Positions 1 to 64,000 of a DNA stretch of 64,000 nt are shown here, one piece after another (position 1 is the first letter of the stretch; every line of letters starts with the position of its first letter). Below the pieces are notes generated by a model. That model was not told where the DNA came from, made no database searches, and was given only the letters and a program-made list of their open reading frames with translations. The DNA is from Octadecabacter antarcticus 307 (lineage in GTDB: Bacteria > Pseudomonadota > Alphaproteobacteria > Rhodobacterales > Rhodobacteraceae), in NCBI RefSeq assembly GCF_000155675.2, contig NC_020911.1:4748601-4812600 (forward strand). The letters are read 5' to 3'. Position numbers and translations under genes: made by a program.

Positions 1-1767
1 CTCTGGCCAAGTGCCTTCGTTGAGGCCTGCAAGGATCACGAGATCCGCCGACTGCACTCGCGCTTCTAACGTACCCCAAATCAGGACTTGTGGGTGGCCT
101 TGGTCACGGTCGCGATCTTCCCCATCAGCAAGAGTGCTGCCGACCAGTTGGCGATAATCACGCGCTGTCATCACACCGCCCGCATCAGCATGGGTGCGCA
201 ATTCGGACATCAGCCGGAAAGCCTCCCGACCAGCCCCTTTTTTCCAAAGCTCACCGGACCCATCGGTATTCGGTCCAGCGGCGAGACGCTCAGAAATTTT
301 TACATGCTCATCAAGAAATGTGCCTAATTCATGCGGTCTAGGGTCTTTGAGATTTAGCAGCGTTGCGCCTATCCAATGCACCCAAGCGACGCGGTCAGGG
401 TGCTTGTCTTTCGTACCATCGGCCCAGTTTGTCAGGCTTTCATCCGTTGGGAATGGCGGCCCGTTCCTGCGCACTTCAAGTTCGAGTGCGTTCGTATGCA
501 ATCCGTGGTTGCCACGTTCGGAATTACACAGCGGATGGCGCAACAAGACCAATAGACGTTCCGCGTCCAGTGGTTCACAAAATAGGTCTGCGATATGGCG
601 CAGAAAGCGACCTGGGGCTGTGAGTTGCAATGGCAGGCCCGCGCTGTCGTCTGGTGTGATGTCCCAACGATCCAGCGCAGCGGTAACTTGTCGTGTGAGC
701 ATCCGGTCGGGTGAGATCAGCGCGGCGGTTTGTCGGTCTTCAACCGCCTGGCGCAGCCGCGCGGCAATCGCATCTGCTTGCGCGCGCGGGGTCGGGGCCT
801 CAATCAAAGTGATGCCTTTTGTTGCTTCGCCAAGATCGCCCAAATCAGGTCCGTCGTTGATCCACTGATGGGTCACGGGTGCTGGCCGCAGTGAAAGCGA
901 AATCAGCCCAGTGCGTGCGACGTTAATTTTGGTTTTGTCACCCCAAGTTCGGATATCAGACGGTCGGATACCCAGCGCATCACAAAAAGCTTTGAACCGA
1001 TATTGCGGATGATCCTCACCACCTTTTTTCTGTTCCATCATATCCCAAACATGGGCCGGCATATCGTGATCCAAACCGGGTAGAATAACAGCGCCTTGCG
1101 GCAGTTTCGCGACTGCTTGCATGAACAGCGACGTGGCCCCCCGCGAACCGGTTGACCCCGCAACGATGACCGGATGGTTTGGTGGCGCATCAGCCCAGCG
1201 TTCAACGAGCGTTTCAATAACATGACGCTGGCGGCCTTCGCCATCCAACCGATCATCCACAAAGAACTGCTGCACCAGTTGAATGAATGACAACGCGCGC
1301 TGCCAATGCCCCGATTGGTCCGTGACGTCGAGGTTTGCGACTGTTTCAGGCGCGACACCTTCGCCCTGCATCTCGCTCATCAGCGCAACGAGACTGTCTG
1401 CCAAATCAATCGCTGCATCTTGTGACGCGAGCGTCGGGTCCGCATCGATCAGGCCTTTGACCAGCTGCGCGACCTCAAGTCTACGACGCAAAGGCGCAAT
1501 GGCTGGCGGGATGTCGCGCCCAACCGCGTCTTGCGCAAGATCGGTGATAAGGCGGATGCGCGGCAACAAAAGCGCGTCGCCTTGGTGAAACAACGACGTC
1601 AGGTGGCGCTGCATGCGGCGGGTGTTCACATAGATTTCAACGCAGGCCACATCTGTTGGCGCCATCGGTTCAAACGACGCCTTTAATCCATCATAAAGAG
1701 CCCTCGAAAAGTCTTGACCGAGGGGTACCCCGAACACGCGGGGGATTTCTATTGGGTCAAGCATCAT
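1..1767 (-). CDS. addB: Double-strand break repair protein AddB, N-terminal part (runs off the left edge)
   Basis: The frame is open from ATG at 1767 (a second ATG at 1764) to the window edge, giving the first 589 residues of a protein usually near 980-1000. AddB is the partner of AddA in the helicase-nuclease that resects double-strand breaks for RecA-dependent repair in alphaproteobacteria. The translation shows the family's N-terminal layout, including the degenerate nucleotide-binding stretch VIVAGSTGSRGAT near residue 200 and the late LAGLNEGTWPE helicase-like motif close to the edge. The C-terminal nuclease domain with its iron-sulfur cysteines lies outside the window. The start overlaps the 3' end of the upstream nucleotidyltransferase by 11 bases, so the two are probably translationally coupled in one operon running leftwards. 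Confidence 0.9.
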   Translation of the reverse strand, partial: MMLDPIEIPRVFGVPLGQDFSRALYDGLKASFEPMAPTDVACVEIYVNTRRMQRHLTSLFHQGDALLLPRIRLITDLAQDAVGRDIPPAIAPLRRRLEVAQLVKGLIDADPTLASQDAAIDLADSLVALMSEMQGEGVAPETVANLDVTDQSGHWQRALSFIQLVQQFFVDDRLDGEGRQRHVIETLVERWADAPPNHPVIVAGSTGSRGATSLFMQAVAKLPQGAVILPGLDHDMPAHVWDMMEQKKGGEDHPQYRFKAFCDALGIRPSDIRTWGDKTKINVARTGLISLSLRPAPVTHQWINDGPDLGDLGEATKGITLIEAPTPRAQADAIAARLRQAVEDRQTAALISPDRMLTRQVTAALDRWDITPDDSAGLPLQLTAPGRFLRHIADLFCEPLDAERLLVLLRHPLCNSERGNHGLHTNALELEVRRNGPPFPTDESLTNWADGTKDKHPDRVAWVHWIGATLLNLKDPRPHELGTFLDEHVKISERLAAGPNTDGSGELWKKGAGREAFRLMSELRTHADAGGVMTARDYRQLVGSTLADGEDRDRDQGHPQVLIWGTLEARVQSADLVILAGLNEGTWPE

Positions 1768-2440
1768 CACCTCCAGCGAGCATATCTTCAGCAATTTTTA
1801 TGCTGTCAAGGCTGCCAACATCACACCATTGGCCGTCATAAACGGCACCAAACATCGTTTTGCGGTTTAGCATCCTGTCCCACAGTGCCCACATAGAAAA
1901 CTTATTTTCAAGGATGTCAGCCAGCCCATCTGTGCAGATTATCTGGACACCGGAATAAACGTAGCTGGTTCCACGCGTCAGGCGACCAGAGCCATCGATG
2001 TCGAAATCCCCCGATCCAGTATGACCAACCGCATGAGCGCGAGGGATCAACAGTAAGAGCGATTCCATTTCAGCAGGCATCCAAGTCTGACTGAGCACAT
2101 GTACTGGGTTTGGCCCTTTCCATACAGCGTCAGTGTTCATCGTCAGGACTGGATTGCTGTCGAGAAGTGGAAGTGCATGCTTCAGCCCGCCACCTGTTTC
2201 TAGTAACTGTTTGGATTCATTAGAGATCATGACATTAGTCTGTGCAAGTTGATCGCGGATCTGATCTGCAAAGTAATGCACATTAACGACGGTCCGAAGA
2301 CCTGTGCAGTGCGCTAATGCATGATCCAGCAGCGCGCGACCCGCGACGTTTACCAACGGCTTTGGCCGTGTATTCGTAAGTGGCGCCATGCGGGTTCCAA
2401 GACCTGCGGCAAACAGCAAAATGGCGGACGGTGTGATCAA
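1757..2440 (-). CDS. murU: Nucleotidyltransferase, MurU-like (MurNAc-1-phosphate uridylyltransferase)
   Basis: A 227-residue sugar-phosphate nucleotidyltransferase. The N-terminus carries the signature LFAAGLGTRMAPLT followed by RPKPLV, the NTP-binding loop of the GT-A-like uridylyltransferase fold, and a TMNTDAVW stretch near residue 105 supplies the metal-binding aspartate. Its direct neighbour is an AmgK-like kinase; AmgK plus MurU form the salvage route that turns recycled N-acetylmuramate into UDP-MurNAc without de novo synthesis, so the pairing supports the MurU assignment over a generic glucose-1-phosphate uridylyltransferase. Translation appears to start at a TTG at 2440 that overlaps the TGA of the kinase gene, typical of coupling. 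The substrate is inferred from family and context only. Confidence 0.82.
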   Translation of the reverse strand: MITPSAILLFAAGLGTRMAPLTNTRPKPLVNVAGRALLDHALAHCTGLRTVVNVHYFADQIRDQLAQTNVMISNESKQLLETGGGLKHALPLLDSNPVLTMNTDAVWKGPNPVHVLSQTWMPAEMESLLLLIPRAHAVGHTGSGDFDIDGSGRLTRGTSYVYSGVQIICTDGLADILENKFSMWALWDRMLNRKTMFGAVYDGQWCDVGSLDSIKIAEDMLAGGDDA

Positions 2441-3399
2441 GATTGTGCCCCCTTGGGACCTAATGCACGCTGGACAAGGTGTCCAAGGTCGGCAAGATCT
2501 GGCATCGCCAAGTCCGTCTGTAAATGTGCCCAGACACGTGGAGCTAGCGAAAGATACCCAGTCTTGCCATCCTGTTGTGCAAGGCGGTGAAAGATGCCTA
2601 AAATACGCAAGTTTCGCTGAACAGCCATCACATGGAACGCGCGTTTGAAATCCGCGACGTTCCCATCTTCGCCAGCGAGTTGGGTGAGAAGAGAGGCGAG
2701 CATTGCAGGGTCAACGTCCCGCCGCGCATCACGCAGCAATGACGCCAGATCGTAGGTTGGATGGGCGATAAATGCATCCTGAAAATCGAGCAAACCAACG
2801 CGCCAGTTACCATGGTTTGTGGGCCGCCAAATTAGGTTTTCCGCGTGAAAGTCCCGAAGCGATAGCACGCGCGCGTCGTGGTCTATTTCTTGCAAGAGGT
2901 TGCGCAGACTCGCGGTGATCTCTGTGGCGAGATCTTTGCTTTGGTCCGTTGCGGCCCATTCAAATGCAACACTAACCATATCCGCCCCGACATCTGGCGT
3001 CATTTCGGTCAGGCCAATGGGGGGCGGTGTGGATTGCACGGTGCGCAATACGTTGACTGCTGCGCTATATAGATTTGGCTCGTCTGTTGGTGCCGCGCTT
3101 AGGTATTTTGCGAAGTCGTGTTGGCCAAGGTCGCTGATGATCATAAGACCCTTTGGGTCATCCCATTCCAGAACCTCAGGTGACGCAAGGTTGAGCGATT
3201 TCAAGTGAGTCGCGATGTCCACGAAACGCGATTGGCTCCCGCATGTTTCTGGTGGCGCATCCATCAAAACGACTGACCGCCCGTTTTGACCTATAAGGCG
3301 TTCGTACTGTCGCGGCGACGCGTCTGCGGTCATTTGAATCCGCTGCCAACTTGCCCAGTCAGTTGTCATTAACCATTGTGTCACGATGGAACTACGCAT
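2437..3399 (-). CDS. amgK: Aminoglycoside phosphotransferase-fold kinase, AmgK-like (N-acetylmuramate/N-acetylglucosamine anomeric kinase)
   Basis: About 320 residues of the APH/choline-kinase fold. Visible motifs are the Brenner-type catalytic loop LRDFHAENLIW near residue 195, with the catalytic Asp and the Asn/His pair, and GLLDFQDAFIAHP with the metal-binding Asp about 20 residues on. The ATG at 3399 is preferred because the product then begins with the usual ADASPRQYERL region about 25 residues in, and it overlaps the tsaE stop by 8 bases; an ATG at 3369 is the alternative. AmgK phosphorylates the anomeric carbon of MurNAc or GlcNAc in peptidoglycan recycling. The neighbouring MurU-like gene would take the product to UDP-MurNAc. 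Context, not sequence alone, decides this substrate. Confidence 0.8.
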   Translation of the reverse strand: MRSSIVTQWLMTTDWASWQRIQMTADASPRQYERLIGQNGRSVVLMDAPPETCGSQSRFVDIATHLKSLNLASPEVLEWDDPKGLMIISDLGQHDFAKYLSAAPTDEPNLYSAAVNVLRTVQSTPPPIGLTEMTPDVGADMVSVAFEWAATDQSKDLATEITASLRNLLQEIDHDARVLSLRDFHAENLIWRPTNHGNWRVGLLDFQDAFIAHPTYDLASLLRDARRDVDPAMLASLLTQLAGEDGNVADFKRAFHVMAVQRNLRILGIFHRLAQQDGKTGYLSLAPRVWAHLQTDLAMPDLADLGHLVQRALGPKGAQS

Positions 3400-3862
3400 T
3401 TTGCGATAATCCCACAAGCCGATCGCGCCAGTTGTCGCCAAACGTTACCGTCGCGAGGTGGCAATCTGGCGCAACAGAAAGTTCAATATCAAGGGCTGTG
3501 TTTGGCGCTAGGTCGCCCAACAATTCCGGCCATTCGATTAGGCAAATGTGGTCAGTGAACGCATCCATCAATCCAAGCTCAACCGCCTCTTGCGCATCGC
3601 CTAGGCGATAGAGGTCGGCGTGCCAGATCTCTAGGTCGTTATAGTCATAGGTTTGCACAAGCGTGAAAGTGGGCGAAGGAACTTCGGTATCAGGGCCCAG
3701 CAGGCTTCGGATAAAAGCCCGCGCCAACGCAGACTTGCCGGACCCGATCTGTCCACGCAGAAGGAAACAATCACCCGCGCGTGCATACTTGGCAAGAATG
3801 CGCCCGAGGTGATCAGTGTCGTCTTGTGTGGTCAGTCGAAGTGTGGTGGTTGCGCGCGCCAT
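3392..3862 (-). CDS. tsaE: tRNA threonylcarbamoyladenosine biosynthesis ATPase TsaE
   Basis: The 156-residue length and the P-loop LRGQIGSGKSALARAF near residue 36 match TsaE (YjeE), the ATPase that works with TsaB and TsaD in making the t6A37 modification of ANN-decoding tRNAs. The switch-like SPTFTLVQTYD segment and the conserved LIEWPELL motif near residue 110 are also present. It overlaps the downstream kinase by 8 bases and is separated by about 40 bases from the PAS-domain gene upstream. tsaE beside amgK and murU is a common arrangement in alphaproteobacteria. Nothing unusual is seen in the sequence. Confidence 0.93.
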   Translation of the reverse strand: MARATTTLRLTTQDDTDHLGRILAKYARAGDCFLLRGQIGSGKSALARAFIRSLLGPDTEVPSPTFTLVQTYDYNDLEIWHADLYRLGDAQEAVELGLMDAFTDHICLIEWPELLGDLAPNTALDIELSVAPDCHLATVTFGDNWRDRLVGLSQNA

Positions 3863-3902
3863 GTGCCAACATTAGGCCGCAGTGTTCCGCCTGCAAGGTC
3901 AT

Positions 3903-5504
3903 TCAGACTGACATCGACTGACTTGGTCTAAAAATGACTGTTTCGACCTTCGACGCACTACCTGATTCCCGTTCTGATGGGGTGAATGTGATCTGGTGGT
4001 TGCCATCGGGCAACGGAGAATAGCGGCAAACAATTTCGACGTGGCTGTCAAGCCAGACTGACCCGTCCCATGGCGTGTCACTTCTCCCGCGTGTGATTGT
4101 CTCCTGCAACTTAACCCACACAGGTGACGGCGCTGATGTGGTCTGCCAAATCTGAAGTTCTTCTAAAAAGTCACGGCTGCTTATCGCGTCTTCGGATTGG
4201 GTACCCCAAAGACTTCGATAGGCGCTGTTCGCCAACACCAGGGATCCAGAAGAAGAAAAAACTGCTACGGCAGAGGCCAAGTTGTCGATCACGGCCGCAC
4301 TGATATCAATTTGTGAACGGAACTTCCGGGTCAAAGAAATTTCGTCACTGATGTCTTCAAAAAGGAAAGCGATGGCACCGTTGGGATGCGGTTTACCGGT
4401 CACACGGAAGGTTTGTCCGTTCGGGAGAGGCCATGTTTCGTGGTAGTTGCCCTCAGTTGCGGCAGATTCCAAGGCGACCATCTGATCGCGCCACGACGCG
4501 TAATCCTTGGGTTCTGGGATCATCTGATTGTCGCGCAAACGGTCAAGAAATGAAAACAGGGTTGGGCGTGCAATCAAGAAATTAGTCGGTAGTAGCGTCA
4601 AATCAACAAGCGCGGGATTAAACAGAACAAGACGGCGATCCGAATCAAATATAACGAGACCAACCGACAGTTGCGCAAAGGTTTTTGTCAGGGTTTGAAC
4701 AAAACTGCGCTGGGCATCGCGGGCAAAAACGACAGCGCTTGCATCGATAGCAAAGTGGATTGTATCGGTGCCACGTTTCAGGCTCGTAATTTCAAACCAA
4801 ATCGGTTTTTCTTGATCGGGCGTATCAACGCGGTGCATGTCGATAACCGGCGCCGCTCCAACGGGACGGGCCGTTTGGTTGAAAACCTCACGGGGTGGCC
4901 ATGGCAGAACGTCATTCGGGCCGATGGCGTGAAGGATTTCTGACAGCTCCATGTAGGAACGGTTCGCCCAGATCAGCACGCCTTCGGCATCGTGTTTCCA
5001 GATCAATTGCGGCGAATCTTCACCGATACTGCGCAGCGTTTCAAGCTCATGTTCCATGGCTGTCGCGGTCAATGGATGAATGGTTTCATCTGGATGATCT
5101 TGGTCTTGGACCAATGTGATACGCGCCATTCCGTTCCAAAATTCAGCCTCAATCCAGCCATTTTGACCATCGGCTGGCTTGATCTTTTTTTTGCCGACAG
5201 TTGCAAGGTCGCCGCATTTCGACCGCAGATGTGGAAATCGAGATGATAAAAGAGCGAGAAAATTTTCCCAATCAGAACGGTGCGCTTCGCGGAACTCCAT
5301 CAAATCGCGGGCGAGAGGGGTAGCATCCGAAAGCGTTTCATCTTCAAACAGAAAGGTGATTGAGTCTTCTGCTTCTCGTATCAACGTTCGCGCAGTCACT
5401 TCCGTCTTGCTGTTTGTACGGATCCAGATCGACATCATCCCAACTGCGGCCAAAGCCCCAAGGATCAGAGCGCCTGTTGCACCAAGAAAAGCTAACTGTG
5501 ACAT
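3903..5504 (-). CDS. Membrane-anchored protein with tandem PAS domains, no kinase domain
   Basis: 533 residues. ATG at 5504 is chosen over an upstream TTG because GGAGG sits six bases before it. A single hydrophobic segment lies at about residues 1-25, followed by a polar stretch and three PAS-like modules: about 135-230 (WKHDAEGVLIWANRSY), 250-350 (VIFDSDRRLVLFNPAL) and 380-470 (AVFSSSGSLVLANSAYR). There is no H-box histidine and no HATPase motif, so it cannot be a histidine kinase by itself. It lies between tsaE and regB in the same direction, 61 bases below the regB stop, which suggests a sensing or accessory role near the RegB/RegA redox system. Ligand and partner are unknown. Confidence 0.8.
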   Translation of the reverse strand: MSQLAFLGATGALILGALAAVGMMSIWIRTNSKTEVTARTLIREAEDSITFLFEDETLSDATPLARDLMEFREAHRSDWENFLALLSSRFPHLRSKCGDLATVGKKKIKPADGQNGWIEAEFWNGMARITLVQDQDHPDETIHPLTATAMEHELETLRSIGEDSPQLIWKHDAEGVLIWANRSYMELSEILHAIGPNDVLPWPPREVFNQTARPVGAAPVIDMHRVDTPDQEKPIWFEITSLKRGTDTIHFAIDASAVVFARDAQRSFVQTLTKTFAQLSVGLVIFDSDRRLVLFNPALVDLTLLPTNFLIARPTLFSFLDRLRDNQMIPEPKDYASWRDQMVALESAATEGNYHETWPLPNGQTFRVTGKPHPNGAIAFLFEDISDEISLTRKFRSQIDISAAVIDNLASAVAVFSSSGSLVLANSAYRSLWGTQSEDAISSRDFLEELQIWQTTSAPSPVWVKLQETITRGRSDTPWDGSVWLDSHVEIVCRYSPLPDGNHQITFTPSERESGSASKVETVIFRPSQSMSV

Positions 5505-5565
5505 TCCAGACCTCCGACTCAACGAATTTCAAGATGCTCTAATTTGGTTAACTGACGGTTAAGGC

Positions 5566-6948
5566 TCAGGTAATCAATGTATTGTCGCCCAGCGCGCCGC
5601 GGGACGTTTCAGCAAGCGCTTCTATGCTGGCACGGGGCCATTCTACCGTAACGATTGCACCGCCGCGATGACCAGAAACTGTGTGCGCGCCGCCGTTTGC
5701 GAAACCCAACGTGGCGCCAGATCGTTCCAGAAGCGTCTTGGCGATGAACAGACCAAGCCCCATGCCTTCATATCCTGGACGCCGGACGCTTTTTTCGTCT
5801 GGACGTCGCCGCCGTACAAATGGTTCGCCAATGCGACCAAGAACCGAATTCGGGAATCCGGGGCCGTCGTCACTGATCCGAAGGCTGATGCTGTCATCGG
5901 TCCAACTGATTTCAACCAAGACAGCATTTTGCGCGAAATCCACTGCGTTCTGAACGAAGTTACGGATTCCGTGTATGATTTCTGGCCGTCGGAAAATGTC
6001 AGGCTGGCGTGATCCATCATCATTATGTGGGATCGTTTTGAACGCGACCTTTTTGCCACGCCCAAGATGTGGTTCACTTGCCTCTCTCACAACAATCTCG
6101 ATGGGCGCTTGGCGCATCAAATGATCCTCTTTGCCAGCGCTCCCCATTGATCGCAGGATATCGCGGCAGCGGTCCGCTTGTTCACGGATCAAAAGCGCGT
6201 CTTCACGCAATTCGTCTTGATCGCCAAGTTCATCAATTAACTCGCTACTCACGAGTTTAATGGTTGCTAAGGGCGTGCCAAGTTCATGGGCAGCGGCGGC
6301 GACAACGCCCCCAAGGTCAGTCAGTTTCTGTTCCCGCGCGAGGGCCATTTGCGTCGCGACCAAAGCCTCGCTCATGGAGAGGGTTTCTTGGGTGACTTGG
6401 CGGGCGTAGATGCCAATGAAGACGACGCCGATGACAAGCGCGACCCAAAATCCAAAGATAAACAGGTCGGGCAGAATCAATGGTTCACCCGATGCGGTCA
6501 TTATTGGCAAGTTTACGAACCAAAGAAGTGTCACGATTCCTAACGCAAGTGCACCAAGAATCAACGTGCTGCGCAGTGGAAGAATCGTCGATGCGACGGT
6601 CACAGGGGCAAGCATCAACAATGCAAATGGATTGTTTAGCCCCCCCGTCAGGTACAACAGCAACCCAAGTTGCCCGAGGTCGAAGCCGATCATCAGGTCG
6701 GCCTCGCCTTCAGATAAGCGACGACTTTCTGGGTAAACAAAGTAAAAGATGATGTTCACGAGAATAGGCAGGCCAATCACGATGGCGATCAGGCCGATCT
6801 CAAGTGAGAGGTGGTAGATGTAGATAGCGGTCAAAACTGCGCCGATCTGACCGGCCACAGCATACCATCGCAACTGGGCGAGCGTACGCACCCGCACCCA
6901 GTTGCTGCGTTTCTGATTCTGGAACACGTCGTGATCTATCTGCGCCAT
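5566..6948 (-). CDS. regB: Redox-sensing histidine kinase RegB (PrrB/ActS)
   Basis: 460 residues. Six transmembrane segments fill about residues 25-200 and contain GGLNNPF, the RegB/PrrB quinone-binding heptapeptide; its two glycines are encoded in a run of seven G. The H-box is AHELGTPLATIKL near residue 220 and the redox-active cysteine of the family is present in DRCRDIL about 45 residues later. The HATPase domain shows FVQNAVDFA (N box), DDGPGFP (G1) and GMGLGLFIA (G2). RegB autophosphorylates under reducing conditions and passes phosphate to RegA, controlling respiration, photosynthesis, nitrogen and carbon fixation genes. It is divergent from senC and regA, the conserved cluster arrangement. 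Confidence 0.95.
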   Translation of the reverse strand: MAQIDHDVFQNQKRSNWVRVRTLAQLRWYAVAGQIGAVLTAIYIYHLSLEIGLIAIVIGLPILVNIIFYFVYPESRRLSEGEADLMIGFDLGQLGLLLYLTGGLNNPFALLMLAPVTVASTILPLRSTLILGALALGIVTLLWFVNLPIMTASGEPLILPDLFIFGFWVALVIGVVFIGIYARQVTQETLSMSEALVATQMALAREQKLTDLGGVVAAAAHELGTPLATIKLVSSELIDELGDQDELREDALLIREQADRCRDILRSMGSAGKEDHLMRQAPIEIVVREASEPHLGRGKKVAFKTIPHNDDGSRQPDIFRRPEIIHGIRNFVQNAVDFAQNAVLVEISWTDDSISLRISDDGPGFPNSVLGRIGEPFVRRRRPDEKSVRRPGYEGMGLGLFIAKTLLERSGATLGFANGGAHTVSGHRGGAIVTVEWPRASIEALAETSRGALGDNTLIT

Positions 6949-7036
6949 AATGCCCCGATTAACTTTTGTGACTTACCGTTCTAACATGGTGCGCATAATT
7001 ACAGATCAATCACGATTCAAATATTGGATGCTAAAC
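6949..7036. promoter_or_regulatory. Divergent regB / senC intergenic region
   Basis: This 88-base AT-rich stretch separates the starts of regB (leftwards) and senC (rightwards), so promoters for both must lie here or within the ends of the genes. In relatives RegA binds the equivalent region and autoregulates. I could not pick a convincing -35/-10 pair or RegA box by eye. Confidence 0.5.
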
Positions 7037-7654
7037 ATGTCGAAAACCTATGTAGTTGCCGCCGGAGCCGTTGTTGTCGCCCTACTTGGCGGCACGATTT
7101 TAGCGACACAATTTGGCGGCAACGATGATGCATTCGCCCAATGCCGTGCAAGTCAATCTGCGGGCGGTGCCATCGGTGGACCGTTTGAATTGGTTGATGA
7201 GAACGGTGTGACAGTCACCGACACGGATGTCATCACTGGACCGACGTTGATCTATTTTGGTTTCACGTTCTGCCCCGATGTTTGCCCGTTGGACAACATG
7301 CGAAACGCGCAGGCGGTTGATATTTTGGATGCACAAGGCATTGAAGTAACACCTGTTTTCATCTCCATTGACCCTGAACGTGACACCGTCGATGTGGTCC
7401 GCGAGTTTACTAATAATTTTCATGAACGGATGATCGGATTAACGGGATCGCTAGAACAAGTGCGGGCCGCGTCACAGGCGTATCGGACCTATTATGCCAA
7501 GCAAGAGAGCGAAGACGACTTCTACCTCGTTGACCATACGACGATGTCCTACCTGGTCTTTCCAGAGCAGGGTTTTCAGGAATTCTATCGCCGTGATGTG
7601 ACAGCGGAGCAGATGGCGGAAAGCCTTTCGTGCTTTATTGAGGCTGCGAGTTGA
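7037..7654 (+). CDS. senC: SCO1/SenC/PrrC-type copper chaperone
   Basis: About 205 residues starting at ATG 7037 (an in-frame ATG nine bases earlier is possible). Residues 4-25 form a membrane anchor, placing the thioredoxin-like domain in the periplasm. The copper site is visible as FCPDVCP (cysteines 79 and 83) plus the distal histidine in VDHTTMSYLVF near residue 172. SenC/PrrC delivers copper to cbb3 or aa3 cytochrome oxidase and modulates RegB signalling. It stands between regB (divergent) and regA (same strand), the standard order of this cluster. An extra N-terminal extension of 29 codons without a ribosome binding site was rejected. Confidence 0.93.
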   Translation: MSKTYVVAAGAVVVALLGGTILATQFGGNDDAFAQCRASQSAGGAIGGPFELVDENGVTVTDTDVITGPTLIYFGFTFCPDVCPLDNMRNAQAVDILDAQGIEVTPVFISIDPERDTVDVVREFTNNFHERMIGLTGSLEQVRAASQAYRTYYAKQESEDDFYLVDHTTMSYLVFPEQGFQEFYRRDVTAEQMAESLSCFIEAAS

Positions 7655-7718
7655 GACGAGTATTTGACCGGACAGGGTGTGAGCGCTAGTTCTTAGGGTT
7701 AACTTGGAAGGACAAAAT

Positions 7719-8264
7719 ATGGATCTGCAACCAATCGGTGACGACACATCCCTGTTATTGGTCGACGACGATGAACCGTTTTTACGTCGTCTCGCTAAAG
7801 CCATGGAAAAACGCGGGTTTTCGGTTGAGACGGCGGACAGTGTGGCGGCTGGCAAAGCCATCGCGACGGCCCGCCCGCCTGCCTATGCTGTAGTTGATCT
7901 GCGACTTGAAGATGGCTCAGGCCTTGATGTGGTTGAAACACTGCGCAATCGCCGCCCGGAAAGCCGGATCGTAGTTTTGACAGGTTACGGCGCCATCGCC
8001 ACGGCGGTTGCTGCGGTGAAGATTGGTGCGACGGATTATCTGTCAAAACCCGCTGATGCAGCTGACGTGATGAACGCGCTTTTGACGCCCAAAGGTGCGC
8101 TTCCACCGGCGCCCGAAAATCCGATGAGCGCGGATCGGGTTCGTTGGGAACACATCCAACGGGTCTATGAGTTGTGCGACCGAAATGTGTCTGAAACAGC
8201 CCGTCGTTTGAATATGCACCGCCGCACGTTGCAAAGAATCTTGGCGAAACGTAGCCCGCGTTAA
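7719..8264 (+). CDS. regA: Redox response regulator RegA (PrrA/ActR)
   Basis: 181 residues. The ATG at 7719 is preceded by GGAAGGA, which is why it is preferred over a TTG 15 bases upstream. The receiver domain has the acidic pocket LLLVDDDEP, phosphoacceptor Asp60 in AVVDLRLEDGSG and the conserved lysine in YLSKPADA. The C-terminal Fis-type helix-turn-helix reads NVSETARRLNMHRRTLQRIL, essentially invariant in RegA orthologues. Phospho-RegA activates or represses operons for respiration, photosynthesis, and carbon and nitrogen assimilation. It lies 64 bases after senC and is likely cotranscribed with it. Confidence 0.96.
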   Translation: MDLQPIGDDTSLLLVDDDEPFLRRLAKAMEKRGFSVETADSVAAGKAIATARPPAYAVVDLRLEDGSGLDVVETLRNRRPESRIVVLTGYGAIATAVAAVKIGATDYLSKPADAADVMNALLTPKGALPPAPENPMSADRVRWEHIQRVYELCDRNVSETARRLNMHRRTLQRILAKRSPR

Positions 8265-8290
8265 GCGACAAAAAACGGCGCGTGTATCGC

Positions 8291-8333
8291 GTACACCAGT
8301 TGTACACACGGCGTACACAACCTGTATGTACAC
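8291..8333. repeat. Four phased GTACAC repeats
   Basis: The hexamer GTACAC starts at 8291, 8302, 8313 and 8328, i.e. spacings of 11, 11 and 15 bases. The cluster sits between the ends of regA and the LysR gene, which are convergent. It looks like a small iteron-like or protein-binding array, but partial self-complementarity means it could also fold as a transcription end. No function can be assigned. Confidence 0.6.
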
Positions 8334-8337
8334 TTTG

Positions 8338-9213
8338 CTAGGTCGATGCTTCAGTCTTGAGCCATTTTACAAACACATCCCGGGCGGCCGAGACGACCCC
8401 GGGTCGGGTTAGAATGTGATAGGCGATGCCGCTGTTATGTTCTGCGCATAATTTAACGAAACGCCCTGAGGCAATGTTGGGCGCCGCGATTGGCGCTGGC
8501 ATGACTGCGACCCCAAGACCTGCCAGCGCCGCTGCGCGGGCCAATGGACCTGTCGCGAACGTGGTCACGATTTCTTCATCAAGGACGATACCGTTCTCGG
8601 CCAGCCAGAACCGTTCTTCGGATCGTATTCCATCCAGCAACCAACGCGACCCTTTGAGATCGGCGAGACAATTAACTTCTCGCCCCGCGATGTAGGATGG
8701 CGCGGCGACGGCGACGTGACCGGCGGCCATCAATCTGTTCGCCTTCACGCCAGCCCAGCCACCGCGCCCGTAGCGGATCGCAACGTCGATATTATCGCTG
8801 CGCATGTCGATCAGGGACTTGGACGGGATCAGCTCAACCTCAATTTCGGAATGTTGGTCCCAAAAGCTGCCGATGTGAGGCATCAGCCAGTTGGCGGCAA
8901 ACGACGGCGTGAGAGCCACACGGATTGCGCGGGTTTTGGATTGATCGAGCAGGTCATTTGAAGCAGTGGCGATGAGGCCAAATGCGTCGCTTAGACTATT
9001 GGCAAGTTTGTGGCCTTCAGGTGTGACGGTCATGCCGCGACCCAGTCGTTGCATGAGGGATTGGCTGAAATGATCTTCCAGCGCGCGAACATGCTGGCCG
9101 ATGGCGGCATGGGTCACATTAAGGTCGCGCGCCGCAGCAGAAAAGCTGCTGTGCCGTGCTGCGGATTCAAACGCACGAAGGGCCGCAAGGGAAGGGATAT
9201 CATGCCAGTTCAT
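8338..9213 (-). CDS. LysR-family transcriptional regulator (GcvA-like)
   Basis: 291 residues with an N-terminal winged helix-turn-helix (SLAALRAFESAARHSSFSAA at about 7-26, AARDLNVTHAAIGQHVRALE after it) and a C-terminal type-2 periplasmic-binding-like effector domain from about residue 90. The HTH sequence VTHAAIGQHVRALE is typical of the GcvA/AmpR branch. The target is unknown; the nearest candidate is the divergent 54-residue ORF starting at 9311, because LysR regulators commonly control the gene divergent from their own. An inverted repeat in the shared upstream region is listed separately. Confidence 0.88.
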   Translation of the reverse strand: MNWHDIPSLAALRAFESAARHSSFSAAARDLNVTHAAIGQHVRALEDHFSQSLMQRLGRGMTVTPEGHKLANSLSDAFGLIATASNDLLDQSKTRAIRVALTPSFAANWLMPHIGSFWDQHSEIEVELIPSKSLIDMRSDNIDVAIRYGRGGWAGVKANRLMAAGHVAVAAPSYIAGREVNCLADLKGSRWLLDGIRSEERFWLAENGIVLDEEIVTTFATGPLARAAALAGLGVAVMPAPIAAPNIASGRFVKLCAEHNSGIAYHILTRPGVVSAARDVFVKWLKTEAST

Positions 9214-9219
9214 TTGAAA

Positions 9220-9250
9220 GTCAGGCTAACATATAAAAATTCTTCCTGAC
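9220..9250. promoter_or_regulatory. Possible LysR operator (inverted repeat GTCAGG-N19-CCTGAC)
   Basis: A perfect 6-base inverted repeat separated by 19 AT-rich bases lies just upstream of the LysR start and 60 bases before the divergent small ORF. Position fits autoregulation, but the arm spacing is wider than the usual T-N11-A core, so this is tentative. Confidence 0.3.
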
Positions 9251-9310
9251 TAGGGTAAATCGTATGAAGCCTTTATTAAAAGATCATCAACATAACAAAT
9301 GGAGGACAAA

Positions 9311-9475
9311 ATGCTTACTATACTTGCAGATGCGATGTTCACAGCGACCCTTACCAAACGGGGCAGTGGCATTCCTGAACACCTCAAATCACACGCGGAC
9401 CGTTACGTGCCGAACCATGAACGCAATCGGATGCAGGCCAGATTTTCACACAATCCTTACCGCGATCTATGGTAG
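9311..9475 (+). CDS. Small 54-residue protein, function unknown
   Basis: ATG at 9311 is preceded by GGAGG at 9301-9305, ideal spacing, and the frame runs to TAG at 9475. The product begins MLTILADAMFTATLTKRGSG, is basic in its second half and ends PYRDLW; it has no clear signal peptide or membrane segment. It is divergent from the LysR gene and may be its regulatory target. The strong ribosome binding site argues that it is translated; no family was recognised. A longer overlapping frame (9264-9584) lacks a comparable start. Confidence 0.55.
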   Translation: MLTILADAMFTATLTKRGSGIPEHLKSHADRYVPNHERNRMQARFSHNPYRDLW

Positions 9476-9644
9476 GATTAGCGTGGGCGGTTCTTCCCTG
9501 AGGATCGCCCGCGCATTACAGTGTGAAACGCTTGAGGATAATGTCGGCCAACTGGCCGTCGGTGCGGCTAAAGTGATCCCGTAAGAGTAATCTGTGAAAC
9601 CCACCCATCAAAGTCATCTTCGTGGGCTGTGCTGCTGCCAAGTG

Positions 9645-10235
9645 TCATAACTGATCCAAAAGTTCGCCGTGGCGACGGGTAAAGTCATGACGCACTTCAA
9701 TCGGTGCGCGCAGCCGAATTTCGGCAGTTTTGGCGATGTTAGAGTCTGGTTTACCAAAAAATCTATCGGCTTCAGCTGTTGTAAAACCGGCGATTTTAAC
9801 GGCTTCAAGCCACGCGCTGATTTTGTCAGCTTTCTTAATCTGCTTCTTGATTGCAACGGGCACCTGCGCGGGTAGCCCGAACCGAATATGGATCGCGGCC
9901 ATCAACCGATCATCAAGTGTTTCATACCCCGGTCCGACAGCCGCCTTAACGGGGCTGATCATATCACCAATCACATATTCCGGCGCGTCGTGCAGCAACG
10001 CCGCGAGCCGCCATTTAATCGGTGCCTTGGGGTTCATTCGGGTAAAAATATCTTCGACCAGCAGCGAATGTTCAGCGACAGAATAGGCAAAATCGCCCAT
10101 GGTCTGCCCGTTCCAACGGGCGACAAAGGCAAGCCCATGCGCGATATCTTCGATCTCAATATCCATCGGGGTTGGGTCCAGCAGGTCTAGTCTGCGACCC
10201 GACAGCATTCGCTGCCACGCACGGGGTTGTTTCAT
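9645..10235 (-). CDS. HD-domain hydrolase, YfbR-like
   Basis: 196 residues; ATG at 10235 with GGAGAG upstream is preferred over a longer frame that would run into ahcY. The HD metal-binding signature is complete: VAEHSLLVEDIF near residue 68, ALLHDAPEYVIGDMISPVK near residue 93, and a distal Asp in KADKISAWLEA. YfbR-type enzymes are 5'-deoxynucleotidases, and this protein resembles that group in length and motif spacing, but its substrate cannot be read from sequence. It is divergent from ahcY with 109 bases between starts, so the two may share a control region. Confidence 0.78.
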   Translation of the reverse strand: MKQPRAWQRMLSGRRLDLLDPTPMDIEIEDIAHGLAFVARWNGQTMGDFAYSVAEHSLLVEDIFTRMNPKAPIKWRLAALLHDAPEYVIGDMISPVKAAVGPGYETLDDRLMAAIHIRFGLPAQVPVAIKKQIKKADKISAWLEAVKIAGFTTAEADRFFGKPDSNIAKTAEIRLRAPIEVRHDFTRRHGELLDQL

Positions 10236-10344
10236 TAAGTACTCTCCACAATAGAACCGCGACCCTATGGCGAGCCGCTCTGCATTGTCGAGACCACATT
10301 GCGGTGTTAAAGGAACATCAAATAACTCTTGAGGAGAGAGGCCC

Positions 10345-11733
10345 GTGGCCAAGGATTACATTGTAAAAGACATTTCGCTTGCAGCATTTGGCCGCAAGGA
10401 ACTCGTCATTGCTGAAACCGAAATGCCAGGCCTGATGGCGTGTCGCACCGAATTTGGCACAACCAAGCCGCTGAAAGGCGCGCGGATTGTTGGATCGCTG
10501 CATATGACGATTCAGACAGCCGTGCTGATTGAGACGCTGGTCGAACTTGGTGCGGACGTGCGCTGGGCATCGTGCAACATCTTTTCCACACAAGACCACG
10601 CGGCAGCAGCGATTGCCGAAGGCGGCACGCCGGTGTTTGCGATCAAGGGGCAGTCGCTGGAAGAGCATTGGGATTACCTCGATAAATCGTTCGCATTTCC
10701 AGACGGCGCGAACATGATCCTTGACGATGGCGGCGACGCGACGTTGTACATCCTTTATGGGGCGCGCATGGAAGCTGGTGAAGATCTTCTGTCGGTTCCG
10801 CAGTCTGAAGAAGAAGTCGCGATCAAGGCGCAGATCCTGAAGCGCATCGCAGAGACACCCGGTTGGTTCGCCAAAACGAAGGCCGACATTCAGGGTGTGT
10901 CTGAGGAAACAACGACAGGTGTTCATCGCCTTTATGATCTTCATAAGAAGGGCGAGCTGCCTTTCCCTGCGATCAACGTGAACGATTCTGTCACCAAATC
11001 GAAGTTCGACAACAAGTATGGCTGTAAGGAATCGCTGGTTGACGGTATCCGCCGCGCCACTGACACGATGATGGCCGGTAAGGTCGCGGTTGTCATGGGA
11101 TACGGTGATGTGGGCAAGGGATCTGCTGCGTCGCTTTCTGGTGCTGGCGCGCGTGTGATCGTAACTGAAGTCGATCCTATCTGTGCGCTTCAGGCGGCGA
11201 TGGACGGTTTTCAGGTCACGACGCTGGATGATGTGGTTGAGACGGCGGATATTTTCGTCACTACAACGGGCAACAAGGACGTGATCCGCATCGAACATAT
11301 GCGCCGCATGAAAGACATGGCGATTGTTGGTAACATCGGTCACTTCGACAACGAAATTCAAGTTGCAGCGCTGAAAAACCACAAGTGGACGAACATCAAA
11401 GAACAGGTCGACATGATCGAGATGCCAAATGGCCATCGCCTGATCCTGTTGTCCGAGGGTCGTCTTCTGAACCTTGGCAACGCGACCGGCCACCCGTCAT
11501 TTGTGATGTCGGCGTCGTTTACCAACCAGGTTCTTGCGCAGATTGAATTGTGGACGAAGGGCGACGAATACCAGCCCGGCGTTTACATCCTGCCCAAGCA
11601 TCTGGACGAAAAAGTTGCGCGTCTGCATCTTGATCGCATTGGTGTGAAGCTGTCCAAACTTGATGCCGAACAGGCGGCCTATATTGGTGTGTCACCCGAC
11701 GGTCCGTTCAAGCCTGAGCATTACCGTTACTAA
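10345..11733 (+). CDS. ahcY: Adenosylhomocysteinase
   Basis: 462 residues from a GTG preceded by GAGGAGAG. The enzyme splits S-adenosylhomocysteine to adenosine and homocysteine with bound NAD, relieving inhibition of methyltransferases. Seen motifs: the substrate-site [14 protein letters not shown] near residue 80, the catalytic [10 protein letters not shown] near 190, [15 protein letters not shown] near 220, the Rossmann loop [15 protein letters not shown] near 258, and the C-terminal KPEHYRY that closes the neighbouring subunit's active site. Length and motifs are normal. ahcY close to regBA is conserved in Rhodobacterales. No SAH riboswitch was recognised in the 109 bases upstream. Confidence 0.97.
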
Positions 11734-11752
11734 GGATGATGGGATCAAAGCT

Positions 11753-11763
11753 GGGGGGGGGGG
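11753..11763. repeat. Run of 11 G just after ahcY
   Basis: Eleven consecutive G begin 20 bases after the ahcY stop, followed by GTCACCCACCC. The tract could fold back on the C-rich sequence as part of an ahcY transcription end; long homopolymers also slip during replication. It lies outside any gene. Confidence 0.7.
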
Positions 11764-11806
11764 TCACCCACCCTACTTTTGATAGATAATCCTGACCCTG
11801 ATGATG

Positions 11807-11840
11807 AACGCGAGGCCCCGAACATGCGGCCTCGCGTTTT
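11807..11840 (+). terminator. Rho-independent terminator downstream of ahcY
   Basis: An 11-base perfect stem (AACGCGAGGCC at 11807-11817 with its complement at 11828-11838), a 10-base loop and a T-run ending at 11840. It is 74 bases after the ahcY stop, in the right orientation. Confidence 0.85.
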
Positions 11841-11843
11841 GCG

Positions 11844-12201
11844 TTGTCGACAATTGGATCGACCGCATTGAAACGTCATGCGCAACGGCTGGCGATGTGG
11901 GAATGGCACGGAGTCCAGCCTGCTGCGCGTGAAACCCCAGGCACACAACCGACGGTTTTCCGTCAGACTGGCAGTTACAATAGCCGTCCCATTGGAACGA
12001 CTCGTGGAGGCAGCAATCGTTGGATTACGCATTCCACTGCTGATCTATAATTGGGACGACTGCACCGATGAGGGCCGATTTTTGCGCGCTTTTCCGGACA
12101 GTGCCTGTTCATGGTTCGCCACAACGCTGGGCCCAAATTACAACACCCTACATGCCGACCATTTTCATCTACAAGCCCGGGGTTGGGGTGCCTGCCGCTA
12201 G
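11844..12201 (+). pseudogene. Extensin-like C-terminal domain protein, frameshifted remnant
   Basis: Two frames together reproduce the extensin-like C-terminal domain. The first (to 12050) carries ALKRHAQRLAMWEWHGVQ, then GSYNSRPIGTTRGGSNRW, matching the family's GSYxCR segment. The second, from about 12035, carries DEGRFLRAFPDSACSWFATT and LGPNYNTLHADHFHLQ, the conserved LGPxYNxxHADHFH end. The central part with the SxHAxAxAxDI motif is missing or shifted and no start codon region survives. The family is thought to act on cell-wall peptidoglycan; this copy is dead. Confidence 0.75.
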
Positions 12202-12308
12202 GTTGACGCGGAAAGTGAGATCAGATTTTCCCTTTGCGCTGATGAATTCTGCCAGTAACGTCTGCCTCAGCGCCAAAAAACGGCCATTTTTATACGTGGA
12301 AGAATACC

Positions 12309-12650
12309 ATGGGCAAGCGTGATGACCTGATCGCAAAGTATGCGGATGACCTTGAGAACAAGTGCGGCATGACGCCGGACATGGACCTTTTGACGAAAGT
12401 TACAATTGGCTGCGGCCCGTCAATTTATAATGACGATGCGTCAACCGTGGAAGGGTCGCAAGCGTCCGAGCTGGAGACGGTGAAAAACAATTACCTGATG
12501 AAAAAACTGGGCCTCGCGGATGGTCCCCAATTGATGGATGCGATCAATTCGGTGATCGAGACCTACGGAAAATCTGAGCGCAGCAAGTACCGCGCTGTGG
12601 TTTATTACATGCTGACCAAGCACTTCGGTAAAGAATCCACTTACAAGTAA
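12309..12650 (+). CDS. DUF2853 family protein
   Basis: A 113-residue cytoplasmic protein beginning MGKRDDLIAKYADDLENKCG and continuing TPDMDLLTKVTIGCGPSIYN, the hallmark start of the DUF2853 family. Its function is unknown. The rest is helical with a C-terminal YRAVVYYMLTKHFGKES. It stands alone between the extensin remnant and the first IS6 copy, which begins 58 bases after its stop. Confidence 0.85.
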   Translation: MGKRDDLIAKYADDLENKCGMTPDMDLLTKVTIGCGPSIYNDDASTVEGSQASELETVKNNYLMKKLGLADGPQLMDAINSVIETYGKSERSKYRAVVYYMLTKHFGKESTYK

Positions 12651-12708
12651 CTGGTAAAAGAATCCTGGTAAACATATGTAAAAGCGCGTAACAATAGGTA
12701 GGCTTTTC

Positions 12709-13420
12709 GGCATCGTCGAGTTGTCGGCGATCTTAGCAACGATAGCCCGGACGCCGGATCTCAAGCAGCCTTCAGCACTCGCGTGATGTCGTCCCAGATC
12801 CAATGGGCGTCGGCTCTGGACTGACGGTAGCAAGCGGCTGAAAGCGTGTGGCGGCGGTGGCGGAAGACATTTTGGATTTGATCGTGGACGGAGAGAAATT
12901 GTTGCGCTTGGCGGGGTGATTTGAACCGACCCATGCATTTTTCTCGCCGCCGGGTCGGCCTGTGCGACCCTTCGGATCGATTGTTGAGTCTCTTATGGCT
13001 TCGGTGCTCGATGCCTAGAGCGAGGTCCTTTAGTGCGGCCCCGTAGCTTCGGAGTTTGTCCGTCACAACGACCCGTGGCGCGCCAAATGTTTTGAATAGC
13101 TTGCGGAAAAACCGATCCGCGGTCCGTTTATTTCGCCGAGACTGGACGAGGATGTCCAGCACATCGCCGTTGCTGTCGACAGCGCGCCATAGCCAATACT
13201 TCTTGCCGTTTATCGGAAGGACAACTTCGTCCAGGTGCCATTTGTCCGCCACTTTGGGTCGATCTCGGCGGATCACCTTGGCATATTGTGATCCGAATTT
13301 CGCTACCCAAGCGCGGATGGTCTCGTAGCTGACTATAATCCCGCGTGCTGCCAGCAAGTCCTCGACATCGCGCAAACTCATGGGAAATCGGTGATAGGCC
13401 CAGACGGCGTATGCGATGAT
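12709..13420 (-). mobile_element. IS6-family element, copy 1, left end missing
   Basis: The right terminal repeat is at 12709-12722 (GGCATCGTCGAGTT, inward). The sequence then parallels the complete copy at 16746-17557 with scattered differences until 13420, where an IS3 element starts, so about 100 bases including the left end are lost. Confidence 0.85.
12761..13420 (-). pseudogene. IS6-family transposase, N-terminally truncated
   Basis: The DDE transposase is nearly identical to the full copy at 16792-17505 but lacks roughly its first 20 residues, because the frame runs into the IS3 end at 13420. The helix-turn-helix segment and the DDE residues (WHLDE, VVTDKL, NNRSEGSHR) remain. One visible difference is VLPINGKKYW here against VLPTNGKKYW in the full copy. 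An internal ATG at 13381 could give a shortened product, probably inactive in end recognition. Confidence 0.85.
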
Positions 13421-13483
13421 TGACCTGCGCCCCTAAAACCCCTCCAGATTTGTGTAGAGTCCGCCCAACAAAAGGACGGACAA

Positions 13484-13807
13484 ATGAAGGCACGATTTAC
13501 AGACGAACGGATCATAGCAATTATCAAAGAACAGGAATCTGGGGAGAAGACCGCTGATGTATGTCGGCGGCACGGGATCAGTTCAGCGACGTTCTATAAA
13601 TACACATCGAAGTATGGAGGCATGGAGCCGTCTGACGCGAAGCGGTTGCGGGCCTTGGAAGACGAGAACGGGAAGCTAAAGAAGCTGCTAGCGGAACAGA
13701 TGCTCCCTTCTCGGGACATTGCTGCGCAATACCCTGTCAGGCCAGGGACAATGCAATGTTGCGAGACATCAATTCAAAAAAATGGTGACGCCCGTTGGGA
13801 AGCGTAA
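13484..13807 (+). pseudogene. IS3-family OrfA, frame disrupted by insert A
   Basis: The N-terminal helix-turn-helix is normal: RFTDERIIAIIKEQESG then RRHGISSATFYKYTSKYGG, followed by the leucine-zipper start LRALEDENGKLKKLLAEQML. At that point 41 extra bases (13705-13745) intervene before the expected GACAATGCAATGTTGCG, so the reading frame changes and ends in an unrelated tail. OrfA normally ends near a slippery A7 run (here 13776-13782) at which ribosomes shift into OrfB. With the insert, that fusion cannot form from this reading frame. Confidence 0.82.
13705..13745 (-). repeat. Palindromic mini-insert A
   Basis: 41 bases inserted in orfA, in reverse orientation relative to inserts B and C. 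Hairpin arms GGACATTGC and GCAATaccctGTC around a 3-base loop; one end reads CCCTTCTCGGG, a variant of the CCCTCTCGGC end of the family. Confidence 0.75.
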
Positions 13808-13850
13808 AGCTGTGGTTCACTTGATGGAAACTCATCAGGTTAGCCAGCGA

Positions 13851-13893
13851 CCATTGCCCGGCAGGCGATTGCAAAGCAATCTGCCGAGAGGGG
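13851..13893 (+). repeat. Palindromic mini-insert B
   Basis: About 40 net bases inserted between the VSQR and ACDVL codons of orfB. Core arms GGCAGGCGATTGC and GCAATCTGCC flank AAA, and the 3' end is GAGAGGGG. It is nearly identical to insert D in the unrelated IS1182 transposase (36 of 38 core positions, by eye). Confidence 0.82.
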
Positions 13894-14448
13894 GCGTGCG
13901 ATGTCTTGCAAGTTGATCGATCAACGGTGCGGTATCCGTCTCGCCGTGGCGATGACGCTGAGTTGCGTAATGCCATCAAGCGGGTTTTGAGGGAGCGGCG
14001 ACGGTTTGGTTGCCGTCGTGTTCATGTGATGATCGCGCGCGAAGGCTTTGCGGTGAACCACAAAAAGGTGAGACGCATTTACACTGAAGAGAAGCTCCAA
14101 GTGCGTCGTGGGGGCGGTAGAAAGCGCGCTTTGGGCACGCGGAAGCCGATGGTGCTGCCTGATGGTCCTAACCAGAGATGGTCATTAGATTTTGTGTCTG
14201 ACGCGCTGACTGACGGTCGCCGGTTTCGTATTCTGACGGTTGTCGATGACTTCAGCCGCGAGAACCTGGTGCTTGTCGCGGACACATCATTGTCTGGTCA
14301 GCGCGTTGCCCGAGAACTGGACCGCGTAATCGCTGAGCGCGGCATGCCAAAGACGATTGTGTCGGATAACGTCCTATGCACCGAATTCACCAGCATGGCG
14401 ATCCTCAAATGGGTTCAAAATACGGGCATCGATTGGCATTATATCGCG

Positions 14449-14490
14449 TCCCGCCGCCCGGCAGTGGTTTGCTTGCAAACCATGAGAGGG
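14449..14490 (+). repeat. Palindromic mini-insert C
   Basis: 42 bases in place of one codon, an in-frame gain of 39. Arms TGGTTTGC and GCAAACCA around TT, preceded by CGCCCGGCAG and closed by GAGAGGG, the same outer features as insert B with a different stem. Confidence 0.78.
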
Positions 14491-14767
14491 GGCAAGCCCC
14501 AGCAGAACGGGTTCATCGAAAGCTTCAACGGTAAACTAAGAGATGAATGCCTCAATGAAACGCTGTTTGCTACATTGGGCGACGCCCGCAAAACGCTTGA
14601 AGAATGGCAGGACGACTACAACTGGCGCAGACCACATTCAGCTCTGGGGAACCTGACGCCAATGGAATTTTTAGAGAGAAGGATCATCGACAAGATGACC
14701 GCTTAAGGTCAAAGATTTAGCACCAAGGACTCCGCGCAAAGCTGGAGGGAAATTGGGGCACAGGTCA

Positions 14768-16377
14768 GGCCATACGACGACCAGTGGGCCTATCTATCCT
14801 CCTTGCCGAGAATGTCTGCAGCAGCTGTTTCCAGCCTTGTCGAAACTGCGGAGATCTCCGGGCGGGTGCTGGGCGTCCGCATGCCAGTGGATGACGAACA
14901 TGCAGACGAGCCCTGGAAAATGCCTCCATCGCGGCGCAGCAATCCGCGTCGCCTCGATGCGCCCATGCCGCAGACCATCAAGATGACGATCGCCGACCAG
15001 ATCTATATCGACCGGTCGGAGCTTCCTTCTGCGATGATTGCCCAACTGGTGCGGCTGGCCGCGTTCCAGAACCCCGAATTCTATCGCGCGCAGGCGATGC
15101 GACTGCCAACATTCGGGAAGTCGAGAATTGTGTCCTGTGCCGAACTGCATCCCCGGCATATTGCACTGCCACGCGGCTGTTTTGATGAGGCGGTCGGGCT
15201 CCTGTCCGACCAGGGTGCGAGCGTGGATCTGGACGATCTGCGTGAAGACGGAACCGCCTTGCCGGAGACGGTTCGTTTCCGTGGCGAACTCCGCCAACAG
15301 CAGTCGCCTGCATTCGATGCACTGGCCTGGCACGATAACGGCGTGCTTGCCGCCACGACTGCATTCGGCAAGACAGTCGTGGCCTCGGCTCTGATCGCGC
15401 ACCGTGCCCGCAATGAGCTGGTCCTGGTCCACCGCCGAGAATTGCTGAACCAATGGGTCGAGCGTCTGGGGTCCTTTTTGGAGATCGATCCGAAGCAGAT
15501 CGGCACTATCGGTGCCCGAAAACGCAAACCCACCGGTGTAATCGATGTGGCACTAATCCAGAGTTTGGTCTGCAAAGGCGAGGTGGACGACATCGTCGGC
15601 GATTACGGTCACCTTGTTGTCGATGAATGTCATCATCTGTCCGCCGCGAGTTTTGAACTTGTCGCTCGGAGATCAAAGGCGCGCTATGTCGCAGGTTTGT
15701 CTGCGACAGTAGCTCGAAAAGACGGGCATCATCCGATCATCTTCATGCAGTGTGGCCCGGTGCGCCATCGGGTAAGTGCCAAATCGCAAGCCGCTGTAAG
15801 CGGCATTCACCATCGGGCTCGTGAACGTCATACGAGGTTCCGACTGCCAGAGGACCTGGCCATGGCCGAACGCCCGTCCATGCCCGCGATATATTCCGCT
15901 TTGGCGGAGGACCGTGCTCGAAACGATTTGATCTTCGATGACGTGCTGAAATCACTTGAGGCCAAACGATCCCCGATCGTGCTGACCGAGCGCAGGGATC
16001 ACCTCGAATATCTTCAACAAAGATTTTCTGGGTTTGCAAAGAACATTGTTGTGCTGCGTGGCGGCATGTCCGCCAAGGATCGGAAGACGGCGCAAGCGGC
16101 GCTGAGTGTTGATGATGATGAGGAACGGCTGATCCTTGCGACAGGGCGCTATATCGGCGAAGGCTTCGATGACGCCCGGCTCGATACCCTGTTCCTAACG
16201 ATGCCGATCGCCTGGAAGGGCACGCTGGCGCAATATGTCGGCAGGTTGCACCGACAGCATGACGGAAAGACAGACGTCCTAGTGCTCGACTATGTCGACA
16301 GTGCCGTGCCTGTCCTTGCCAGAATGGCCGCCAAGCGCTGGGCGGGCTATCGTGCGCTCGGCTATGTGATGGAATAG
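14768..16377 (+). pseudogene. TOTE-type primase-helicase, helicase half only
   Basis: An open frame from the IS3 end (PYDDQWAYLSSLPRMS) to TAG 16377, about 536 residues. It matches the C-terminal part of the large proteins in which an archaeo-eukaryotic primase domain precedes a superfamily-2 helicase in TOTE conflict systems; the linker GRVLGVRMPVDDE and the FQNPEFYRAQAMRLPT segment are diagnostic. Helicase motifs: Walker A TTAFGKTVVA, Walker B VVDECHH, motif III LSATVARKDGHH, and motifs V/VI ATGRYIGEGFDDARLDTLF and QYVGRLHR. The primase domain and start are lost to the IS3 insertion. TTG 14803 could still start a fragment. The system was probably antiviral or anti-plasmid before truncation. 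Confidence 0.8.
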
Positions 16378-16406
16378 CGCCCCGCCGGAAGCGGGGCGCT
16401 AGTTTT
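16375..16406. terminator. Bidirectional terminator holding two stop codons
   Basis: An 11-base perfect stem, 16375-16385 with 16391-16401, and a 5-base loop, followed by GTTTT. The TAG of the helicase frame (16375-16377) and the TAG of the opposing integrase frame (16399-16401) are the two outer ends of the stem. Confidence 0.85.
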
Positions 16407-16745
16407 GCCCGGTCGCTCTGGAACGTTGTGTGGCCTCTGCCAATATCTGCATCAGCTTGTCCGAGGGTCCGCGGAATCGCCCGGGCTTGATCAGCAGCGC
16501 ATGATGGGCATCCAGAATTGCGAGCTTCTCGGTTGGGTCCGCGCGCAGGTACATCTCTGTCGTCTGGATACTGGCATGCCCGAGCCAGAGCGCGACTTTA
16601 CGGACATCGCCAGTGGCTTGAAGCGTGTGCATCGCACAGCTATGTCGCAGCACATGCGGGGTTACGTGTTTTGCGGCAATCGACGGCGCCGAGCGTTCGG
16701 CTGTCGACACATGTTGCCTGAGCCTGTAGGCGAAGCCGTCCCGCG
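16399..16745 (-). pseudogene. Tyrosine recombinase/integrase, C-terminal fragment
   Basis: About 115 residues in frame from the IS6 left end (DGFAYRLRQHV) to the stop. It contains the catalytic box HVLRHSCAMHTLQ (His and Arg), LWLGHASIQTTEMYLR (second His and the nucleophilic Tyr). The sequence matches the large phage-like integrases found in recombinase trios and mobile islands. Everything before the catalytic Arg-I region is cut away by IS6 copy 2. It converges on the TOTE helicase, with both stop codons in one terminator, so the two were neighbours in the same ancestral island. Confidence 0.85.
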
Positions 16746-17557
16746 GGGATCGTCAAGTTGCGGGGTATTTCCCTTCGGGGTATGCATTCGTATGATCAAG
16801 CCCAAGCAATCTGGCGCCTTCTTAGGCCATCGTTTTTCTCCTGAGATCATCGCATACGCCGTCTGGGCCTATCACCGATTTCCCATGAGTTTGCGCGATG
16901 TCGAGGACTTGCTGGCAGCACGCGGGATTATAGTCAGCCACGAGACCATCCGCGCTTGGGTAGCGAAATTCGGATCACAATATGCCAAGGTGATCCGCCG
17001 AGATCGACCCAAAGTGGCGGACAAATGGCACCTGGACGAAGTTGTCCTTCCGACAAACGGCAAGAAGTATTGGCTATGGCGCGCTGTCGACAGCAACGGC
17101 GATGTGCTGGACATCCTCGTCCAGTCTCGGCGAAATAAACGGGCCGCGGATCGGTTTTTCCGCAAGCTATTCAAAACATTTGGCGCGCCACGGGTCGTTG
17201 TGACGGACAAACTCCGAAGCTACGGGGCCGCACTAAAGGACCTCGCTCTAGGCATCGAGCACCGAAGCCATAAGAGACTCAACAATCGATCCGAAGGGTC
17301 GCACAGGCCGACCCGGCGGCGAGAAAAATGCATGGGTCGGTTCAAATCACCCCGCCAAGCGCAACAATTTCTCTCCGTCCACGATCAAATCCAAAATGTC
17401 TTCCGCCACCGCCGCCACACGCTTTCAGCCGCTTGCTACCGTCAGTCCAGAGCCGACGCCCATTGGATCTGGGACGACATCACGCGAGTGCTGAAGGCTG
17501 CTTGAGATCCGGCGTCCGGGCTATCGTTGTGAAGATCGCCGAAAACTTGACGATGCC
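16746..17557 (+). mobile_element. IS6-family element, copy 2, complete
   Basis: 812 bp with 14-base terminal repeats differing at one position (GGGATCGTCAAGTT at 16746; inward GGCATCGTCAAGTT at the right end, 17557). The 8 bases to the right, GCTGCGGC (17558-17565), are glpD sequence and recur beside the IS6 remnant at 42088-42095; the 8 bases on the left, GTCCCGCG, do not match. Confidence 0.93.
16792..17505 (+). CDS. IS6-family DDE transposase, full length
   Basis: 237 residues starting MIKPKQSGAFLGHRFSPEII. A helix-turn-helix covers about 25-65 (MSLRDVEDLLAARGIIVSHE), followed by the DDE domain: WHLDEVVLPTNGKKYW, VVVTDKLRSYG and LNNRSEGSHRPTRRRE supply the two Asp and the Glu. IS6/IS26-type enzymes move replicatively, join molecules into cointegrates and generate inversions or deletions when they act within one molecule. 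It is the only intact transposase of its family in the window and the likely driver of the glpD rearrangement. Confidence 0.92.
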   Translation: MIKPKQSGAFLGHRFSPEIIAYAVWAYHRFPMSLRDVEDLLAARGIIVSHETIRAWVAKFGSQYAKVIRRDRPKVADKWHLDEVVLPTNGKKYWLWRAVDSNGDVLDILVQSRRNKRAADRFFRKLFKTFGAPRVVVTDKLRSYGAALKDLALGIEHRSHKRLNNRSEGSHRPTRRREKCMGRFKSPRQAQQFLSVHDQIQNVFRHRRHTLSAACYRQSRADAHWIWDDITRVLKAA

Positions 17558-19080
17558 GCTGCGGCATCGCGCGGGATGCGTCGGGGCGCGGTCTTCGGGT
17601 TGGGCTGGCTGAGATGAATGATCTCGCGTCAGCAACATCCAGTGCGTCGACAAAACTGTTTCATGGCGGTCTTCGCTATCTTGAATATTTCGAAATTCGT
17701 TTGGTCCGTGAGGCATTGATCGAACGCGAAACACTGTTGCGCGCCATGCCACATATCAGCTGGCCGATGCGGTTTGTGCTGCCCTATCACAAAGACATGC
17801 GGTTTGAAGGATCGACGCCAACGTCCAAAATTCTGAATATCGCAATGCTATGGATGAAGGGCCGTCGCCCTGCGTGGCTGATCCGGCTTGGCCTGTTCAT
17901 GTATGACACCCTCGGCGGACGCAAAATTTTGCCCGGCACCACAACCGTCGATCTGCGCACCGCGCTCGAAGGCGAAGGAATCGAGGATCGGTTCGAAAAG
18001 GCCTATGAATATTCCGACTGCTGGATCGAAGATTCACGGCTCGTTGTGCTGAACGCGCGAGACGCGGAAAATCGCGGTGCCAAGATTATGGAGCGTACCA
18101 AAGTCATTTCGACGATCCGCCATGACGATCACTGGGTGGTGCAATTATTGGACCAAGACACCGGCGAAGAAACTACAATTTGCGCCAAGATGCTGGTGAA
18201 CGCGGCAGGCCCTTGGGTTGGTGACATTATCCAGACCAAAGTGCGGCTAAACTCATCCGAGGGCGTGCGATTGGTGCGTGGATCACACATCGTGACGAAG
18301 CGCCTATTTGAACACGATAAAAGCTATTTCTTTCAAGGGACCGACGGGAGAATCATCTTTGCGATTCCTTACGAAACTGATTTTACCTTGATCGGGACGA
18401 CAGACGCGGAACAAGATGATCCAAATGTGAAACCGGTCTGTACCGACGCAGAACGCGATTACCTCATCTCATTCGCAAATCAGTATTTTAAGCGCGACAT
18501 CACGGCTGATGACGTCGTTTGGCGCTATTCGGGTGTACGTCCGCTATACGACGATGGTGCCAAAAGCGCGACTGCGGCGACGCGGGACTATACTTTGAAG
18601 GTCGACACCGATGGTGGCGCGCCCATCCTGAATATCTTTGGCGGCAAGATCACCACCTATCGCCGCCTCGCGCAGAGCGCATTAGGCATGATTAGTCCCT
18701 TTTTTGAAGATGTATCCGCAGATTGGACTGCAAGCGTTCCGCTGCCAGGTGGGGATTTTCCGGTAGACGGTGTCGCAACTCTGATCGCTGATCTGAAACA
18801 GGCCAATCCGTTACTTGATGATCCTTGGGCAAAGCGACTTGTGCGCGCCTATGGCACCGACGCGAAGAATGTGACCACAAACGCGAAATCCGCCGCCGAT
18901 CTCGGCCAAGATTTTGGCGCGTCTTTGACCGAAGCAGAAGTAACATGGTTGATGGATCATGAATATGCACGTCGCGGAGAAGACGTCGTGTGGCGTCGCA
19001 ATAAGCTTGGTCTTCGCATGACGGACGATCAAATCGCAAATCTGGATGGCTGGATGGTTGCACGAAGCAATGCAGCATAA
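17558..19080 (+). pseudogene. glpD: Glycerol-3-phosphate dehydrogenase, 3' part (first 21 codons displaced)
   Basis: From the IS6 junction the frame reads CGIARDASGRGLRVGLAEMN and then a normal FAD-dependent GlpD to 19080: FHGGLRYLEYFEIRLVREAL, GTTDAEQDDPNVKP, WRYSGVRPLYDD and the FGGKITTYRRLAQ domain end. Missing is the FAD-binding GxGxxG start, which lies on the opposite strand at 42088-42150. Joined, the two give a 525-residue GlpD of usual length. GlpD oxidises glycerol-3-phosphate to dihydroxyacetone phosphate at the membrane. ATG 17614 could start a product, but it would lack the dinucleotide-binding loop. Apart from the break the sequence is undamaged, so the event is recent. Confidence 0.93.
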
Positions 19081-19103
19081 TCATAATTGGCCCGGTTTAG
19101 TGT

Positions 19104-19643
19104 CTATTCAGACCGAAATTTTTCGCTGTCAGTGAGAACGAGATCAAGATGGTCAGCCAAATATATCTGTAGCCAAGGTGTAAAGATATCGGGATCCTGC
19201 GCGACCTCTGCCGCGAGGTCGTAAATATCGACCCAACGGGTCTCTGCCACCTCATTTGGGTCTAAATCCAAATGCAGCGACCCAATTTTTGCCGCCGCAA
19301 CAAAAAGATCCACGACTTCGTGTTCAATCATCCCATCCCCAACATCGGCACGATATTCAATCTGATCGCGAAACATGGGCTGCAGTCCAGTAATCCCAAG
19401 CTCGTCTTTAAGGCGACGCGCCGCACAAATGCTCGGGTCTTCGTCCCAGTGAGGATGCGTGCAACACGTATTCGCCCAAAGCCCCGGAGTATGATATTTC
19501 GACAATGCCCGCCGCTGAACCAAGACAGACGTGCCATCCATCACAAATACCGAAACCGCTTTGTGGCGAATGCCCTTTTGGTGAACCTCAAGTTTTTCCA
19601 TTGGCGTAAGCAAACCGTTCACCCACGCCGGTATCATTGTCAT
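19104..19643 (-). CDS. idi: Isopentenyl-diphosphate delta-isomerase, type I
   Basis: 179 residues; ATG 19643 has AAGGAGGT eight bases upstream, so a longer frame starting at 19715 is not used. The enzyme interconverts isopentenyl and dimethylallyl diphosphate for isoprenoid, quinone and carotenoid synthesis. Motifs: NTCCTHPHWDE with the catalytic Cys near residue 65, the Nudix-like AARRLKDELGI near 83, and the acidic YRADVGDGMIEHEVVDLF with the catalytic Glu near 115. In phototrophic relatives idi often sits with photosynthesis genes; here it is convergent with glpD and no such genes are in view. Confidence 0.92.
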   Translation of the reverse strand: MTMIPAWVNGLLTPMEKLEVHQKGIRHKAVSVFVMDGTSVLVQRRALSKYHTPGLWANTCCTHPHWDEDPSICAARRLKDELGITGLQPMFRDQIEYRADVGDGMIEHEVVDLFVAAAKIGSLHLDLDPNEVAETRWVDIYDLAAEVAQDPDIFTPWLQIYLADHLDLVLTDSEKFRSE

Positions 19644-19863
19644 TTGGGAACCTCCTTGCTGCAAATTGACTGCTGGAATTGTCACCGTTCGCACCTCTTT
19701 CGGCATTTTGGGCAATATGACCTAATGGTCTACACCTTGCACGCGGCATGTTATCGCATATTGGGCATCTAGCGGATATTCTGCTGGACGAAGACGTCTT
19801 AAACACTAATTCTACGCATGAGACGGTGATCGCCGTGTTCAAAATGACGCTAGGGAGATTCCT

Positions 19864-20331
19864 ATGTCCAAGTTTATTTATGCCGCCGCGTTCACGCTTC
19901 TGGCCGCACCTGCTTTCGCAGATGGCCAAGCAGCGACAGGCGATGCCGAAGCTGGTGAGCAACAATTTGACCGTCAATGTGTGGCCTGCCACGTTGTTGC
20001 CGATGCAGACGGAGAGGTGCTTGCTGGACGCAACGCACGCACGGGTCCAAATCTTTATGGTCTCGCGGGCCGTCAACTGGGCGTCATTGACGGTTTCCGC
20101 TATAGCGATGCAATTGTCGAACTTGGTGAAGCTGGTACAGTTTGGGACGAAGGAGCTTTTGTTGGATACGTACAAGACCCAACCGGCTGGCTGCGCGGCG
20201 CGCTCGACAACAACCGTGCGCGGGGCAAAATGGCTTACCGTGTCCGCGACGCGCAAGACGCCATCGATATTTATGCTTACCTCGCAACATTTGGCGCGAT
20301 CGCTGCAGAGGCAGAAGCTGACTCTAATTAG
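19864..20331 (+). CDS. Class I c-type cytochrome, periplasmic
   Basis: 155 residues with a signal peptide at 1-19 (cleaved after AFADG) and one haem site, QCVACHVV, near residue 40. The distal methionine ligand is probably in GKMAYRV near residue 122, and the GPNLYGLAGR segment is typical of cytochrome c2-like electron carriers. An AGGGAG ribosome binding site precedes the ATG. The acidic C-terminal tail AAEAEADSN is unusual but harmless. It may serve the respiratory chain; no partner oxidase is adjacent, and the gene stands alone between idi and the phosphatidyltransferase gene. Confidence 0.9.
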   Translation: MSKFIYAAAFTLLAAPAFADGQAATGDAEAGEQQFDRQCVACHVVADADGEVLAGRNARTGPNLYGLAGRQLGVIDGFRYSDAIVELGEAGTVWDEGAFVGYVQDPTGWLRGALDNNRARGKMAYRVRDAQDAIDIYAYLATFGAIAAEAEADSN

Positions 20332-20493
20332 AGGCCAGTTTGCGCCTAAGAAAGTCAACGTTCAAGAACTGGGGCTTCGCAGATGCGTGGCCCTTTTTCA
20401 TTTCAAACTGAACAAGTGGGTAACTTTCGTGTCAGTGCGATTGCACGGAACGGATGCTTAGGCCACAACCGCTCTCAAACACTGAGAGGTCCT

Positions 20494-21111
20494 ATGCTGG
20501 ATACTGCTGCCCGCAAATTGATTGATCCGCCGCTGAACGCGATCGGCCGAAATCTAGCCGGTCGTGGCGTAACAGCGGATGGTGTGACCCTTGCGGGTCT
20601 GGCGCTTGGCCTGTTAGCCGCGTTTTGTATTGCAGTTGGCTGGCCGCTGGTTGCGCTGGTCCCGTTGCTGGCGTCGCGCATTGCCGATGGTCTAGACGGC
20701 GCAGTCGCACGTGCATCCAAGACGACTGATTTTGGTGGCTACCTCGATATCGCCTGTGATTTTTTGTTCTATGGCGCGATCCCATTTGCGTTTGTTTTGA
20801 TGGACTCTGCAAACAATGCCATCGCAGGTGCGTTTCTGCTGATGAGCTTCTATTTCAACGGCACGAGTTTCCTCGGCTACGCCATCCTCGCGGAAAAGCG
20901 CGATATGGAAACATCGGCCCAAGGTATCAAGTCGCTCTACTTCTCAAACGGATTGCTGGAGGGGACCGAAACCATCGTCTTCTTCGTTCTTTTGTGTCTG
21001 TTCCCCGCATCGTTTGCGATGCTCGCTTGGATTTTTGGGACGCTTTGCTTTGCGACTGCAACCCTCCGTATTGTCGCCGCTCGGCGCGTATTCACCACAA
21101 AGGAAGACTGA
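20494..21111 (+). CDS. CDP-alcohol phosphatidyltransferase family membrane protein
   Basis: 205 residues starting MLDTAARKLIDPPLNAIGRN, with GAGAGG before the ATG; a 37-codon longer frame lacks such a site. The family motif DG-x2-AR-x8-G-x3-D-x3-D is intact as DGAVARASKTTDFGGYLDIACD split over residues 66-87. Six hydrophobic segments are visible. Such enzymes move a phosphatidyl group from a CDP-lipid to an alcohol; the acceptor is unknown. The stop overlaps the start of the next gene (TGATG), so it is cotranslated with the YnjBCD-like transporter, a pairing also seen in relatives, which may mean that the transporter handles the acceptor alcohol. Confidence 0.85.
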   Translation: MLDTAARKLIDPPLNAIGRNLAGRGVTADGVTLAGLALGLLAAFCIAVGWPLVALVPLLASRIADGLDGAVARASKTTDFGGYLDIACDFLFYGAIPFAFVLMDSANNAIAGAFLLMSFYFNGTSFLGYAILAEKRDMETSAQGIKSLYFSNGLLEGTETIVFFVLLCLFPASFAMLAWIFGTLCFATATLRIVAARRVFTTKED

Positions 21112-22310
21112 TGAAACACCTCACTTTGATCGCAGCGCTTGTCGCTCCCACTTTTGCGTTGGCCAATCCTGACCCATCCGACTGGGACGCGGTGACGACG
21201 CAGGCCAGCGGCCAAACTGTTTACTGGAACGCATGGGGCGGATCGACCACGACGAACGACTTTCTCGCGTGGGTCGGGGATCGTGTGTTGGAAGACTACG
21301 GCGTCGTGCTTGAACATGTGAAATTAACGGATACCGCTGACGCCGTGACACGAGTGTTGAGCGAGAAGCAGGCGGGCGAAGACGATGACGGTGCCATCGA
21401 CTTAATCTGGATCAACGGGTCCAATTTTGCCGCGATGAAAGACGCCGATCTGTTGTTTGGGCCCTACGCGGAACAACTGCCAAACTGGGCCGTCGTGGAT
21501 GTCGACGGCAAGACAGTTCAGACTGATTTCACAGTACCGGTAGAAGGATATGAATCGCCTTGGGCTATGGCGCAGGTCGTGTTCGTGCACAACACGGCCA
21601 CGATGCCGGAAACGTTGGGTTCTATGGACGCGTTGTTGGAATGGGCACAGGCTAACCCTGGTCGTTTCAGCTATCCGCAGCCGCCAGATTTCCTTGGCAC
21701 GACGTTTCTGAAGCAAGCGTTGGTTGATATCCTTGATGATCCTTCGGTGCTGCAATCCCCTGCCACAGATGAAAACTACGACGTCGTCACCGGCCCGCTT
21801 TGGGCCTATCTTGACGCACTGACCCCACATCTATGGCGGATGGGCCGCGCTTATCCAGCAACAGGGACCGCGATGTTCCCACTAATCGCTGACGGTGAGT
21901 TGGATCTGTCGATTTCGTTCAGCCCAGGTGCTGCATCCACTGCGATTTCAAACTTTGAATTGCCCGATACAGTCCGCACCTTCGTGCTGGACAAAGGCAC
22001 CATCGGCAACGCGTCTTTTGTGGCGATCCCTTACAATTCAGGCTCGGCTGCAGGGGCGATGGTTGTCGCGAACTTCCTGATGTCACCCGAGGCACAGGCC
22101 CGTGCGCAGGACCCCAATATCCTTGGCTATGGCACAGTTTTGGACATGGACGCATTGTCTGCTGATGAACGCGCAGCTTTTGACGCGCTTGAACTGGGCA
22201 TCGCAACCTTGTCACCTGCTGAATTAGGCTCTGTTCAGGCGGAACCGCACCCCAGCTGGGCGACACGTATCGCGGATGATTGGGCCGAACGGTACGGTAC
22301 AGGGCAATAG
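21111..22310 (+). CDS. ABC transporter substrate-binding protein, YnjB-like
   Basis: 399 residues beginning MKHLTLIAALVAPTFALANP, a signal peptide cleaved near residue 19. The mature protein follows the extracellular solute-binding fold: YWNAWGGSTTTNDFLAWVGD near the start, GAIDLIWINGSNFAAMK, and late segments NASFVAIPYNSGSAAGAMVV and GYGTVLDMDALS typical of the YnjB family. The start overlaps the upstream stop by one base and AAAGGAAG precedes it. Substrate is unknown; E. coli YnjBCD is only loosely linked to thiamine-type ligands. Permease and ATPase genes follow directly. Confidence 0.88.
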   Translation: MKHLTLIAALVAPTFALANPDPSDWDAVTTQASGQTVYWNAWGGSTTTNDFLAWVGDRVLEDYGVVLEHVKLTDTADAVTRVLSEKQAGEDDDGAIDLIWINGSNFAAMKDADLLFGPYAEQLPNWAVVDVDGKTVQTDFTVPVEGYESPWAMAQVVFVHNTATMPETLGSMDALLEWAQANPGRFSYPQPPDFLGTTFLKQALVDILDDPSVLQSPATDENYDVVTGPLWAYLDALTPHLWRMGRAYPATGTAMFPLIADGELDLSISFSPGAASTAISNFELPDTVRTFVLDKGTIGNASFVAIPYNSGSAAGAMVVANFLMSPEAQARAQDPNILGYGTVLDMDALSADERAAFDALELGIATLSPAELGSVQAEPHPSWATRIADDWAERYGTGQ

Positions 22311-22334
22311 ATCAGGGTTGATAAAGGCAGGGCT

Positions 22335-24011
22335 ATGCTTCGGTTCCTCCCTGCACTGACACTGCTTGCAATGCTGGGGCCTGTGATCGCCGGTCTTTGG
22401 GGGACAGCGCTGCCCGCATTTGGACATTTGCCAGCCGCTGGTCTGACGGGTCCGTCCCTCGACCCTTTTCGGGGCTTATTCGGTTGGGCAGGGCTCGGCG
22501 CGGCCGTTCGCCTGTCGGTTATGACGGGCTTAATCGCCACGAGTGTGTCACTCGCCATTGTCGTGTTCATCACTGCGGGCTGGTCTGGAACGCGTTCATT
22601 TCGGATGTTGGAACGGATGTTGTCGCCACTTCTGTCAGTCCCTCACGCAGCGGCAGCGTTTGGTCTCGCATTCCTCATCGCGCCGTCAGGTTGGGTCGCA
22701 CGTTTGCTGTCTCCGGCACTAACGGGATGGGACCGACCTCCTGATCTGCTCATCGTGCAAGACCCGCTTGGCCTCGCGATGATTGCAGGATTGGTCGTCA
22801 AAGAAGTGCCATTTTTGTTGTTGATGACCATCGCTGCCATGGGCCAAGCCCAGCCGCGAAGATCGCTGTTGGTGGCGCAGTCCCTCGGCTACGGTCGACT
22901 GACGGGCTGGCTCAAAACAGTATTCCCCCGCGTCTACACACAAATCCGACTGCCTGTTTATGTCGTGATCGCCTATTCCATGAGCATCGTTGACGTGGCC
23001 GTCATCCTTGGACCAAGCACGCCACCGACCCTTTCCGTACAGATCGTAAAATGGATGAGCGACCCAGACCTGTCCATGCGTCTTACCGGGGCGGCGGCGG
23101 CATTACTACAACTGGCACTCGTGATTGGTGCATTGGGGTTCTGGTGGTGTGGCGAACGCATCGTGGCACGCCTTGGTGATCGCTGGATCATGTCAGGCAG
23201 GCGCGGGCAATTTGATGCACCAATTCGAATCTTTTCGCTTGGACTGGGGTCAATTTCAGCTGTCGCGATCCTGTTTGGTCTTGCGGGTTTGGCTGTCTGG
23301 TCTTTTGCCGCGTTCTGGAGTTTCCCTAACGTTCTTCCAGACAGTTTTACGTTACGCACATGGGACCGCCACGGTCCCGACGCTATCGCCACTTTAGGGG
23401 AAACCTTCTTTGTTGCGGGCATCGCCGTCTTACTTGCGCTGGTATTGGTGCTCGGTTGCCTTGAGGCAGAACACAGAAGCGGGCGCGGCCTGACGCGGCG
23501 CGGATTGTGGCTATTGTACCTGCCACTCCTTGTTCCACAAACGGCGTTCCTACCCGGATTACAGACACTTCTTCTCAATCTTGGCGCTGACGTGGGACGC
23601 TTGCCAGTTATTTTTGCCCATCTGGTGTTCGTGTTGCCCTATGTCTTCCTCTCACTTGGCGATCCTTGGCGATCTTGGGATGTACGGTATACCACGGTCG
23701 CAGGCGCCCTTGGTGCGCGACCTAGAACAGTCTTCTGGCGGGTGCGGGTGCCGATGTTGCTGCGCCCGATACTGACGGCAACAGCCGTCGGCATTGCAGT
23801 GTCGGTTGGTCAATATCTTGCAACATTACTGATTGGCGGTGGACGGGTTTCAACCCTCACCACCGAAGCTGTTGCGTTGGCATCAGGGGGCGACAGGCGC
23901 GCGATTGGCGTTTATGGCTTGATGCAGACCTTAGCTGCCCTCGTGCCCTTTACGCTGGCGCTGATTATCCCGACTATTCTGTGGCGCAACCGAAGAGGAT
24001 TACATGATTAA
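22335..24011 (+). CDS. ABC transporter permease with two fused permease domains, YnjC-like
   Basis: 558 residues, hydrophobic throughout with about twelve transmembrane segments in two halves. Each half has a cytoplasmic EAA-type loop: QPRRSLLVAQSLGYGRLTGW near residue 175 and TVAGALGARPRTVFWRVRVP near residue 455, contacts for the ATPase. The fused arrangement, also seen in FbpB and thiamine ThiP permeases, means a single polypeptide provides both pore halves. It follows the binding protein by 24 bases and overlaps the ATPase gene by 8 bases. Confidence 0.88.
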   Translation: MLRFLPALTLLAMLGPVIAGLWGTALPAFGHLPAAGLTGPSLDPFRGLFGWAGLGAAVRLSVMTGLIATSVSLAIVVFITAGWSGTRSFRMLERMLSPLLSVPHAAAAFGLAFLIAPSGWVARLLSPALTGWDRPPDLLIVQDPLGLAMIAGLVVKEVPFLLLMTIAAMGQAQPRRSLLVAQSLGYGRLTGWLKTVFPRVYTQIRLPVYVVIAYSMSIVDVAVILGPSTPPTLSVQIVKWMSDPDLSMRLTGAAAALLQLALVIGALGFWWCGERIVARLGDRWIMSGRRGQFDAPIRIFSLGLGSISAVAILFGLAGLAVWSFAAFWSFPNVLPDSFTLRTWDRHGPDAIATLGETFFVAGIAVLLALVLVLGCLEAEHRSGRGLTRRGLWLLYLPLLVPQTAFLPGLQTLLLNLGADVGRLPVIFAHLVFVLPYVFLSLGDPWRSWDVRYTTVAGALGARPRTVFWRVRVPMLLRPILTATAVGIAVSVGQYLATLLIGGGRVSTLTTEAVALASGGDRRAIGVYGLMQTLAALVPFTLALIIPTILWRNRRGLHD

Positions 24012-24651
24012 GGGTCTAACCTTGCGTAACCTGTGTATTTTGCGTGCAGGCATTCCACTGATTGAGATAGACCATGCGATTGCCGCTGGTGAAGTTCTGA
24101 CTGTGATGGGGCCGTCCGGCGTGGGAAAATCGACGTTGCTTGCTTATATTACTGGCATGCTCGCCCCCACATTTACGGGTATGGGGCAGGTCTTGCTGGA
24201 CGGTGTTGATGTTACAACAAAGCCACCACATGCGCGTCGTATCGGCATTCTTTTTCAGGATGATCTGCTCTTTCCACATATGTCTGTGGGGGCAAATTTG
24301 GCATTTGGGATACCCCATGGTGGCAGCAAGGCATCGCGGCGCGCGCAAATTGAAAATGCGCTTGGGGACGTCGGGTTGACTGGCTTTGCTGATCGCGATC
24401 CGGCCACATTGTCGGGTGGTCAGAAAGCGCGGGTCGCATTGGTTCGTATGCTGCTGTCAAATCCCTGCGCACTTTTGCTCGACGAAGCGTTTTCCCGTCT
24501 AGATGCTGACCTGCGCGCACAGGTCAGGGATTTGGTTTTCCAGACGGCGAGGGAACGCGCCTTGCCAGTGTTGATGGTCACCCATGACATTGAAGATGCA
24601 CAGGCAGCGGGTGGCGCGGTTATCGAATTGGAGAGCCTTTCCAAGGGGTAA
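24004..24651 (+). CDS. ABC transporter ATP-binding protein, YnjD-like
   Basis: 215 residues starting MIKGLTLRNLCILRAG within the end of the permease gene. All ABC ATPase motifs are present: Walker A MGPSGVGKSTLLAYI near residue 37, Q-loop IGILFQDDLLFPH near 82, signature LSGGQKARVALVRML near 137, Walker B CALLLDEAFSRLD near 158 and the switch His in VTHDIEDA near 196. It powers the YnjB/YnjC import system encoded just upstream. The protein is short and lacks any C-terminal regulatory domain. Confidence 0.93.
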   Translation: MIKGLTLRNLCILRAGIPLIEIDHAIAAGEVLTVMGPSGVGKSTLLAYITGMLAPTFTGMGQVLLDGVDVTTKPPHARRIGILFQDDLLFPHMSVGANLAFGIPHGGSKASRRAQIENALGDVGLTGFADRDPATLSGGQKARVALVRMLLSNPCALLLDEAFSRLDADLRAQVRDLVFQTARERALPVLMVTHDIEDAQAAGGAVIELESLSKG

Positions 24652-24738
24652 GCGATCAAGTCTGATCGATATATGTCGTCTTTGAACCAGCGATCCCTTA
24701 ATCCCGCAGTAATCTGGCAACGTAACTTGAGGACTCCC

Positions 24739-26733
24739 ATGGCGCACTTACTTGGTATCGACACAGGCGGCACGTACACCGACGCGATATTGCTCGACGA
24801 TGAAGCCGACGTGATCGTAGCGCGGGCAAAGGCGCTGACGACACGCCCGAACCTGTCGATCGGAATCGCGGCCGCAATTGATGCGGTGATGACGCAAAGT
24901 GGTATTGCCTCGTCCGATGTCACGATGGTGTCGCTTTCGACGACGCTGGCGACCAATGCATTGGTCGAAGGACAAGGCGGACGGGTCGCTTTGGTGTTTA
25001 TCGGGTTCGACGAAGGCGAATTGAAAAAAGCCAATCTGTCAGACGCGTTAAACGGCGACCCGGTGATCTTTGCGCAAGGCGGACATAGCCACGCAGGGAC
25101 AGTTGTCACACAACTGAATACAGATGCCATTCGCTGCGCGTTAGAGTCTTTAACTGTCAATGTTTCAGGCGTCGCAATCGCCAGTCGTTTCGCGACGCGT
25201 AACCCCTCGCATGAAATTACAGTCCGCGATATTGTTCGTGACGTTCTTGGTGTGCCCGTGACCTGTTCCCACGAACTTAGTCAGGCGTTAGGAGGACCAA
25301 AACGGGCGCTTACAGCTGTTTTGAACGCCCGCCTCATCGGCTTGATTGATCGCTTGATCTCGGCGACTGAGGCGCACATTGAAGCACTTGGTATCGACGC
25401 GCGCTTGATGGTCGTGCGAGGCGATGGCGCACTTATTTCCGCGAAGCTTGCGCGAGAACGACCGATTGAGACAATCCTCAGCGGTCCCGCTGCCAGCATC
25501 GCTGGTGCACAATGGCTGACGGGGGCGAAAGACGCACTTGTCAGCGACATCGGTGGGACGACGACGGATATCTGTGTGCTCAAGGACGGAGTCCCAAAGA
25601 TTGATCCGCAGGGCGCAAAGGTCGGAAAATACCGCACGATGGTCGAGGCAGTCGCAATGCGGACGTTCGGACTGGGCGGCGACAGTGAAGTGTCTATCAC
25701 AGAAGGGTTGGAAGGTGGGCTTTGCCTCGGGCCACGTCGGGTGATGCCAGTATCGCTGTTTGCGCGTGATTACCCAGAAATTGTGCACACTGCTTTGGAT
25801 CGCGCTTTGACACTTGAAACGCCCCCTCAGGAAGCCGCGCAGTTCGTGATTGCGCAGTGGAATAAATTTCCTGCAGGTCTGGATGCGCGCGAGACGGCAG
25901 TCGCGTCGCGTCTACAAAATGGCCCAGTGCGTTGGGTGGACGCCGTACAAAACCGGATCGAAGGGCCAGCGTTGGGACGATTGGTGCAACAAGGGTTGGT
26001 AATGATTTCGGGTGTCACGCCATCCGATGCGAGCCACACCTTGGGTCACATGACAGACTGGAACACCAGTGCGGCGACCAAAGCGCTTACGCTTTTTGCA
26101 AGGCGACGGATCGGAAGCGGAGCAAGGCTCAGTTCTGGCGCAGAAAACCTCGCCCGCGCCATTATCGACAGGCTCACCCAACAGACAGTGTGGGCCTTAT
26201 TAGAGACTGCTTTGTCAGAAGAAGGCTGGGATGATCCAACACAATTGGCCCGCCATCCGTTATTGGCGGCAGGACTAGGTGGCCACGGAAATATCGTTCG
26301 CCTAGATGCTGGCTTGGCAATGCCAGTGATTGGTCTTGGCGCCTCTGCGCAAACCTATTACGGCGCGGTTGGTACACTTTTGGGCTGTTCCACGATCCTG
26401 CCAGATAATGGTGGCGTCGCAAATGCCATTGGCGCAGTTGTTGGTCAGGTTGCGATCCATGCTGAAGGCACCGTCACCAGCGGTGGCGCGGGTGCATTTC
26501 GCGTCCACCTGCCAGACGGCCCATCGCAGTTTTCTGACAAAGACTCCGCACTTACAGCTTTACGTTTGGCCCTGACGAAACAGGCGTCCGAACGGGCAAT
26601 AGCATCAGGCGTAGAAGAAGTCCGAATAACAGAAAACCTCGACCTGCGGGAGGCACAGGTCGAGGCCCAAACGATGTTTATAGAGGCGACGTTACGCATA
26701 ACCGCCCGCGGGCGACCACGCATCACAACCTAG
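24739..26733 (+). CDS. Hydantoinase/oxoprolinase family protein (HyuA-like)
   Basis: 664 residues starting MAHLLGIDTGGTYTDAILLD at an ATG preceded by GAGGACTCCC. The N-terminal hydantoinase A domain holds the phosphate-binding loop GIDTGGTYTDA, and VSDIGGTTTDICVLKDG near residue 265 is the second actin/hexokinase-like ATP motif. Relatives hydrolyse 5-oxoproline, hydantoins or N-methylhydantoin with ATP, or act as acetone carboxylase-type subunits. A HyuB partner subunit is not adjacent, so the reaction is open. It lies 87 bases after the ABC operon in the same direction and may belong to it. Confidence 0.87.
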   Translation: MAHLLGIDTGGTYTDAILLDDEADVIVARAKALTTRPNLSIGIAAAIDAVMTQSGIASSDVTMVSLSTTLATNALVEGQGGRVALVFIGFDEGELKKANLSDALNGDPVIFAQGGHSHAGTVVTQLNTDAIRCALESLTVNVSGVAIASRFATRNPSHEITVRDIVRDVLGVPVTCSHELSQALGGPKRALTAVLNARLIGLIDRLISATEAHIEALGIDARLMVVRGDGALISAKLARERPIETILSGPAASIAGAQWLTGAKDALVSDIGGTTTDICVLKDGVPKIDPQGAKVGKYRTMVEAVAMRTFGLGGDSEVSITEGLEGGLCLGPRRVMPVSLFARDYPEIVHTALDRALTLETPPQEAAQFVIAQWNKFPAGLDARETAVASRLQNGPVRWVDAVQNRIEGPALGRLVQQGLVMISGVTPSDASHTLGHMTDWNTSAATKALTLFARRRIGSGARLSSGAENLARAIIDRLTQQTVWALLETALSEEGWDDPTQLARHPLLAAGLGGHGNIVRLDAGLAMPVIGLGASAQTYYGAVGTLLGCSTILPDNGGVANAIGAVVGQVAIHAEGTVTSGGAGAFRVHLPDGPSQFSDKDSALTALRLALTKQASERAIASGVEEVRITENLDLREAQVEAQTMFIEATLRITARGRPRITT

Positions 26734-26734
26734 G

Positions 26735-26800
26735 TATTCTGCCGCTTCGCCCGACTACTATATTCAGCCGCTTCGCGCTATGACTATTCTGCCGCTTCGC
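26735..26800. repeat. Three copies of TATTCTGCCGCTTCGC at the 3' end of msrA
   Basis: Near-identical 16-base units at 26735-26750, 26761-26776 (one mismatch) and 26785-26800, spaced by 26 and 24 bases. The third unit is the stop and last five codons of msrA (REAAE), so the end of the gene appears to have been duplicated downstream. Confidence 0.85.
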
Positions 26801-27296
26801 GGCGGGGCAACACCCAATCGGGACGGATAAAGTGGCAGGTGTAACCGTGTGGAACACGCTCAAGATAATCCTGATGCTCGGGCTCAGCCTCCCAAAACTC
26901 ACTCACAGGGTCGAGATCAGTGATGACTGAGCCCGGCCAAAGACCAGATGCATCGACGTCTTTGATCGTATCTTCGGCGACAGCTTTTTGCGCCTCGTCC
27001 GCGAAATAAATGGCCGACCGATATGCCATTCCGCGATCATTGCCTTGCTGGTTTACGGTCGTGGGATCGTGGATCTGAAAGAAAAATTCCAACAGCCGAC
27101 GATAGGTCGTTTGCGTTGGATCAAAAGTAATCTCAATCCCTTCGGCATGGGTCCCGTGGTTGCGATACGTCGCATTGGCAACGTCGCCGCCCGTATAGCC
27201 CACCCGCGTTGACACAACGCCGGGCAACTTTCGGATCAGGTCTTCCATGCCCCAAAAACATCCACCGGCAAGAACTGCGCGCTCATTATTTGACAT
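26784..27296 (-). CDS. msrA: Peptide-methionine (S)-S-oxide reductase MsrA
   Basis: 170 residues with the catalytic [11 protein letters not shown] at residues 10-20, the Cys being the sulfenic-acid-forming residue, and the family segments [26 protein letters not shown] and [18 protein letters not shown] in order. MsrA repairs methionine-S-sulfoxide in oxidised proteins using thioredoxin. It immediately follows msrB on the same strand with no intervening base, so both stereoisomers are handled by one operon. The C-terminus RREAAE is encoded by a sequence repeated twice more downstream. Confidence 0.95.
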
Positions 27297-27743
27297 TTAC
27301 GCGTCCTCCACTTGGTTACTAAATTCGCCGTATCCTTCGGCGTCCATATCGGCTTTCGCAATAAATCGCAGCGACGCGCCATTGATACAGTAGCGCAGAC
27401 CGCCTTGGTCTTGCGGACCATCAGGAAATACATGCCCAAGGTGGCTGTCACCGTGGGTCGAACGAACTTCGGTGCGGATCATACCAAGCGTGTTGTCGGT
27501 TAATTCATTGACGTGCGCAGGTTCGATCGGCTTGGTAAAACTTGGCCAACCGCAGCCAGATTCGAACTTGTCGGATGACGCGAACAACGGCTCTCCTGAC
27601 ACGATATCGACATAAATGCCGACCTCTTTGTTGTCCAGATATGCTCCAGTCCACGGGCGTTCTGTGCCGCTCTCTTGCGTCACATGAAACTGCTCCGGAG
27701 TGAGAGACGCGATAACATCTGGGTTCTTGTCGTATTTGGTCAT
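27297..27743 (-). CDS. msrB: Peptide-methionine (R)-S-oxide reductase MsrB
   Basis: 148 residues. Conserved MsrB blocks are [18 protein letters not shown] near residue 55, [15 protein letters not shown] near 100 and the catalytic [11 protein letters not shown] near 122. The Cys in GCGWPSF is retained, while the four zinc cysteines of zinc-type MsrB are absent. It reduces methionine-R-sulfoxide and is complementary to the adjacent MsrA. The ATG at 27743 is preceded by AAAGGGG, a weak but plausible ribosome binding site. Confidence 0.94.
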
Positions 27744-27860
27744 GGTGAAATACCCCTTTTGCCTGCGATAGCTTAAGACATGGGGCGTTTCGAGCGAATT
27801 ATCAGTTTCCTACAGTTTACTCACCAAACCGCGAGCACCCCTTTGATGCCGCCGCGACAC

Positions 27861-28961
27861 TTAATTATCCGAATGATCCAACATTGACGTCCTGCCAATC
27901 TGGGCAAGGGTAATGCTCGTCTCGTTCTTCAACACATCCCACAGGTCGGCGAGACCTTCTTCCCCTGCAGCGGCAATCGCAAATTGCAGGACACGCCCCA
28001 AAAAGGTGAAATTCGCGCCTTGCTCAAACGCTTTTACCACGTCTTCACCGCCGCGCAGACCCGTATCATAGAACAACGGGAAATCCGGGCCAACGGCGTT
28101 GCGTATATCGGCCAACGCCAAGATCGGCGGTGGTGCACTGTCAAGCTGGCGGGACCCGTGGCTGGACACCTGAATGGCGTCAACGCCCGCATCGCGTAAC
28201 ATCAAAGCATCTTGCGCGTCCAACACACCCTTGACCACCAATTTGCCCGGCCACATGTCGCGAAGCTGCGCCAACGTGTCCCAGTTTGCTTTGGCACGGC
28301 TTTCGGTGCGATCAAACTCATAGCCATCCATGTCGAAATTCGCCATTTGCGGTTTACCTTTGGCCAGCGCCGTCAGCGACCAGCGGGGGTGAAGCGCAAA
28401 GTCGATAAACTGACGAGGACCAATTTTGAATGGCATCGTGAAACCGTGGCGTAATTCGCGGGGTCGGCGGCCCACTTCGGGGACATCGACTGTCAGAATG
28501 ATCGTTTCATAACCGGCAGCCTTGGCGCGTTCGACAAGTTTGAATGTGCCGTCCCCGTCGCCGGTAAAATATAATTGGAACCACGCGTTGCCCTCAGCGG
28601 CCTCAATCAGTGGTTCCATCGCAGTGGACGCCACTGTCGACACCCCTAGCGGCACATGTTCGCGTGCAGCAAGACGGGCCAACATCATGTCGGCGCCAGG
28701 GGCGGACAGGTTGCACATGCCCATCGGGCTAATTCCGAACGGCACGTTCGCCGATCGCCCAAACAGCGGGACCGCCAGTGATCTGTCACTAACATCGCGC
28801 AAAATGCGCGGGCGCAGTTTTAAATCATCAATGGCCGCACGATTATGCACGGCCCCAATTTCGCGGCCAGCGGCGCCGTCTATGTAGTCAAATACCATCC
28901 AAGGCAGACGGCGACGCGCAATGCGCCGCGCGTCTGCGCTGGAATGAATACCGGTCGCCAT
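27861..28961 (-). CDS. FMN-dependent alpha-hydroxy-acid dehydrogenase (LldD/mandelate dehydrogenase family)
   Basis: 366 residues of the glycolate oxidase/lactate dehydrogenase TIM-barrel family. Seen: YIDGAAGREIG near residue 27, FGISPMGMCNL near 75, VKGVLDAQDALMLRDAGVDA near 242 with the flavin lysine, VSSHGSRQLDSAPPP with the catalytic His and Arg near 268, and DTGLRGGEDVVKAFEQGA for FMN phosphate binding. It is the last gene of a six-gene operon, directly abutting comE. Because comDE decarboxylate sulfopyruvate, its natural substrate may be sulfolactate, which it would oxidise to sulfopyruvate. That role is inferred from position only. Confidence 0.88.
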   Translation of the reverse strand: MATGIHSSADARRIARRRLPWMVFDYIDGAAGREIGAVHNRAAIDDLKLRPRILRDVSDRSLAVPLFGRSANVPFGISPMGMCNLSAPGADMMLARLAAREHVPLGVSTVASTAMEPLIEAAEGNAWFQLYFTGDGDGTFKLVERAKAAGYETIILTVDVPEVGRRPRELRHGFTMPFKIGPRQFIDFALHPRWSLTALAKGKPQMANFDMDGYEFDRTESRAKANWDTLAQLRDMWPGKLVVKGVLDAQDALMLRDAGVDAIQVSSHGSRQLDSAPPPILALADIRNAVGPDFPLFYDTGLRGGEDVVKAFEQGANFTFLGRVLQFAIAAAGEEGLADLWDVLKNETSITLAQIGRTSMLDHSDN

Positions 28962-29516
28962 TTAGCTGGCAACCGCTTTCATGAACCGATCACGGATCAC
29001 AACAGGGTCCATCGTGATGACAGGCAGTTTGATGTTGCCACTGTCGCATTTCACAACGATCACGGTCATTTTTTTGCTGTCGAGCGCGGCTTGCAGAACT
29101 TCGCCGGTATCGACATCCTTGCAAACAACGACATTCTCGCAACCGCAGGCCTCAGCCACTTTTTCAAGCTTGGTTTTCATACCGGCATAGGTCGGCTGAT
29201 CACCAGTTGATCCATAGGACCCATTGTCGATGATCATCAGGATATAGTTATCAGTCACATTGTTGGCGATTGTTGGCAACGTACCAAGGTTCGTCAGAAC
29301 GGACCCATCACCATCAATCGAAATGACAGTTTTATCTTGGGCTAGGGCAAGTCCAAGCCCAATAGACGAGGCCAGCCCCATCGTTCCAAGCATATAGAAG
29401 TTGCTGGGTTGATCATCGATCATATGCAGCTCTTGGCTCGGTAAACCGATATTACAGACGACCAGTTGGTCACGAAGGATTGGCGCGATGTCGCGCAGGA
29501 TTTCAGATCTGATCAT
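28962..29516 (-). CDS. comE: Sulfopyruvate decarboxylase, beta subunit (ComE)
   Basis: 184 residues containing the thiamine-diphosphate motif, SIDGDGSVLTNLGTLPTIAN through DNYILMIIDNGSYGSTG near residues 66-105. With the ComD subunit it decarboxylates 3-sulfopyruvate to sulfoacetaldehyde, in methanogen coenzyme M synthesis or, in bacteria, in degradation of sulfolactate and related sulfonates. Its ATG overlaps the ComD stop (ATGA), so both subunits are coupled. A sulfoacetaldehyde acetyltransferase (Xsc) to finish the route is not in the window. Phosphonopyruvate decarboxylase is the main alternative, but those are single polypeptides. Confidence 0.86.
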   Translation of the reverse strand: MIRSEILRDIAPILRDQLVVCNIGLPSQELHMIDDQPSNFYMLGTMGLASSIGLGLALAQDKTVISIDGDGSVLTNLGTLPTIANNVTDNYILMIIDNGSYGSTGDQPTYAGMKTKLEKVAEACGCENVVVCKDVDTGEVLQAALDSKKMTVIVVKCDSGNIKLPVITMDPVVIRDRFMKAVAS

Positions 29517-30019
29517 TGGTCGCCGTAGCCTCCCCAGAAAGACGCATCCGTCAGGATCGCCACAGGTTTGTTGCTCATGAATGTGTATTTCAGGATCGCG
29601 TCGAGCTCATCCGCATCAGATTCGCGATGAAAATGATAGGTCGGGATGTGCAACTGGTCCAGCAACGCCTTGGTGTGCACGGCCATTTCAACCTGACACG
29701 CCACCGGTTCGCGCAGCTCACCGCGATACGAAATCAACATTGGCAATGGCATGCGGTAAAACTGCGTCAGCGTCGCTAGCGTGTTGATCGTCACACCGAT
29801 GGCGGTGTTTTGCATGATGATCATCGGGCGTTTACCGCCCATCCATGCACCAGCGCACAGCCCCATGCCCTCGTTTTCGTTATTGGACGGGATGTGGAAA
29901 ATTTCCTCGCGCGCTTCGACTTCTTCGATCACACCTGCCAGTTGTTTGCACGGGACAGTGGTGATGAACGACACGTCGTTTGCCACCAGATCGTCCACAA
30001 TTTTCTTATCGATGCTCAA
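29513..30019 (-). CDS. comD: Sulfopyruvate decarboxylase, alpha subunit (ComD)
   Basis: 168 residues corresponding to the pyrimidine-binding half of a TPP decarboxylase: FITTVPCKQLAGVIEEVE near residue 18, NNENEGMGLCAGAWMGGKRP near 46 with the catalytic Glu, and MQNTAIGVTINTLATL near 69. It pairs with ComE. It starts 21 bases after the upstream alcohol dehydrogenase gene and shares an ATGA overlap with comE, so all are one transcription unit. Confidence 0.86.
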   Translation of the reverse strand: MSIDKKIVDDLVANDVSFITTVPCKQLAGVIEEVEAREEIFHIPSNNENEGMGLCAGAWMGGKRPMIIMQNTAIGVTINTLATLTQFYRMPLPMLISYRGELREPVACQVEMAVHTKALLDQLHIPTYHFHRESDADELDAILKYTFMSNKPVAILTDASFWGGYGDQ

Positions 30020-30040
30020 GGTTCACTCCTTCGGATTGGG

Positions 30041-31027
30041 TCATGGGTTAGGTTCAAGAATAATTTTAGGTGCGGCAACATTGCCTGCACGGATGTCGGA
30101 AAACGCCTGCTGTCCGTCAATAAGGGGTCGTTGTTCTGTCCAGTCCAGCGCGCCAAGTCGGCCGTCAAAAATCGCGGCAGCCGTGTCTCGGAAATCTTGT
30201 GCGGTATAGGTATATGTGCCGACAAATGCGATTTCCTGCAATGTCATGCGGCGGATATCAAGGCCACCCTCGCTCTCGCCCAAACCAATGTGCATAATAA
30301 CGCCTCCTGGTTGGGCAATCGCAGTCGCATCTGCACGGGTTGCAGCGTAGCCGACGCCGTCAATGACCAGATCAGCCTGCGCCACGTCACCGGGTGCCAC
30401 AGCGTCAAATCCATCAATCCCATCCAACGTCGCGCGTCGCACGGCGTTCGGTTCTGCGACAGTGATCTGCGTTGCGCCAAACGCACGCAGCGCAAGTGCT
30501 GCACCAACACCAATCGCACCACCACCGATAACGTGGCACTTAGCTTGCGCCAATGGCATGTCTAAAATTGCCGACCCGAGCCGGACTGCATGCCAACCAC
30601 AGGCCAGCGGTTCAGCCAACGCCGCTTTGCGCAAAGGCACATCATCAGGCACACGCACAAGATTCTCATCTCGCATCACGACCATCTCAGCAAATGCGCC
30701 TTCACGCGGTGGCATAGAAATAATCAGCCGCTCAGGACACAGGTTATCGCGCCCTGATTTGCAGGCACGACACGACCCGCACGACACCAACGGATTGATC
30801 GTAACCCGCGCACCATTATTTGGCCCACCGACAACCGTGCCAGCCGCTTCATGGCCAAGGATCAGCGGTGCGGGACGGCGTTCATCATGGCCAAGAAAGG
30901 CATGCATATCGGATCCGCAGATTCCCGACGCTTCAATCCGGATCAGGCTTTGGCCTGCCCCCGCCACAGGATTGGGCATGTCGCGGTAAACCATTTTTTC
31001 AACGGCGTCATAAACCAGTGCTTTCAT
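30041..31027 (-). CDS. Zinc-dependent alcohol dehydrogenase, MDR family (HpsP/HpsO-like candidate)
   Basis: 328 residues of the medium-chain dehydrogenase family. Catalytic zinc ligands are in SGICGSDMHAFLGHD near residue 38 and GHEAAGTV near 58; the structural zinc cysteines are in SCGSCRACKSGRDNLCPE near 85. The NAD-binding loop HVIGGGAIGVGAALALRAFG lies near 163. Two dehydrogenases precede HpsN in known dihydroxypropanesulfonate (DHPS) clusters to interconvert the enantiomers through the 2-keto intermediate; this gene would fill one of these places. The ATG overlaps the stop of the SDR gene. Confidence 0.8.
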   Translation of the reverse strand: MKALVYDAVEKMVYRDMPNPVAGAGQSLIRIEASGICGSDMHAFLGHDERRPAPLILGHEAAGTVVGGPNNGARVTINPLVSCGSCRACKSGRDNLCPERLIISMPPREGAFAEMVVMRDENLVRVPDDVPLRKAALAEPLACGWHAVRLGSAILDMPLAQAKCHVIGGGAIGVGAALALRAFGATQITVAEPNAVRRATLDGIDGFDAVAPGDVAQADLVIDGVGYAATRADATAIAQPGGVIMHIGLGESEGGLDIRRMTLQEIAFVGTYTYTAQDFRDTAAAIFDGRLGALDWTEQRPLIDGQQAFSDIRAGNVAAPKIILEPNP

Positions 31028-31785
31028 TTTGCTGTGTAGCCTCCGTCAACCATCAGAACTTGGCCTGTAACATATGCGGATGCGTCTGAGCACAGGAATA
31101 ACAGCGGACCGTCAATATCTTCGAGCGTGCCGTTGCGCCCGATACAGGTTTGCGCCGCGTTATGCGCTGCGCGCTCAGGGTCGGCAAACACAGGGCCCGT
31201 CAGTTCCGTCGGGAAGAATCCTGGCCCAATGGCGTTTACTGTGATTCCGTCCTTCGACCACGCTTCAGCCATCGCACGGGTCAGCTGGGCGATGCCCGCC
31301 TTGGATGCGCCATAGGCGATGCCACCCGAAAAGGCGCGGCTGCTTTGCAGTGACGCAAAATTCACGATCCGCCCCCAGCCCTTCGCCTTCATGGCAGGCA
31401 CCATAGCTTGGCTCAGGAAAAACGGAGCAGTGAGGTTGAGCGCCAGCGTCTGGTCCCATCCTTGCGGCGTCACATCATCAGCCTGTTCGCGCGTGTTGAT
31501 ACCTGCGGCGTGCACGATGATATCGGGCGCACCAAAAGGCGCGGAAATTTTTGATACCAGACTTTCTGTGGTGTTTCGGTCCGCGATGTCAGCGACTACT
31601 GCGGCGGCGACCACCCCGATTTCGTTGCAAAGGCTGTCCAATGCATCGGCACGGCGGGCCACGCACACGACCTTTGCCCCGGCTTCCGCCAGCATGAGCG
31701 CGGCACGACGCCCCAGACCCGAACTTGCGCCAGTGACGCAAGCGACTTTACCGCAGAGATCAAAAAGTGCGTCTGGATTAACCAT
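31024..31785 (-). CDS. Short-chain dehydrogenase/reductase (HpsO/HpsP-like candidate)
   Basis: 253 residues of classical SDR type. The NAD(P) loop is VTGASSGLGRRAALMLAEAG near residue 19, followed by HAAGINTREQ, the catalytic Ser in IVNFASLQSS near 140, and YGASKAGIAQL (Tyr-x3-Lys) near 155; AIGPGFFPTEL follows. It overlaps hpsN by 8 bases and the alcohol dehydrogenase by 4, so it belongs to the operon. A DHPS-2-dehydrogenase role is likely from context, but SDR sequence alone does not set the substrate. Confidence 0.8.
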   Translation of the reverse strand: MVNPDALFDLCGKVACVTGASSGLGRRAALMLAEAGAKVVCVARRADALDSLCNEIGVVAAAVVADIADRNTTESLVSKISAPFGAPDIIVHAAGINTREQADDVTPQGWDQTLALNLTAPFFLSQAMVPAMKAKGWGRIVNFASLQSSRAFSGGIAYGASKAGIAQLTRAMAEAWSKDGITVNAIGPGFFPTELTGPVFADPERAAHNAAQTCIGRNGTLEDIDGPLLFLCSDASAYVTGQVLMVDGGYTAK

Positions 31786-33085
31786 CTGCGGTCAGATCAA
31801 AGGTTTCATTTGGGAAATACTTGGCAAGGCGAACGTCAGCTGCGCGCGCGTGGCCTTCCATTCCTTCCAGCCGCGATATCCGCGCTGTCGCTTCTGCAAC
31901 CCGCTTTGACCCTTCACGGGTTGATCGCTGCCATGTGACGATCTTCATGTATTTGTGGACGGACAAACCACCCGTGTAACCTGCTGCGCCGGACGTTGGC
32001 AGCACGTGGTTCGTGCCTGACGCCTTGTCACCATAGGACACGGTCGTTTCTTCACCCAAGAACAAAGACCCGTAACACGATAGCCGACTCAACCACCAAT
32101 CAAGGTCTTCGGCCTGAACAGTCAAATGCTCAGGTGCATATTCATCCGAACAGGCGGCCATGTCTTCGCGGTCTTCACACACAATGACTTCGGCATAATC
32201 ACGCCATGCGGCGAATGCGTTTTCGCGGTTTAGTTCCGGTAGATCGTCAATCAATGCGGGGACGCGGGCCATGACGTCTTTCGCCAATTCTGTGCTGTCT
32301 GTTACCAACCAAACGGGTGAATTATATCCGTGTTCCGCTTGGCTCACCAAGTCTGTCGCAACGATATGCGGATCAGCATTTTTGTCGGCCAAAACCAAGC
32401 TATCAGTGGGACCAGCAATCATGTCGATACCAACGCGACCGAACAGGATGCGCTTGGCTTCGGCGACGAACTGGTTCCCCGGGCCCACAAGAATGTTTGC
32501 CTTTGGCAGGCCGAACAATCCGAAGGTCATTGCGGCGACACCTTGCACACCGCCCAGCGCCATAATTTTGTCAGCACCGCAGATATGCGCCGCATAAATA
32601 ATTGCAGGGGCCACGCCCAGACCGGCGCGCGGCGGCGACGTTGCGGTGATGTGGCTACAACCTGCGACTTTTGCCGTTGTCACAGTCATGATCGCACTCG
32701 CGATATGGCTATATCGACCACCGGGTACATAACATCCGGCCGCATCTACGGGGATCGCTTTCTGTCCAGCGATCAAACCGGGCGTGATCTCATATTCGAT
32801 GTCTTTGACAGTGCCCTTTTGTGCCTCGGCAAATCGACGCACGTTGTCATGGGCGAATTGGATATCCTGTTTCAGTTTCTCAGGCACGCGATCACAGGCC
32901 GCTTGGATTTCCTCGTCCGTCAGGATTATGTTACCGTCATATTTGTCGAACTTAATCGCATATTCGCGGGCTGTGTCGTCCCCGCCCGCCTCAATGTCCG
33001 TCAGGATACCCTGCACGATGTCATGCACATCTGAAGCGCCGGATTGGGCCGTCAGCGTTGCTTTCTTGAGATAGGTCCGTGCCAT
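31778..33085 (-). CDS. hpsN: Sulfopropanediol 3-dehydrogenase HpsN (histidinol-dehydrogenase family)
   Basis: 435 residues related to HisD. Zinc and catalytic residues can be picked out: Gln and His in VSQAEHGYNSPVW near residue 250, the Glu-His pair in DEYAPEHLTV near 318, and the Asp/His in YGDKASGTNHVLPTSGAAG near 355 and GGLSVHKYMK near 375. The N-terminus MARTYLKKATLTAQSG and the segment ALGGVQGVAAMTFGLFGL follow HpsN rather than biosynthetic HisD, and no his genes are near. HpsN oxidises (R)-DHPS twice to sulfolactate. It is the first gene of the operon, divergent from a LacI regulator. Confidence 0.87.
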   Translation of the reverse strand: MARTYLKKATLTAQSGASDVHDIVQGILTDIEAGGDDTAREYAIKFDKYDGNIILTDEEIQAACDRVPEKLKQDIQFAHDNVRRFAEAQKGTVKDIEYEITPGLIAGQKAIPVDAAGCYVPGGRYSHIASAIMTVTTAKVAGCSHITATSPPRAGLGVAPAIIYAAHICGADKIMALGGVQGVAAMTFGLFGLPKANILVGPGNQFVAEAKRILFGRVGIDMIAGPTDSLVLADKNADPHIVATDLVSQAEHGYNSPVWLVTDSTELAKDVMARVPALIDDLPELNRENAFAAWRDYAEVIVCEDREDMAACSDEYAPEHLTVQAEDLDWWLSRLSCYGSLFLGEETTVSYGDKASGTNHVLPTSGAAGYTGGLSVHKYMKIVTWQRSTREGSKRVAEATARISRLEGMEGHARAADVRLAKYFPNETFDLTADG

Positions 33086-33174
33086 ATGTGGGTCGCCTTA
33101 TATCTGGTGGTCGGGGCATCGCGGGCGGGTACAATCACCCGCGTACAATTGATTCTCAGTGTTCTTCTCCTCTA

Positions 33175-33212
33175 TGTAAGCCATTACATTTGGGTAATGC
33201 AAGCCTTTACAA
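33175..33212. promoter_or_regulatory. Candidate LacI operator in the hpsN / lacI intergenic region
   Basis: TGTAAGCCATTACA (33175-33188) is a perfect 5-base-arm palindrome and overlaps CATTAC-N6-GTAATG (33182-33199); a further TTTAC follows at 33206-33210. The 200-base region between the divergent genes contains no other comparable symmetry. Likely binding site for the adjacent regulator. Confidence 0.5.
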
Positions 33213-33285
33213 ATCGGGCTAATTAGATTGGAATAAGACATAGACGCGATCCGGAACACTTCTAAAACACGCGCCAAGGATAAGA

Positions 33286-34314
33286 ATGAACCTGAAACGA
33301 CCGGCCCCAACACTTCATGACGTTTCAGTGGCCGCCGGCGTGTCGACGGCGACTGTATCACGTTGCCTGAACTTTCCAGACCAAGTCGCAAAGCTCACCC
33401 GTGATAAGGTTCTTTCGGCCATCCAACTGCTCGGTTATTCACCTAACTTCGGCGCAAAAGCGATGGCGGCGCGCCGGACAAACACAATCGGCGCGATCAT
33501 CCCGACAATGGAAAATGCAATTTTCGCGCGTGGCCTTGAGGCCTTTCAGGAAGAACTGCGACTCCACGGGTTCACGATGCTCGTGGCCAGCACATCCTAT
33601 CGCCCTGAAATTGAGGAAGAACAGATCAGATCACTGGTCGCACGCGGCGCCGATGCACTGCTTTTGATCGGCCATGAAAGAGACCCTGAAATCTACCGCT
33701 TCCTTGAAACCCAAGGTGTCCCAGTGTTGATCACTTGGGTGTTTGACGCCGAATCCACACGGCCATCTGTGGGTTTTGACAACAGGGTCGCGATGATGGA
33801 AATGGCGATAAAGGTCATTGAATTTGGTCATACCGAGCTTGCGTTTATCTCGGCAGCGACGGCCCGAAACGACCGCGCGACAGCGCGGCTAAACGGCATC
33901 GGGGACGCTATGATTGCGGCTGGGTTGAATGCCGACGATCTGCATTGCATTGAAACCACTTATGGCATCGAAGAGGGCGCGGCAGCCTTTGACAAACTGA
34001 TGCTGAAAACCCCAAGACCAACGGCTGTTTTTTGCGGCAATGACGTCTTGGCCGTCGGCGCGCTTCGCCGTGCGAGAGAGTTAAAGATCGCAGTGCCACA
34101 GGATGTATCAATCATAGGTTTTGACGACATTGAACTGGCGCAAGTAGCTTATCCGCCCCTGACGACTGTCCACGTTCCACATCGCGAAATGGGTCGTCGC
34201 GCTGGCCATGCCCTTGCAGATCATTTGAAGAACGGCACGCCATTGAAGTCTGTGCAGCTTGGAACCCGGCCTGTTCTGCGCGAAACCTTGGCACCTGTCA
34301 AAGTGGGCTCTTGA
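33286..34314 (+). CDS. LacI-family transcriptional regulator
   Basis: 342 residues. The N-terminal LacI helix-turn-helix is TLHDVSVAAGVSTATVSRCL followed by the hinge region LLGYSPNFGAKAMAARRTNT to about residue 65. The rest is a periplasmic-binding-like effector domain, with AVFCGNDVLAVGALRRAREL and VSIIGFDDIELAQVAYPPLT, typical of GntR/PurR-like members. It is divergent from hpsN, so it most likely controls the sulfonate operon and itself from the shared region, with an operon metabolite as inducer. The inducer cannot be told from sequence. Confidence 0.9.
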   Translation: MNLKRPAPTLHDVSVAAGVSTATVSRCLNFPDQVAKLTRDKVLSAIQLLGYSPNFGAKAMAARRTNTIGAIIPTMENAIFARGLEAFQEELRLHGFTMLVASTSYRPEIEEEQIRSLVARGADALLLIGHERDPEIYRFLETQGVPVLITWVFDAESTRPSVGFDNRVAMMEMAIKVIEFGHTELAFISAATARNDRATARLNGIGDAMIAAGLNADDLHCIETTYGIEEGAAAFDKLMLKTPRPTAVFCGNDVLAVGALRRARELKIAVPQDVSIIGFDDIELAQVAYPPLTTVHVPHREMGRRAGHALADHLKNGTPLKSVQLGTRPVLRETLAPVKVGS

Positions 34315-34524
34315 TTGATCGGCTGGTCCAACCACGGGACAATTGCGGCCGCTAAAACATTACTGGCAGCATAGTATCTGGCGGAAATCATCGAAGAAAC
34401 TGCGCATATTGCCTACGCGCGCCACGCCTTGATGGCGGCGCATGGCGAATTTTGTTGAAAAACTCTTGTTGATTTGAAGCTTGCTCACTGATTCAATTGT
34501 TCCTAACAGCAAGGGGTAATTTCG

Positions 34525-35951
34525 ATGTTGGGACCGAAGCAAGAAGCGCAGGGCGCACTGTTTTACGAGTTTTCGATTGATGATCACGTGCCGCAAGACC
34601 ACCTGTTACGTTGAATTGATCGGTTCGTGGATCTGTCGAGTATTCGTCCACATCTGGCAGAATTCTATAGTCACACTGGCCGCCCCTCGATTGATCCTGA
34701 GCTCCTGATCCGCATGTTATTGGTGGGCTATTGCCTCGGTATTCGATCCGAACGCAGGCTTTGCGAAGAGGTGCATCTCAACCTGGCCTATCGCTGGTTC
34801 TGCCGCCTCGATCTTTCCGATCCGGTGCCTAATCATTCAACATTTTCGAAGAACAGGCCCTCTCGGCAGATTGCTATGCAATCGCCTGCCAGGCAGTGCA
34901 TGGGCGCTTTCGAGACAGTGATTTGTTGCGCCACCTGTTTGAGACGACCGTTGCGCGCTGTATTGCGGATGGCTTGGTGAGCGGCCAACGCTTCGCTGCT
35001 GACGCAAGCCTGATCGAAGCCGATGCCAATAAACAGAATTCAACGCCGAAAGATGATTGGGACGCATCGACGATAAATTCCGAAGATGCGCCGCGTGCTG
35101 TTCGTGAGTATCTCGACGTTCTGGATGATGCCGCATTTGGTGCAGCGACTACGGTTGAGCCGAAGTTTACCTCGCATTCTGACCCATCCAGTCAATGGAC
35201 TGCCGCTCGCAAAGGACCTGCTTTCTTTGCATATTCGACTAATTACCTGATCGACACGGATTACAGCGTCATCGTTGATGTCGAACCAAGCCGCTCTATT
35301 CTAAGCGCGGAAGTTGGCGCATCACGCACGATGTTGAGTATGGTTAAAGATCGCTTCGAGCTGCAACCAGAACGTCTCATTGCCGATACAGCATACGGCT
35401 CTGCCAAGAACCTTGGCTGGCTGGTCGAACACGGTATAGCTCCGCATATTCCTGTCATCGACCAGTCGGGTCGCAAAGATGGAACTTGGTCTCGGGTCAA
35501 CTTCGCATTGGATACAGAGAACGATCAATACGTTTGTCCAGAAGGCGAAGCGCTCAAGCAGTTCCGCCGCAACTATTCCGACCCGAACCGAGGCCCCGAC
35601 GGCAAGGGCGTCGCCAAGTATCAGGCGCTAAAGTTGTCGTGCCAAGCCTGTCCCTCAAAACCTAAATGTTGCCCGAATGCAGATGTGCGCAAGATCACCC
35701 GCGAAGAACACGAAGACGCCCGCCAGGTCGCCCGCAATATTGCTAAGACCAAGCAATATGTCATCTCAATGAGACTACGACAGAAGGTCGAGATGCTCTT
35801 CGCTCACCTCAAACGCATCCTGGGGCTAGGACGGCTTCGATTACGAGGACCATGCGGCGCAAATGACGAATTCCTCCTCGCCGCAACCGCCCAAAACCTC
35901 CGCAAACTAGCCAAAATCTTTCCTGCACCGCAGCAAGCGTGCAAAGCCTGA
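34525..35951 (+). pseudogene. IS1182-family transposase with premature stop and palindromic insert D
   Basis: ATG at 34525 opens MLGPKQEAQGALFYEFSIDD but TGA at 34612 stops it after HLLR. The frame continues (IDRFVDLSSIRPHLAEFY, GRPSIDPELLIRMLLVGYCL) to SKNR, where insert D (34855-34898) shifts it by 41 bases; it resumes as HGRFRDSDLLRHLFE and reads on to 35951. The DDE-type core includes FAADASLIEADANKQ, ERLIADTAYGSAKNLGWL and KVEMLFAHLKRILGLGRLRL. Comparison with the copy at 61672-62867, which reads SKNRHGRFRDSD without interruption, shows both lesions directly. Confidence 0.9.
34855..34898 (-). repeat. Palindromic mini-insert D
   Basis: 44 bases where the intact copy has one codon, a net gain of 41. 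In reverse orientation it contains TGCCTGGCAGGCGATTGC, then ATA, then GCAATCTGCCGAGAGGG, almost the same sequence as insert B in the IS3 element. Confidence 0.88.
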
Positions 35952-36238
35952 TAAGAAAGGCGCTTGCGCCCAGTTCAACGCCAGACTTTCTGCACGCGCA
36001 ACACGGTGTTTTTCAACAGAATCGGCTATAAGTGAACCAGAACAGGGGGGCGGTCCGCTCGGCTTAGTAAACACTGCCGTTTACTCTGCGTTCTGATGTC
36101 TCAACAGCCTATTTCTAGGAAGCATTCCGTTCGCGCAAGAACTGAAATTCTTCAAAACCTCACAGTGCGGACAATTCGCTTATGCTCGGGTTTGATATCT
36201 TACGCCAAGTGAAGGACTACCGGCTGACGCCGGTAGCC

Positions 36239-36656
36239 TCATTTAGAGGAATGCAATTCCAGATACTGTGTGATGACGTCGTCAGTCACATTTCCAGAGG
36301 TGGTTGAGAAATATCCGCGTGCCCAAAACCGCCTGCCCCAGTAGCGCTTACGCAACTCAGGGAATTCCATCTGGATGCGGCGCGACGAGCGGCCCTTTAT
36401 GCGTTGCATAACGTTGGACAGGGACAGTTTTGGTGGGATCGACAGGAACATGTGCACATGATCGCGTCCCAGCACACCTTTTGCGATATGGACGCCCATT
36501 TCGGCCCATGTTTGCATGATAATCTCGCGTATCCGCTCTCGCATCTCACCCTGCAAAACCTTGTATCTATATTTTGTGACCCACACGACATTTTGTGACC
36601 CACACGACGTGAAATCTGTGGTAAAATCGCGTGTGCGCGGATGAGGAATAACGCAT
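36239..36656 (-). pseudogene. tnpA: IS200-type Y1 transposase TnpA, frameshifted by a 19-bp duplication
   Basis: From ATG 36656 the frame gives MRYSSSAHTRFYHRFHVVWVTK, then a duplicated 19-base unit shifts it. After removing one unit the protein continues YRYKVLQGEMRERIREII to the end, 132 residues, the standard length. The HUH motif is GRDHVHMFLS near residue 65; the nucleophilic Tyr is probably in VTDDVITQYLELH. Rolling-circle-like Y1 enzymes excise and insert the element as single-stranded DNA. The shift leaves this copy inactive. Confidence 0.88.
36572..36609. repeat. 19-bp tandem duplication inside tnpA
   Basis: Two adjacent units of TTTTGTGACCCACACGAC plus one base (36572-36590 and 36591-36609), differing at the last base. 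The unit encodes the conserved VVWVTK segment. Confidence 0.95.
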
Positions 36657-36723
36657 GATCTTCTCTCCTGAATTTTGAAACCCGCATTAGCAGTATGGTT
36701 TCAAAATTCAGGAGAGAAGATCA
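36656..36723. repeat. 27-bp perfect inverted repeat at the tnpA start
   Basis: Arms 36656-36682 and 36697-36723 are exact complements around a 14-base loop. One arm begins within the tnpA start codon and includes its ribosome binding region, so the RNA would fold and hide the start, a known style of IS200 expression control. Confidence 0.92.
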
Positions 36724-36781
36724 ATCATAGATTCGCTGAAGCTGACCGGCTAGAAGCCGGTCGTTTCGATCCATTAGTTGG

Positions 36782-37905
36782 AAAGTGAAATCTGCCCCCG
36801 TGGGCAAACACTGTGACGGGGCCGGGCTTTGGCTGGTGAAGCGCGACGATGGCGGGGCGCAATGGGTTTAGGTGGCTATCCTGCGCTCGGGCTGGCGAAC
36901 GCCCGCAAACTGTCCGAACGCTGGCGCAATGTGGCATCGGCTGGCCGTGATCCAGTGAAGGAACGCGAAGCCGAGGAACGGGCGGTACGTCGCGAAGACA
37001 TAACACTGGCAATATTGACCGCCGATGCTTTTGAATCTCGTAACGCGGAATTGAAAGGGGATGGAACAGCGGGCCGGTGGCTTTCCCCCCTGACCATTCA
37101 CGTTCTACCCAAACTGGGCCGAGTGCCGGTGACTGACCTCGACCAGCGCGATATTCGCGACACCCTTGCGCCTATCTGGCACACGAAGGCAGATACTGCG
37201 CGCAAGGCGATGAACCGGCTTTCAATCGTAATGAAGCACGCGGCGGCGCTGGGCTTAGATGTGGACCTGCAAGCGACCGACAAAGCAAAGGCGCTTCTGG
37301 GGAAAACGCGGCACATCCCTAAGAAAATTCCGGCTATGGCGTGGGCTGATGTGCAGGACTTCTATGCCAGCCTCGAAAAGCCAACGCTGACCCATCTTGC
37401 TTTGCGGCTTCTGATACTGACCGGGCTGCGCTTTGCTCCCCTGCGCAATTTACGACTGGACGATATCGAAGGTGACGTGTGGACCGTGCCAGCCGAAGCC
37501 ATGAAGGGCCGCAAAGGTGCAACAGAAGATTTCCGCGCGCCGCTTTCGAGCGAAGCCCAGCGCATCATTGATCTGGCACGCCCGCACGCTCGCAAAGGCT
37601 TCCTTTTTCCGAATACGAAGGGCGGTGTGATTAGTGATATGACCCTTTCGCGGATGATGGAACGTCGCGGACTAGAAGCGCGCCCACATGGCTTCCGCAC
37701 AAGCCTGCGCACATGGCTGGCCGAAGCGACCGACGCCCCGCATGAAGTGGCCGAAGCGATGCTGGCGCACGTCACGGTTGGTGGCGTGGTGCGCGCCTAT
37801 CGCAGAACTGACTATCTTGAGCAGCGTCGGGCACTTTCCAAACGCTGGGCCGACCATGTGACCGGCGGCGCTGGGCAGGTGGTGCAGTTGGTGGGGGCAA
37901 GCTGA
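36782..37905 (+). pseudogene. P4-type tyrosine integrase, broken near its N-terminus
   Basis: The N-terminal arm-binding part reads KVKSAPVGKHCDGAGLWLV and then KRDDGGAQWV before a stop; coding resumes in another frame at GLGGYPALGLANARKLSE, so about 12 residues are deleted with a frameshift, and the extreme start is lost near the IS200 end. The remaining 340 residues contain the core-binding domain and the catalytic residues: Arg in LTGLRFAPLRNLRLDD, His-x2-Arg in PHGFRTSLRTWLAE, and Tyr in VRAYRRTDYLEQRR. Such integrases insert islands and prophages at tRNA genes; none is seen here. Confidence 0.82.
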
Positions 37906-38758
37906 TGGCTCGGAATAAAACTGAAAAACCGACACCTCTGCTGCGACACTCGCGACTTCTGCGACATGGGGAACCCCAGATTGGCGGGTGAACGTCGTCC
38001 CTAAGGCGTGTTTCTGTGTAGTGGATACGCACACTGTATTGGCAGCCATTGAAGCTGCAGGAAGTGAAGGTCGTGCAGTATATCATCCCGAAGTTGACAA
38101 TAAAGCACACGCTGGGATTTATAGCTTATCAGTAGAGGAAGCGAACTTGCTGGCACACCTAGCAGATGAGGTTTGGTGTGAATTTTTAACCAAAGACAAT
38201 GCAGATGCCCTTCCCATGAGTGGGTGCGCGAAGTCAGTGGACGTCGAATAGACCTGCTATCTAGAAAAGTGCTGGCATATGACGGGCAAACAATTGGTCG
38301 AAAATTTGAAATAATATGGTGATTGGCACAGTTAATTCAAACTGGGCTGCACACAGATCGTCGAGCGACATTTGTGCGGACTGTGCTAAGCACACTGTCG
38401 GCGCACGAAGTGGAACACACTTTCAAACCCGTCGTGGACGGAGATCAAAACGAGGCGCTAGCCTTTTATTCGTGGCTAACTACTTTACAGAAACCTCAGC
38501 CTAGTTGGCGAGCCTTTCGTTGGAAGCAATAGTAAGGCCTCAACAACCCACCACCAGACTTAGGGTTGACAATTAGGGGGGTAAAAAATCATCCTAGACT
38601 CAGTAGCTGTTTATTTTAACAGCTGAACTAAGTTAAGTGGTGCCGCTGATAGGAACCGTATACCAAGTAGAGTCTATGTATAATAAGGTATTAGGCGTGA
38701 TCTCTGAGGTATAATGAGTTCCTCTCTGCTCTGTTTTGAGTTCCTGCCCTCCAGCATC
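37906..38758 (+). other. Non-coding or degraded stretch after the integrase
   Basis: No recognisable gene. A 28-residue frame (ATG 37905, overlapping the integrase stop, MARNKTEKPTPLLRHS) is placed like the small genes that follow such integrases. An 87-residue frame from GTG 37988 to 38251 and a 69-residue one from TTG 38323 to 38532 match nothing I know and lack good ribosome binding sites. Base composition is more AT-rich than the core genes, in keeping with island debris. Confidence 0.5.
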
Positions 38759-38821
38759 TGACCTGCGCCCCTAAAACTCCTCCAGATTTGTGTAGAGTCC
38801 GCCCAACAAAAGGACGGACAA

Positions 38822-39145
38822 ATGAAGGCGCGATTTACAGACGAACGGATCATAGCAATTATCAAAGAACAGGAATCTGGGGAGAAGACTGCTGATGTAT
38901 GTCGGCGGCACGGGATCAGTTCAGCGACGTTCTATAAATACACATCGAAGTATGGAGGCATGGAGCCGTCTGACGCGAAGCGGTTGCGGGCCTTGGAAGA
39001 CGAGAACGGGAAGCTAAAGAAGCTGCTAGCGGAACAGATGCTCCCTTCTCGGGACATTGCTGCGCAATACCCTGTCAGGCGAGGGACAATGCAATGTTGC
39101 GAGACATCAATTCAAAAAAATGGTGACGCCCGTTGGGAAGCTTAA
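38822..39145 (+). pseudogene. IS3-family OrfA, copy 2, disrupted by insert A
   Basis: Sequence and lesion are the same as in copy 1 (13484-13807): a normal helix-turn-helix and zipper start, then the 41-base insert at 39043-39083 that destroys the frame. The only protein difference I see is PVRRGTM in place of PVRPGTM within the insert. Sharing the lesion shows that the two copies descend from an already interrupted element. Confidence 0.85.
39043..39083 (-). repeat. Palindromic mini-insert A, copy 2
   Basis: Same 41 bases as 13705-13745 apart from one change (GGCGAG for GGCCAG at the right side). Confidence 0.78.
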
Positions 39146-39717
39146 AGCTGTGGTTCACTTGATGGAAACTCATCAGGTTAGCCAGCGACCATTGCCCGGC
39201 AGGCGATTGCAAAGCAATCTGCCGAGAGGGGGCGTGCGATGTCTTGCAAGTTGATCGATCAACGGTGCGGTATCCGTCTCGCCGTGGCGATGACGCTGAG
39301 TTGCGTAATGCCATCAAGCGGGTTTCGAGGGAGCGGCGACGGTTTGGTTGCCGTCGTGTTCATGTGATGATCGCGCGCGAAGGCTTTGCGGTGAACCACA
39401 AAAAGGTGAGACGCATTTACACTGAAGAGAAGCTCCAAGTGCGTCGTGGGGGCGGTAGAAAGCGCGCTTTGGGCACGCGGAAGCCGATGGTGCTGCCTGA
39501 TGGTCCTAACCAGAGATGGTCATTAGATTTTGTGTCTGACGCGCTGACTGACGGTCGCCGGTTTCGTATTCTGACGGTTGTCGATGACTTCAGCCGCGAG
39601 AACCTGGTACTTGTCGCGGACACATCATTGTCTGGTCAGCGCGTTGCCCGAGAACTGGACCGCGTAATCGCTGAGCGCGGCATGCCAAAGACGATTGTGT
39701 CGGATAACGTCCTATGC
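39120..39717 (+). pseudogene. IS3-family OrfB, copy 2, 5' part
   Basis: The first half of OrfB, with insert B at 39189-39231 breaking the frame as in copy 1. It includes [11 protein letters not shown] and IVSDNVLC, and is cut by the IS110 insertion directly after the VLC codons. It continues at 41352. Confidence 0.85.
39189..39231 (+). repeat. Palindromic mini-insert B, copy 2
   Basis: Identical to 13851-13893. Confidence 0.82.
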
Positions 39718-39724
39718 GCGGAAT

Positions 39725-39965
39725 GATTAGCTGAATTGGCGTCAGGTTATTGTCGCATCGAGGCGTCTCGACACGTTAGAAGCATTGCTCAGTTTGGCAT
39801 TTTGGTCAACGAACTGTCTCTCCCATAACAAACACAGAGTACGCTTTTGCGGCTCTCACCGTCCTTAAGACGAGATCTTTGGGTCGTTGAGCAGAAGGCC
39901 TAAACATTATCTACGAGGTCAGTTGTCTGCCTCCACGGCCCTTACAGAGAAAGGTCCTACTGCTG
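39725..39965 (-). ncRNA. Possible IS110 bridge RNA region (3' flank)
   Basis: IS110/IS1111 elements carry a structured bridge RNA in a non-coding end that pairs with target and donor. This 240-base flank is long enough; the 150-base 5' flank (41203-41351) is the alternative. I did not derive a structure, so this is only a location for the search. Confidence 0.25.
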
Positions 39966-39969
39966 TCGA

Positions 39970-41202
39970 TCACCCCTCAAAGAAGGGGCGATATGGTTCG
40001 CCGTGCTTGATGATCCCATGAACGGTTCGGGCCATCTTCGCTGCGATTGCGGTGTACGCCTTTCGGCGCAAATGGGTGTTGTGACGGTCTTTGGCGATGT
40101 AGCGCTCGAACTTGTCGCGGAAGCTGTTGGTGCGCTGCAGAATAGCAACCTGTCCAGCCATCCAAAGCGTTCGACGAAGCCGAGCATTGCCATATTTTGA
40201 CAGTTTGGTTTGCCCTCTGAATGTACCTGATTGCATAGTCGCAAGGTCCATTCCACAGAACTTCGAAAACTGCCGGTGATGACGAAAGCGCCGTACATCC
40301 CCAGCTTCTGCCAAAATTGTCAAAGCATTGATGGGACCGATTCCAGGTATCGATGTCAGTAGCTTATAATCTGGTAGGTCCTTGAGAAGCGCGACGGCGC
40401 GATCTTCAATTTGATTGCGTTGCGCGATAAGACTGCGGCCTTCCCCGAGAACCAAGCGGAACATGCTTATCGCGTCGGAATCTGCGGCAACCGGCAGTCC
40501 GACTGATACTTTGGCAGTCTCGTAGATATCTGAAAGTAAACGCTCTTTTGCAACCTTGCGGCCCACCACATCCCAAGCGTCAGCGATGAATGCCTCCTTG
40601 CTCATGGCTGAGATCAAGTGTGGTGACGGATAACGTTCAAGGAAAGCAAAGAACCAGTCACTGCGAGAACTGCGATGGAAACGATCAGCTTCGGGAAAAT
40701 ACAGCGGCAGATAATGGGTTAAAACTCGGTGCCACAACTCGGTCTTCGACTTGGATACGATGTCATGCGTTTTGGAAAGCTCTTGGATGTCGTTAGTGCC
40801 ACGCACGAGGGGGTCATGATAAAACTGCTCGTTCCCGATCTCCATCATGTGAAGAATGACCTGGGCATCCTTAGGGTCGTTTTTGTCCCAACTGTTGTGC
40901 AAGGCCTCTCGCGTTCTGGCCAGGGCCACAGATGACACCAACTTCAACTCAAAACCTGCTGCGGCAAGATGATAAGCCAAGGCACGGGGATAATTACCCG
41001 TTGCTTCAAAAGCTACACGGACAGGGCGGCCGTAGCAGGCAAGCGATGTGATTAGACGATTGAAGTCGTCTAGCTGGTTCAGAACAGTCAAACGACGGCG
41101 GCGCTTCTTGCCCGAAATAGCAATGAGACCTTCGTCACGGGCCTTCGAGATATCGATGGCCACCAAAACGGGCGCAGTTTGTGTAATAATGATATCGGTC
41201 AT
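39970..41202 (-). CDS. IS110-family DEDD recombinase
   Basis: 410 residues from ATG 41202, which has AAAGGAGA upstream; a longer frame to 41304 is not used. The N-terminal DEDD RuvC-like domain shows VLVAIDISKARDEG (Asp), VAFEATGNYPRAL (Glu) and NDPKDAQVILHM (Asp pair). The C-terminal Transposase_20 domain has LLTSIPGIGPINALTIL and FCGMDLATMQSGTFRGQ followed by LSKYGNARLRRTLWMAG, with the catalytic Ser likely in the MQSGTF stretch. No lesion is visible, so this element may be active. Such enzymes use a bridge RNA to choose their target. Confidence 0.92.
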   Translation of the reverse strand: MTDIIITQTAPVLVAIDISKARDEGLIAISGKKRRRRLTVLNQLDDFNRLITSLACYGRPVRVAFEATGNYPRALAYHLAAAGFELKLVSSVALARTREALHNSWDKNDPKDAQVILHMMEIGNEQFYHDPLVRGTNDIQELSKTHDIVSKSKTELWHRVLTHYLPLYFPEADRFHRSSRSDWFFAFLERYPSPHLISAMSKEAFIADAWDVVGRKVAKERLLSDIYETAKVSVGLPVAADSDAISMFRLVLGEGRSLIAQRNQIEDRAVALLKDLPDYKLLTSIPGIGPINALTILAEAGDVRRFRHHRQFSKFCGMDLATMQSGTFRGQTKLSKYGNARLRRTLWMAGQVAILQRTNSFRDKFERYIAKDRHNTHLRRKAYTAIAAKMARTVHGIIKHGEPYRPFFEG

Positions 41203-41351
41203 AGTTGGTCTCCTTTGCGGTGTGGTTTGTACAAAACCACCGTAGGGACCTGAGGCACGGCTATGACCACCTGCTGCGTTATTTGGGGCTGCGCAGGCAG
41301 TCATAGCCTTAAATTAGCGATATTCCGAAGGTGTTACGGCCCAGAATATAT

Positions 41352-41667
41352 CAGCATGGCGATCCTCAAATGGGTTCAAAATACGGGCATCGATTGGCAT
41401 TATATCGCGTCCCGCCGCCCGGCAGTGGTTTGCTTGCAAACCATGAGAGGGGGCAAGCCCCAGCAGAACGGGTTCATCGAAAGCTTCAACGGTAAACTAA
41501 GAGATGAATGCCTCAATGAAACGCTGTTTGCTACATTGGGCGACGCCCGCAAAACGCTTGAAGAATGGCAGGACGACTACAACTGGCGCAGACCACATTC
41601 AGCTCTGGGGAACCTGACGCCAATGGAATTTTTAGAGAGAAGGATCATCGACAAGATGGCCGCTTAA
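41352..41667 (+). pseudogene. IS3-family OrfB, copy 2, 3' part
   Basis: Carries [16 protein letters not shown], insert C (41410-41451), and [19 protein letters not shown] with the catalytic Glu, ending at TAA 41667. It matches copy 1 except for the final residues (KMAA here, KMTA there). Confidence 0.85.
41410..41451 (+). repeat. Palindromic mini-insert C, copy 2
   Basis: Identical to 14449-14490; an in-frame gain of 39 bases inside the HYIAPGKP motif. Confidence 0.78.
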
Positions 41668-41776
41668 GGTCAAAGATTTAGCACCAAGGACTCCGCGCAA
41701 AGCTGGAGGGAAATTGGGGCACAGGTCAGTGTGAACGACCACAAAGTCCGACACATCGACGTTTCAGTTTCAAAAT

Positions 41777-42087
41777 TGATGTGCTGGACATCCTCGTCCA
41801 GGTGCCATTTGTCCGCCACTTTGGGTCGATCTCGGCGGATCACCTTGGCATATTGTGATCCGAAATTCGCTACCCAAGCGCGGATGGTCTCGTAGCTGAC
41901 TATAATTCCGCGTGCTGCCAGCAAGTCCTCGACATCGCGCAAACTCATGGGAAATCGGTGATAGGCCCAGACGGCGTATGCGATGATCTCAGGAGAAAAA
42001 CGATGGCCTAAGAAGGCGCCAGATTGCTTGGGCTTGGTCATACGAATGCATACCCCGAAGGGAAATACCCCGCAACTTGACGATCCC
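41777..42087 (-). mobile_element. IS6-family remnant, left 290 bp, with a fold-back junction
   Basis: From 42087 (left terminal repeat, inward GGGATCGTCAAGTT) the element reads leftwards through the helix-turn-helix part of the transposase to about 41800. There it joins 24 bases of IS6 in the opposite orientation (GATGTGCTGGACATCCTCGT and the next four, 41777-41800) at a shared TCGTCCAG. The transposase beginning (RFPMSLRDVEDLLAARGIIV) is recognisable but the rest is gone. Confidence 0.88.
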
Positions 42088-42150
42088 GCCGCAGCCATTG
42101 ATGCCACCACCGATGATGAAAAGGTCATAGTCCAGTGCTTGGTCTGCCAT
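42088..42150 (-). pseudogene. glpD: glpD, first 21 codons
   Basis: ATG at 42150 begins MADQALDYDLFIIGGGINGC and one more Gly: the FAD-binding GxGxxG start missing from the glpD part at 17558-19080. It ends exactly at the IS6 left end (42087). Its last 8 bases, GCTGCGGC in gene sense, are the same as the 8 bases after the IS6 right end at 17558-17565. A start region with GGAACGACCCAA upstream is intact, so a short truncated peptide may still be made. Confidence 0.95.
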
Positions 42151-42249
42151 TTGGGTCGTTCCTATGAGTTGCACGTCCGTAGGGTGGGGAAACTAGTGCG
42201 AATCAAAAGGAAGAACATCGCAATCTGCGTGACGGTGCGATCCTCGCGA

Positions 42250-43170
42250 CTACCACTCAAACGCTGGCGCTTCTTTGCGGCGTGCAAGCGTCATGATGTC
42301 AGACACGTGCACCATCGGTGAAAGGTCCACGTCGGATTTTCCAGTCCTTATCAAATGCGACATTTGAGCATAAAGTGCGGGGTATTCCCCCAGTTCCGTC
42401 ACTGGCTGTTCTGTTCCATCCACAATGCAACGATTGCCGCCGTCAAGAAGATGAACACTTGTGCCATCCGTCGTAGTAAAACGCTGTTCCCAAGTTTGGG
42501 TACCCTTTTTAAGCCAATCAAAGGATGCGGTGATCCCACCCGAAAACATCATTTCAGCGCAAATTGGTGTCTGACGATTGGCGGGTGTCCGCAGCACTGC
42601 GCTTCTTAGGTGAACCGGAGCGGGCAGAACTTCTGTAAGGATCGATAGCGCATTAATTCCTGGATCCAGCACGCCCATGCCGCCCGGATCGAACACCCAG
42701 TCCTGATCGGGGTGCCATTGGCGGACGTTCTCTTTCCAATCAATGTGGCCACGTTCGACTTTCTTACCTGCAAGAGCCGATTTGGCCACTTGCACACCTT
42801 TAGCCATGCGGCTGTGCCACGTGGCGAACAACGTCTTGCCCGCGTCTCGCGCCAATGCATCCAGTGCATAAACCTCTGCCAGTGTTGCTCCGGGGGGTTT
42901 TTCGAGCATCACATGCCGACCAGCCCGTAAACACGCCGCCGCATACTCGAACCGTGGCACAGGCGGCAGGCACAGGCTTACGACCCCTATTTCGGGTCTA
43001 TCTATAAGCATAGTCTCTATATCAGTGAACGCAGGCACACCGTTCACAGTTCCAGATCGGCTCACTGTGGCGGCCAATTCCCAATCACCGGACGTCGCGA
43101 TGGACGGGACATGCTGGTCGACCGCAATCTTGCCAATTCCGACCAGTGCAACTTTCATTTTTTCAGCCAT
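42250..43170 (-). CDS. Gfo/Idh/MocA-family oxidoreductase, D-galactose 1-dehydrogenase-like
   Basis: 306 residues. The Rossmann loop VALVGIGKIAVDQHVPSI is at the N-terminus, the family EKPPGATLAEV follows near residue 95, and the catalytic-region segment WVFDPGGMGVLDPGINALSI near 170. The closest match in pattern is galactose dehydrogenase of marine alphaproteobacteria, which oxidises D-galactose or L-arabinose to the lactone. Start is ATG 43170 (sharing one base with the preceding stop). The gene is coupled to the sugar-acid dehydratase upstream and 99 bases ahead of the glpD fragment. Confidence 0.82.
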   Translation of the reverse strand: MAEKMKVALVGIGKIAVDQHVPSIATSGDWELAATVSRSGTVNGVPAFTDIETMLIDRPEIGVVSLCLPPVPRFEYAAACLRAGRHVMLEKPPGATLAEVYALDALARDAGKTLFATWHSRMAKGVQVAKSALAGKKVERGHIDWKENVRQWHPDQDWVFDPGGMGVLDPGINALSILTEVLPAPVHLRSAVLRTPANRQTPICAEMMFSGGITASFDWLKKGTQTWEQRFTTTDGTSVHLLDGGNRCIVDGTEQPVTELGEYPALYAQMSHLIRTGKSDVDLSPMVHVSDIMTLARRKEAPAFEW

Positions 43171-44912
43171 CAATGGGACTCTCGTGGCACGTAATTGCCG
43201 CGACGACCGACGAGGAAATCGAAATCCGCCCCCTGATCTGCGCGGTTAACTTTGTCATGATAAAGCTGTGCATACCCGCTTGCAGGACGTGCAACCGGCG
43301 GGGTCCATTGCGCCAAACGTGACGCCAACTCATCGTCAGAAATATCAAGATGCAAGCGACGTGACGGGACATCGAGTTCGATCATATCGCCATTTTGAAC
43401 GACCGCCAAAGGACCACCCGCAGCAGCCTCAGGTGCTGCATGCAACACAACCGTGCCATAGGCTGTGCCGGACATCCGTGCGTCAGAAATGCGCACCATA
43501 TCGCGCACGCCAGCCTTCAAAAGTTTGGCAGGCAATGCCATGTCCCCAACCTCTGCCATTCCAGGATACCCTTTTGGTCCGCAATTCTTAAGCACCATCA
43601 CGCAGGTTTCATCGATATCCAGATCATCAAGATCGACGCGCGCCTTGTAGTCATCAATATTTTCAAACACGACCGCGCGACCGCGATGCACCATCAAATC
43701 AGGCGATGCAGCAGACGGTTTGAGGATAGCACCGTTCGGGGCCAAGTTGCCGCGCAGCACAGCTATGCCACCAGATTTACAAAGTGCCTTTTCAGTAGGA
43801 ACAATCACATCTTCGTTCCAGTTCTGAACGTCTTTTACTTCGTCCCAAATAGATCCGCCACTTACTGTCAGCGCATCCTTATGCAGCATCCCCATCTCAC
43901 CCAATCGCTTAATCACGACAGGTAGGCCACCCGCATAAAAGAACTCCTCCATCAGCCATTTGCCTGATGGCAGCAAGTTCACGATTGTTGGCACATCCTT
44001 GCCGCAACGATCCCAATCCTCCAAGGACAGCGGCACCTCGCATCGACCCGCCAGCGCCTGTAGATGGACCACCGCATTGGTCGAACCACCAATTGCGCCA
44101 TTGGTCCGGATCGCATTCTCAAACGCATCTTGCGTCATGATATCGGATGGCTTCAAATCGTCTTTGACCATCTGAACAATCCGCCGTCCGGTAAGCTGGC
44201 TCATCATGCGGCGACGGCTGTCTACTGCAGGGATGGCAGCGTTGCCTGATAGCGCCATGCCAAGCGCCTCGGCAATGCTCGCCATCGTGCTGGCCGTGCC
44301 CATCGTGTTGCACCCCCCTGCGCTACGCGACATTGACGCTTCTGCCTCGACGAACTCGTCTTGCGTCATTTCGCCAGCTTTGACGGCCTCATTGAATTTA
44401 CGAATATGTGTACCGGATCCGACGCGTTCGCCGCGGAAATAGCCATTCAACATCGGCCCGCCAGACACAACGATTGCTGGCAAATCGACAGACGCCGCGC
44501 CCATCAGCAGCGCGGGCGTTGTCTTATCGCAGCCCGCCATCAGCACGACGCCGTCTATTGGCTTACCACGCAGGGCTTCTTCGACGTCCATCGCGCATAG
44601 GTTACGAAACATCATCGCAGTTGGGCGCAGCGCCGATTCAGACGGGCTGAAAACAGGGAACTCAACCGGGAATCCGCCCGCTTCCCACACGCCGTTCTTT
44701 ACCTTGTCGGCCAATTCTCGCAAATGCCCGTTACATGGTGTCAGATCGGACCATGTGTTGCAGATGCCGATAACGGGGCGCCCGTCGAACAAATCGTCGG
44801 GGTAGCCCTGATTCTTCATCCAGCCACGGTGATAGATCGCGTCCTTGCTAGTCCCGCCGAACCACTCTTGCGACCGAAGCTTGCGTGGCCATTTGGCCGG
44901 TTTGAAAGTCAT
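43170..44912 (-). CDS. araD: IlvD/Edd-family sugar-acid dehydratase, L-arabonate dehydratase type
   Basis: 580 residues with the iron-sulfur dehydratase signature: GICNTWSDLTPCNGHLRE near residue 48 (Cys ligand), VLMAGCDKTTPALLMGA near 123 (Cys-Asp-Lys), and MSRSAGGCNTMGTASTM near 190 (third Cys). The end SDARMSGTAYGTVVLHAAPE is typical of the sugar-acid branch rather than branched-chain amino acid IlvD. It dehydrates arabonate, fuconate or galactonate-like acids to 2-keto-3-deoxy acids. Paired with the galactose/arabinose dehydrogenase it supplies the first two steps of an oxidative sugar pathway. Confidence 0.88.
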   Translation of the reverse strand: MTFKPAKWPRKLRSQEWFGGTSKDAIYHRGWMKNQGYPDDLFDGRPVIGICNTWSDLTPCNGHLRELADKVKNGVWEAGGFPVEFPVFSPSESALRPTAMMFRNLCAMDVEEALRGKPIDGVVLMAGCDKTTPALLMGAASVDLPAIVVSGGPMLNGYFRGERVGSGTHIRKFNEAVKAGEMTQDEFVEAEASMSRSAGGCNTMGTASTMASIAEALGMALSGNAAIPAVDSRRRMMSQLTGRRIVQMVKDDLKPSDIMTQDAFENAIRTNGAIGGSTNAVVHLQALAGRCEVPLSLEDWDRCGKDVPTIVNLLPSGKWLMEEFFYAGGLPVVIKRLGEMGMLHKDALTVSGGSIWDEVKDVQNWNEDVIVPTEKALCKSGGIAVLRGNLAPNGAILKPSAASPDLMVHRGRAVVFENIDDYKARVDLDDLDIDETCVMVLKNCGPKGYPGMAEVGDMALPAKLLKAGVRDMVRISDARMSGTAYGTVVLHAAPEAAAGGPLAVVQNGDMIELDVPSRRLHLDISDDELASRLAQWTPPVARPASGYAQLYHDKVNRADQGADFDFLVGRRGNYVPRESH

Positions 44913-45183
44913 GACGGTATCCTTGAATATGAAGCTCTAGGTTTCGCCTTTGCCTCGCTAAAGTGCAAGGGCCGAGCATCCTTCACTCAGCATGGGGGTT
45001 GTGCCGCAGGGTTTGGCCCGAATGAAACAAGCCTCGTTGAACGCCGACTAGACCAAACTGCCACAATTTCACCTGATCCGCGCTGTTTTGATGTCACGCA
45101 GACCTGCCAATCGTTCCAAGTCTTTTGACTTGCATGGAAGATTACGATTCTATCCATGAAAATGTATAATATTGGAGATGGCC

Positions 45184-45972
45184 ATGCGATTGTCAGTGGC
45201 ATTCGAGAACACCAAAGACACGACAAGCGGGGGTGGCCCCGTGCAAGTGGGTTGGTTTCTGAACGAAAAAAAGGGCGGGATCATTTATGATGCGCCCGAA
45301 CGTGTCCGGTCCATTGAGATGAACCGTGAACACGCAAAATCGGCATCCCGTTGCCCTGCTGTCATCAACATGGAGAGCCGGTATTTCATGGTGAAATGCC
45401 CGTTTGACATCCACATTGGTTTCACCCGCGATGACAAAGGCAAGCCAGTTTTGCGAAATCTTGCTGGAACGCAGTCGAGCATCAGGGCAAGCAAACTGGG
45501 GGAGAAACTACACATCACCTCAGAGGTCGAATGGCGCAGCAAGGGCATTCCGACAATCCAGTTGTCGCTGCCCTATGTCTTTATCGCTGACGAGCCGGTC
45601 TATATGAGCCAAGTCAGCCCGTTCATGCATTACAACAAGGACCCGCTGCCCGGCACGATCTTTGGTGGCCGCTTTCCGATCAACGTCTGGCCGCGCCCCC
45701 TGATGTGGGCGTTTGAGTGGCATGAGCCCGACAAACCCATCAAGATCAAACGCGGTGACCCGCTGTTTTACGCGGGGTTCGAGACCCAATCACCTGAACG
45801 AAGCATCGTTGTGACAGAAACAGAACTCACACCGGAACTCGATGAATACATGAATATGATTTCGGGAGCAGTGAACTACGTGAACCAAACATTCTCGTTG
45901 TTTGAGGCCGCCGAAGAACGCCGACCCGAGACACTGCTCAAGCCGATAACGCGCAATCGGAACAAGGGTTGA
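45184..45972 (+). CDS. Conserved hypothetical protein, 262 residues
   Basis: Starts MRLSVAFENTKDTTSGGG, with GGAG ten bases before the ATG. No signal peptide or membrane segment; a beta-rich, tryptophan-containing protein (INVWPRPLMWAFEW, RGDPLFYAGFETQSPERSIV). The family is not recognised. It heads a tight row (3-base gap) with the TPR glycosyltransferase-like gene, a DUF6165 gene and an FkbM methyltransferase, directly before flagellar genes, so a role in modification or assembly of a surface structure is plausible but not shown. Confidence 0.7.
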   Translation: MRLSVAFENTKDTTSGGGPVQVGWFLNEKKGGIIYDAPERVRSIEMNREHAKSASRCPAVINMESRYFMVKCPFDIHIGFTRDDKGKPVLRNLAGTQSSIRASKLGEKLHITSEVEWRSKGIPTIQLSLPYVFIADEPVYMSQVSPFMHYNKDPLPGTIFGGRFPINVWPRPLMWAFEWHEPDKPIKIKRGDPLFYAGFETQSPERSIVVTETELTPELDEYMNMISGAVNYVNQTFSLFEAAEERRPETLLKPITRNRNKG

Positions 45973-45975
45973 GCC

Positions 45976-47346
45976 GTGGCTGTCGTTGAACGGGCGGCTC
46001 TGCGTGTTAGCGCGGCAAAAGCCCATAGAGCAGGGCGTCACTCGGACGCGCTTGAAGGCTATAAACGCTACTTGCAGCGTTATCCAACTGATGCTGGCGT
46101 GTGGACGAACCTCGGGTCGCTTTATCGCGCGATGGGTCGACACGAAATGGGCCGCACTGCCCAAATGCGCGCCTATGCCCTAGCACCGAATGATAAGGGT
46201 GTGATCAATAACTATTCCAACATCCTGTCGGATCTCGGCGACTACACAGGATCGATTAAACTGCGCAAAAAGTCTCTCAAGATTGATCCCAGTCACCTAA
46301 TGCATCATGCGATGATCGGGCGATGTTTTCGTGGAATGGGCGACTACGGCGCGGCGATAAAATACTTGACGCCGATGGCCAAAAAATTCCCTGAAGAGCC
46401 GGAGATTCGACTGCAACTGGCGTTTGCGCAGCTGGGGGCTGGACACTATGGTCCGGCGTTTCGAAACTACGATACCCGTTGGTTGACCTATGAATCGGGT
46501 GCGCCGAAGGTTCCGTTCACGAAATGGGAAGACGGGATGTCGGTAGACAGCAAAACGTTGCTGATCCTGCCGGAACAGGGATTCGGCGACATGATCATGC
46601 TGTCGCGCTTTATCCCTTTGATCACGGCCTTAGGTGCGAAGATCAGGCTGGTCGCCAAAAAACCACTGCTGCGTCTTCTGGATGGTGTCGATGGGATCGA
46701 ATGGATCGGAACCGGCGCGGCAAAAGAGGATCCTGTCGACCTTTGGTTAAGCCTGATGGACCTGCCAAAACTGGTATTTGGTCAGACTGAAAATGGCGTT
46801 GTGCCTGAGCCGACTAAACTGACGATTCCAGACAATTCTGCCGCCCGTGCAAAGACGATGACAGCCCAGCATCGCGAAATGTTTAAAGTCGGCGTCGTGT
46901 GGGCGGGTTCCGCAACCTATAAGGGCGACCCATTCCGCTCGTTCACGCATCGCGAATTTCTACCGATGGCGAACGTTCCTAACGTGCAACTGTTTTCCCT
47001 GTATAAGGGCCCACTCTTGGATGCCTTCCATAAGGACGGTAGTGCGGCGTTGATTATTGACACAGCCAGCACAGACCGTGATTTTGCCGATTGCGCGGCA
47101 ACGATGCGTGAGATGGATTTGATAATCACATCCGACACTGCGACTGCACATATAGCCGGATCGCTTGGTATTCCCGTCTGGGTGATGCTGCATTGGGATG
47201 CGTTTTGGGTGTATCAGCATACAGGGGACACCACCGCGTGGTATCCGACGATGCGGCTGTTCCGGCAGGACAAACCGCAAGACTGGGCATCGGCATTTGA
47301 TGCAGCACGCGTGGAACTAATTGAAAAGGCGGCGGTACATGACTGA
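45976..47346 (+). CDS. TPR-repeat protein with GT9-like C-terminal domain
   Basis: 456 residues from GTG 45976. The first 170 residues are tetratricopeptide repeats (AHRAGRHSDALEGYKRYLQR, GVWTNLGSLYRAMGRHEMGR and the following units). The second half resembles heptosyltransferase-type glycosyltransferases: LLILPEQGFGDMIMLSRFIP near residue 195, and LIITSDTATAHIAGSLGIPV near residue 380, the DxxxxHxAxxxGxP motif of that group. TPR-glycosyltransferase fusions often modify flagellin or surface glycans. The stop overlaps the next start by 8 bases. Confidence 0.82.
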   Translation: MAVVERAALRVSAAKAHRAGRHSDALEGYKRYLQRYPTDAGVWTNLGSLYRAMGRHEMGRTAQMRAYALAPNDKGVINNYSNILSDLGDYTGSIKLRKKSLKIDPSHLMHHAMIGRCFRGMGDYGAAIKYLTPMAKKFPEEPEIRLQLAFAQLGAGHYGPAFRNYDTRWLTYESGAPKVPFTKWEDGMSVDSKTLLILPEQGFGDMIMLSRFIPLITALGAKIRLVAKKPLLRLLDGVDGIEWIGTGAAKEDPVDLWLSLMDLPKLVFGQTENGVVPEPTKLTIPDNSAARAKTMTAQHREMFKVGVVWAGSATYKGDPFRSFTHREFLPMANVPNVQLFSLYKGPLLDAFHKDGSAALIIDTASTDRDFADCAATMREMDLIITSDTATAHIAGSLGIPVWVMLHWDAFWVYQHTGDTTAWYPTMRLFRQDKPQDWASAFDAARVELIEKAAVHD

Positions 47347-47743
47347 ACATATTCTAGTGCCGACCGCACCGGGTGAGTTGATTGATAAACTCACGATTCT
47401 ACGCCTGAAAGAGGAACGGATGATCGACCCTGCAAAGGTCGTGAATGTTCAGATCGAAATGGCGGCGTTGACGAAAACAGCCGCTTCACAAATCCCGACC
47501 AGCGTCGAATTGACCGCGCTGTGGGCGGAACTTTATGCGATCAACGGTGATCTTTGGGTGATCGAAGATGACATCCGCGACTGTGAAAAGGCCAAGGACT
47601 TCGGCGAAAACTTCATTCGCCTTGCACGCGCCGTGTATATCACCAACGACAGCCGTGCGGATGTGAAGAACAAAATTAACCTATTGTTGGGATCGACCCT
47701 CATTGAGGAAAAATCCTACGCCGACCATGGAGTCGAAACATGA
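47339..47743 (+). CDS. DUF6165 family protein
   Basis: 134 residues beginning MTEHILVPTAPGELIDKLTI, the family hallmark, and continuing with helical sequence (LWAELYAINGDLWVIEDDIR). Function is unknown. Members regularly lie beside TPR glycosyltransferases and FkbM methyltransferases, as here, with overlaps on both sides, so it is probably part of a glycan-modifying unit. Confidence 0.82.
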   Translation: MTEHILVPTAPGELIDKLTILRLKEERMIDPAKVVNVQIEMAALTKTAASQIPTSVELTALWAELYAINGDLWVIEDDIRDCEKAKDFGENFIRLARAVYITNDSRADVKNKINLLLGSTLIEEKSYADHGVET

Positions 47744-48501
47744 CTGAAAACGTTGCCGAAGCCCTCCGCCTGCTGCGTAAAGAAGCGGGAAAGTTGCAAA
47801 AGGCGTTAGAAACCAATCGCTCTCGGTCGCGCGGCCTGCTTGTGCGACAGTTCCACGAAGTTCGCCAGATGCTGTCACCGCTTTATGCCTACACGTCACA
47901 GGCAGGTCAGGACTACGTTATTGACCAAATCATGAAGCATAAGCGGGAAGGCACATTTCTTGATGTGGGTGGATATGACGGTGTAACAGGGTCGAATACG
48001 TTCTTTCTGGAAACCAACCGCGGTTGGACCGGTGCCTTGGTAGAACCGGTTCGTGCCCAATTGGTAAAGGCCGCTGCTTTGCGAAGATGCCCTTGCATTG
48101 GCGTGGCGATCGCCCCGACTGAAGGTGAGGCGGATTTCATTGAAATCAGTGAAGGTTTCACCCAGATGAGTGGGCTTGCGGGCACCTATGACGACAAACT
48201 TCTAAAGCGGGTGCGAGACGACAAGCGGCACCGCGAGAATATCGTAAAAATACAGACAAAGACCTTGTCGAGCATCATAGAATACGCCAAAATTCCGGAT
48301 CCAGACTTCATTTCCCTCGATATTGAAGGCGGTGAGATTGCCTGCCTCAAGGCGTTCCCGTTCAAGGACCACGACGTCAAAGCCTGGGCGATCGAAAATA
48401 ATACTGGCACGTCCGAAATCAGGGACATCATGACTAAAAATGGGTACGATTTAATTGAATTTTGCGGCCCAGATGAGTTGTATTTTAAGCAACCAAAGTA
48501 G
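47740..48501 (+). CDS. FkbM-family methyltransferase
   Basis: 253 residues. The SAM-binding region reads GTFLDVGGYDGVTGSNTFFL near residue 67, followed by GALVEPVRAQLVKA, and PDFISLDIEGGEIACLKAFP near residue 188 is the conserved LDIEG motif. FkbM enzymes O-methylate sugars or small molecules. The ATG overlaps the DUF6165 stop. With the TPR glycosyltransferase it may build methylated glycans on flagellin, since motB and flgE come next. Confidence 0.87.
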   Translation: MTENVAEALRLLRKEAGKLQKALETNRSRSRGLLVRQFHEVRQMLSPLYAYTSQAGQDYVIDQIMKHKREGTFLDVGGYDGVTGSNTFFLETNRGWTGALVEPVRAQLVKAAALRRCPCIGVAIAPTEGEADFIEISEGFTQMSGLAGTYDDKLLKRVRDDKRHRENIVKIQTKTLSSIIEYAKIPDPDFISLDIEGGEIACLKAFPFKDHDVKAWAIENNTGTSEIRDIMTKNGYDLIEFCGPDELYFKQPK

Positions 48502-48577
48502 CTCTAGTTCAATCTGTTAAGCCACTCTTCACGCCTTGCCTATTAACAAAGACGAGGGTGAGAATAATGGAGTGGTG

Positions 48578-49399
48578 ATGGGTGACAAAGCAAATGCGCC
48601 AGTCATAATAATCAAAAGAAAGAAAGTGATCGCTGGTGGTGGACACCATGGCGGTGCTTGGAAAGTCGCATATGCGGACTTTGTGACCGCAATGATGGCC
48701 TTCTTTCTTATGATGTGGCTGCTGAACGCAACGACGGAACAACAACGCAAGGGGCTCGCGGACTACTTTGCGCCAACGATCACCGTGAGCAGGGTGTCAG
48801 GTGGCGGGGAGGGTATGTTTGGTGGAACCAACATGATGTCTGACGATGCTTTGGTTCAGGATGGCACTGGCCAATCCGGTGGCGTCCCGATTGATGGTGA
48901 TTTGGTTGGAACGCAAGAAAGCGCGGCCGAAGTTGCCGCCTTGCAAGAGGTCGAAGCGCTGTTGCTTGGCATCGGTGGAGAGAGCCTGGTCCAGCAAGAA
49001 GCCCTGCGCCATGTAGTGACACGTGTCACCGATGAGGGCCTGATCATTGAGGTTTTTGCCCGGGATGATGCACCATTGTTCATCTCAGAAAGCACAGAGC
49101 CCGCACCAGTTCTGATTGAACTTACGACCATGTTCGCACGTACTTTTGACCTGGTGACAAATCCTGTCGCAATCGAAGGCCACACCCGAACACGTCCTTT
49201 GGTCATCGCAGAACGACCAGTTTGGGACATATCAACTGGTCGCGCAGAAACGGTGCGGCGATTGCTCGAAGCGGGTGGACTAGACTCTTTGCGAATTGCG
49301 CGAATCACTGGCAACGCAGATCGTGATCTTGCGCGCGTTGAGGCCCTTTCGGTGCGAAACAACAGGATCGAGATCATATTGCTCCGTATTGAGAACTGA
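48578..49399 (+). CDS. motB: Flagellar motor protein MotB-like
   Basis: 273 residues; ATG 48578 has GGAG upstream. The single membrane helix with the proton-binding Asp is in VAYADFVTAMMAFFLMMWLL near residue 28, preceded by the basic IIIKRKKVIAGGGHHGGAWK. A plug-like amphipathic TTEQQRKGLADYF follows. The C-terminal OmpA-like peptidoglycan-binding domain spans about 150-270 (AIEGHTRTRPLVIAERPVWD, SVRNNRIEIILLR). MotB is the stator anchor; a motA partner is not in the window. The length is slightly short of typical MotB. Confidence 0.85.
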   Translation: MGDKANAPVIIIKRKKVIAGGGHHGGAWKVAYADFVTAMMAFFLMMWLLNATTEQQRKGLADYFAPTITVSRVSGGGEGMFGGTNMMSDDALVQDGTGQSGGVPIDGDLVGTQESAAEVAALQEVEALLLGIGGESLVQQEALRHVVTRVTDEGLIIEVFARDDAPLFISESTEPAPVLIELTTMFARTFDLVTNPVAIEGHTRTRPLVIAERPVWDISTGRAETVRRLLEAGGLDSLRIARITGNADRDLARVEALSVRNNRIEIILLRIEN

Positions 49400-49498
49400 T
49401 AATATTGTCCTGCATTTTATCTATTAGCGACCTGTTAAGTGCCTAGCATGTAGGCGTGACGCAAGTTCGTCGATCCTTGTGACAGAAAGGCCAAGTTT

Positions 49499-50797
49499 AT
49501 GACAATATCATCTTCTTTTAATGCCAGCGTGGCGGGACTTGCATCCAATGCCAGTCGCCTCGCGACGATCTCTGACAATATCGCAAACTCGTCTACCTAC
49601 GGGTACAAACGTGTGGTTGCTGACTTTCATTCGATGGTCGTTGATGGCGGCAAAGGCAAATATACAGCTGGCGGCGTCGGCGTAACCACCCAACGCCTGA
49701 TCGATGAAAGGGGTCCGTTGGTCGCCACTAGCAACGCGACGGACCTTGCGGTGCGCGGGCGGGGAATGTTGCCAGTGACGGAACGATCTTCTGTCTCTGT
49801 TGGATCAGAAAGTGATTTCTCACTACGGTTGGCCACAACAGGATCCTTCAGAACGGACGCAGAAGGATATTTAACGACAACCAATGGCCTGTTACTGTTG
49901 GGCTGGCCGTCAAACGCTGATGGCAGTCTGCCAAACCTGCCGCGCGACACGATTGGCGGCCTTGAACCGATCCGCATCGATACAAACCAGTTCATCAGCG
50001 ATCCGACAACCAATGTTGAGCTGGCGGTAAACCTTCCCGCCACAGCGACTGAGGCAGGCGCCTCTGGTGATACCGAAGAGTTGCTAGTCGAATACATTGA
50101 TAACCTCGGTATCGCTGAGACTCTGACCGTCAGCTTTGCACCGAATGTTCCGGCCACTGGCGCGACAAATGAGTGGACTATGTTCGTTGAAGATAGTGCA
50201 AGTGGAACGATTATTGGTGAATATACCATTGAATTTGACGATTTGGCAGGGCTTGGGGGCCGTTTGCTTAGCGTCAACAACACGACCGGTGGCGCGTATA
50301 CCGCTGATGGCACAGTGTCAGTGACGACGGACAGCGGAACAATCGAAATTGATATTGGCAATATCGGTGAGCCGGGTGGTCTAACCCAACTCAGCGATAA
50401 CTTCGCGCCAGTCTCTATCATCAAGAATGGCTCGCCCGTTGGCACTATGACTTCCGTTGAAGTTGATGCAAATGGCTTTGTCCGCGCCCTCTTTGATAAT
50501 GGCGTGTCGCGCATAATGTATCAGGTTCCTTTGGTTGATGTTTCGAATCCGAATGGCCTGATCTCCGAAGATAATCAAAGTTACTCGGTGACACCTGAAA
50601 GCGGTCAATTCTTCTTGTGGGACGCAGGCGATGGTCCAACGGGGGACATCGTCAGTTTCGCACGCGAAGAATCGGCAACTGATGTGGCCGCTGAACTGAC
50701 AAACCTAATCAAGACGCAGCGCGCCTATTCATCCAACGCCAAAGTCATTCAGACTGTTGATGAAATGTTGCAGGAAACCACAAACATCAAACGTTGA
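49499..50797 (+). CDS. flgE: Flagellar hook protein FlgE
   Basis: 432 residues starting MTISSSFNASVAGLASNASR and SRLATISDNIANSSTYGYKR, the conserved rod/hook/HAP N-terminal helix. The C-terminus is the matching helix: AAELTNLIKTQRAYSSNAKV followed by QTVDEMLQETTN. The central domains are hook-specific beta folds. FlgE subunits polymerise into the flexible hook after export by the flagellar type III system. flgK follows after 19 bases. Confidence 0.93.
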   Translation: MTISSSFNASVAGLASNASRLATISDNIANSSTYGYKRVVADFHSMVVDGGKGKYTAGGVGVTTQRLIDERGPLVATSNATDLAVRGRGMLPVTERSSVSVGSESDFSLRLATTGSFRTDAEGYLTTTNGLLLLGWPSNADGSLPNLPRDTIGGLEPIRIDTNQFISDPTTNVELAVNLPATATEAGASGDTEELLVEYIDNLGIAETLTVSFAPNVPATGATNEWTMFVEDSASGTIIGEYTIEFDDLAGLGGRLLSVNNTTGGAYTADGTVSVTTDSGTIEIDIGNIGEPGGLTQLSDNFAPVSIIKNGSPVGTMTSVEVDANGFVRALFDNGVSRIMYQVPLVDVSNPNGLISEDNQSYSVTPESGQFFLWDAGDGPTGDIVSFAREESATDVAAELTNLIKTQRAYSSNAKVIQTVDEMLQETTNIKR

Positions 50798-50816
50798 CGA
50801 CATGAGGTAATCTGCC

Positions 50817-51492
50817 ATGAGTATTTCGAACTCTCTTTCAAACGCCCTATCGGGGATGAATGCCGCGTCGCGGATGGCCGAAATTGTGTCCTCAAACGTC
50901 TCGAACTCGCTGACGGATGGTTATGGTCGACGGTCGCTGAATCTATCTTCGGCAGTAGTTGGTGGGCGTGGCGCTGGTGTGGAGATTGGTTCAGTTAACC
51001 GCCATGTTGATCGTGGTATCCTTGGTGATCGCCGTTTGGCGGGTGCGAGTTTGGGTGGTTTTGGTTCGCTCGTTTCCACCCTGAACCGCATTCAAGACAC
51101 GGTCGGTCAGGCAGGGGATAGTGGCTCAATTTCCGCCCGAATTGTCGCTGTTGAATCCGCTTTAATCGACGCCGCTTCTGATCCAGCCTCCACGATTCGG
51201 CTGTCGTCGCTTGGGGGTCGGTTGAGTGATGTTGCCGCCAGCCTCAATGCGTCCTCAGGCGACATTCAAACACAAAGGGCGCAGGCCGACACGTCCATTG
51301 CCGGACAGGTGAGTCAATTGAACACGGCCCTCGCGCAGGTGGAACAGTTTAACGTGGATATTTCGTATTCCCACCACAATGGCGTTGATCCCTCTGGCCT
51401 TCATGATCAGCGACAACGCGTCATTGACGTTATTGCTGAGATTGTCCCAGTACGTGAACTTGATCGTGATGGTGGGCAAGTTGTCAATCGCA
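50817..51492 (+). pseudogene. flgK: Flagellar hook-associated protein FlgK, 5' half, cut by IS21
   Basis: 225 residues of FlgK (MSISNSLSNALSGMNAASRM, SNVSNSLTDGYGRRSLNLSS) up to RDGGQVVNR, then the IS21 end. The remaining half, including the C-terminal coiled coil needed to join hook and filament, is not found on the other side of the IS (53941-54125), so it was deleted. FlgK is essential for filament assembly in other bacteria; without a second copy, the cell could not build a filament. flgL, normally next, is also missing. Confidence 0.92.
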
Positions 51493-51642
51493 GAGTAAAA
51501 TGGGACCTCTGTCGCGGGGTAAGAAGGGGCCATTTCGGGTGATGTTTGTGTGGCGCTTTGGTGGGCGTGCTTGTCATATAGCTAACGCGCGCCAAAGCGC
51601 ATGTTGGCCCTAGGGCCACCATTGTTCTGATCTGGATGGGGC

Positions 51643-52395
51643 TTACTTTTGTTTGTTACGGCTGTGTTTGAGCCTGTAGCTTTCGCCGTTCATCTCAAGA
51701 ATGTGGACGTGGTGGGTCAAACGGTCCAGTAACGCGCCTGTCAGGCGCTCAGAGCCAAAGACCTCGGTCCATTCATCGAAGGGCAGGTTCGAGGTTATGA
51801 TGATGGACCCGCGTTCGTAGCATTGGGATATGACTTCAAAGAGCAATTCCGCGCCCGATTTGCTGAGGGGCACAAAGCCCAGTTCGTCAATGATCAACAG
51901 GTTCTGGCTTGTCAGATGTTTTTGAAGGCGCTGCAATCTCCGCTCATCTTGGGCTTCAATCAGGTCATGGACCAATGCTGCCGCCGTTGTGAAGCGAACC
52001 TTCAGTCCCCTCTGACACGCAGCCAACCCAAGTCCCAAAGCGATGTGCGTCTTGCCCGTGCCTGAGGGGCCAAGGGCGATGATATTCTCCCTGCGATCCA
52101 CGTAGTCGCAACGCGCCAGATCCATCGTCAGCGGCTTGTTCAAGCTGGGCATGATCTTGAAGTCAAAGCTGTCCAAGCTTTTGGTGCTGGGGAACTTCGC
52201 CGCTTTGATCCGACGTTCAATCATCCGCCGTTCACGGTCGATCAACTCCATCTCACACAAGCGCGCCAAGTAGTGGATGTGGTCTTTGTTCTCTGCAGCA
52301 CAGAGCTGCGCCTGTTTGGCATACTCGCCTTGGAACGTTGGCAGTCGCAGTTGTTTAAGATGATGCCGCAGAAGGATCTGAGGGGCTTCAGTCAT
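51643..52395 (-). CDS. istB: IS21 helper ATPase IstB
   Basis: 250 residues of the DnaC-like AAA+ family. Walker A is LGPSGTGKTHIALGLGLAAC near residue 105 and Walker B is NLLIIDELGFVPLSKSGAEL near 170, followed by IITSNLPFDEWTEVFGSERL. IstB assists IstA in target selection and strand transfer. The ATG overlaps the istA stop (ATGA). Confidence 0.95.
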   Translation of the reverse strand: MTEAPQILLRHHLKQLRLPTFQGEYAKQAQLCAAENKDHIHYLARLCEMELIDRERRMIERRIKAAKFPSTKSLDSFDFKIMPSLNKPLTMDLARCDYVDRRENIIALGPSGTGKTHIALGLGLAACQRGLKVRFTTAAALVHDLIEAQDERRLQRLQKHLTSQNLLIIDELGFVPLSKSGAELLFEVISQCYERGSIIITSNLPFDEWTEVFGSERLTGALLDRLTHHVHILEMNGESYRLKHSRNKQK

Positions 52396-53891
52396 GCCGC
52401 CGTCCTCCCCATCAGGCTCATGTAACTGGACGGGCGTGTTGTGCCGACATTGGCCTTGGGCAAGTAGGGATAGAAGTCCAAATCCAATCGCGGTGGCCGC
52501 TTCTCAACTCTGCACAGCACAAGATGTTTTACAGCGTCATACCCAATCGCGCCCAGATCAATGGCATGCTGGATCGCACCCTGCACAACATCCATTTCGA
52601 ACGTCTCCAACAGACGAAGGACCTGAACATATTCCCGCTTGCCCGGCTTACCCATTCTGGCTTCAAGCAGCCGGTGCAGCGTGGCAAATACATCTGGCAA
52701 ATTCCAACCCTGCAAAGGCGCGGCCTGATCCAAGGCACCCACCTTTTGTTCAAGCAGGGGCAAAAAGTGCAACGGGTCAAAGATCATATCCGCTGATGTG
52801 TAGGATCGTTTGTGCCGCGCAATAATCTCGTTGCCGCAGCCGATGATAACCTCATGCACAAACCCACGCACGTGAACGTCGTGGTGCGCATAGGCTACTG
52901 GCACCGAGTAATCATTGCTGCGATAGCGCACCATTGAGATTGACGTGGCCCGCGTGCTGACGTGATCGCAGGCTTCATATTCTGCGATGGGCAATCCCAT
53001 CAGAGCATCCAAATCCGACATCAGGCGTGCGCCTATAGTTTGGGTGTGACCCCGCAACGTATCGCCCTGACGTGCTAAACACTTCTCTTCCAAATGTGTG
53101 TTCAGATCATCAAAGCTGTCATAACGAGGTGCGGGAACCATGAAGTTGCGGCGGGTGTATCCAACCATGCCCTCAACGTTGCCTTTATCGTTCCCTCGCG
53201 CGGGTCTGCCAAACTTGTCATCAAACAAGTAATGCGACTGCAGCTCCGTAAACCGACGTGTGCGGATGCGCGTTCTGTCCCCGAGTATCCGAGCCACGGC
53301 GATCTTGGTATTGTCGTAGAGAATGGATTGCGGAATGCCGCCAAAGAAAGCAAAGGCCGAGACATGGCCATCACAAAACGCCTCGGTTGTCTCAGCTGGA
53401 TACCCCTTCACAAATACAGCATCAGAATGCGGCAGGCTCATCACGAAGAAGTGGATCTTACATTCTACGCCGCCAATCACGCCAAGGGTCTCGCCAAAAT
53501 CGACCTGTGCATGGCCCGGACGATGCGACAGTGGCACAAACACCTCTTTGGTGCGCCGCTTTTGCTCCCGAACGTAATAAGTCACCGTCGTCAGGCTGCC
53601 AGCATACCGATGTTCGTCGCGCAGGCGTTCAAAAATACGCTTCGCTGTATGCCGCTGCTTTTTGATCAGGGCCTTATCTGTGCGCAGGATCTTGTCGATA
53701 ACACCGACATAATCATCAAGCGTTGGGCGACGTGGCGCTTCTGAACGGCGGTAACCAGGTGGCAGTGCATGACGCAGCATCTTCGCGATCGTCTTACGGT
53801 CCTTGTTAAAATATCGAGCCGCTTCTCGGGCTGACATACCGTCCTTCAAACAAGCGCGGCGCACACGATTATAAATATCCACAGAATACAT
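52392..53891 (-). CDS. istA: IS21 transposase IstA
   Basis: 499 residues with an N-terminal helix-turn-helix (GMSAREAARYFNKDRKTIAK) and an rve DDE domain: HAQVDFGETLGVIG (first Asp near 130), SILYDNTKIAVARIL (second Asp near 195), and DKGNVEGMVGYTRRNFMVP (Glu near 243). Full-length, no lesion, so this element could be active. It is transcribed away from the flagellar rod genes. Confidence 0.95.
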   Translation of the reverse strand: MYSVDIYNRVRRACLKDGMSAREAARYFNKDRKTIAKMLRHALPPGYRRSEAPRRPTLDDYVGVIDKILRTDKALIKKQRHTAKRIFERLRDEHRYAGSLTTVTYYVREQKRRTKEVFVPLSHRPGHAQVDFGETLGVIGGVECKIHFFVMSLPHSDAVFVKGYPAETTEAFCDGHVSAFAFFGGIPQSILYDNTKIAVARILGDRTRIRTRRFTELQSHYLFDDKFGRPARGNDKGNVEGMVGYTRRNFMVPAPRYDSFDDLNTHLEEKCLARQGDTLRGHTQTIGARLMSDLDALMGLPIAEYEACDHVSTRATSISMVRYRSNDYSVPVAYAHHDVHVRGFVHEVIIGCGNEIIARHKRSYTSADMIFDPLHFLPLLEQKVGALDQAAPLQGWNLPDVFATLHRLLEARMGKPGKREYVQVLRLLETFEMDVVQGAIQHAIDLGAIGYDAVKHLVLCRVEKRPPRLDLDFYPYLPKANVGTTRPSSYMSLMGRTAA

Positions 53892-53940
53892 CTCCCGCCC
53901 TCCGAATAAACGAAGGGCACAAACTGGCGGAATTTTACTC

Positions 53941-54125
53941 CGCTACAACTGCGCTATGTCGCAGCCGTTTCTGTGGCCCATTATTGCTGTGCGTTTTACA
54001 TCTGACGGATGTCTGATCCAGCTCGGATCAGTGCCACCAAACTCGGGTGCAACGCCACCATGCCAACTGCAACCTAACGAGGCCTTAACGACCGTATGGC
54101 AATTCTGTGGCCTTTAAATACAATT
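53941..54125. other. Gene-free stretch between IS21 and flgN-like gene
   Basis: 185 bases in which I see no gene, no remnant of flgK or flgL, and no strong hairpin. It is the site where flagellar genes were presumably lost. Confidence 0.5.
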
Positions 54126-54461
54126 TTAAAAGTGTCGCTCTGTCCCGCGCGTCGGTTGCGAAATTTGGGTGGCCTTGCCGGACGAATCGTAGCTGGATAG
54201 CGTTGTGCGCGCCGCGCGTTGCTGGTTCAAGGTTGCCAGGACAGCCCCGACGCCCTCCCGCGCGGCGGCGAATAAAGTGCTGTTGTGGGCGAGCGCGGCT
54301 GCCAACAATCGCAAATCTGCGGCACCCGCGTCTTCAAACTGGGTAGAAAGCGATTCCTTTTCAGGAATCAACGCGCCGACAGTTTCAAAATCACCCCTCA
54401 AGAGCGCGGCGCGCTCGACCTCAAGAAGATGGGTCAATTGGCCCATTGCGCGTTTCGTCAT
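54126..54461 (-). CDS. FlgN-like flagellar export chaperone
   Basis: 111 residues, all helical, MTKRAMGQLTHLLEVERAAL then EKESLSTQFEDAGAADLRLL: the layout of FlgN-type chaperones that escort FlgK and FlgL. Sequence identity in this family is low, and the call rests on size, helix pattern and position. It is coupled to the rod-binding gene upstream (ATGA overlap). Its presumed clients are broken or missing here. Confidence 0.6.
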   Translation of the reverse strand: MTKRAMGQLTHLLEVERAALLRGDFETVGALIPEKESLSTQFEDAGAADLRLLAAALAHNSTLFAAAREGVGAVLATLNQQRAARTTLSSYDSSGKATQISQPTRGTERHF

Positions 54462-54730
54462 CGGGATTTCGCAATCATGGCATCAAACATCGATTGTGCC
54501 AGACCGATGCCACCCGCTTGTGTCATCTGCTTGGCTTGTTCATCACGCAGGAACGATGCGAACTGGTCTTCGCCTGCGCCACCGCCAAAGTCTTCTGGCG
54601 TTTCGCCGACCCCCGCCGACTTCAACATTTCTGCCAAGAACACCGCCTCAAGTGATTGCGCGACCGCCATCAGTTGATCTTCGCGCGCGCTGGTGGGTGC
54701 AACTGCGGCCTGGGTTGGGCGTATTTCCAT
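54458..54730 (-). CDS. Rod-binding protein, FlgJ N-terminal domain type
   Basis: 90 residues, MEIRPTQAAVAPTSAREDQL then AVAQSLEAVFLAEMLKSAGV and FASFLRDEQAKQMTQAGGIG, matching the rod-binding domain of FlgJ without the muramidase domain, as is usual in alphaproteobacteria. It would act as a cap or scaffold for rod assembly in the periplasm. It is divergent from the fliK gene; 111 bases lie between. Confidence 0.82.
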   Translation of the reverse strand: MEIRPTQAAVAPTSAREDQLMAVAQSLEAVFLAEMLKSAGVGETPEDFGGGAGEDQFASFLRDEQAKQMTQAGGIGLAQSMFDAMIAKSR

Positions 54731-54841
54731 TCTGAAAACTCCGATGCGGACAATTTTTCTGATGTTTAAGCGGCAGCGGTAAAGATTGAGTAAGTATCTG
54801 CGCGGTAAAGACAGGCCAATCGCACTTGATCGGAGAAACCG

Positions 54842-56875
54842 GTGACTCAAATTGACACGTTGTTGACTGCCAAGGTGCAGCCGTCGTCGCGGCCCGCGGC
54901 GAAACCGGCCATCGATGCCCAAAGTGAACGCGCTGGTGAATTTGCGCAGTTCTGGTCCGCTCAGGTCGACGCGCATCCCGCAAAAGACGCGGCTCAGGTC
55001 TCGATCGCAGATGCGCTGCCAGATGTAGATACTGCGAAAACGACCAAAGTGGCTTCGCCTGAAGGCGCTCTTAGTCCCATCCCGCTGCTGCGGCCAAAAA
55101 ATGACGTCCCACAGTCGCAAACCACGGCAGCTGCCACGTCAGAAATACGCCACTCGGATGCCTCGCCAAAAATGGATGCCCGCCTTAAAACAGTGGCGTC
55201 AGAGCCAGTGCTGAACGTTGCCGCGCCCCGCACGCCGCAGGCTGGCGTTCCCGCCGTGGCAAATAGTGTGGCCCCTAAACCCGCGCCTGATGTCCAGCCT
55301 GATGTCCAGCGATCCACGCCTTCACAGGCGGTTCAGATAAACGCGACCGACCCACTGCAACGGCCAAAAAATGACGTCCCCCAGTCGCAAGCCACGGCAG
55401 CTGCCACGCCAGAGATACGTCGCTCAGATGCCCCGCCAAAAATGGATGCCCGCCCTAAAACAGTGGCGTCTGAGCCAGTGCTGAACGTTGCCGCGACCCG
55501 CACGCCGCAGGCTGGCGTTCCCGCCGTGCCAAATAATGCGGCCCCTAAACCCGCGCCTGATGTCCAGCCTGATGTCCAGCGATCAACGCCTTCACAGGCG
55601 GTTCAGATAAATGCGACCGACCCGCTGCTGCGGCCAAAAAATGACGTCCCCCAGTCGCAAACCACGGCAGCTGCCACGTCAGAAATACGCCACTCGGATG
55701 CCTCGCCAAAAATGGATGCTCGCCTCAAAACAGTGGCGCCAGAACCAGTGCTGAACGTTGCCGCGCCCCGCACGCCGCAGGCTGGTGTTCCCTCCGTGGC
55801 AAATAGTGTGGCCCCTAAACCCGCGCCTGATGTCCAGCGATCCACGCCTTCACAGGCGGTTCTGACAAGTGCGACCGACCCCGCGCCACGCTCTGCCTTG
55901 CCTCTTGATCGTGGACAAACGTATCGTCCACACCTTACGCCAAAAAATGGGGCACCTCATGCAGTGTTGCAGTCCAAAACGGCGCCCCAAAACGCGCAAC
56001 CTCTTGTGCCCCAAACTGAACCACACGGATCGCAAACTGTTCCGGTGCAGGTGAACAGAGCTGCAGAAGAAACGACTGACCTTGCACCAAAATACGCTCC
56101 GTCACCCCGCGTGCCACAAGCACCTGCTGCAACTGGCGCGGCTCAAGTGATCTTGCCACAGCCACAGAACCTGCAACGCCCAACGTTGCCTATCGCTGAA
56201 AAGGCGCTCATCGTCCTACCAGAAACAATAGCCCCCCCCCAACCTACTCGCGACACATTGTGGAGCGTGGCAGCACCGTCGTTGCGGGCCCCGAGAACGT
56301 CACCCATGCCGCCCATGTCAGCTGCAGTCCCAACCGCACCTATTTTGGCAACGTTGGCACCACCCGACCTAGGCTTAATCAGCGATGAGCAGCTCGACGC
56401 AGACCACGGCATTCTGTCCGTTTCACAAGGAACAGTGACGACGACGGTCGCGACCGCTGCTTTGCAACGCACCTTTGCCCCGCAAGTCGCCCACCAAATC
56501 GCCACTGCGATTGTTCAAACATCTGGGGCCACGACCGAAATCGCCCTGAACCCAGAAGAACTTGGCCGTGTGCGCATTTCATTGACGGGTGGTGACACCG
56601 GCCTGACTGTTGCGATCATTGCCGAACGCCCCGAAACCGTGGACCTCATGCGCCGTAACATCGACCTTCTAACGCGAGAGTTGCGCGAAATGGGCTACGA
56701 AAACCCGACCTTCACCTTTGGCGACCAATCCAATGACGCCGATCAAGATCAAGATCGAGATCAGGGTGATGGCACGGCGCAATCGCGTACGACTTTCGAA
56801 CACTCAGCTATCGACGAACACCCCATGACCAGCACGCGGGTCGCCCTTTCTGGCGGCCTCGACCTCAAACTATAA
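54842..56875 (+). CDS. fliK: Flagellar hook-length control protein FliK-like, with internal repeats
   Basis: 677 residues from GTG 54842 (GGAG upstream). The first 350 residues are Pro/Ala/Gln-rich and hold three copies of a 90-residue unit. The C-terminal Flg_hook domain, about 540-640, reads TTEIALNPEELGRVRISLTG and LMRRNIDLLTRELREMGYEN, the substrate-switch part of FliK. FliK acts as a secreted ruler, so repeat number may change hook length. A run of nine C (56232-56240) inside the gene is a potential slippage site. flgD follows after 14 bases. Confidence 0.88.
   Translation: MTQIDTLLTAKVQPSSRPAAKPAIDAQSERAGEFAQFWSAQVDAHPAKDAAQVSIADALPDVDTAKTTKVASPEGALSPIPLLRPKNDVPQSQTTAAATSEIRHSDASPKMDARLKTVASEPVLNVAAPRTPQAGVPAVANSVAPKPAPDVQPDVQRSTPSQAVQINATDPLQRPKNDVPQSQATAAATPEIRRSDAPPKMDARPKTVASEPVLNVAATRTPQAGVPAVPNNAAPKPAPDVQPDVQRSTPSQAVQINATDPLLRPKNDVPQSQTTAAATSEIRHSDASPKMDARLKTVAPEPVLNVAAPRTPQAGVPSVANSVAPKPAPDVQRSTPSQAVLTSATDPAPRSALPLDRGQTYRPHLTPKNGAPHAVLQSKTAPQNAQPLVPQTEPHGSQTVPVQVNRAAEETTDLAPKYAPSPRVPQAPAATGAAQVILPQPQNLQRPTLPIAEKALIVLPETIAPPQPTRDTLWSVAAPSLRAPRTSPMPPMSAAVPTAPILATLAPPDLGLISDEQLDADHGILSVSQGTVTTTVATAALQRTFAPQVAHQIATAIVQTSGATTEIALNPEELGRVRISLTGGDTGLTVAIIAERPETVDLMRRNIDLLTRELREMGYENPTFTFGDQSNDADQDQDRDQGDGTAQSRTTFEHSAIDEHPMTSTRVALSGGLDLKL
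55084..55881 (+). repeat. Three tandem repeats in fliK (270, 270 and 258 bp)
   Basis: Units start at 55084, 55354 and 55624 with RPKNDVPQSQ and end TPSQAV. The third lacks one of two DVQP units (12 bp). Identity is very high, suggesting recent duplication or gene conversion; units 1 and 3 are the most alike. Confidence 0.95.
56232..56240 (+). repeat. Run of nine C inside fliK
   Basis: Encodes Ala-Pro-Pro-Gln. Gain or loss of one C would remove the Flg_hook domain. Confidence 0.9.
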
Positions 56876-56889
56876 CGGAGCAGATCCCC

Positions 56890-57552
56890 ATGGAAATCAG
56901 TCCAGCCCTCACCCCCGTCACGCAACCCTCATCTGCGCCGCAAACAGAAACCTCAAAAACTGTCATCAGTTCCGACTTTGAGACATTTCTAAAGATGCTC
57001 ACAGTGCAAATGGAAAATCAGGACCCATTGAACCCCACAGATTCGTCAGAATACGCCCAGCAATTGGCGACCTTTTCTGGCGTCGAACAGGCAGTCCTGA
57101 CCAACGACCTGCTGTCCGCGCTGATGGTGCAAATGAACACGACGGGCATGGCGCAGATGGCCGATTGGGTCGGCAAAGAAGCCCGTGCGACGGCCCCTGG
57201 TCATTTTGATGGCAGTCCGATCACCATCGCCCCAAACCCTGCCGCGGCTGCTGATAAAGTAGAATTGGTAGTCTTTGATTCCGATGACAACGAGGTTCAG
57301 CGTTACGATATCCCTAAATCAGCCGACCCAATTGAATGGGCTGGAACGCAAGCTGACGGAACCCCGTTCCCATCGGGCCTTTACCAATTTCAGGTCGTAA
57401 GCTCTGCCAGTGGTGTGCCCATTTTGACTGAAACCGCCGACATTTACGCGCGCGTACAAGAAATACGAACCGAAAATGGCCAATCTATTCTGCTACTCAA
57501 AGGCGGTGTATCCGTGCTCGCGTCAGAAGTCAGCGCCCTGCGCGAAGGCTGA
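56890..57552 (+). CDS. flgD: Flagellar hook assembly protein FlgD
   Basis: 220 residues. The conserved N-terminal cap domain is FETFLKMLTVQMENQDPLNP followed by DSSEYAQQLATFSGVEQAVL at about residues 30-70. The C-terminal FlgD_ig/tudor part holds WAGTQADGTPFPSGLYQFQV. FlgD forms the scaffold on which FlgE polymerises and is then discarded. It is in one operon with fliK, convergent with ubiB (2-base gap between stops). Confidence 0.93.
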   Translation: MEISPALTPVTQPSSAPQTETSKTVISSDFETFLKMLTVQMENQDPLNPTDSSEYAQQLATFSGVEQAVLTNDLLSALMVQMNTTGMAQMADWVGKEARATAPGHFDGSPITIAPNPAAAADKVELVVFDSDDNEVQRYDIPKSADPIEWAGTQADGTPFPSGLYQFQVVSSASGVPILTETADIYARVQEIRTENGQSILLLKGGVSVLASEVSALREG

Positions 57553-57554
57553 TT

Positions 57555-59087
57555 TCAACCAAATACCGATATTGCGACGGCCGCCGCAGTCGCAATACTC
57601 GCCCCCAACGTCACCCATGCAAACGCGGGCCAATAACTGCGGCGTGGTGGGGCCGCAGGTTCTTCGCCAAGCCGAATCAACGCGGCTTCTGCCAAGGCAG
57701 GTAAGCGCGGCCCGAATCGCGCAAGAACGCGGGCAGTTTTGGCCAAATCATCCGCGATTGCGCGCGGCCCAATGCTTTTCTTGATGTAGGCTTCGACCAC
57801 TGGTTTTGCTGCATCCCAGATATTCATGCGGTGATCGAACGTCCGCGCGACGCCTTCAACCACAACCATCGTGCGTTGCAGCAGGATTAGTTCGGTTCGT
57901 GTTTCCATGCCGAATCGTTCCGTTACCTCAAACAAATAAGACAACAGTCGCGCCATTGAAATTTGCTCTGCGTTCATGCCAAAGATCGGTTCGCCCACGG
58001 CGCGCAGCGCGCGCGCAAATTCGTTCACATCGCGGTCGGCGGGCACATACCCCGCCTCAAAATGCACCTCAGCCACGCGGGTGTAATCGCGCCGGATAAA
58101 TCCAAACAGGATCTCGGCATAAACGCGCCGCGTGTATTCATCCAGATGCCCCATGATCCCAAAATCATAAGCAATAATATCGCCGTTCGGTGCGATTTTC
58201 AGATTGCCGTGGTGCATGTCCGCGTGGAAAAATCCGTCGCGCAGCGCGTGGTTCAAAAACAACTGGATGACGCGGCTCGACAGTTCCGTAAGGTCGTGCC
58301 CAGCGTCGGCAATTGCGTCAACGTCCGCGGCGTTGATCCCCTCGGCCCAATCCAGTGTCATAACGCGGCGCGCCGACAGGCTCCAACGCACGCGCGGCAG
58401 CATGAACCCTTTGTCCTGCTCAGTATTGTCCGCAAATTCAGACGCGGACGCGCTTTCAAGCCGAAGGTCCAGTTCGCTCGATACAACGCCTTCAAAATGT
58501 TCAATCACATCCAAGGGGCGCAATCGGCGTGCCGATCGGGAGAATGTATTGAAAACAGATGCAGCCAGATAGAACGCGTCGACGTCTTTCTGAAATGCCT
58601 TTTCGATCCCGGGGCGCAGCACCTTCACGGCGACAAATGCGCCATCCTCGATCAAACGCGCTTTGTGGACCTGCGCGATTGATGCAGCCGCCACGGGTTC
58701 TGAAAATTCGCTGAACACCGAATCGATCGAAACTCCTAATTCCTTCTCAACCTCGGCTTTCGCGACCTCGATCGGGAAGGGCGGTAGTTTGTCCTGCAAG
58801 ACGCGCAATTGAACCGCCAATTCTGCGCCAACCACGTCTGGTCGTGTCGATAAAACCTGCCCAAACTTAATGTATGCGGGACCCAAAGCGTGCAGCGCCC
58901 GTGTTAGGGGTGGCAGGGTCACATCGCCCTTCAACCCAAGCCATTGAAATGGCCAAACCAAGCCACGCAGGGCTATCCGCGTCACCCTGGGGGCTTCGGC
59001 AGCGTCCAAAATCACCGTCATCGCACCTGTGCGTTCCAGCGTCGCACCGGTGCGGATCAGCCGCCAAATATTGTGCGGGCCGCGCAT
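57555..59087 (-). CDS. ubiB: Ubiquinone biosynthesis kinase-like protein UbiB
   Basis: 510 residues of the ABC1/ADCK-like family. The KxGQ motif is AYIKFGQVLSTRPDVVG near residue 70; AAASIAQVHKARL gives the A-rich loop near 132, FHADMHHGNLKI the catalytic-loop equivalent near 288 and AYDFGIMGHLDEYTRR the DFG-like metal site near 308. Two C-terminal hydrophobic segments (SYWPAFAWVTLGASIATAAA) anchor it to the membrane. It is needed for coenzyme Q synthesis or lipid extraction. ubiE precedes it by one base. Confidence 0.95.
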   Translation of the reverse strand: MRGPHNIWRLIRTGATLERTGAMTVILDAAEAPRVTRIALRGLVWPFQWLGLKGDVTLPPLTRALHALGPAYIKFGQVLSTRPDVVGAELAVQLRVLQDKLPPFPIEVAKAEVEKELGVSIDSVFSEFSEPVAAASIAQVHKARLIEDGAFVAVKVLRPGIEKAFQKDVDAFYLAASVFNTFSRSARRLRPLDVIEHFEGVVSSELDLRLESASASEFADNTEQDKGFMLPRVRWSLSARRVMTLDWAEGINAADVDAIADAGHDLTELSSRVIQLFLNHALRDGFFHADMHHGNLKIAPNGDIIAYDFGIMGHLDEYTRRVYAEILFGFIRRDYTRVAEVHFEAGYVPADRDVNEFARALRAVGEPIFGMNAEQISMARLLSYLFEVTERFGMETRTELILLQRTMVVVEGVARTFDHRMNIWDAAKPVVEAYIKKSIGPRAIADDLAKTARVLARFGPRLPALAEAALIRLGEEPAAPPRRSYWPAFAWVTLGASIATAAAVAISVFG

Positions 59088-59088
59088 G

Positions 59089-59835
59089 CTACAGCTTCCA
59101 ACCGGAATGCAGACACGCGATCCCGAGGCTTAGGTTGCGAAACTTCGAATTGTCAAAACCCGCGTCCTCAATCATGCCTAGGAACGTGTCCTGATCAGGA
59201 AATTTACGAATAGATTCAACCAGATATTGATAGCTGTCCCGATCACCTGTAATCAATTTACCCATCGCAGGAATCGCATTGAACGAATAGACATCATACA
59301 TCTTTTGCAGCATGTCGTTAGGAATCTGGCTAAATTCCAGCACCATCAATCGCCCACCGGGTTTCAACACGCGGTACGCCTCACGCAATGCGTCTTGCGG
59401 GCGCGTGACGTTGCGAATGCCAAAACTGATTGTGTAAACGTCGAACGTGTTATCCTCAAACGGCAGCGCCATCGCGTCGCCTACAATCCAGTCGAGCGAA
59501 CTCTCTAATTGTGCCGCGTCAGCCCGCTTGCGGCCTTCGATCAACATCGGTTCCGTAAGGTCCAGCACCGTCGCATGACCAATTTTGGCACGTTTCAGGA
59601 ACCGGAACGCCACGTCGCCCGTTCCACCCGCCACATCCAACAGCTTTTGCCCCGAGCGCGGTGCCAGCCAATCCATCATCGCATCTTTCCAGATGCGGTG
59701 GATGCCAAGGCTCATCGCGTCGTTCATCACGTCATATTTGCTGGCGACACTCGAAAAAACGCCACGCACAAGCTCTGCTTTGTCGCCTTCTGGCACGGTT
59801 TCAAAACCGAAATGGGTCGTCCGATCGTTCGTCAT
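59089..59835 (-). CDS. ubiE: Demethylmenaquinone/ubiquinone methyltransferase UbiE
   Basis: 248 residues from ATG 59835; a 19-codon extension upstream lacks a ribosome binding site. Motifs: [20 protein letters not shown] near residue 34, the SAM loop [16 protein letters not shown] near 65, [20 protein letters not shown] near 140, and [10 protein letters not shown]. UbiE performs the C-methylation step of ubiquinone synthesis. The ubiE-ubiB pair next to mutM and rpsT is the conserved origin-proximal group in this order. Confidence 0.95.
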
Positions 59836-59923
59836 ATCGTGGCACCTTGCGCAGTTTAGTTGGCAGATATAGCGTCCCACCTTCAGATACAAATAGCCAA
59901 ATCAGCGCAAGGGGTGGCGGCAT

Positions 59924-60775
59924 ATGCCCGAACTACCAGAAGTCGAAACCGTGCGGCGTGGGCTCATCCCGTCGATGCAAGGTCACGTGATCATGCGCGC
60001 TGACGTCAATCGCCCTGATTTGCGCTGGCCGTTCCCTGACAACATGGCGGCGCGTCTGACGGGCGCAAAAGTTACCGCGCTGCGTCGCCGTTCCAAATAC
60101 GTCCTCGCTGATCTGGACCGCGGCGAAACTTTAATTATCCACCTTGGGATGTCTGGGCGCATGACCGTGTCTGGTGATCCGTTGGGTCAATTTCACCACG
60201 ACCATCCCGCAGCTGCAAAGCACGACCATGTGGTGTTTCACATGGCAAACGGGGCCCGCGTGACATTTAACGACGCGCGGCGGTTCGGCGCGATGGACCT
60301 CACGCAGACCGACACGTTGGACGATCATTGGCTCATCAAGCCTATCGGCCCTGAACCGCTGGGGAACACGTTCGACGAAACCTACCTGATAAAGGCGCTC
60401 GCGACCCGCAACACACCGATCAAGACGGCGCTGCTGGATCAGCACGTCGTCGCTGGCTTGGGTAATATCTACGTCTGCGAAGTCCTGTTTCGCGCCCGGA
60501 TCAATCCAACGCGAAAGGCGAAAGACCTGTCCAAGAAACGCGTCGCGTCCCTTGTGCCGATCATTCGCGATGTCCTGACCGAAGCCATTGCCGCAGGGGG
60601 CTCATCGCTCAAGGATTATCGCCAAGCGGATGGCGAACTTGGCTATTTCCAAAAGGCGTTTCAGGCTTACGACCGCGAAGGTCATATCTGCCAAACGCCC
60701 GAATGTACCGGATCGATTGCCCGCATTGTGCAATCTGGCCGATCGACATTCTATTGCCCTACATGTCAAAGATAG
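59924..60775 (+). CDS. mutM: Formamidopyrimidine-DNA glycosylase MutM (Fpg)
   Basis: 283 residues starting [14 protein letters not shown]: Pro2 is the Schiff-base nucleophile after Met removal and Glu3 the acid. Lys in [15 protein letters not shown] and Asn/Arg residues in [14 protein letters not shown] fit the family. The C-terminal zinc finger is CQTPEC, 16 residues, then CPTC. The enzyme removes 8-oxoguanine and other oxidised purines and nicks the strand. It is divergent from ubiE and followed by echA. Confidence 0.97.
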
Positions 60776-60838
60776 CTTGCCCTTGCGCCACGCTTTGATA
60801 ACCCTGAGCGTTCATAAACGAGTCCGGAGCATCCCCAA

Positions 60839-61615
60839 ATGGCCTACGAAACAATCATTGTTGATATTGCCGACGGCGTCGCGCTGATTACTCTGAACCG
60901 CCCCAATGCCCTCAACGCGTTGAATTCGCAGCTTTTAGGTGAACTGGCGACAGCCGTTGAAAAAGCCGACGTGTCCGACAAGGTGCGCTGCATCGTGTTG
61001 ACCGGATCAGACAAGGCCTTTGCTGCGGGTGCGGATATCAAAGAAATGGCGGACAAAACGTTCGTCGAAATGTACCGTGAGAACTTTTTTGGCGCAGAAA
61101 CCGACCGTTTCATCAAGACCCGTAAGCCAATTATCGCCGCAGTGTCCGGCTATGTCCTTGGGGGTGGATGCGAACTGGCGATGATGTGCGATTTTATTAT
61201 CGCGTCTGACACTGCAAAGTTCGGCCAGCCGGAAATCAACCTTGGCGTGATGGCGGGTCTTGGCGGCACACAGCGGCTGACGCGGTTTGTTGGCAAGTCT
61301 AAATCCATGGAAATGCACCTGACCGGACGTTTCATGAATGCCGAAGAGGCTGAAAGATCCGGCCTTGTTAGTCGCGTCGTCCCCGTCAAAAAGCTGAAAG
61401 AAGAAGCTATGTGCGCGGCTAACAAGATCGCTGAAAAATCACGCCTCGCGACAATGGCCGTCAAAGACGCCGTGAACCGCGCCTATGAAACAACAATGGC
61501 CGAAGGCATCAACTATGAACGCCGCCTGTTTCAATCACTGTTCGCAACTGAAGATCAGACCGAAGGCATGGCGTCCTACGTAGAAAAGCGCGAGCCGCAA
61601 TTTCGCGACAAGTAA
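60839..61615 (+). CDS. Enoyl-CoA hydratase
   Basis: 258 residues of the crotonase family. The oxyanion-hole segments are AFAAGADIKEMADK near residue 60 and SGYVLGGGCELAMMCDF near 103; the catalytic Glu residues fall at GGGCELAM and GQPEINLGVMAGLGGTQRL. It hydrates short-chain trans-2-enoyl-CoA in beta-oxidation. In Rhodobacterales this gene lies between mutM and rpsT. An IS1182 remnant begins about 55 bases beyond its stop. Confidence 0.94.
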   Translation: MAYETIIVDIADGVALITLNRPNALNALNSQLLGELATAVEKADVSDKVRCIVLTGSDKAFAAGADIKEMADKTFVEMYRENFFGAETDRFIKTRKPIIAAVSGYVLGGGCELAMMCDFIIASDTAKFGQPEINLGVMAGLGGTQRLTRFVGKSKSMEMHLTGRFMNAEEAERSGLVSRVVPVKKLKEEAMCAANKIAEKSRLATMAVKDAVNRAYETTMAEGINYERRLFQSLFATEDQTEGMASYVEKREPQFRDK

Positions 61616-61671
61616 CTCAATTCATGTAATGCAGCCTATCCAACGTCGCGCGCCAGTCGCGCACGCGCGGT

Positions 61672-62867
61672 TGGTGGGATACGTCATGGGCATTCGATCA
61701 GAACGGCGTCTGTGCGAAGAGGTCCATCTGAACCTCGCCTATCGTTGGTTCTGCAAGATGGATTTGTCGGATCCAATTCCAGATCACTCGACATTTTCCA
61801 AGAACCGGCACGGGCGTTTCCGCGACAGCGATGTGCTGCGTCATGTGTTTGAGACGGTGGTCGCACAGTGCATTGAGGCAGGCTTGGCGAGTGGTCAAAG
61901 ATATGCCGCCGATGCCAGCATCATTGCTGCTGACGCCAATCGCCAAAAATCCACGCCCAAGGCAGATTGGAAGCCAGAGGCGATTGATCCTAATGAAGCG
62001 CCACGTGCAGTTCGGGAATACCTCGACACATTGGATGATGCTGCGTTTGGCGCAGCCAGCCCAGTTACACCCAAGTTTATCTCGCATTCAGATCCTGCAT
62101 CCCAATGGACTGGAGCCCGCGGTGGCCCAGCATATTTTGCGTATTCTACCAACTATTTGATAGATACAGATAACGCCGTAATCCTTGATGTGGAGCCAAC
62201 TCGCTCCATTCGGCAGGCTGAGGTTGGTGCCGTCAGGACCATGATTGATCGGGTCCGTGAGACGCATGATCTAAAGCCTGAACGCCTCATCGCAGACACC
62301 GCTTATGGCTCAGGTGCCATGCTGGATTGGTTGGTCGAGAAGCGTGGGATCGCGCCACATATCCCTGTCATAGATAAGTCAGGCCGCACGGATGGAACTT
62401 TTGAGCGAGCCGATTTCACTTATGACACCGAGAACGACCTATATATTTGCCCGGACGGCAAAGAGCTCAAGCAGTATCGGCGCGCGTTCAAAACACCAAG
62501 ATTGGGACCAAACAAAGACGAAACGATACGGTACCGCGCCCGCAAGTCCGATTGCGATCAATGCGCATTGAAAGATAGATGCTGCCCAAAAGAGCCTAAG
62601 CGAAAAGTAACTAGATCAATCTATGAAAGCTCACGCGATGTTGCCCGCCAATTGGCCCAGACAAAGCAATACAGCATCTCATGCAAGTTGCGCAAAAAGG
62701 TCGAAATGTCCTTTGCGCATCTCAAACGCATTCATGGCCTTGGCAGGCTCCGATTGCGCGGTCCAAGCGGCGCACATGACGAATTTATCCTAGCCGCAAC
62801 CGCCCAAAACCTAAAAAAGCTCGCGAAACTGGCTCCAAACCAGAACCGTATCGAAAAAGCAGCGTGA
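61672..62867 (+). pseudogene. IS1182-family transposase, N-terminally truncated
   Basis: Without its first roughly 75 residues the protein reads on undisturbed to 62867: SERRLCEEVHLNLAYRWF, TFSKNRHGRFRDSDVLRH, RYAADASIIAADANRQKS, ERLIADTAYGSGAMLDWLVE and KVEMSFAHLKRIHGLGRLRL. About three quarters identical to copy 1, so not a recent duplicate. It serves as the natural uninterrupted version of the site (61800-61814) at which copy 1 carries insert D. An ATG at 61629 in flanking DNA could start a hybrid product. Confidence 0.88.
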
Positions 62868-62932
62868 CAACGTTACTTGGCAAGATTGTCAGAAAGGGAC
62901 CCACTCGGAAATTGTCGGGTTTTTCAACAGAA
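61672..62932 (+). mobile_element. IS1182-family element, copy 2, left end missing
   Basis: Homology to copy 1 starts at about 61672 (LVGYVMGIRSERRLCEEV) and ends with the right inverted repeat (complement of TTCTGTTGAAAAAC) at 62932. The first 220 bases of the element are gone. Confidence 0.85.
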
Positions 62933-63284
62933 TAGGACCCTCGCGTCGCTTCAAACACTGGAATGCCGCGTGCTATAATGCTGCCGCCAACCCATGGGCC
63001 ACATCGATCATCTTGCATCCGTGCCTCACAGCCCGATGGCACCCAGCCCTATGTTGTTAATGTCGTGTGGAATCCTGTGGTTTTCGCACCCCTGACGCGC
63101 CATAACTGCCCTTGCAAAAGGATGTTTGCAAAACGCCCACACCCCGCCTATACGCGGCTTTGAAATGCGCGTGTTGCCCGCTTAGGCACGAATCAATCCG
63201 GTTCAGTGAACACTTTGTTCAAACTCCCGGTGGGCCATGTGCGTTATAGAATTTTAACAAACGAACCCGAAAGAGACTGATTAA
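62933..63284. other. Intergenic region upstream of rpsT
   Basis: 352 bases without a gene. It includes DNA once next to echA and, towards the right, the rpsT leader; TATAGA at 63245 is a possible -10 element. No frame with family similarity was found. Confidence 0.4.
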
Positions 63285-63548
63285 ATGGCAAATACTCCAC
63301 AAGCTAAAAAACGCGCACGTCAGAACGAATCCCGTTTTCAAGTTAACAAGGCCCGTCGTTCGCGCATCCGTACGTTCCTGCGCAAAGCTGAAGAAGCGAT
63401 CGCTTCTGGCGAAAAAGACGCGGCAACCGCCGCCGTTCGCGCCCTTCAGCCAGAATTGATGCGTGGCGTGTCCAAGGGTGTCTTTCACAAGAACACAGCT
63501 GCCCGCAAAATGTCCCGCCTTAGCGCACGCGTCAAATCTATCGCATAA
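63285..63548 (+). CDS. rpsT: 30S ribosomal protein S20
   Basis: 87 residues, [20 protein letters not shown] then [20 protein letters not shown] and [20 protein letters not shown]: a lysine/arginine-rich helical bundle that binds 16S rRNA early in assembly. In this bacterial order rpsT is normally the last gene before dnaA, so the origin is probably just beyond the window. A strong terminator follows at 63588. Confidence 0.98.
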
Positions 63549-63587
63549 TTTTCGGTCTTTACCGATTCTCAACATTCATTGATTTAG

Positions 63588-63612
63588 GGCGGCCCAGACG
63601 GGCCGCCTTTTT
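63588..63612 (+). terminator. Rho-independent terminator of rpsT
   Basis: Stem GGCGGCCC / GGGCCGCC (63588-63595, 63600-63607), 4-base loop AGAC, then a T-run. Confidence 0.93.
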
Positions 63613-64000
63613 GTTTTCGTAGTGCCATTCCTGACACCCGATGAATGACTTATCCTTATAATTCAAAGGTACCCCAGATTCGTTTCACATCGATTGCTGT
63701 CAAGCGTATCTTACAGTTGAAATTGCAGCCCCTGCAGGTCTAGTTTTACAGAGCGATTCATTTCGTTCCTGGGGGAACGTGAGATAATCAAACAAGGAAA
63801 CGACCGAATCTACACCATAGTGGACGGGCGCAAAACGGTCTTGAACCGAACCTCGTTTGATACATTGACGGATGCATGGGTTGGGAAACCTTGCTGAACG
63901 ACAACGTGGCTCACGCTATCTGCGACGCCAGCTGATTGAGGGGAAAATTCTCTTAGATAAGTTGGTTCAACGCATCAGTGTTAGGACGGCGCCGTCACAT
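63613..64000. other. Unassigned right edge, no clear gene
   Basis: No long frame. A short frame near 63786-63896 reads IIKQGNDRIYTIVDGRKTVL and ends DAWVGKPC, resembling a coding remnant, but I do not recognise it. dnaA, expected here, does not begin within the window. Confidence 0.4.

Follow-up and report, generated by a model that had tools for sequence, protein, structure and literature searches.

REP sequences are described as extragenic and tagged by GTAG or CGTC, and in the REP and IS200/IS605 systems such hairpins are moved by Y1 (HUH) transposases through a single-strand route. Rickettsia palindromic elements are larger and frame-keeping. MITEs are defined by terminal inverted repeats, a target-site duplication and an autonomous IS with the same ends. 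The byps of yeast mitochondria are an example of hairpin bypass at the RNA level. According to the accessible text of PMC8266576, guide tetranucleotides choose the cleavage sites in the REP/RAYT family, and that of PMC4478555 leaves the mechanism of the yeast mitochondrial GC clusters (GC42) open and discusses AG target-site nucleotides. No description of a family like the one presented here was found in the literature searched, including the accessible parts of PMC3646047, PMC3733652, PMC12306157, PMC4478555 and PMC8266576. This hairpin family appears to be widespread in Rhodobacterales, one of the major bacterial orders of the sea, and undescribed so far.

We analyzed a stretch of 64,000 nucleotides from Octadecabacter antarcticus 307 (the window). 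It contains hairpin elements at four sites, A to D, and second copies of three of them.

13421..14767, plus strand: IS3-family element, copy 1, with transposase frames broken by A, B and C
13705..13745, minus strand: element A, antisense to the IS3 transposase, net +41 (direct reading and alignment with relatives)
13852..13892, plus strand: element B, sense, net +40 versus empty sites (direct reading and alignment)
14452..14490, plus strand: element C, sense, net +39 (direct reading and alignment)
34514..35951, plus strand: IS1182-type transposase region broken by D (borders approximate; IS name from the preliminary description)
34858..34898, minus strand: element D, antisense in the IS1182-type transposase, net +41 (direct reading against the window's own uninterrupted copy)
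38759..41728, plus strand: second copy of the IS3-family element, divided by a further element (IS110-like by reading, without a Pfam type)
39043..39083, minus strand: element A, second copy (sequence reading)
39190..39230, plus strand: element B, second copy (sequence reading)
41413..41451, plus strand: element C, second copy (sequence reading)
61629..62867, plus strand: IS1182-type relative, uninterrupted and N-terminally shortened, in which the site of D is empty (around 61800-61814)

A preliminary description of this DNA had reported four inserts of about 40 bp, and direct reading found all four where it had placed them. The net lengths agree with its figure, whether measured against uninterrupted IS3 relatives from other genomes (A, B and C) or against the empty site in the window's IS1182 copy (D). 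Relatives without the inserts exist, though L322, a relative, has a different hairpin at site B. B and D, said to share a nearly identical core, are inverted copies with 93% identity over 41 nt. Element B consists of the left arm CATTGCCC, GGCAG, the stem GCGATTGC/GCAATCTG, CC and GAGAGGG, and element C of the left arm CGCCGCCC, GGCAG, the stem TGGTTTG/CAAACCA, T and GAGAGGG. The left-hand part of the IS3 element occurs at 13 places in the genome with 98-100% identity, copy 1 counted, among the 40 of 234 candidates scored. An Rfam search of 13000-42000 returned nothing but microRNA models below threshold; these fell on a long inverted repeat (around 36650-36734) that is unrelated to the hairpin family.

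The elements are numerous in this genome and beyond it. When as many as 3 mismatches were allowed, the right half (17 nt) matched 5 times within the window, where 0.20 matches would be expected. Searches of the whole genome, as the preliminary description had suggested, revealed hundreds of further copies. With up to 3 mismatches, the B/D core was found 35 + 43 times, compared with 0 + 0 for the reversed pattern. GGCAG-N8..38-GAGAGGG gave 193 + 213 matches against 1 + 5 in the control, and a strict ends pattern gave 134 + 150 = 284 copies against 0 + 0. The same search extended to other Rhodobacterales found at least one copy of the strict pattern in 122 of 390 genomes and 60 of 139 genera. 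Copies numbered 87 in G341, 82 in G399, 58 in G501 and 43 in G413; there are separate amplifications in genomes other than this one. A loose pattern, run over 295 genomes of the bacterial family, stayed near its control outside the own genome, and the strict pattern was used instead. Phage records held no match for C, the sole element queried there. Chance similarity, assembly error or ordinary IS coding sequence has a vanishingly small probability as an explanation: nothing spoke in its favor, and it is already contradicted by near-zero controls, uninterrupted relatives and copies in independent genomes.

The family has the layout CAYTGCCC-GGCAG-stem-loop-stem-Y-GAGAGGG and a size of about 37-45 nt, with CAYTGCCCGGCAG and GAGAGGG as conserved ends. 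The left arm CAYTGCCCGGCAG can itself fold into a small hairpin. The second hairpin, mostly of 7-9 pairs, is self-complementary and free in sequence: 282 copies from 668 kb, against 1 copy in the reversed sequence, contained 102 stem sequences, and in 241 of the 282 the motif before the stem was GGCAG. When 152 distinct inner sequences were picked by their ends alone, they were palindromic, and a single position could show as many as four pair types. The mean Watson-Crick fraction over seven pairs was 0.95, 0.91, 0.85, 0.86, 0.74 and 0.68 for lengths 17, 18, 19, 20, 21 and 23, respectively, and 0.61, 0.54, 0.66, 0.67, 0.53 and 0.48 with shuffled partners, a shuffling that ignores relatedness. 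Folding energies were only moderately low (z -0.85 to -2.09, five sequences tested). Hybrids with one arm copied onto the other were also present, namely L085:4538 (left-left) and L084:4520 and L095:3097 (right-right). Pattern counts, alignments and Pfam scans bear out the proposal of one hairpin family with differing stems, in both orientations, inside unrelated transposases.

GC42 and the organelle double-hairpin elements are similar in being mobile palindromes of about 40 nt that vary, merge and shuffle units. GC42 has conserved stems, whereas the present family has variable stems, a conserved tail, a bacterial host, a preference for transposase genes and no target duplication. Rickettsia palindromic elements share the habit of inserting palindromes within protein-coding genes of Alphaproteobacteria. 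The hairpins differ from them, as had been supposed, in being 37-45 nt long, often frame-shifting (among A to D, only C keeps the frame) and mostly located in IS genes.

The insertions are largely seamless. Empty paralogous sites were compared in 47 flank groups with a junction-spanning match, of which 29 corresponded to exact removal from the 8-base left arm through GAGAGGG. Another 7 fit one base less and 11 fit other values, so that borders were off by a base or more in 18 of the 47. Target duplication was absent, as judged from the 29 exact and 7 one-base-shorter groups against their paralogous empty sites and from A, B and C against their relatives. To the left of the insertion a C is favored, often within ATC; over 97 distinct sites, positions -1 to -4 were C in 80%, T in 58%, A in 46% and C in 53%. 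Both orientations occur, even within one gene, and one site may hold different hairpins in nearly identical copies. Bacterial MITEs are likewise small, non-coding and presumably non-autonomous, but the two ends of the present family, CAYTGCCC at the left and GAGAGGG at the right, do not mirror each other as inverted repeats, and no target is duplicated. No autonomous partner was noticed among unpaired ends in 668 kb, most of which turned out to be weaker family members overlooked by the finder. IS200/IS605-derived elements are characterized by a lack of target duplication, hairpin ends and a fixed target sequence on the left; the hairpins showed no duplication and a left flank that is fixed only in part (C 80%).

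One explanation would make the hairpins REP-like, with a RAYT/TnpA-REP or IS200-type (Y1) transposase as their mover and GCAG in the role of the GTAG guide. REP/BIME sequences with RAYT resemble the family in their hundreds of short palindromes, a brief conserved motif that immediately precedes the stem on its 5' side and presumed mobility as folded single strands. GGCAG adjoins the palindrome at its 5' side, the position that GTAG occupies in REPs; the tags themselves differ (GTAG or CGTC versus GGCAG, between the ends CAYTGCCCGGCAG and GAGAGGG). This genome has 24 Y1 matches. Among 20 other genomes, Y1 was detected in 5 of the 10 that are rich in copies (G341, G413, G007, G355 and G311) and in 0 of 10 copy-poor genomes (0-2 copies each). 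However, IS-rich genomes may have more of everything, and no Y1 match was present in copy-rich G399, G501, G067, G250 and G432 (13-82 copies). Ten Y1 loci inspected by eye had no consistent flanking pair of elements, though some elements lay within 1.5 kb, and the window's Y1 element has ends that differ by eye from those of the family. Elements bearing GGCAA instead of GGCAG still mostly had a C at the left by eye, and a guide-target match therefore gains no support; covariation of guide and target, sought by eye in the site list, was not supported either. In addition, the hairpins sit in genes and their stems vary freely within one genome, contrary to the REP/BIME-RAYT picture. We regard this REP-like reading as unlikely, with results on both sides as to Y1 as the mover. 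No mobilizing enzyme for the hairpins was identified.

REP/BIME sequences are extragenic, whereas the hairpins occur mostly in transposase genes. In the own-genome set, 40 stretches chosen around listed copies and hence biased in density and site types, transposase-type domains lay beside 23 of 30 sampled sites in a Pfam scan, 4 of the 23 (L064, L089, L070:14402 and L093) scoring under the curated threshold of the transposase model. The 30 were every third of the 97 distinct sites up to the 88th, with 7 replaced by a neighbor where the original segment duplicated another or lacked sufficient length, and a scanned segment may sit some hundred bases off its site. Among other genomes, 40 of 75 elements were scanned and 18 of the 40 had transposase-type domains beside them, one (L152) below the cut-off. 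The preliminary description had placed the insertions in mobile DNA. This stands as a strong tendency and not as a rule, since 5 of the 40 flanks scanned elsewhere belonged to ordinary gene families and 12 were uninformative. An apparent antisense bias (34 antisense, 14 sense) was dropped because the tally included some sites more than once and because, of the 23 sites typed by Pfam, 13 were antisense and 10 sense.

The bias covers transposase genes of about seven IS types, and single genes hold 3-7 hairpins (seven approximate), some forming one open frame after hairpin removal. Such concentration, with several hairpins per gene, would fit a device of the host or of a plasmid that shuts transposons down by landing in the genes for their transposases. 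Yet the interrupted IS copies have multiplied, phage genes and ordinary genes are also struck in other-genome flanks, no associated gene is known, and hitch-hiking with dispensability is a simpler account of the bias. A silencing role is thus very unlikely.

The frames restored by removal suggest a different possibility, namely reversible, IES-like elements whose precise DNA excision, for example of one strand per replication, keeps interrupted transposases partly functional and IS copies spreading. IS1182-type copies L070, L083 and L096, with three hairpins each (one sense, two antisense), became single 467-codon frames after excision, and dN/dS between four IS1182-type copies was 0.08-0.14. 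Two G399 copies, which look IS5-like by eye and carry 4 and 5 hairpins, were open over 275 and 247 codons, respectively, after excision; a repeated-hairpin unit of G501 yielded frames that were short and unclear, and it was excluded from this support. No uninterrupted copy of the window IS3 was found among the matches scored (40 of 234 and 8 of 217 candidates), and the IS1182-type protein had no unbroken full-length match (78 matches, all 93 candidates scored). On the other side, the IS1182-type copies are mosaics that scarcely differ in the sequence next to the inserts, which means that recombination with functional donors may account for the selection signal. Purifying selection was therefore set aside as proof of function, the wider set being mixed, with dN/dS-type ratios of 0 to 1.52 for other interrupted pairs. 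Over the 97 sites, exact excision left a median of 163 codons open, compared with 146-151 one base off and 140 unexcised, a modest gain. Some pieces contain stops, a recent burst of insertion would equally leave the exons intact, and at one plasmid locus all 30 of 30 records matching the whole query at 100% were filled. We consider reversible excision quite unlikely. Its fullest form seems distinctly improbable: bacteria would possess IES-like DNA, 40-nt hairpins entering transposase genes without a scar and leaving precisely as DNA in either orientation, interrupted IS would stay alive, and only fold and short ends would be recognized, hence the free stem.

Any removal of the hairpins would have to occur at the DNA level because both orientations are found in one gene. 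Ribosomal bypassing or splicing would also explain why the frame is restored upon removal at a number of sites. Translational bypass elements have one orientation relative to the gene, whereas this family has both, even in one gene, and the two orientations yield different RNAs. Removal at the RNA level was rejected on this evidence as highly improbable.

The family inserts without target duplication, with mostly exact borders, in both orientations and in many genera, and it accumulates strongly in transposase genes. We favor, as somewhat probable, a single family of non-autonomous, seamlessly inserting palindromic mini-elements that may travel as single-stranded DNA. Such movement would fit a stem of free sequence recognized by its shape, the lack of duplications and the arm-copied hybrids. 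An activity supplied in trans would cut out the folded single strand and paste it elsewhere, or a polymerase that changes strands at the hairpin would copy it. Transposase genes would fill up with hairpins because they are dispensable, exist in many copies and take the element along to further locations.

Our findings describe a family that departs from the usual bacterial palindromic repeats, which have a conserved stem, are extragenic and are tied to Y1. Its fixed ends and free stems offer many natural variants for finding what recognizes a DNA hairpin by shape. Insertion sequences are here parasitized by something about thirty times smaller, and the hairpins raise a testable question: whether the interrupted transposases still work.

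The four hairpin inserts of the window, three (A, B and C) in IS3-family transposase frames and one (D) in an IS1182-type transposase, are members of one large family in the genome of Octadecabacter antarcticus 307. Direct reading confirmed the positions that the preliminary description had assigned to them.

Hairpin elements in the window, placed by direct reading
13705-13745, (-) strand: element A
13852-13892, (+) strand: element B
14452-14490, (+) strand: element C
34858-34898, (-) strand: element D

The second IS3 copy in the window also carries A, B and C. Across the whole host genome, the core shared by B and D (up to three mismatches), the strict pattern TGCCCGGCAG-N14..26-GAGAGGG and the ends-only pattern GGCAG-N8..38-GAGAGGG gave 35 + 43, 134 + 150 and 193 + 213 matches, versus 0 + 0 (reversed pattern), 0 + 0 and 1 + 5 in the controls, respectively.

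An element finder requiring a left arm, a palindrome and a tail was run over 668 kb, comprising the window and 40 stretches (604 kb) of the host genome picked around listed copies. It returned 282 elements with 102 different stem sequences, versus 1 element in the reversed sequence. Each runs from a left arm, CAYTGCCC, through GGCAG (present in 241 of the 282) to a short-looped stem, mostly of 7-9 pairs, 1-2 further bases and GAGAGGG. Inner sequences picked by their ends alone (152 distinct) were also palindromic. Mean pairing in the classes of 17, 18, 19, 20, 21 and 23 bases was 0.95, 0.91, 0.85, 0.86, 0.74 and 0.68, respectively, versus 0.61, 0.54, 0.66, 0.67, 0.53 and 0.48 with shuffled partners, in shuffles that take no account of relatedness among the sequences. 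The classes of 21 and 23 bases paired poorly at the two outer positions. DNA folding predicted pairing in all five tested sequences, and a small additional hairpin in the left arm of two; the z-scores were only -0.85 to -2.09, so folding energy by itself is not the evidence for the hairpins. The family is of a known kind, the short palindromic repeats, and is set apart by its ends, its free stems and its habitat. No description of such a hairpin family was found in searches of open-licence papers. According to the genome paper on the host species (PMC3646047), transposable elements and pseudogenes are numerous; its main text contains none of the strings palindrom, repeat or hairpin. A separate repeat in the window, at 55081-55890, consists of a 270-bp unit present three times in tandem (100, 93 and 82%) within a long open frame (54842-56875).

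Insertion of the hairpins makes no target duplication. Exact removal, from the 8-base left arm to GAGAGGG, fitted 29 of the 47 flank groups for which a paralogous site in the sampled stretches matched across the junction; one base less fitted 7, and other values were found in 11. Compared with uninterrupted IS3 relatives from other genomes, the net gain was +41 at A, +40 at B and +39 at C, that at B being one base short of the full element length. Reading frames were compared at 97 distinct sites. In 23 of them, some belonging to a common gene, the frame reached at least 250 open codons and one removal length was clearly best: exact removal in 13, one base shorter in 7 and one base longer in 3. 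Over all 97, the gain in open frame was modest, with medians of 163 codons on exact removal, 146-151 one base off and 140 unremoved. The left flank of these sites had C at -1 (80%), T at -2 (58%), A at -3 (46%) and C at -4 (53%), and G followed in 74%.

One site can hold different hairpins. The IS3-type copies of L090 and L093, which share 99.3% identity across 193 codons, carry two unrelated hairpins at a common site, another IS3 site holds three different stems (L099, L151 and L200), and the D site of IS1182-type copies holds two hairpin types. A relative in genome G206 (L322) has a different hairpin in site B, with the A and C sites empty. These cases favour either recurrent insertion into preferred sites or replacement of one element by another in situ. 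Hybrids also occur, with two left sides in L085:4538 and two right sides in L084:4520 and L095:3097; they suggest that one arm, with its flank, can be copied onto the other, in which case stems would stay palindromic without selection.

The elements probably move as folded single-stranded DNA: they insert without duplication, their recognition tolerates a wide variety of stems, and one arm seems to be copied onto the other. In IS200/IS605 elements and REPs, cleavage is guided by a tetranucleotide 5' of the palindrome (PMC8266576); in these hairpins that position is occupied by GGCAG. We nevertheless consider a Y1 transposase, the HUH-type enzyme of REP (RAYT) and IS200/IS605 systems, an unlikely mover. 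The host genome has 24 Y1 matches; among other genomes, Y1 was found in five of the ten that have 13-87 copies and in none of the ten that have 0-2, a count that makes this explanation slightly more likely. However, G399, G501, G067, G250 and G432 (82, 58, 24, 13 and 13 copies, respectively) gave no match, and the difference may reflect overall IS load; the distribution over the 20 genomes cuts both ways. If an HUH enzyme is the mover, it would be of another type or would have been lost in these five genomes; otherwise, an IS enzyme, a phage enzyme or the replication machinery would move the hairpins. The window itself has an IS200-like Y1 transposase on the (-) strand (36257-36589). Upstream of it are an inverted repeat (36656-36723), whose 27-bp arms match perfectly and enclose a 14-nt loop, and a directly duplicated attttgtgacccacacgac (36571-36608).

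The strict pattern was present in 122 Rhodobacterales genomes out of 390 searched, and in 60 genera out of 139, with two control matches among the rows listed. G341 carries 87 copies, G399 82, G501 58 and G413 43. The six other genomes of the host's genus in this set had 0-2 copies each, so the hundreds in the host genome are probably mostly recent. Among 138 loci inspected from two collection scans, the element finder identified 75 elements in 62 loci, mostly from Rhodobacterales where named, and 15 of the 65 stem sequences from these loci also occur in the host genome. One element lies outside Rhodobacterales, next to an IS3-type gene in Vreelandella neptunia (L159:4178), which suggests that it was transferred together with its IS. 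In G501 (C1, for example 1215362-1215674), a hairpin triple with constant spacing is present in seven complete and two partial copies; a unit laden with hairpins has thus multiplied although this genome gave no Y1 match.

Single transposase genes can carry several hairpins. Three IS1182-type copies (L070, L083 and L096) have three each, with 467 codons open after removal; an IS21-type gene in L096 has four in a 318-codon frame; and copies in G399 with four and five leave 275 and 247 codons open, respectively. An IS3-type gene (L084, L090 and L093) has seven and forms a single 308-codon frame, provided that one border is set a base shorter. The dN/dS between four IS1182-type copies was 0.08-0.14. 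Function after insertion is not proven, since these copies are mosaics, near-identical around the inserts, and other pairs gave 0 to 1.52. The window IS3 has 13 left-hand copies (98-100% identity), each spanning A and B; C is spanned by 12 right-hand parts, two of which belong to full copies. None of the matches scored (40 of 234 and 8 of 217 candidates) was an uninterrupted copy, and none of the 93 candidates for the IS1182-type protein, all of them scored, was a full-length unbroken match. Query position 966 is where at least 10 of these 13 IS3 copies end; in the second window copy, the one inspected here, another element (39727-41340) sits at that position.

The hairpins lie preferentially, but not exclusively, in mobile DNA. 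For 23 of 30 sites sampled in the host genome, neighbouring coding segments matched transposase or integrase-core models (four under the curated cut-off), with IS3, IS21, IS66, IS110, IS256, IS5 and IS1182/IS4 types represented; one further segment had a weak HTH match only and six had no match. Of 40 flanks scanned elsewhere, in other genomes, 18 matched transposase-type models (one under the cut-off), another five were phage genes or recombinases (two methylases, a portal gene, a Mu gp27 gene and a resolvase), five were ordinary genes and 12 were uninformative. On plasmids, element B matched 77 records at 178 places; among the 40 rows listed, 39 of them annotated, no listed gene lay under the match, in a table that excludes pseudogenes. 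The hairpins occur in both orientations. The bias toward transposase genes is most simply explained as hitch-hiking on dispensable, multiplying DNA.
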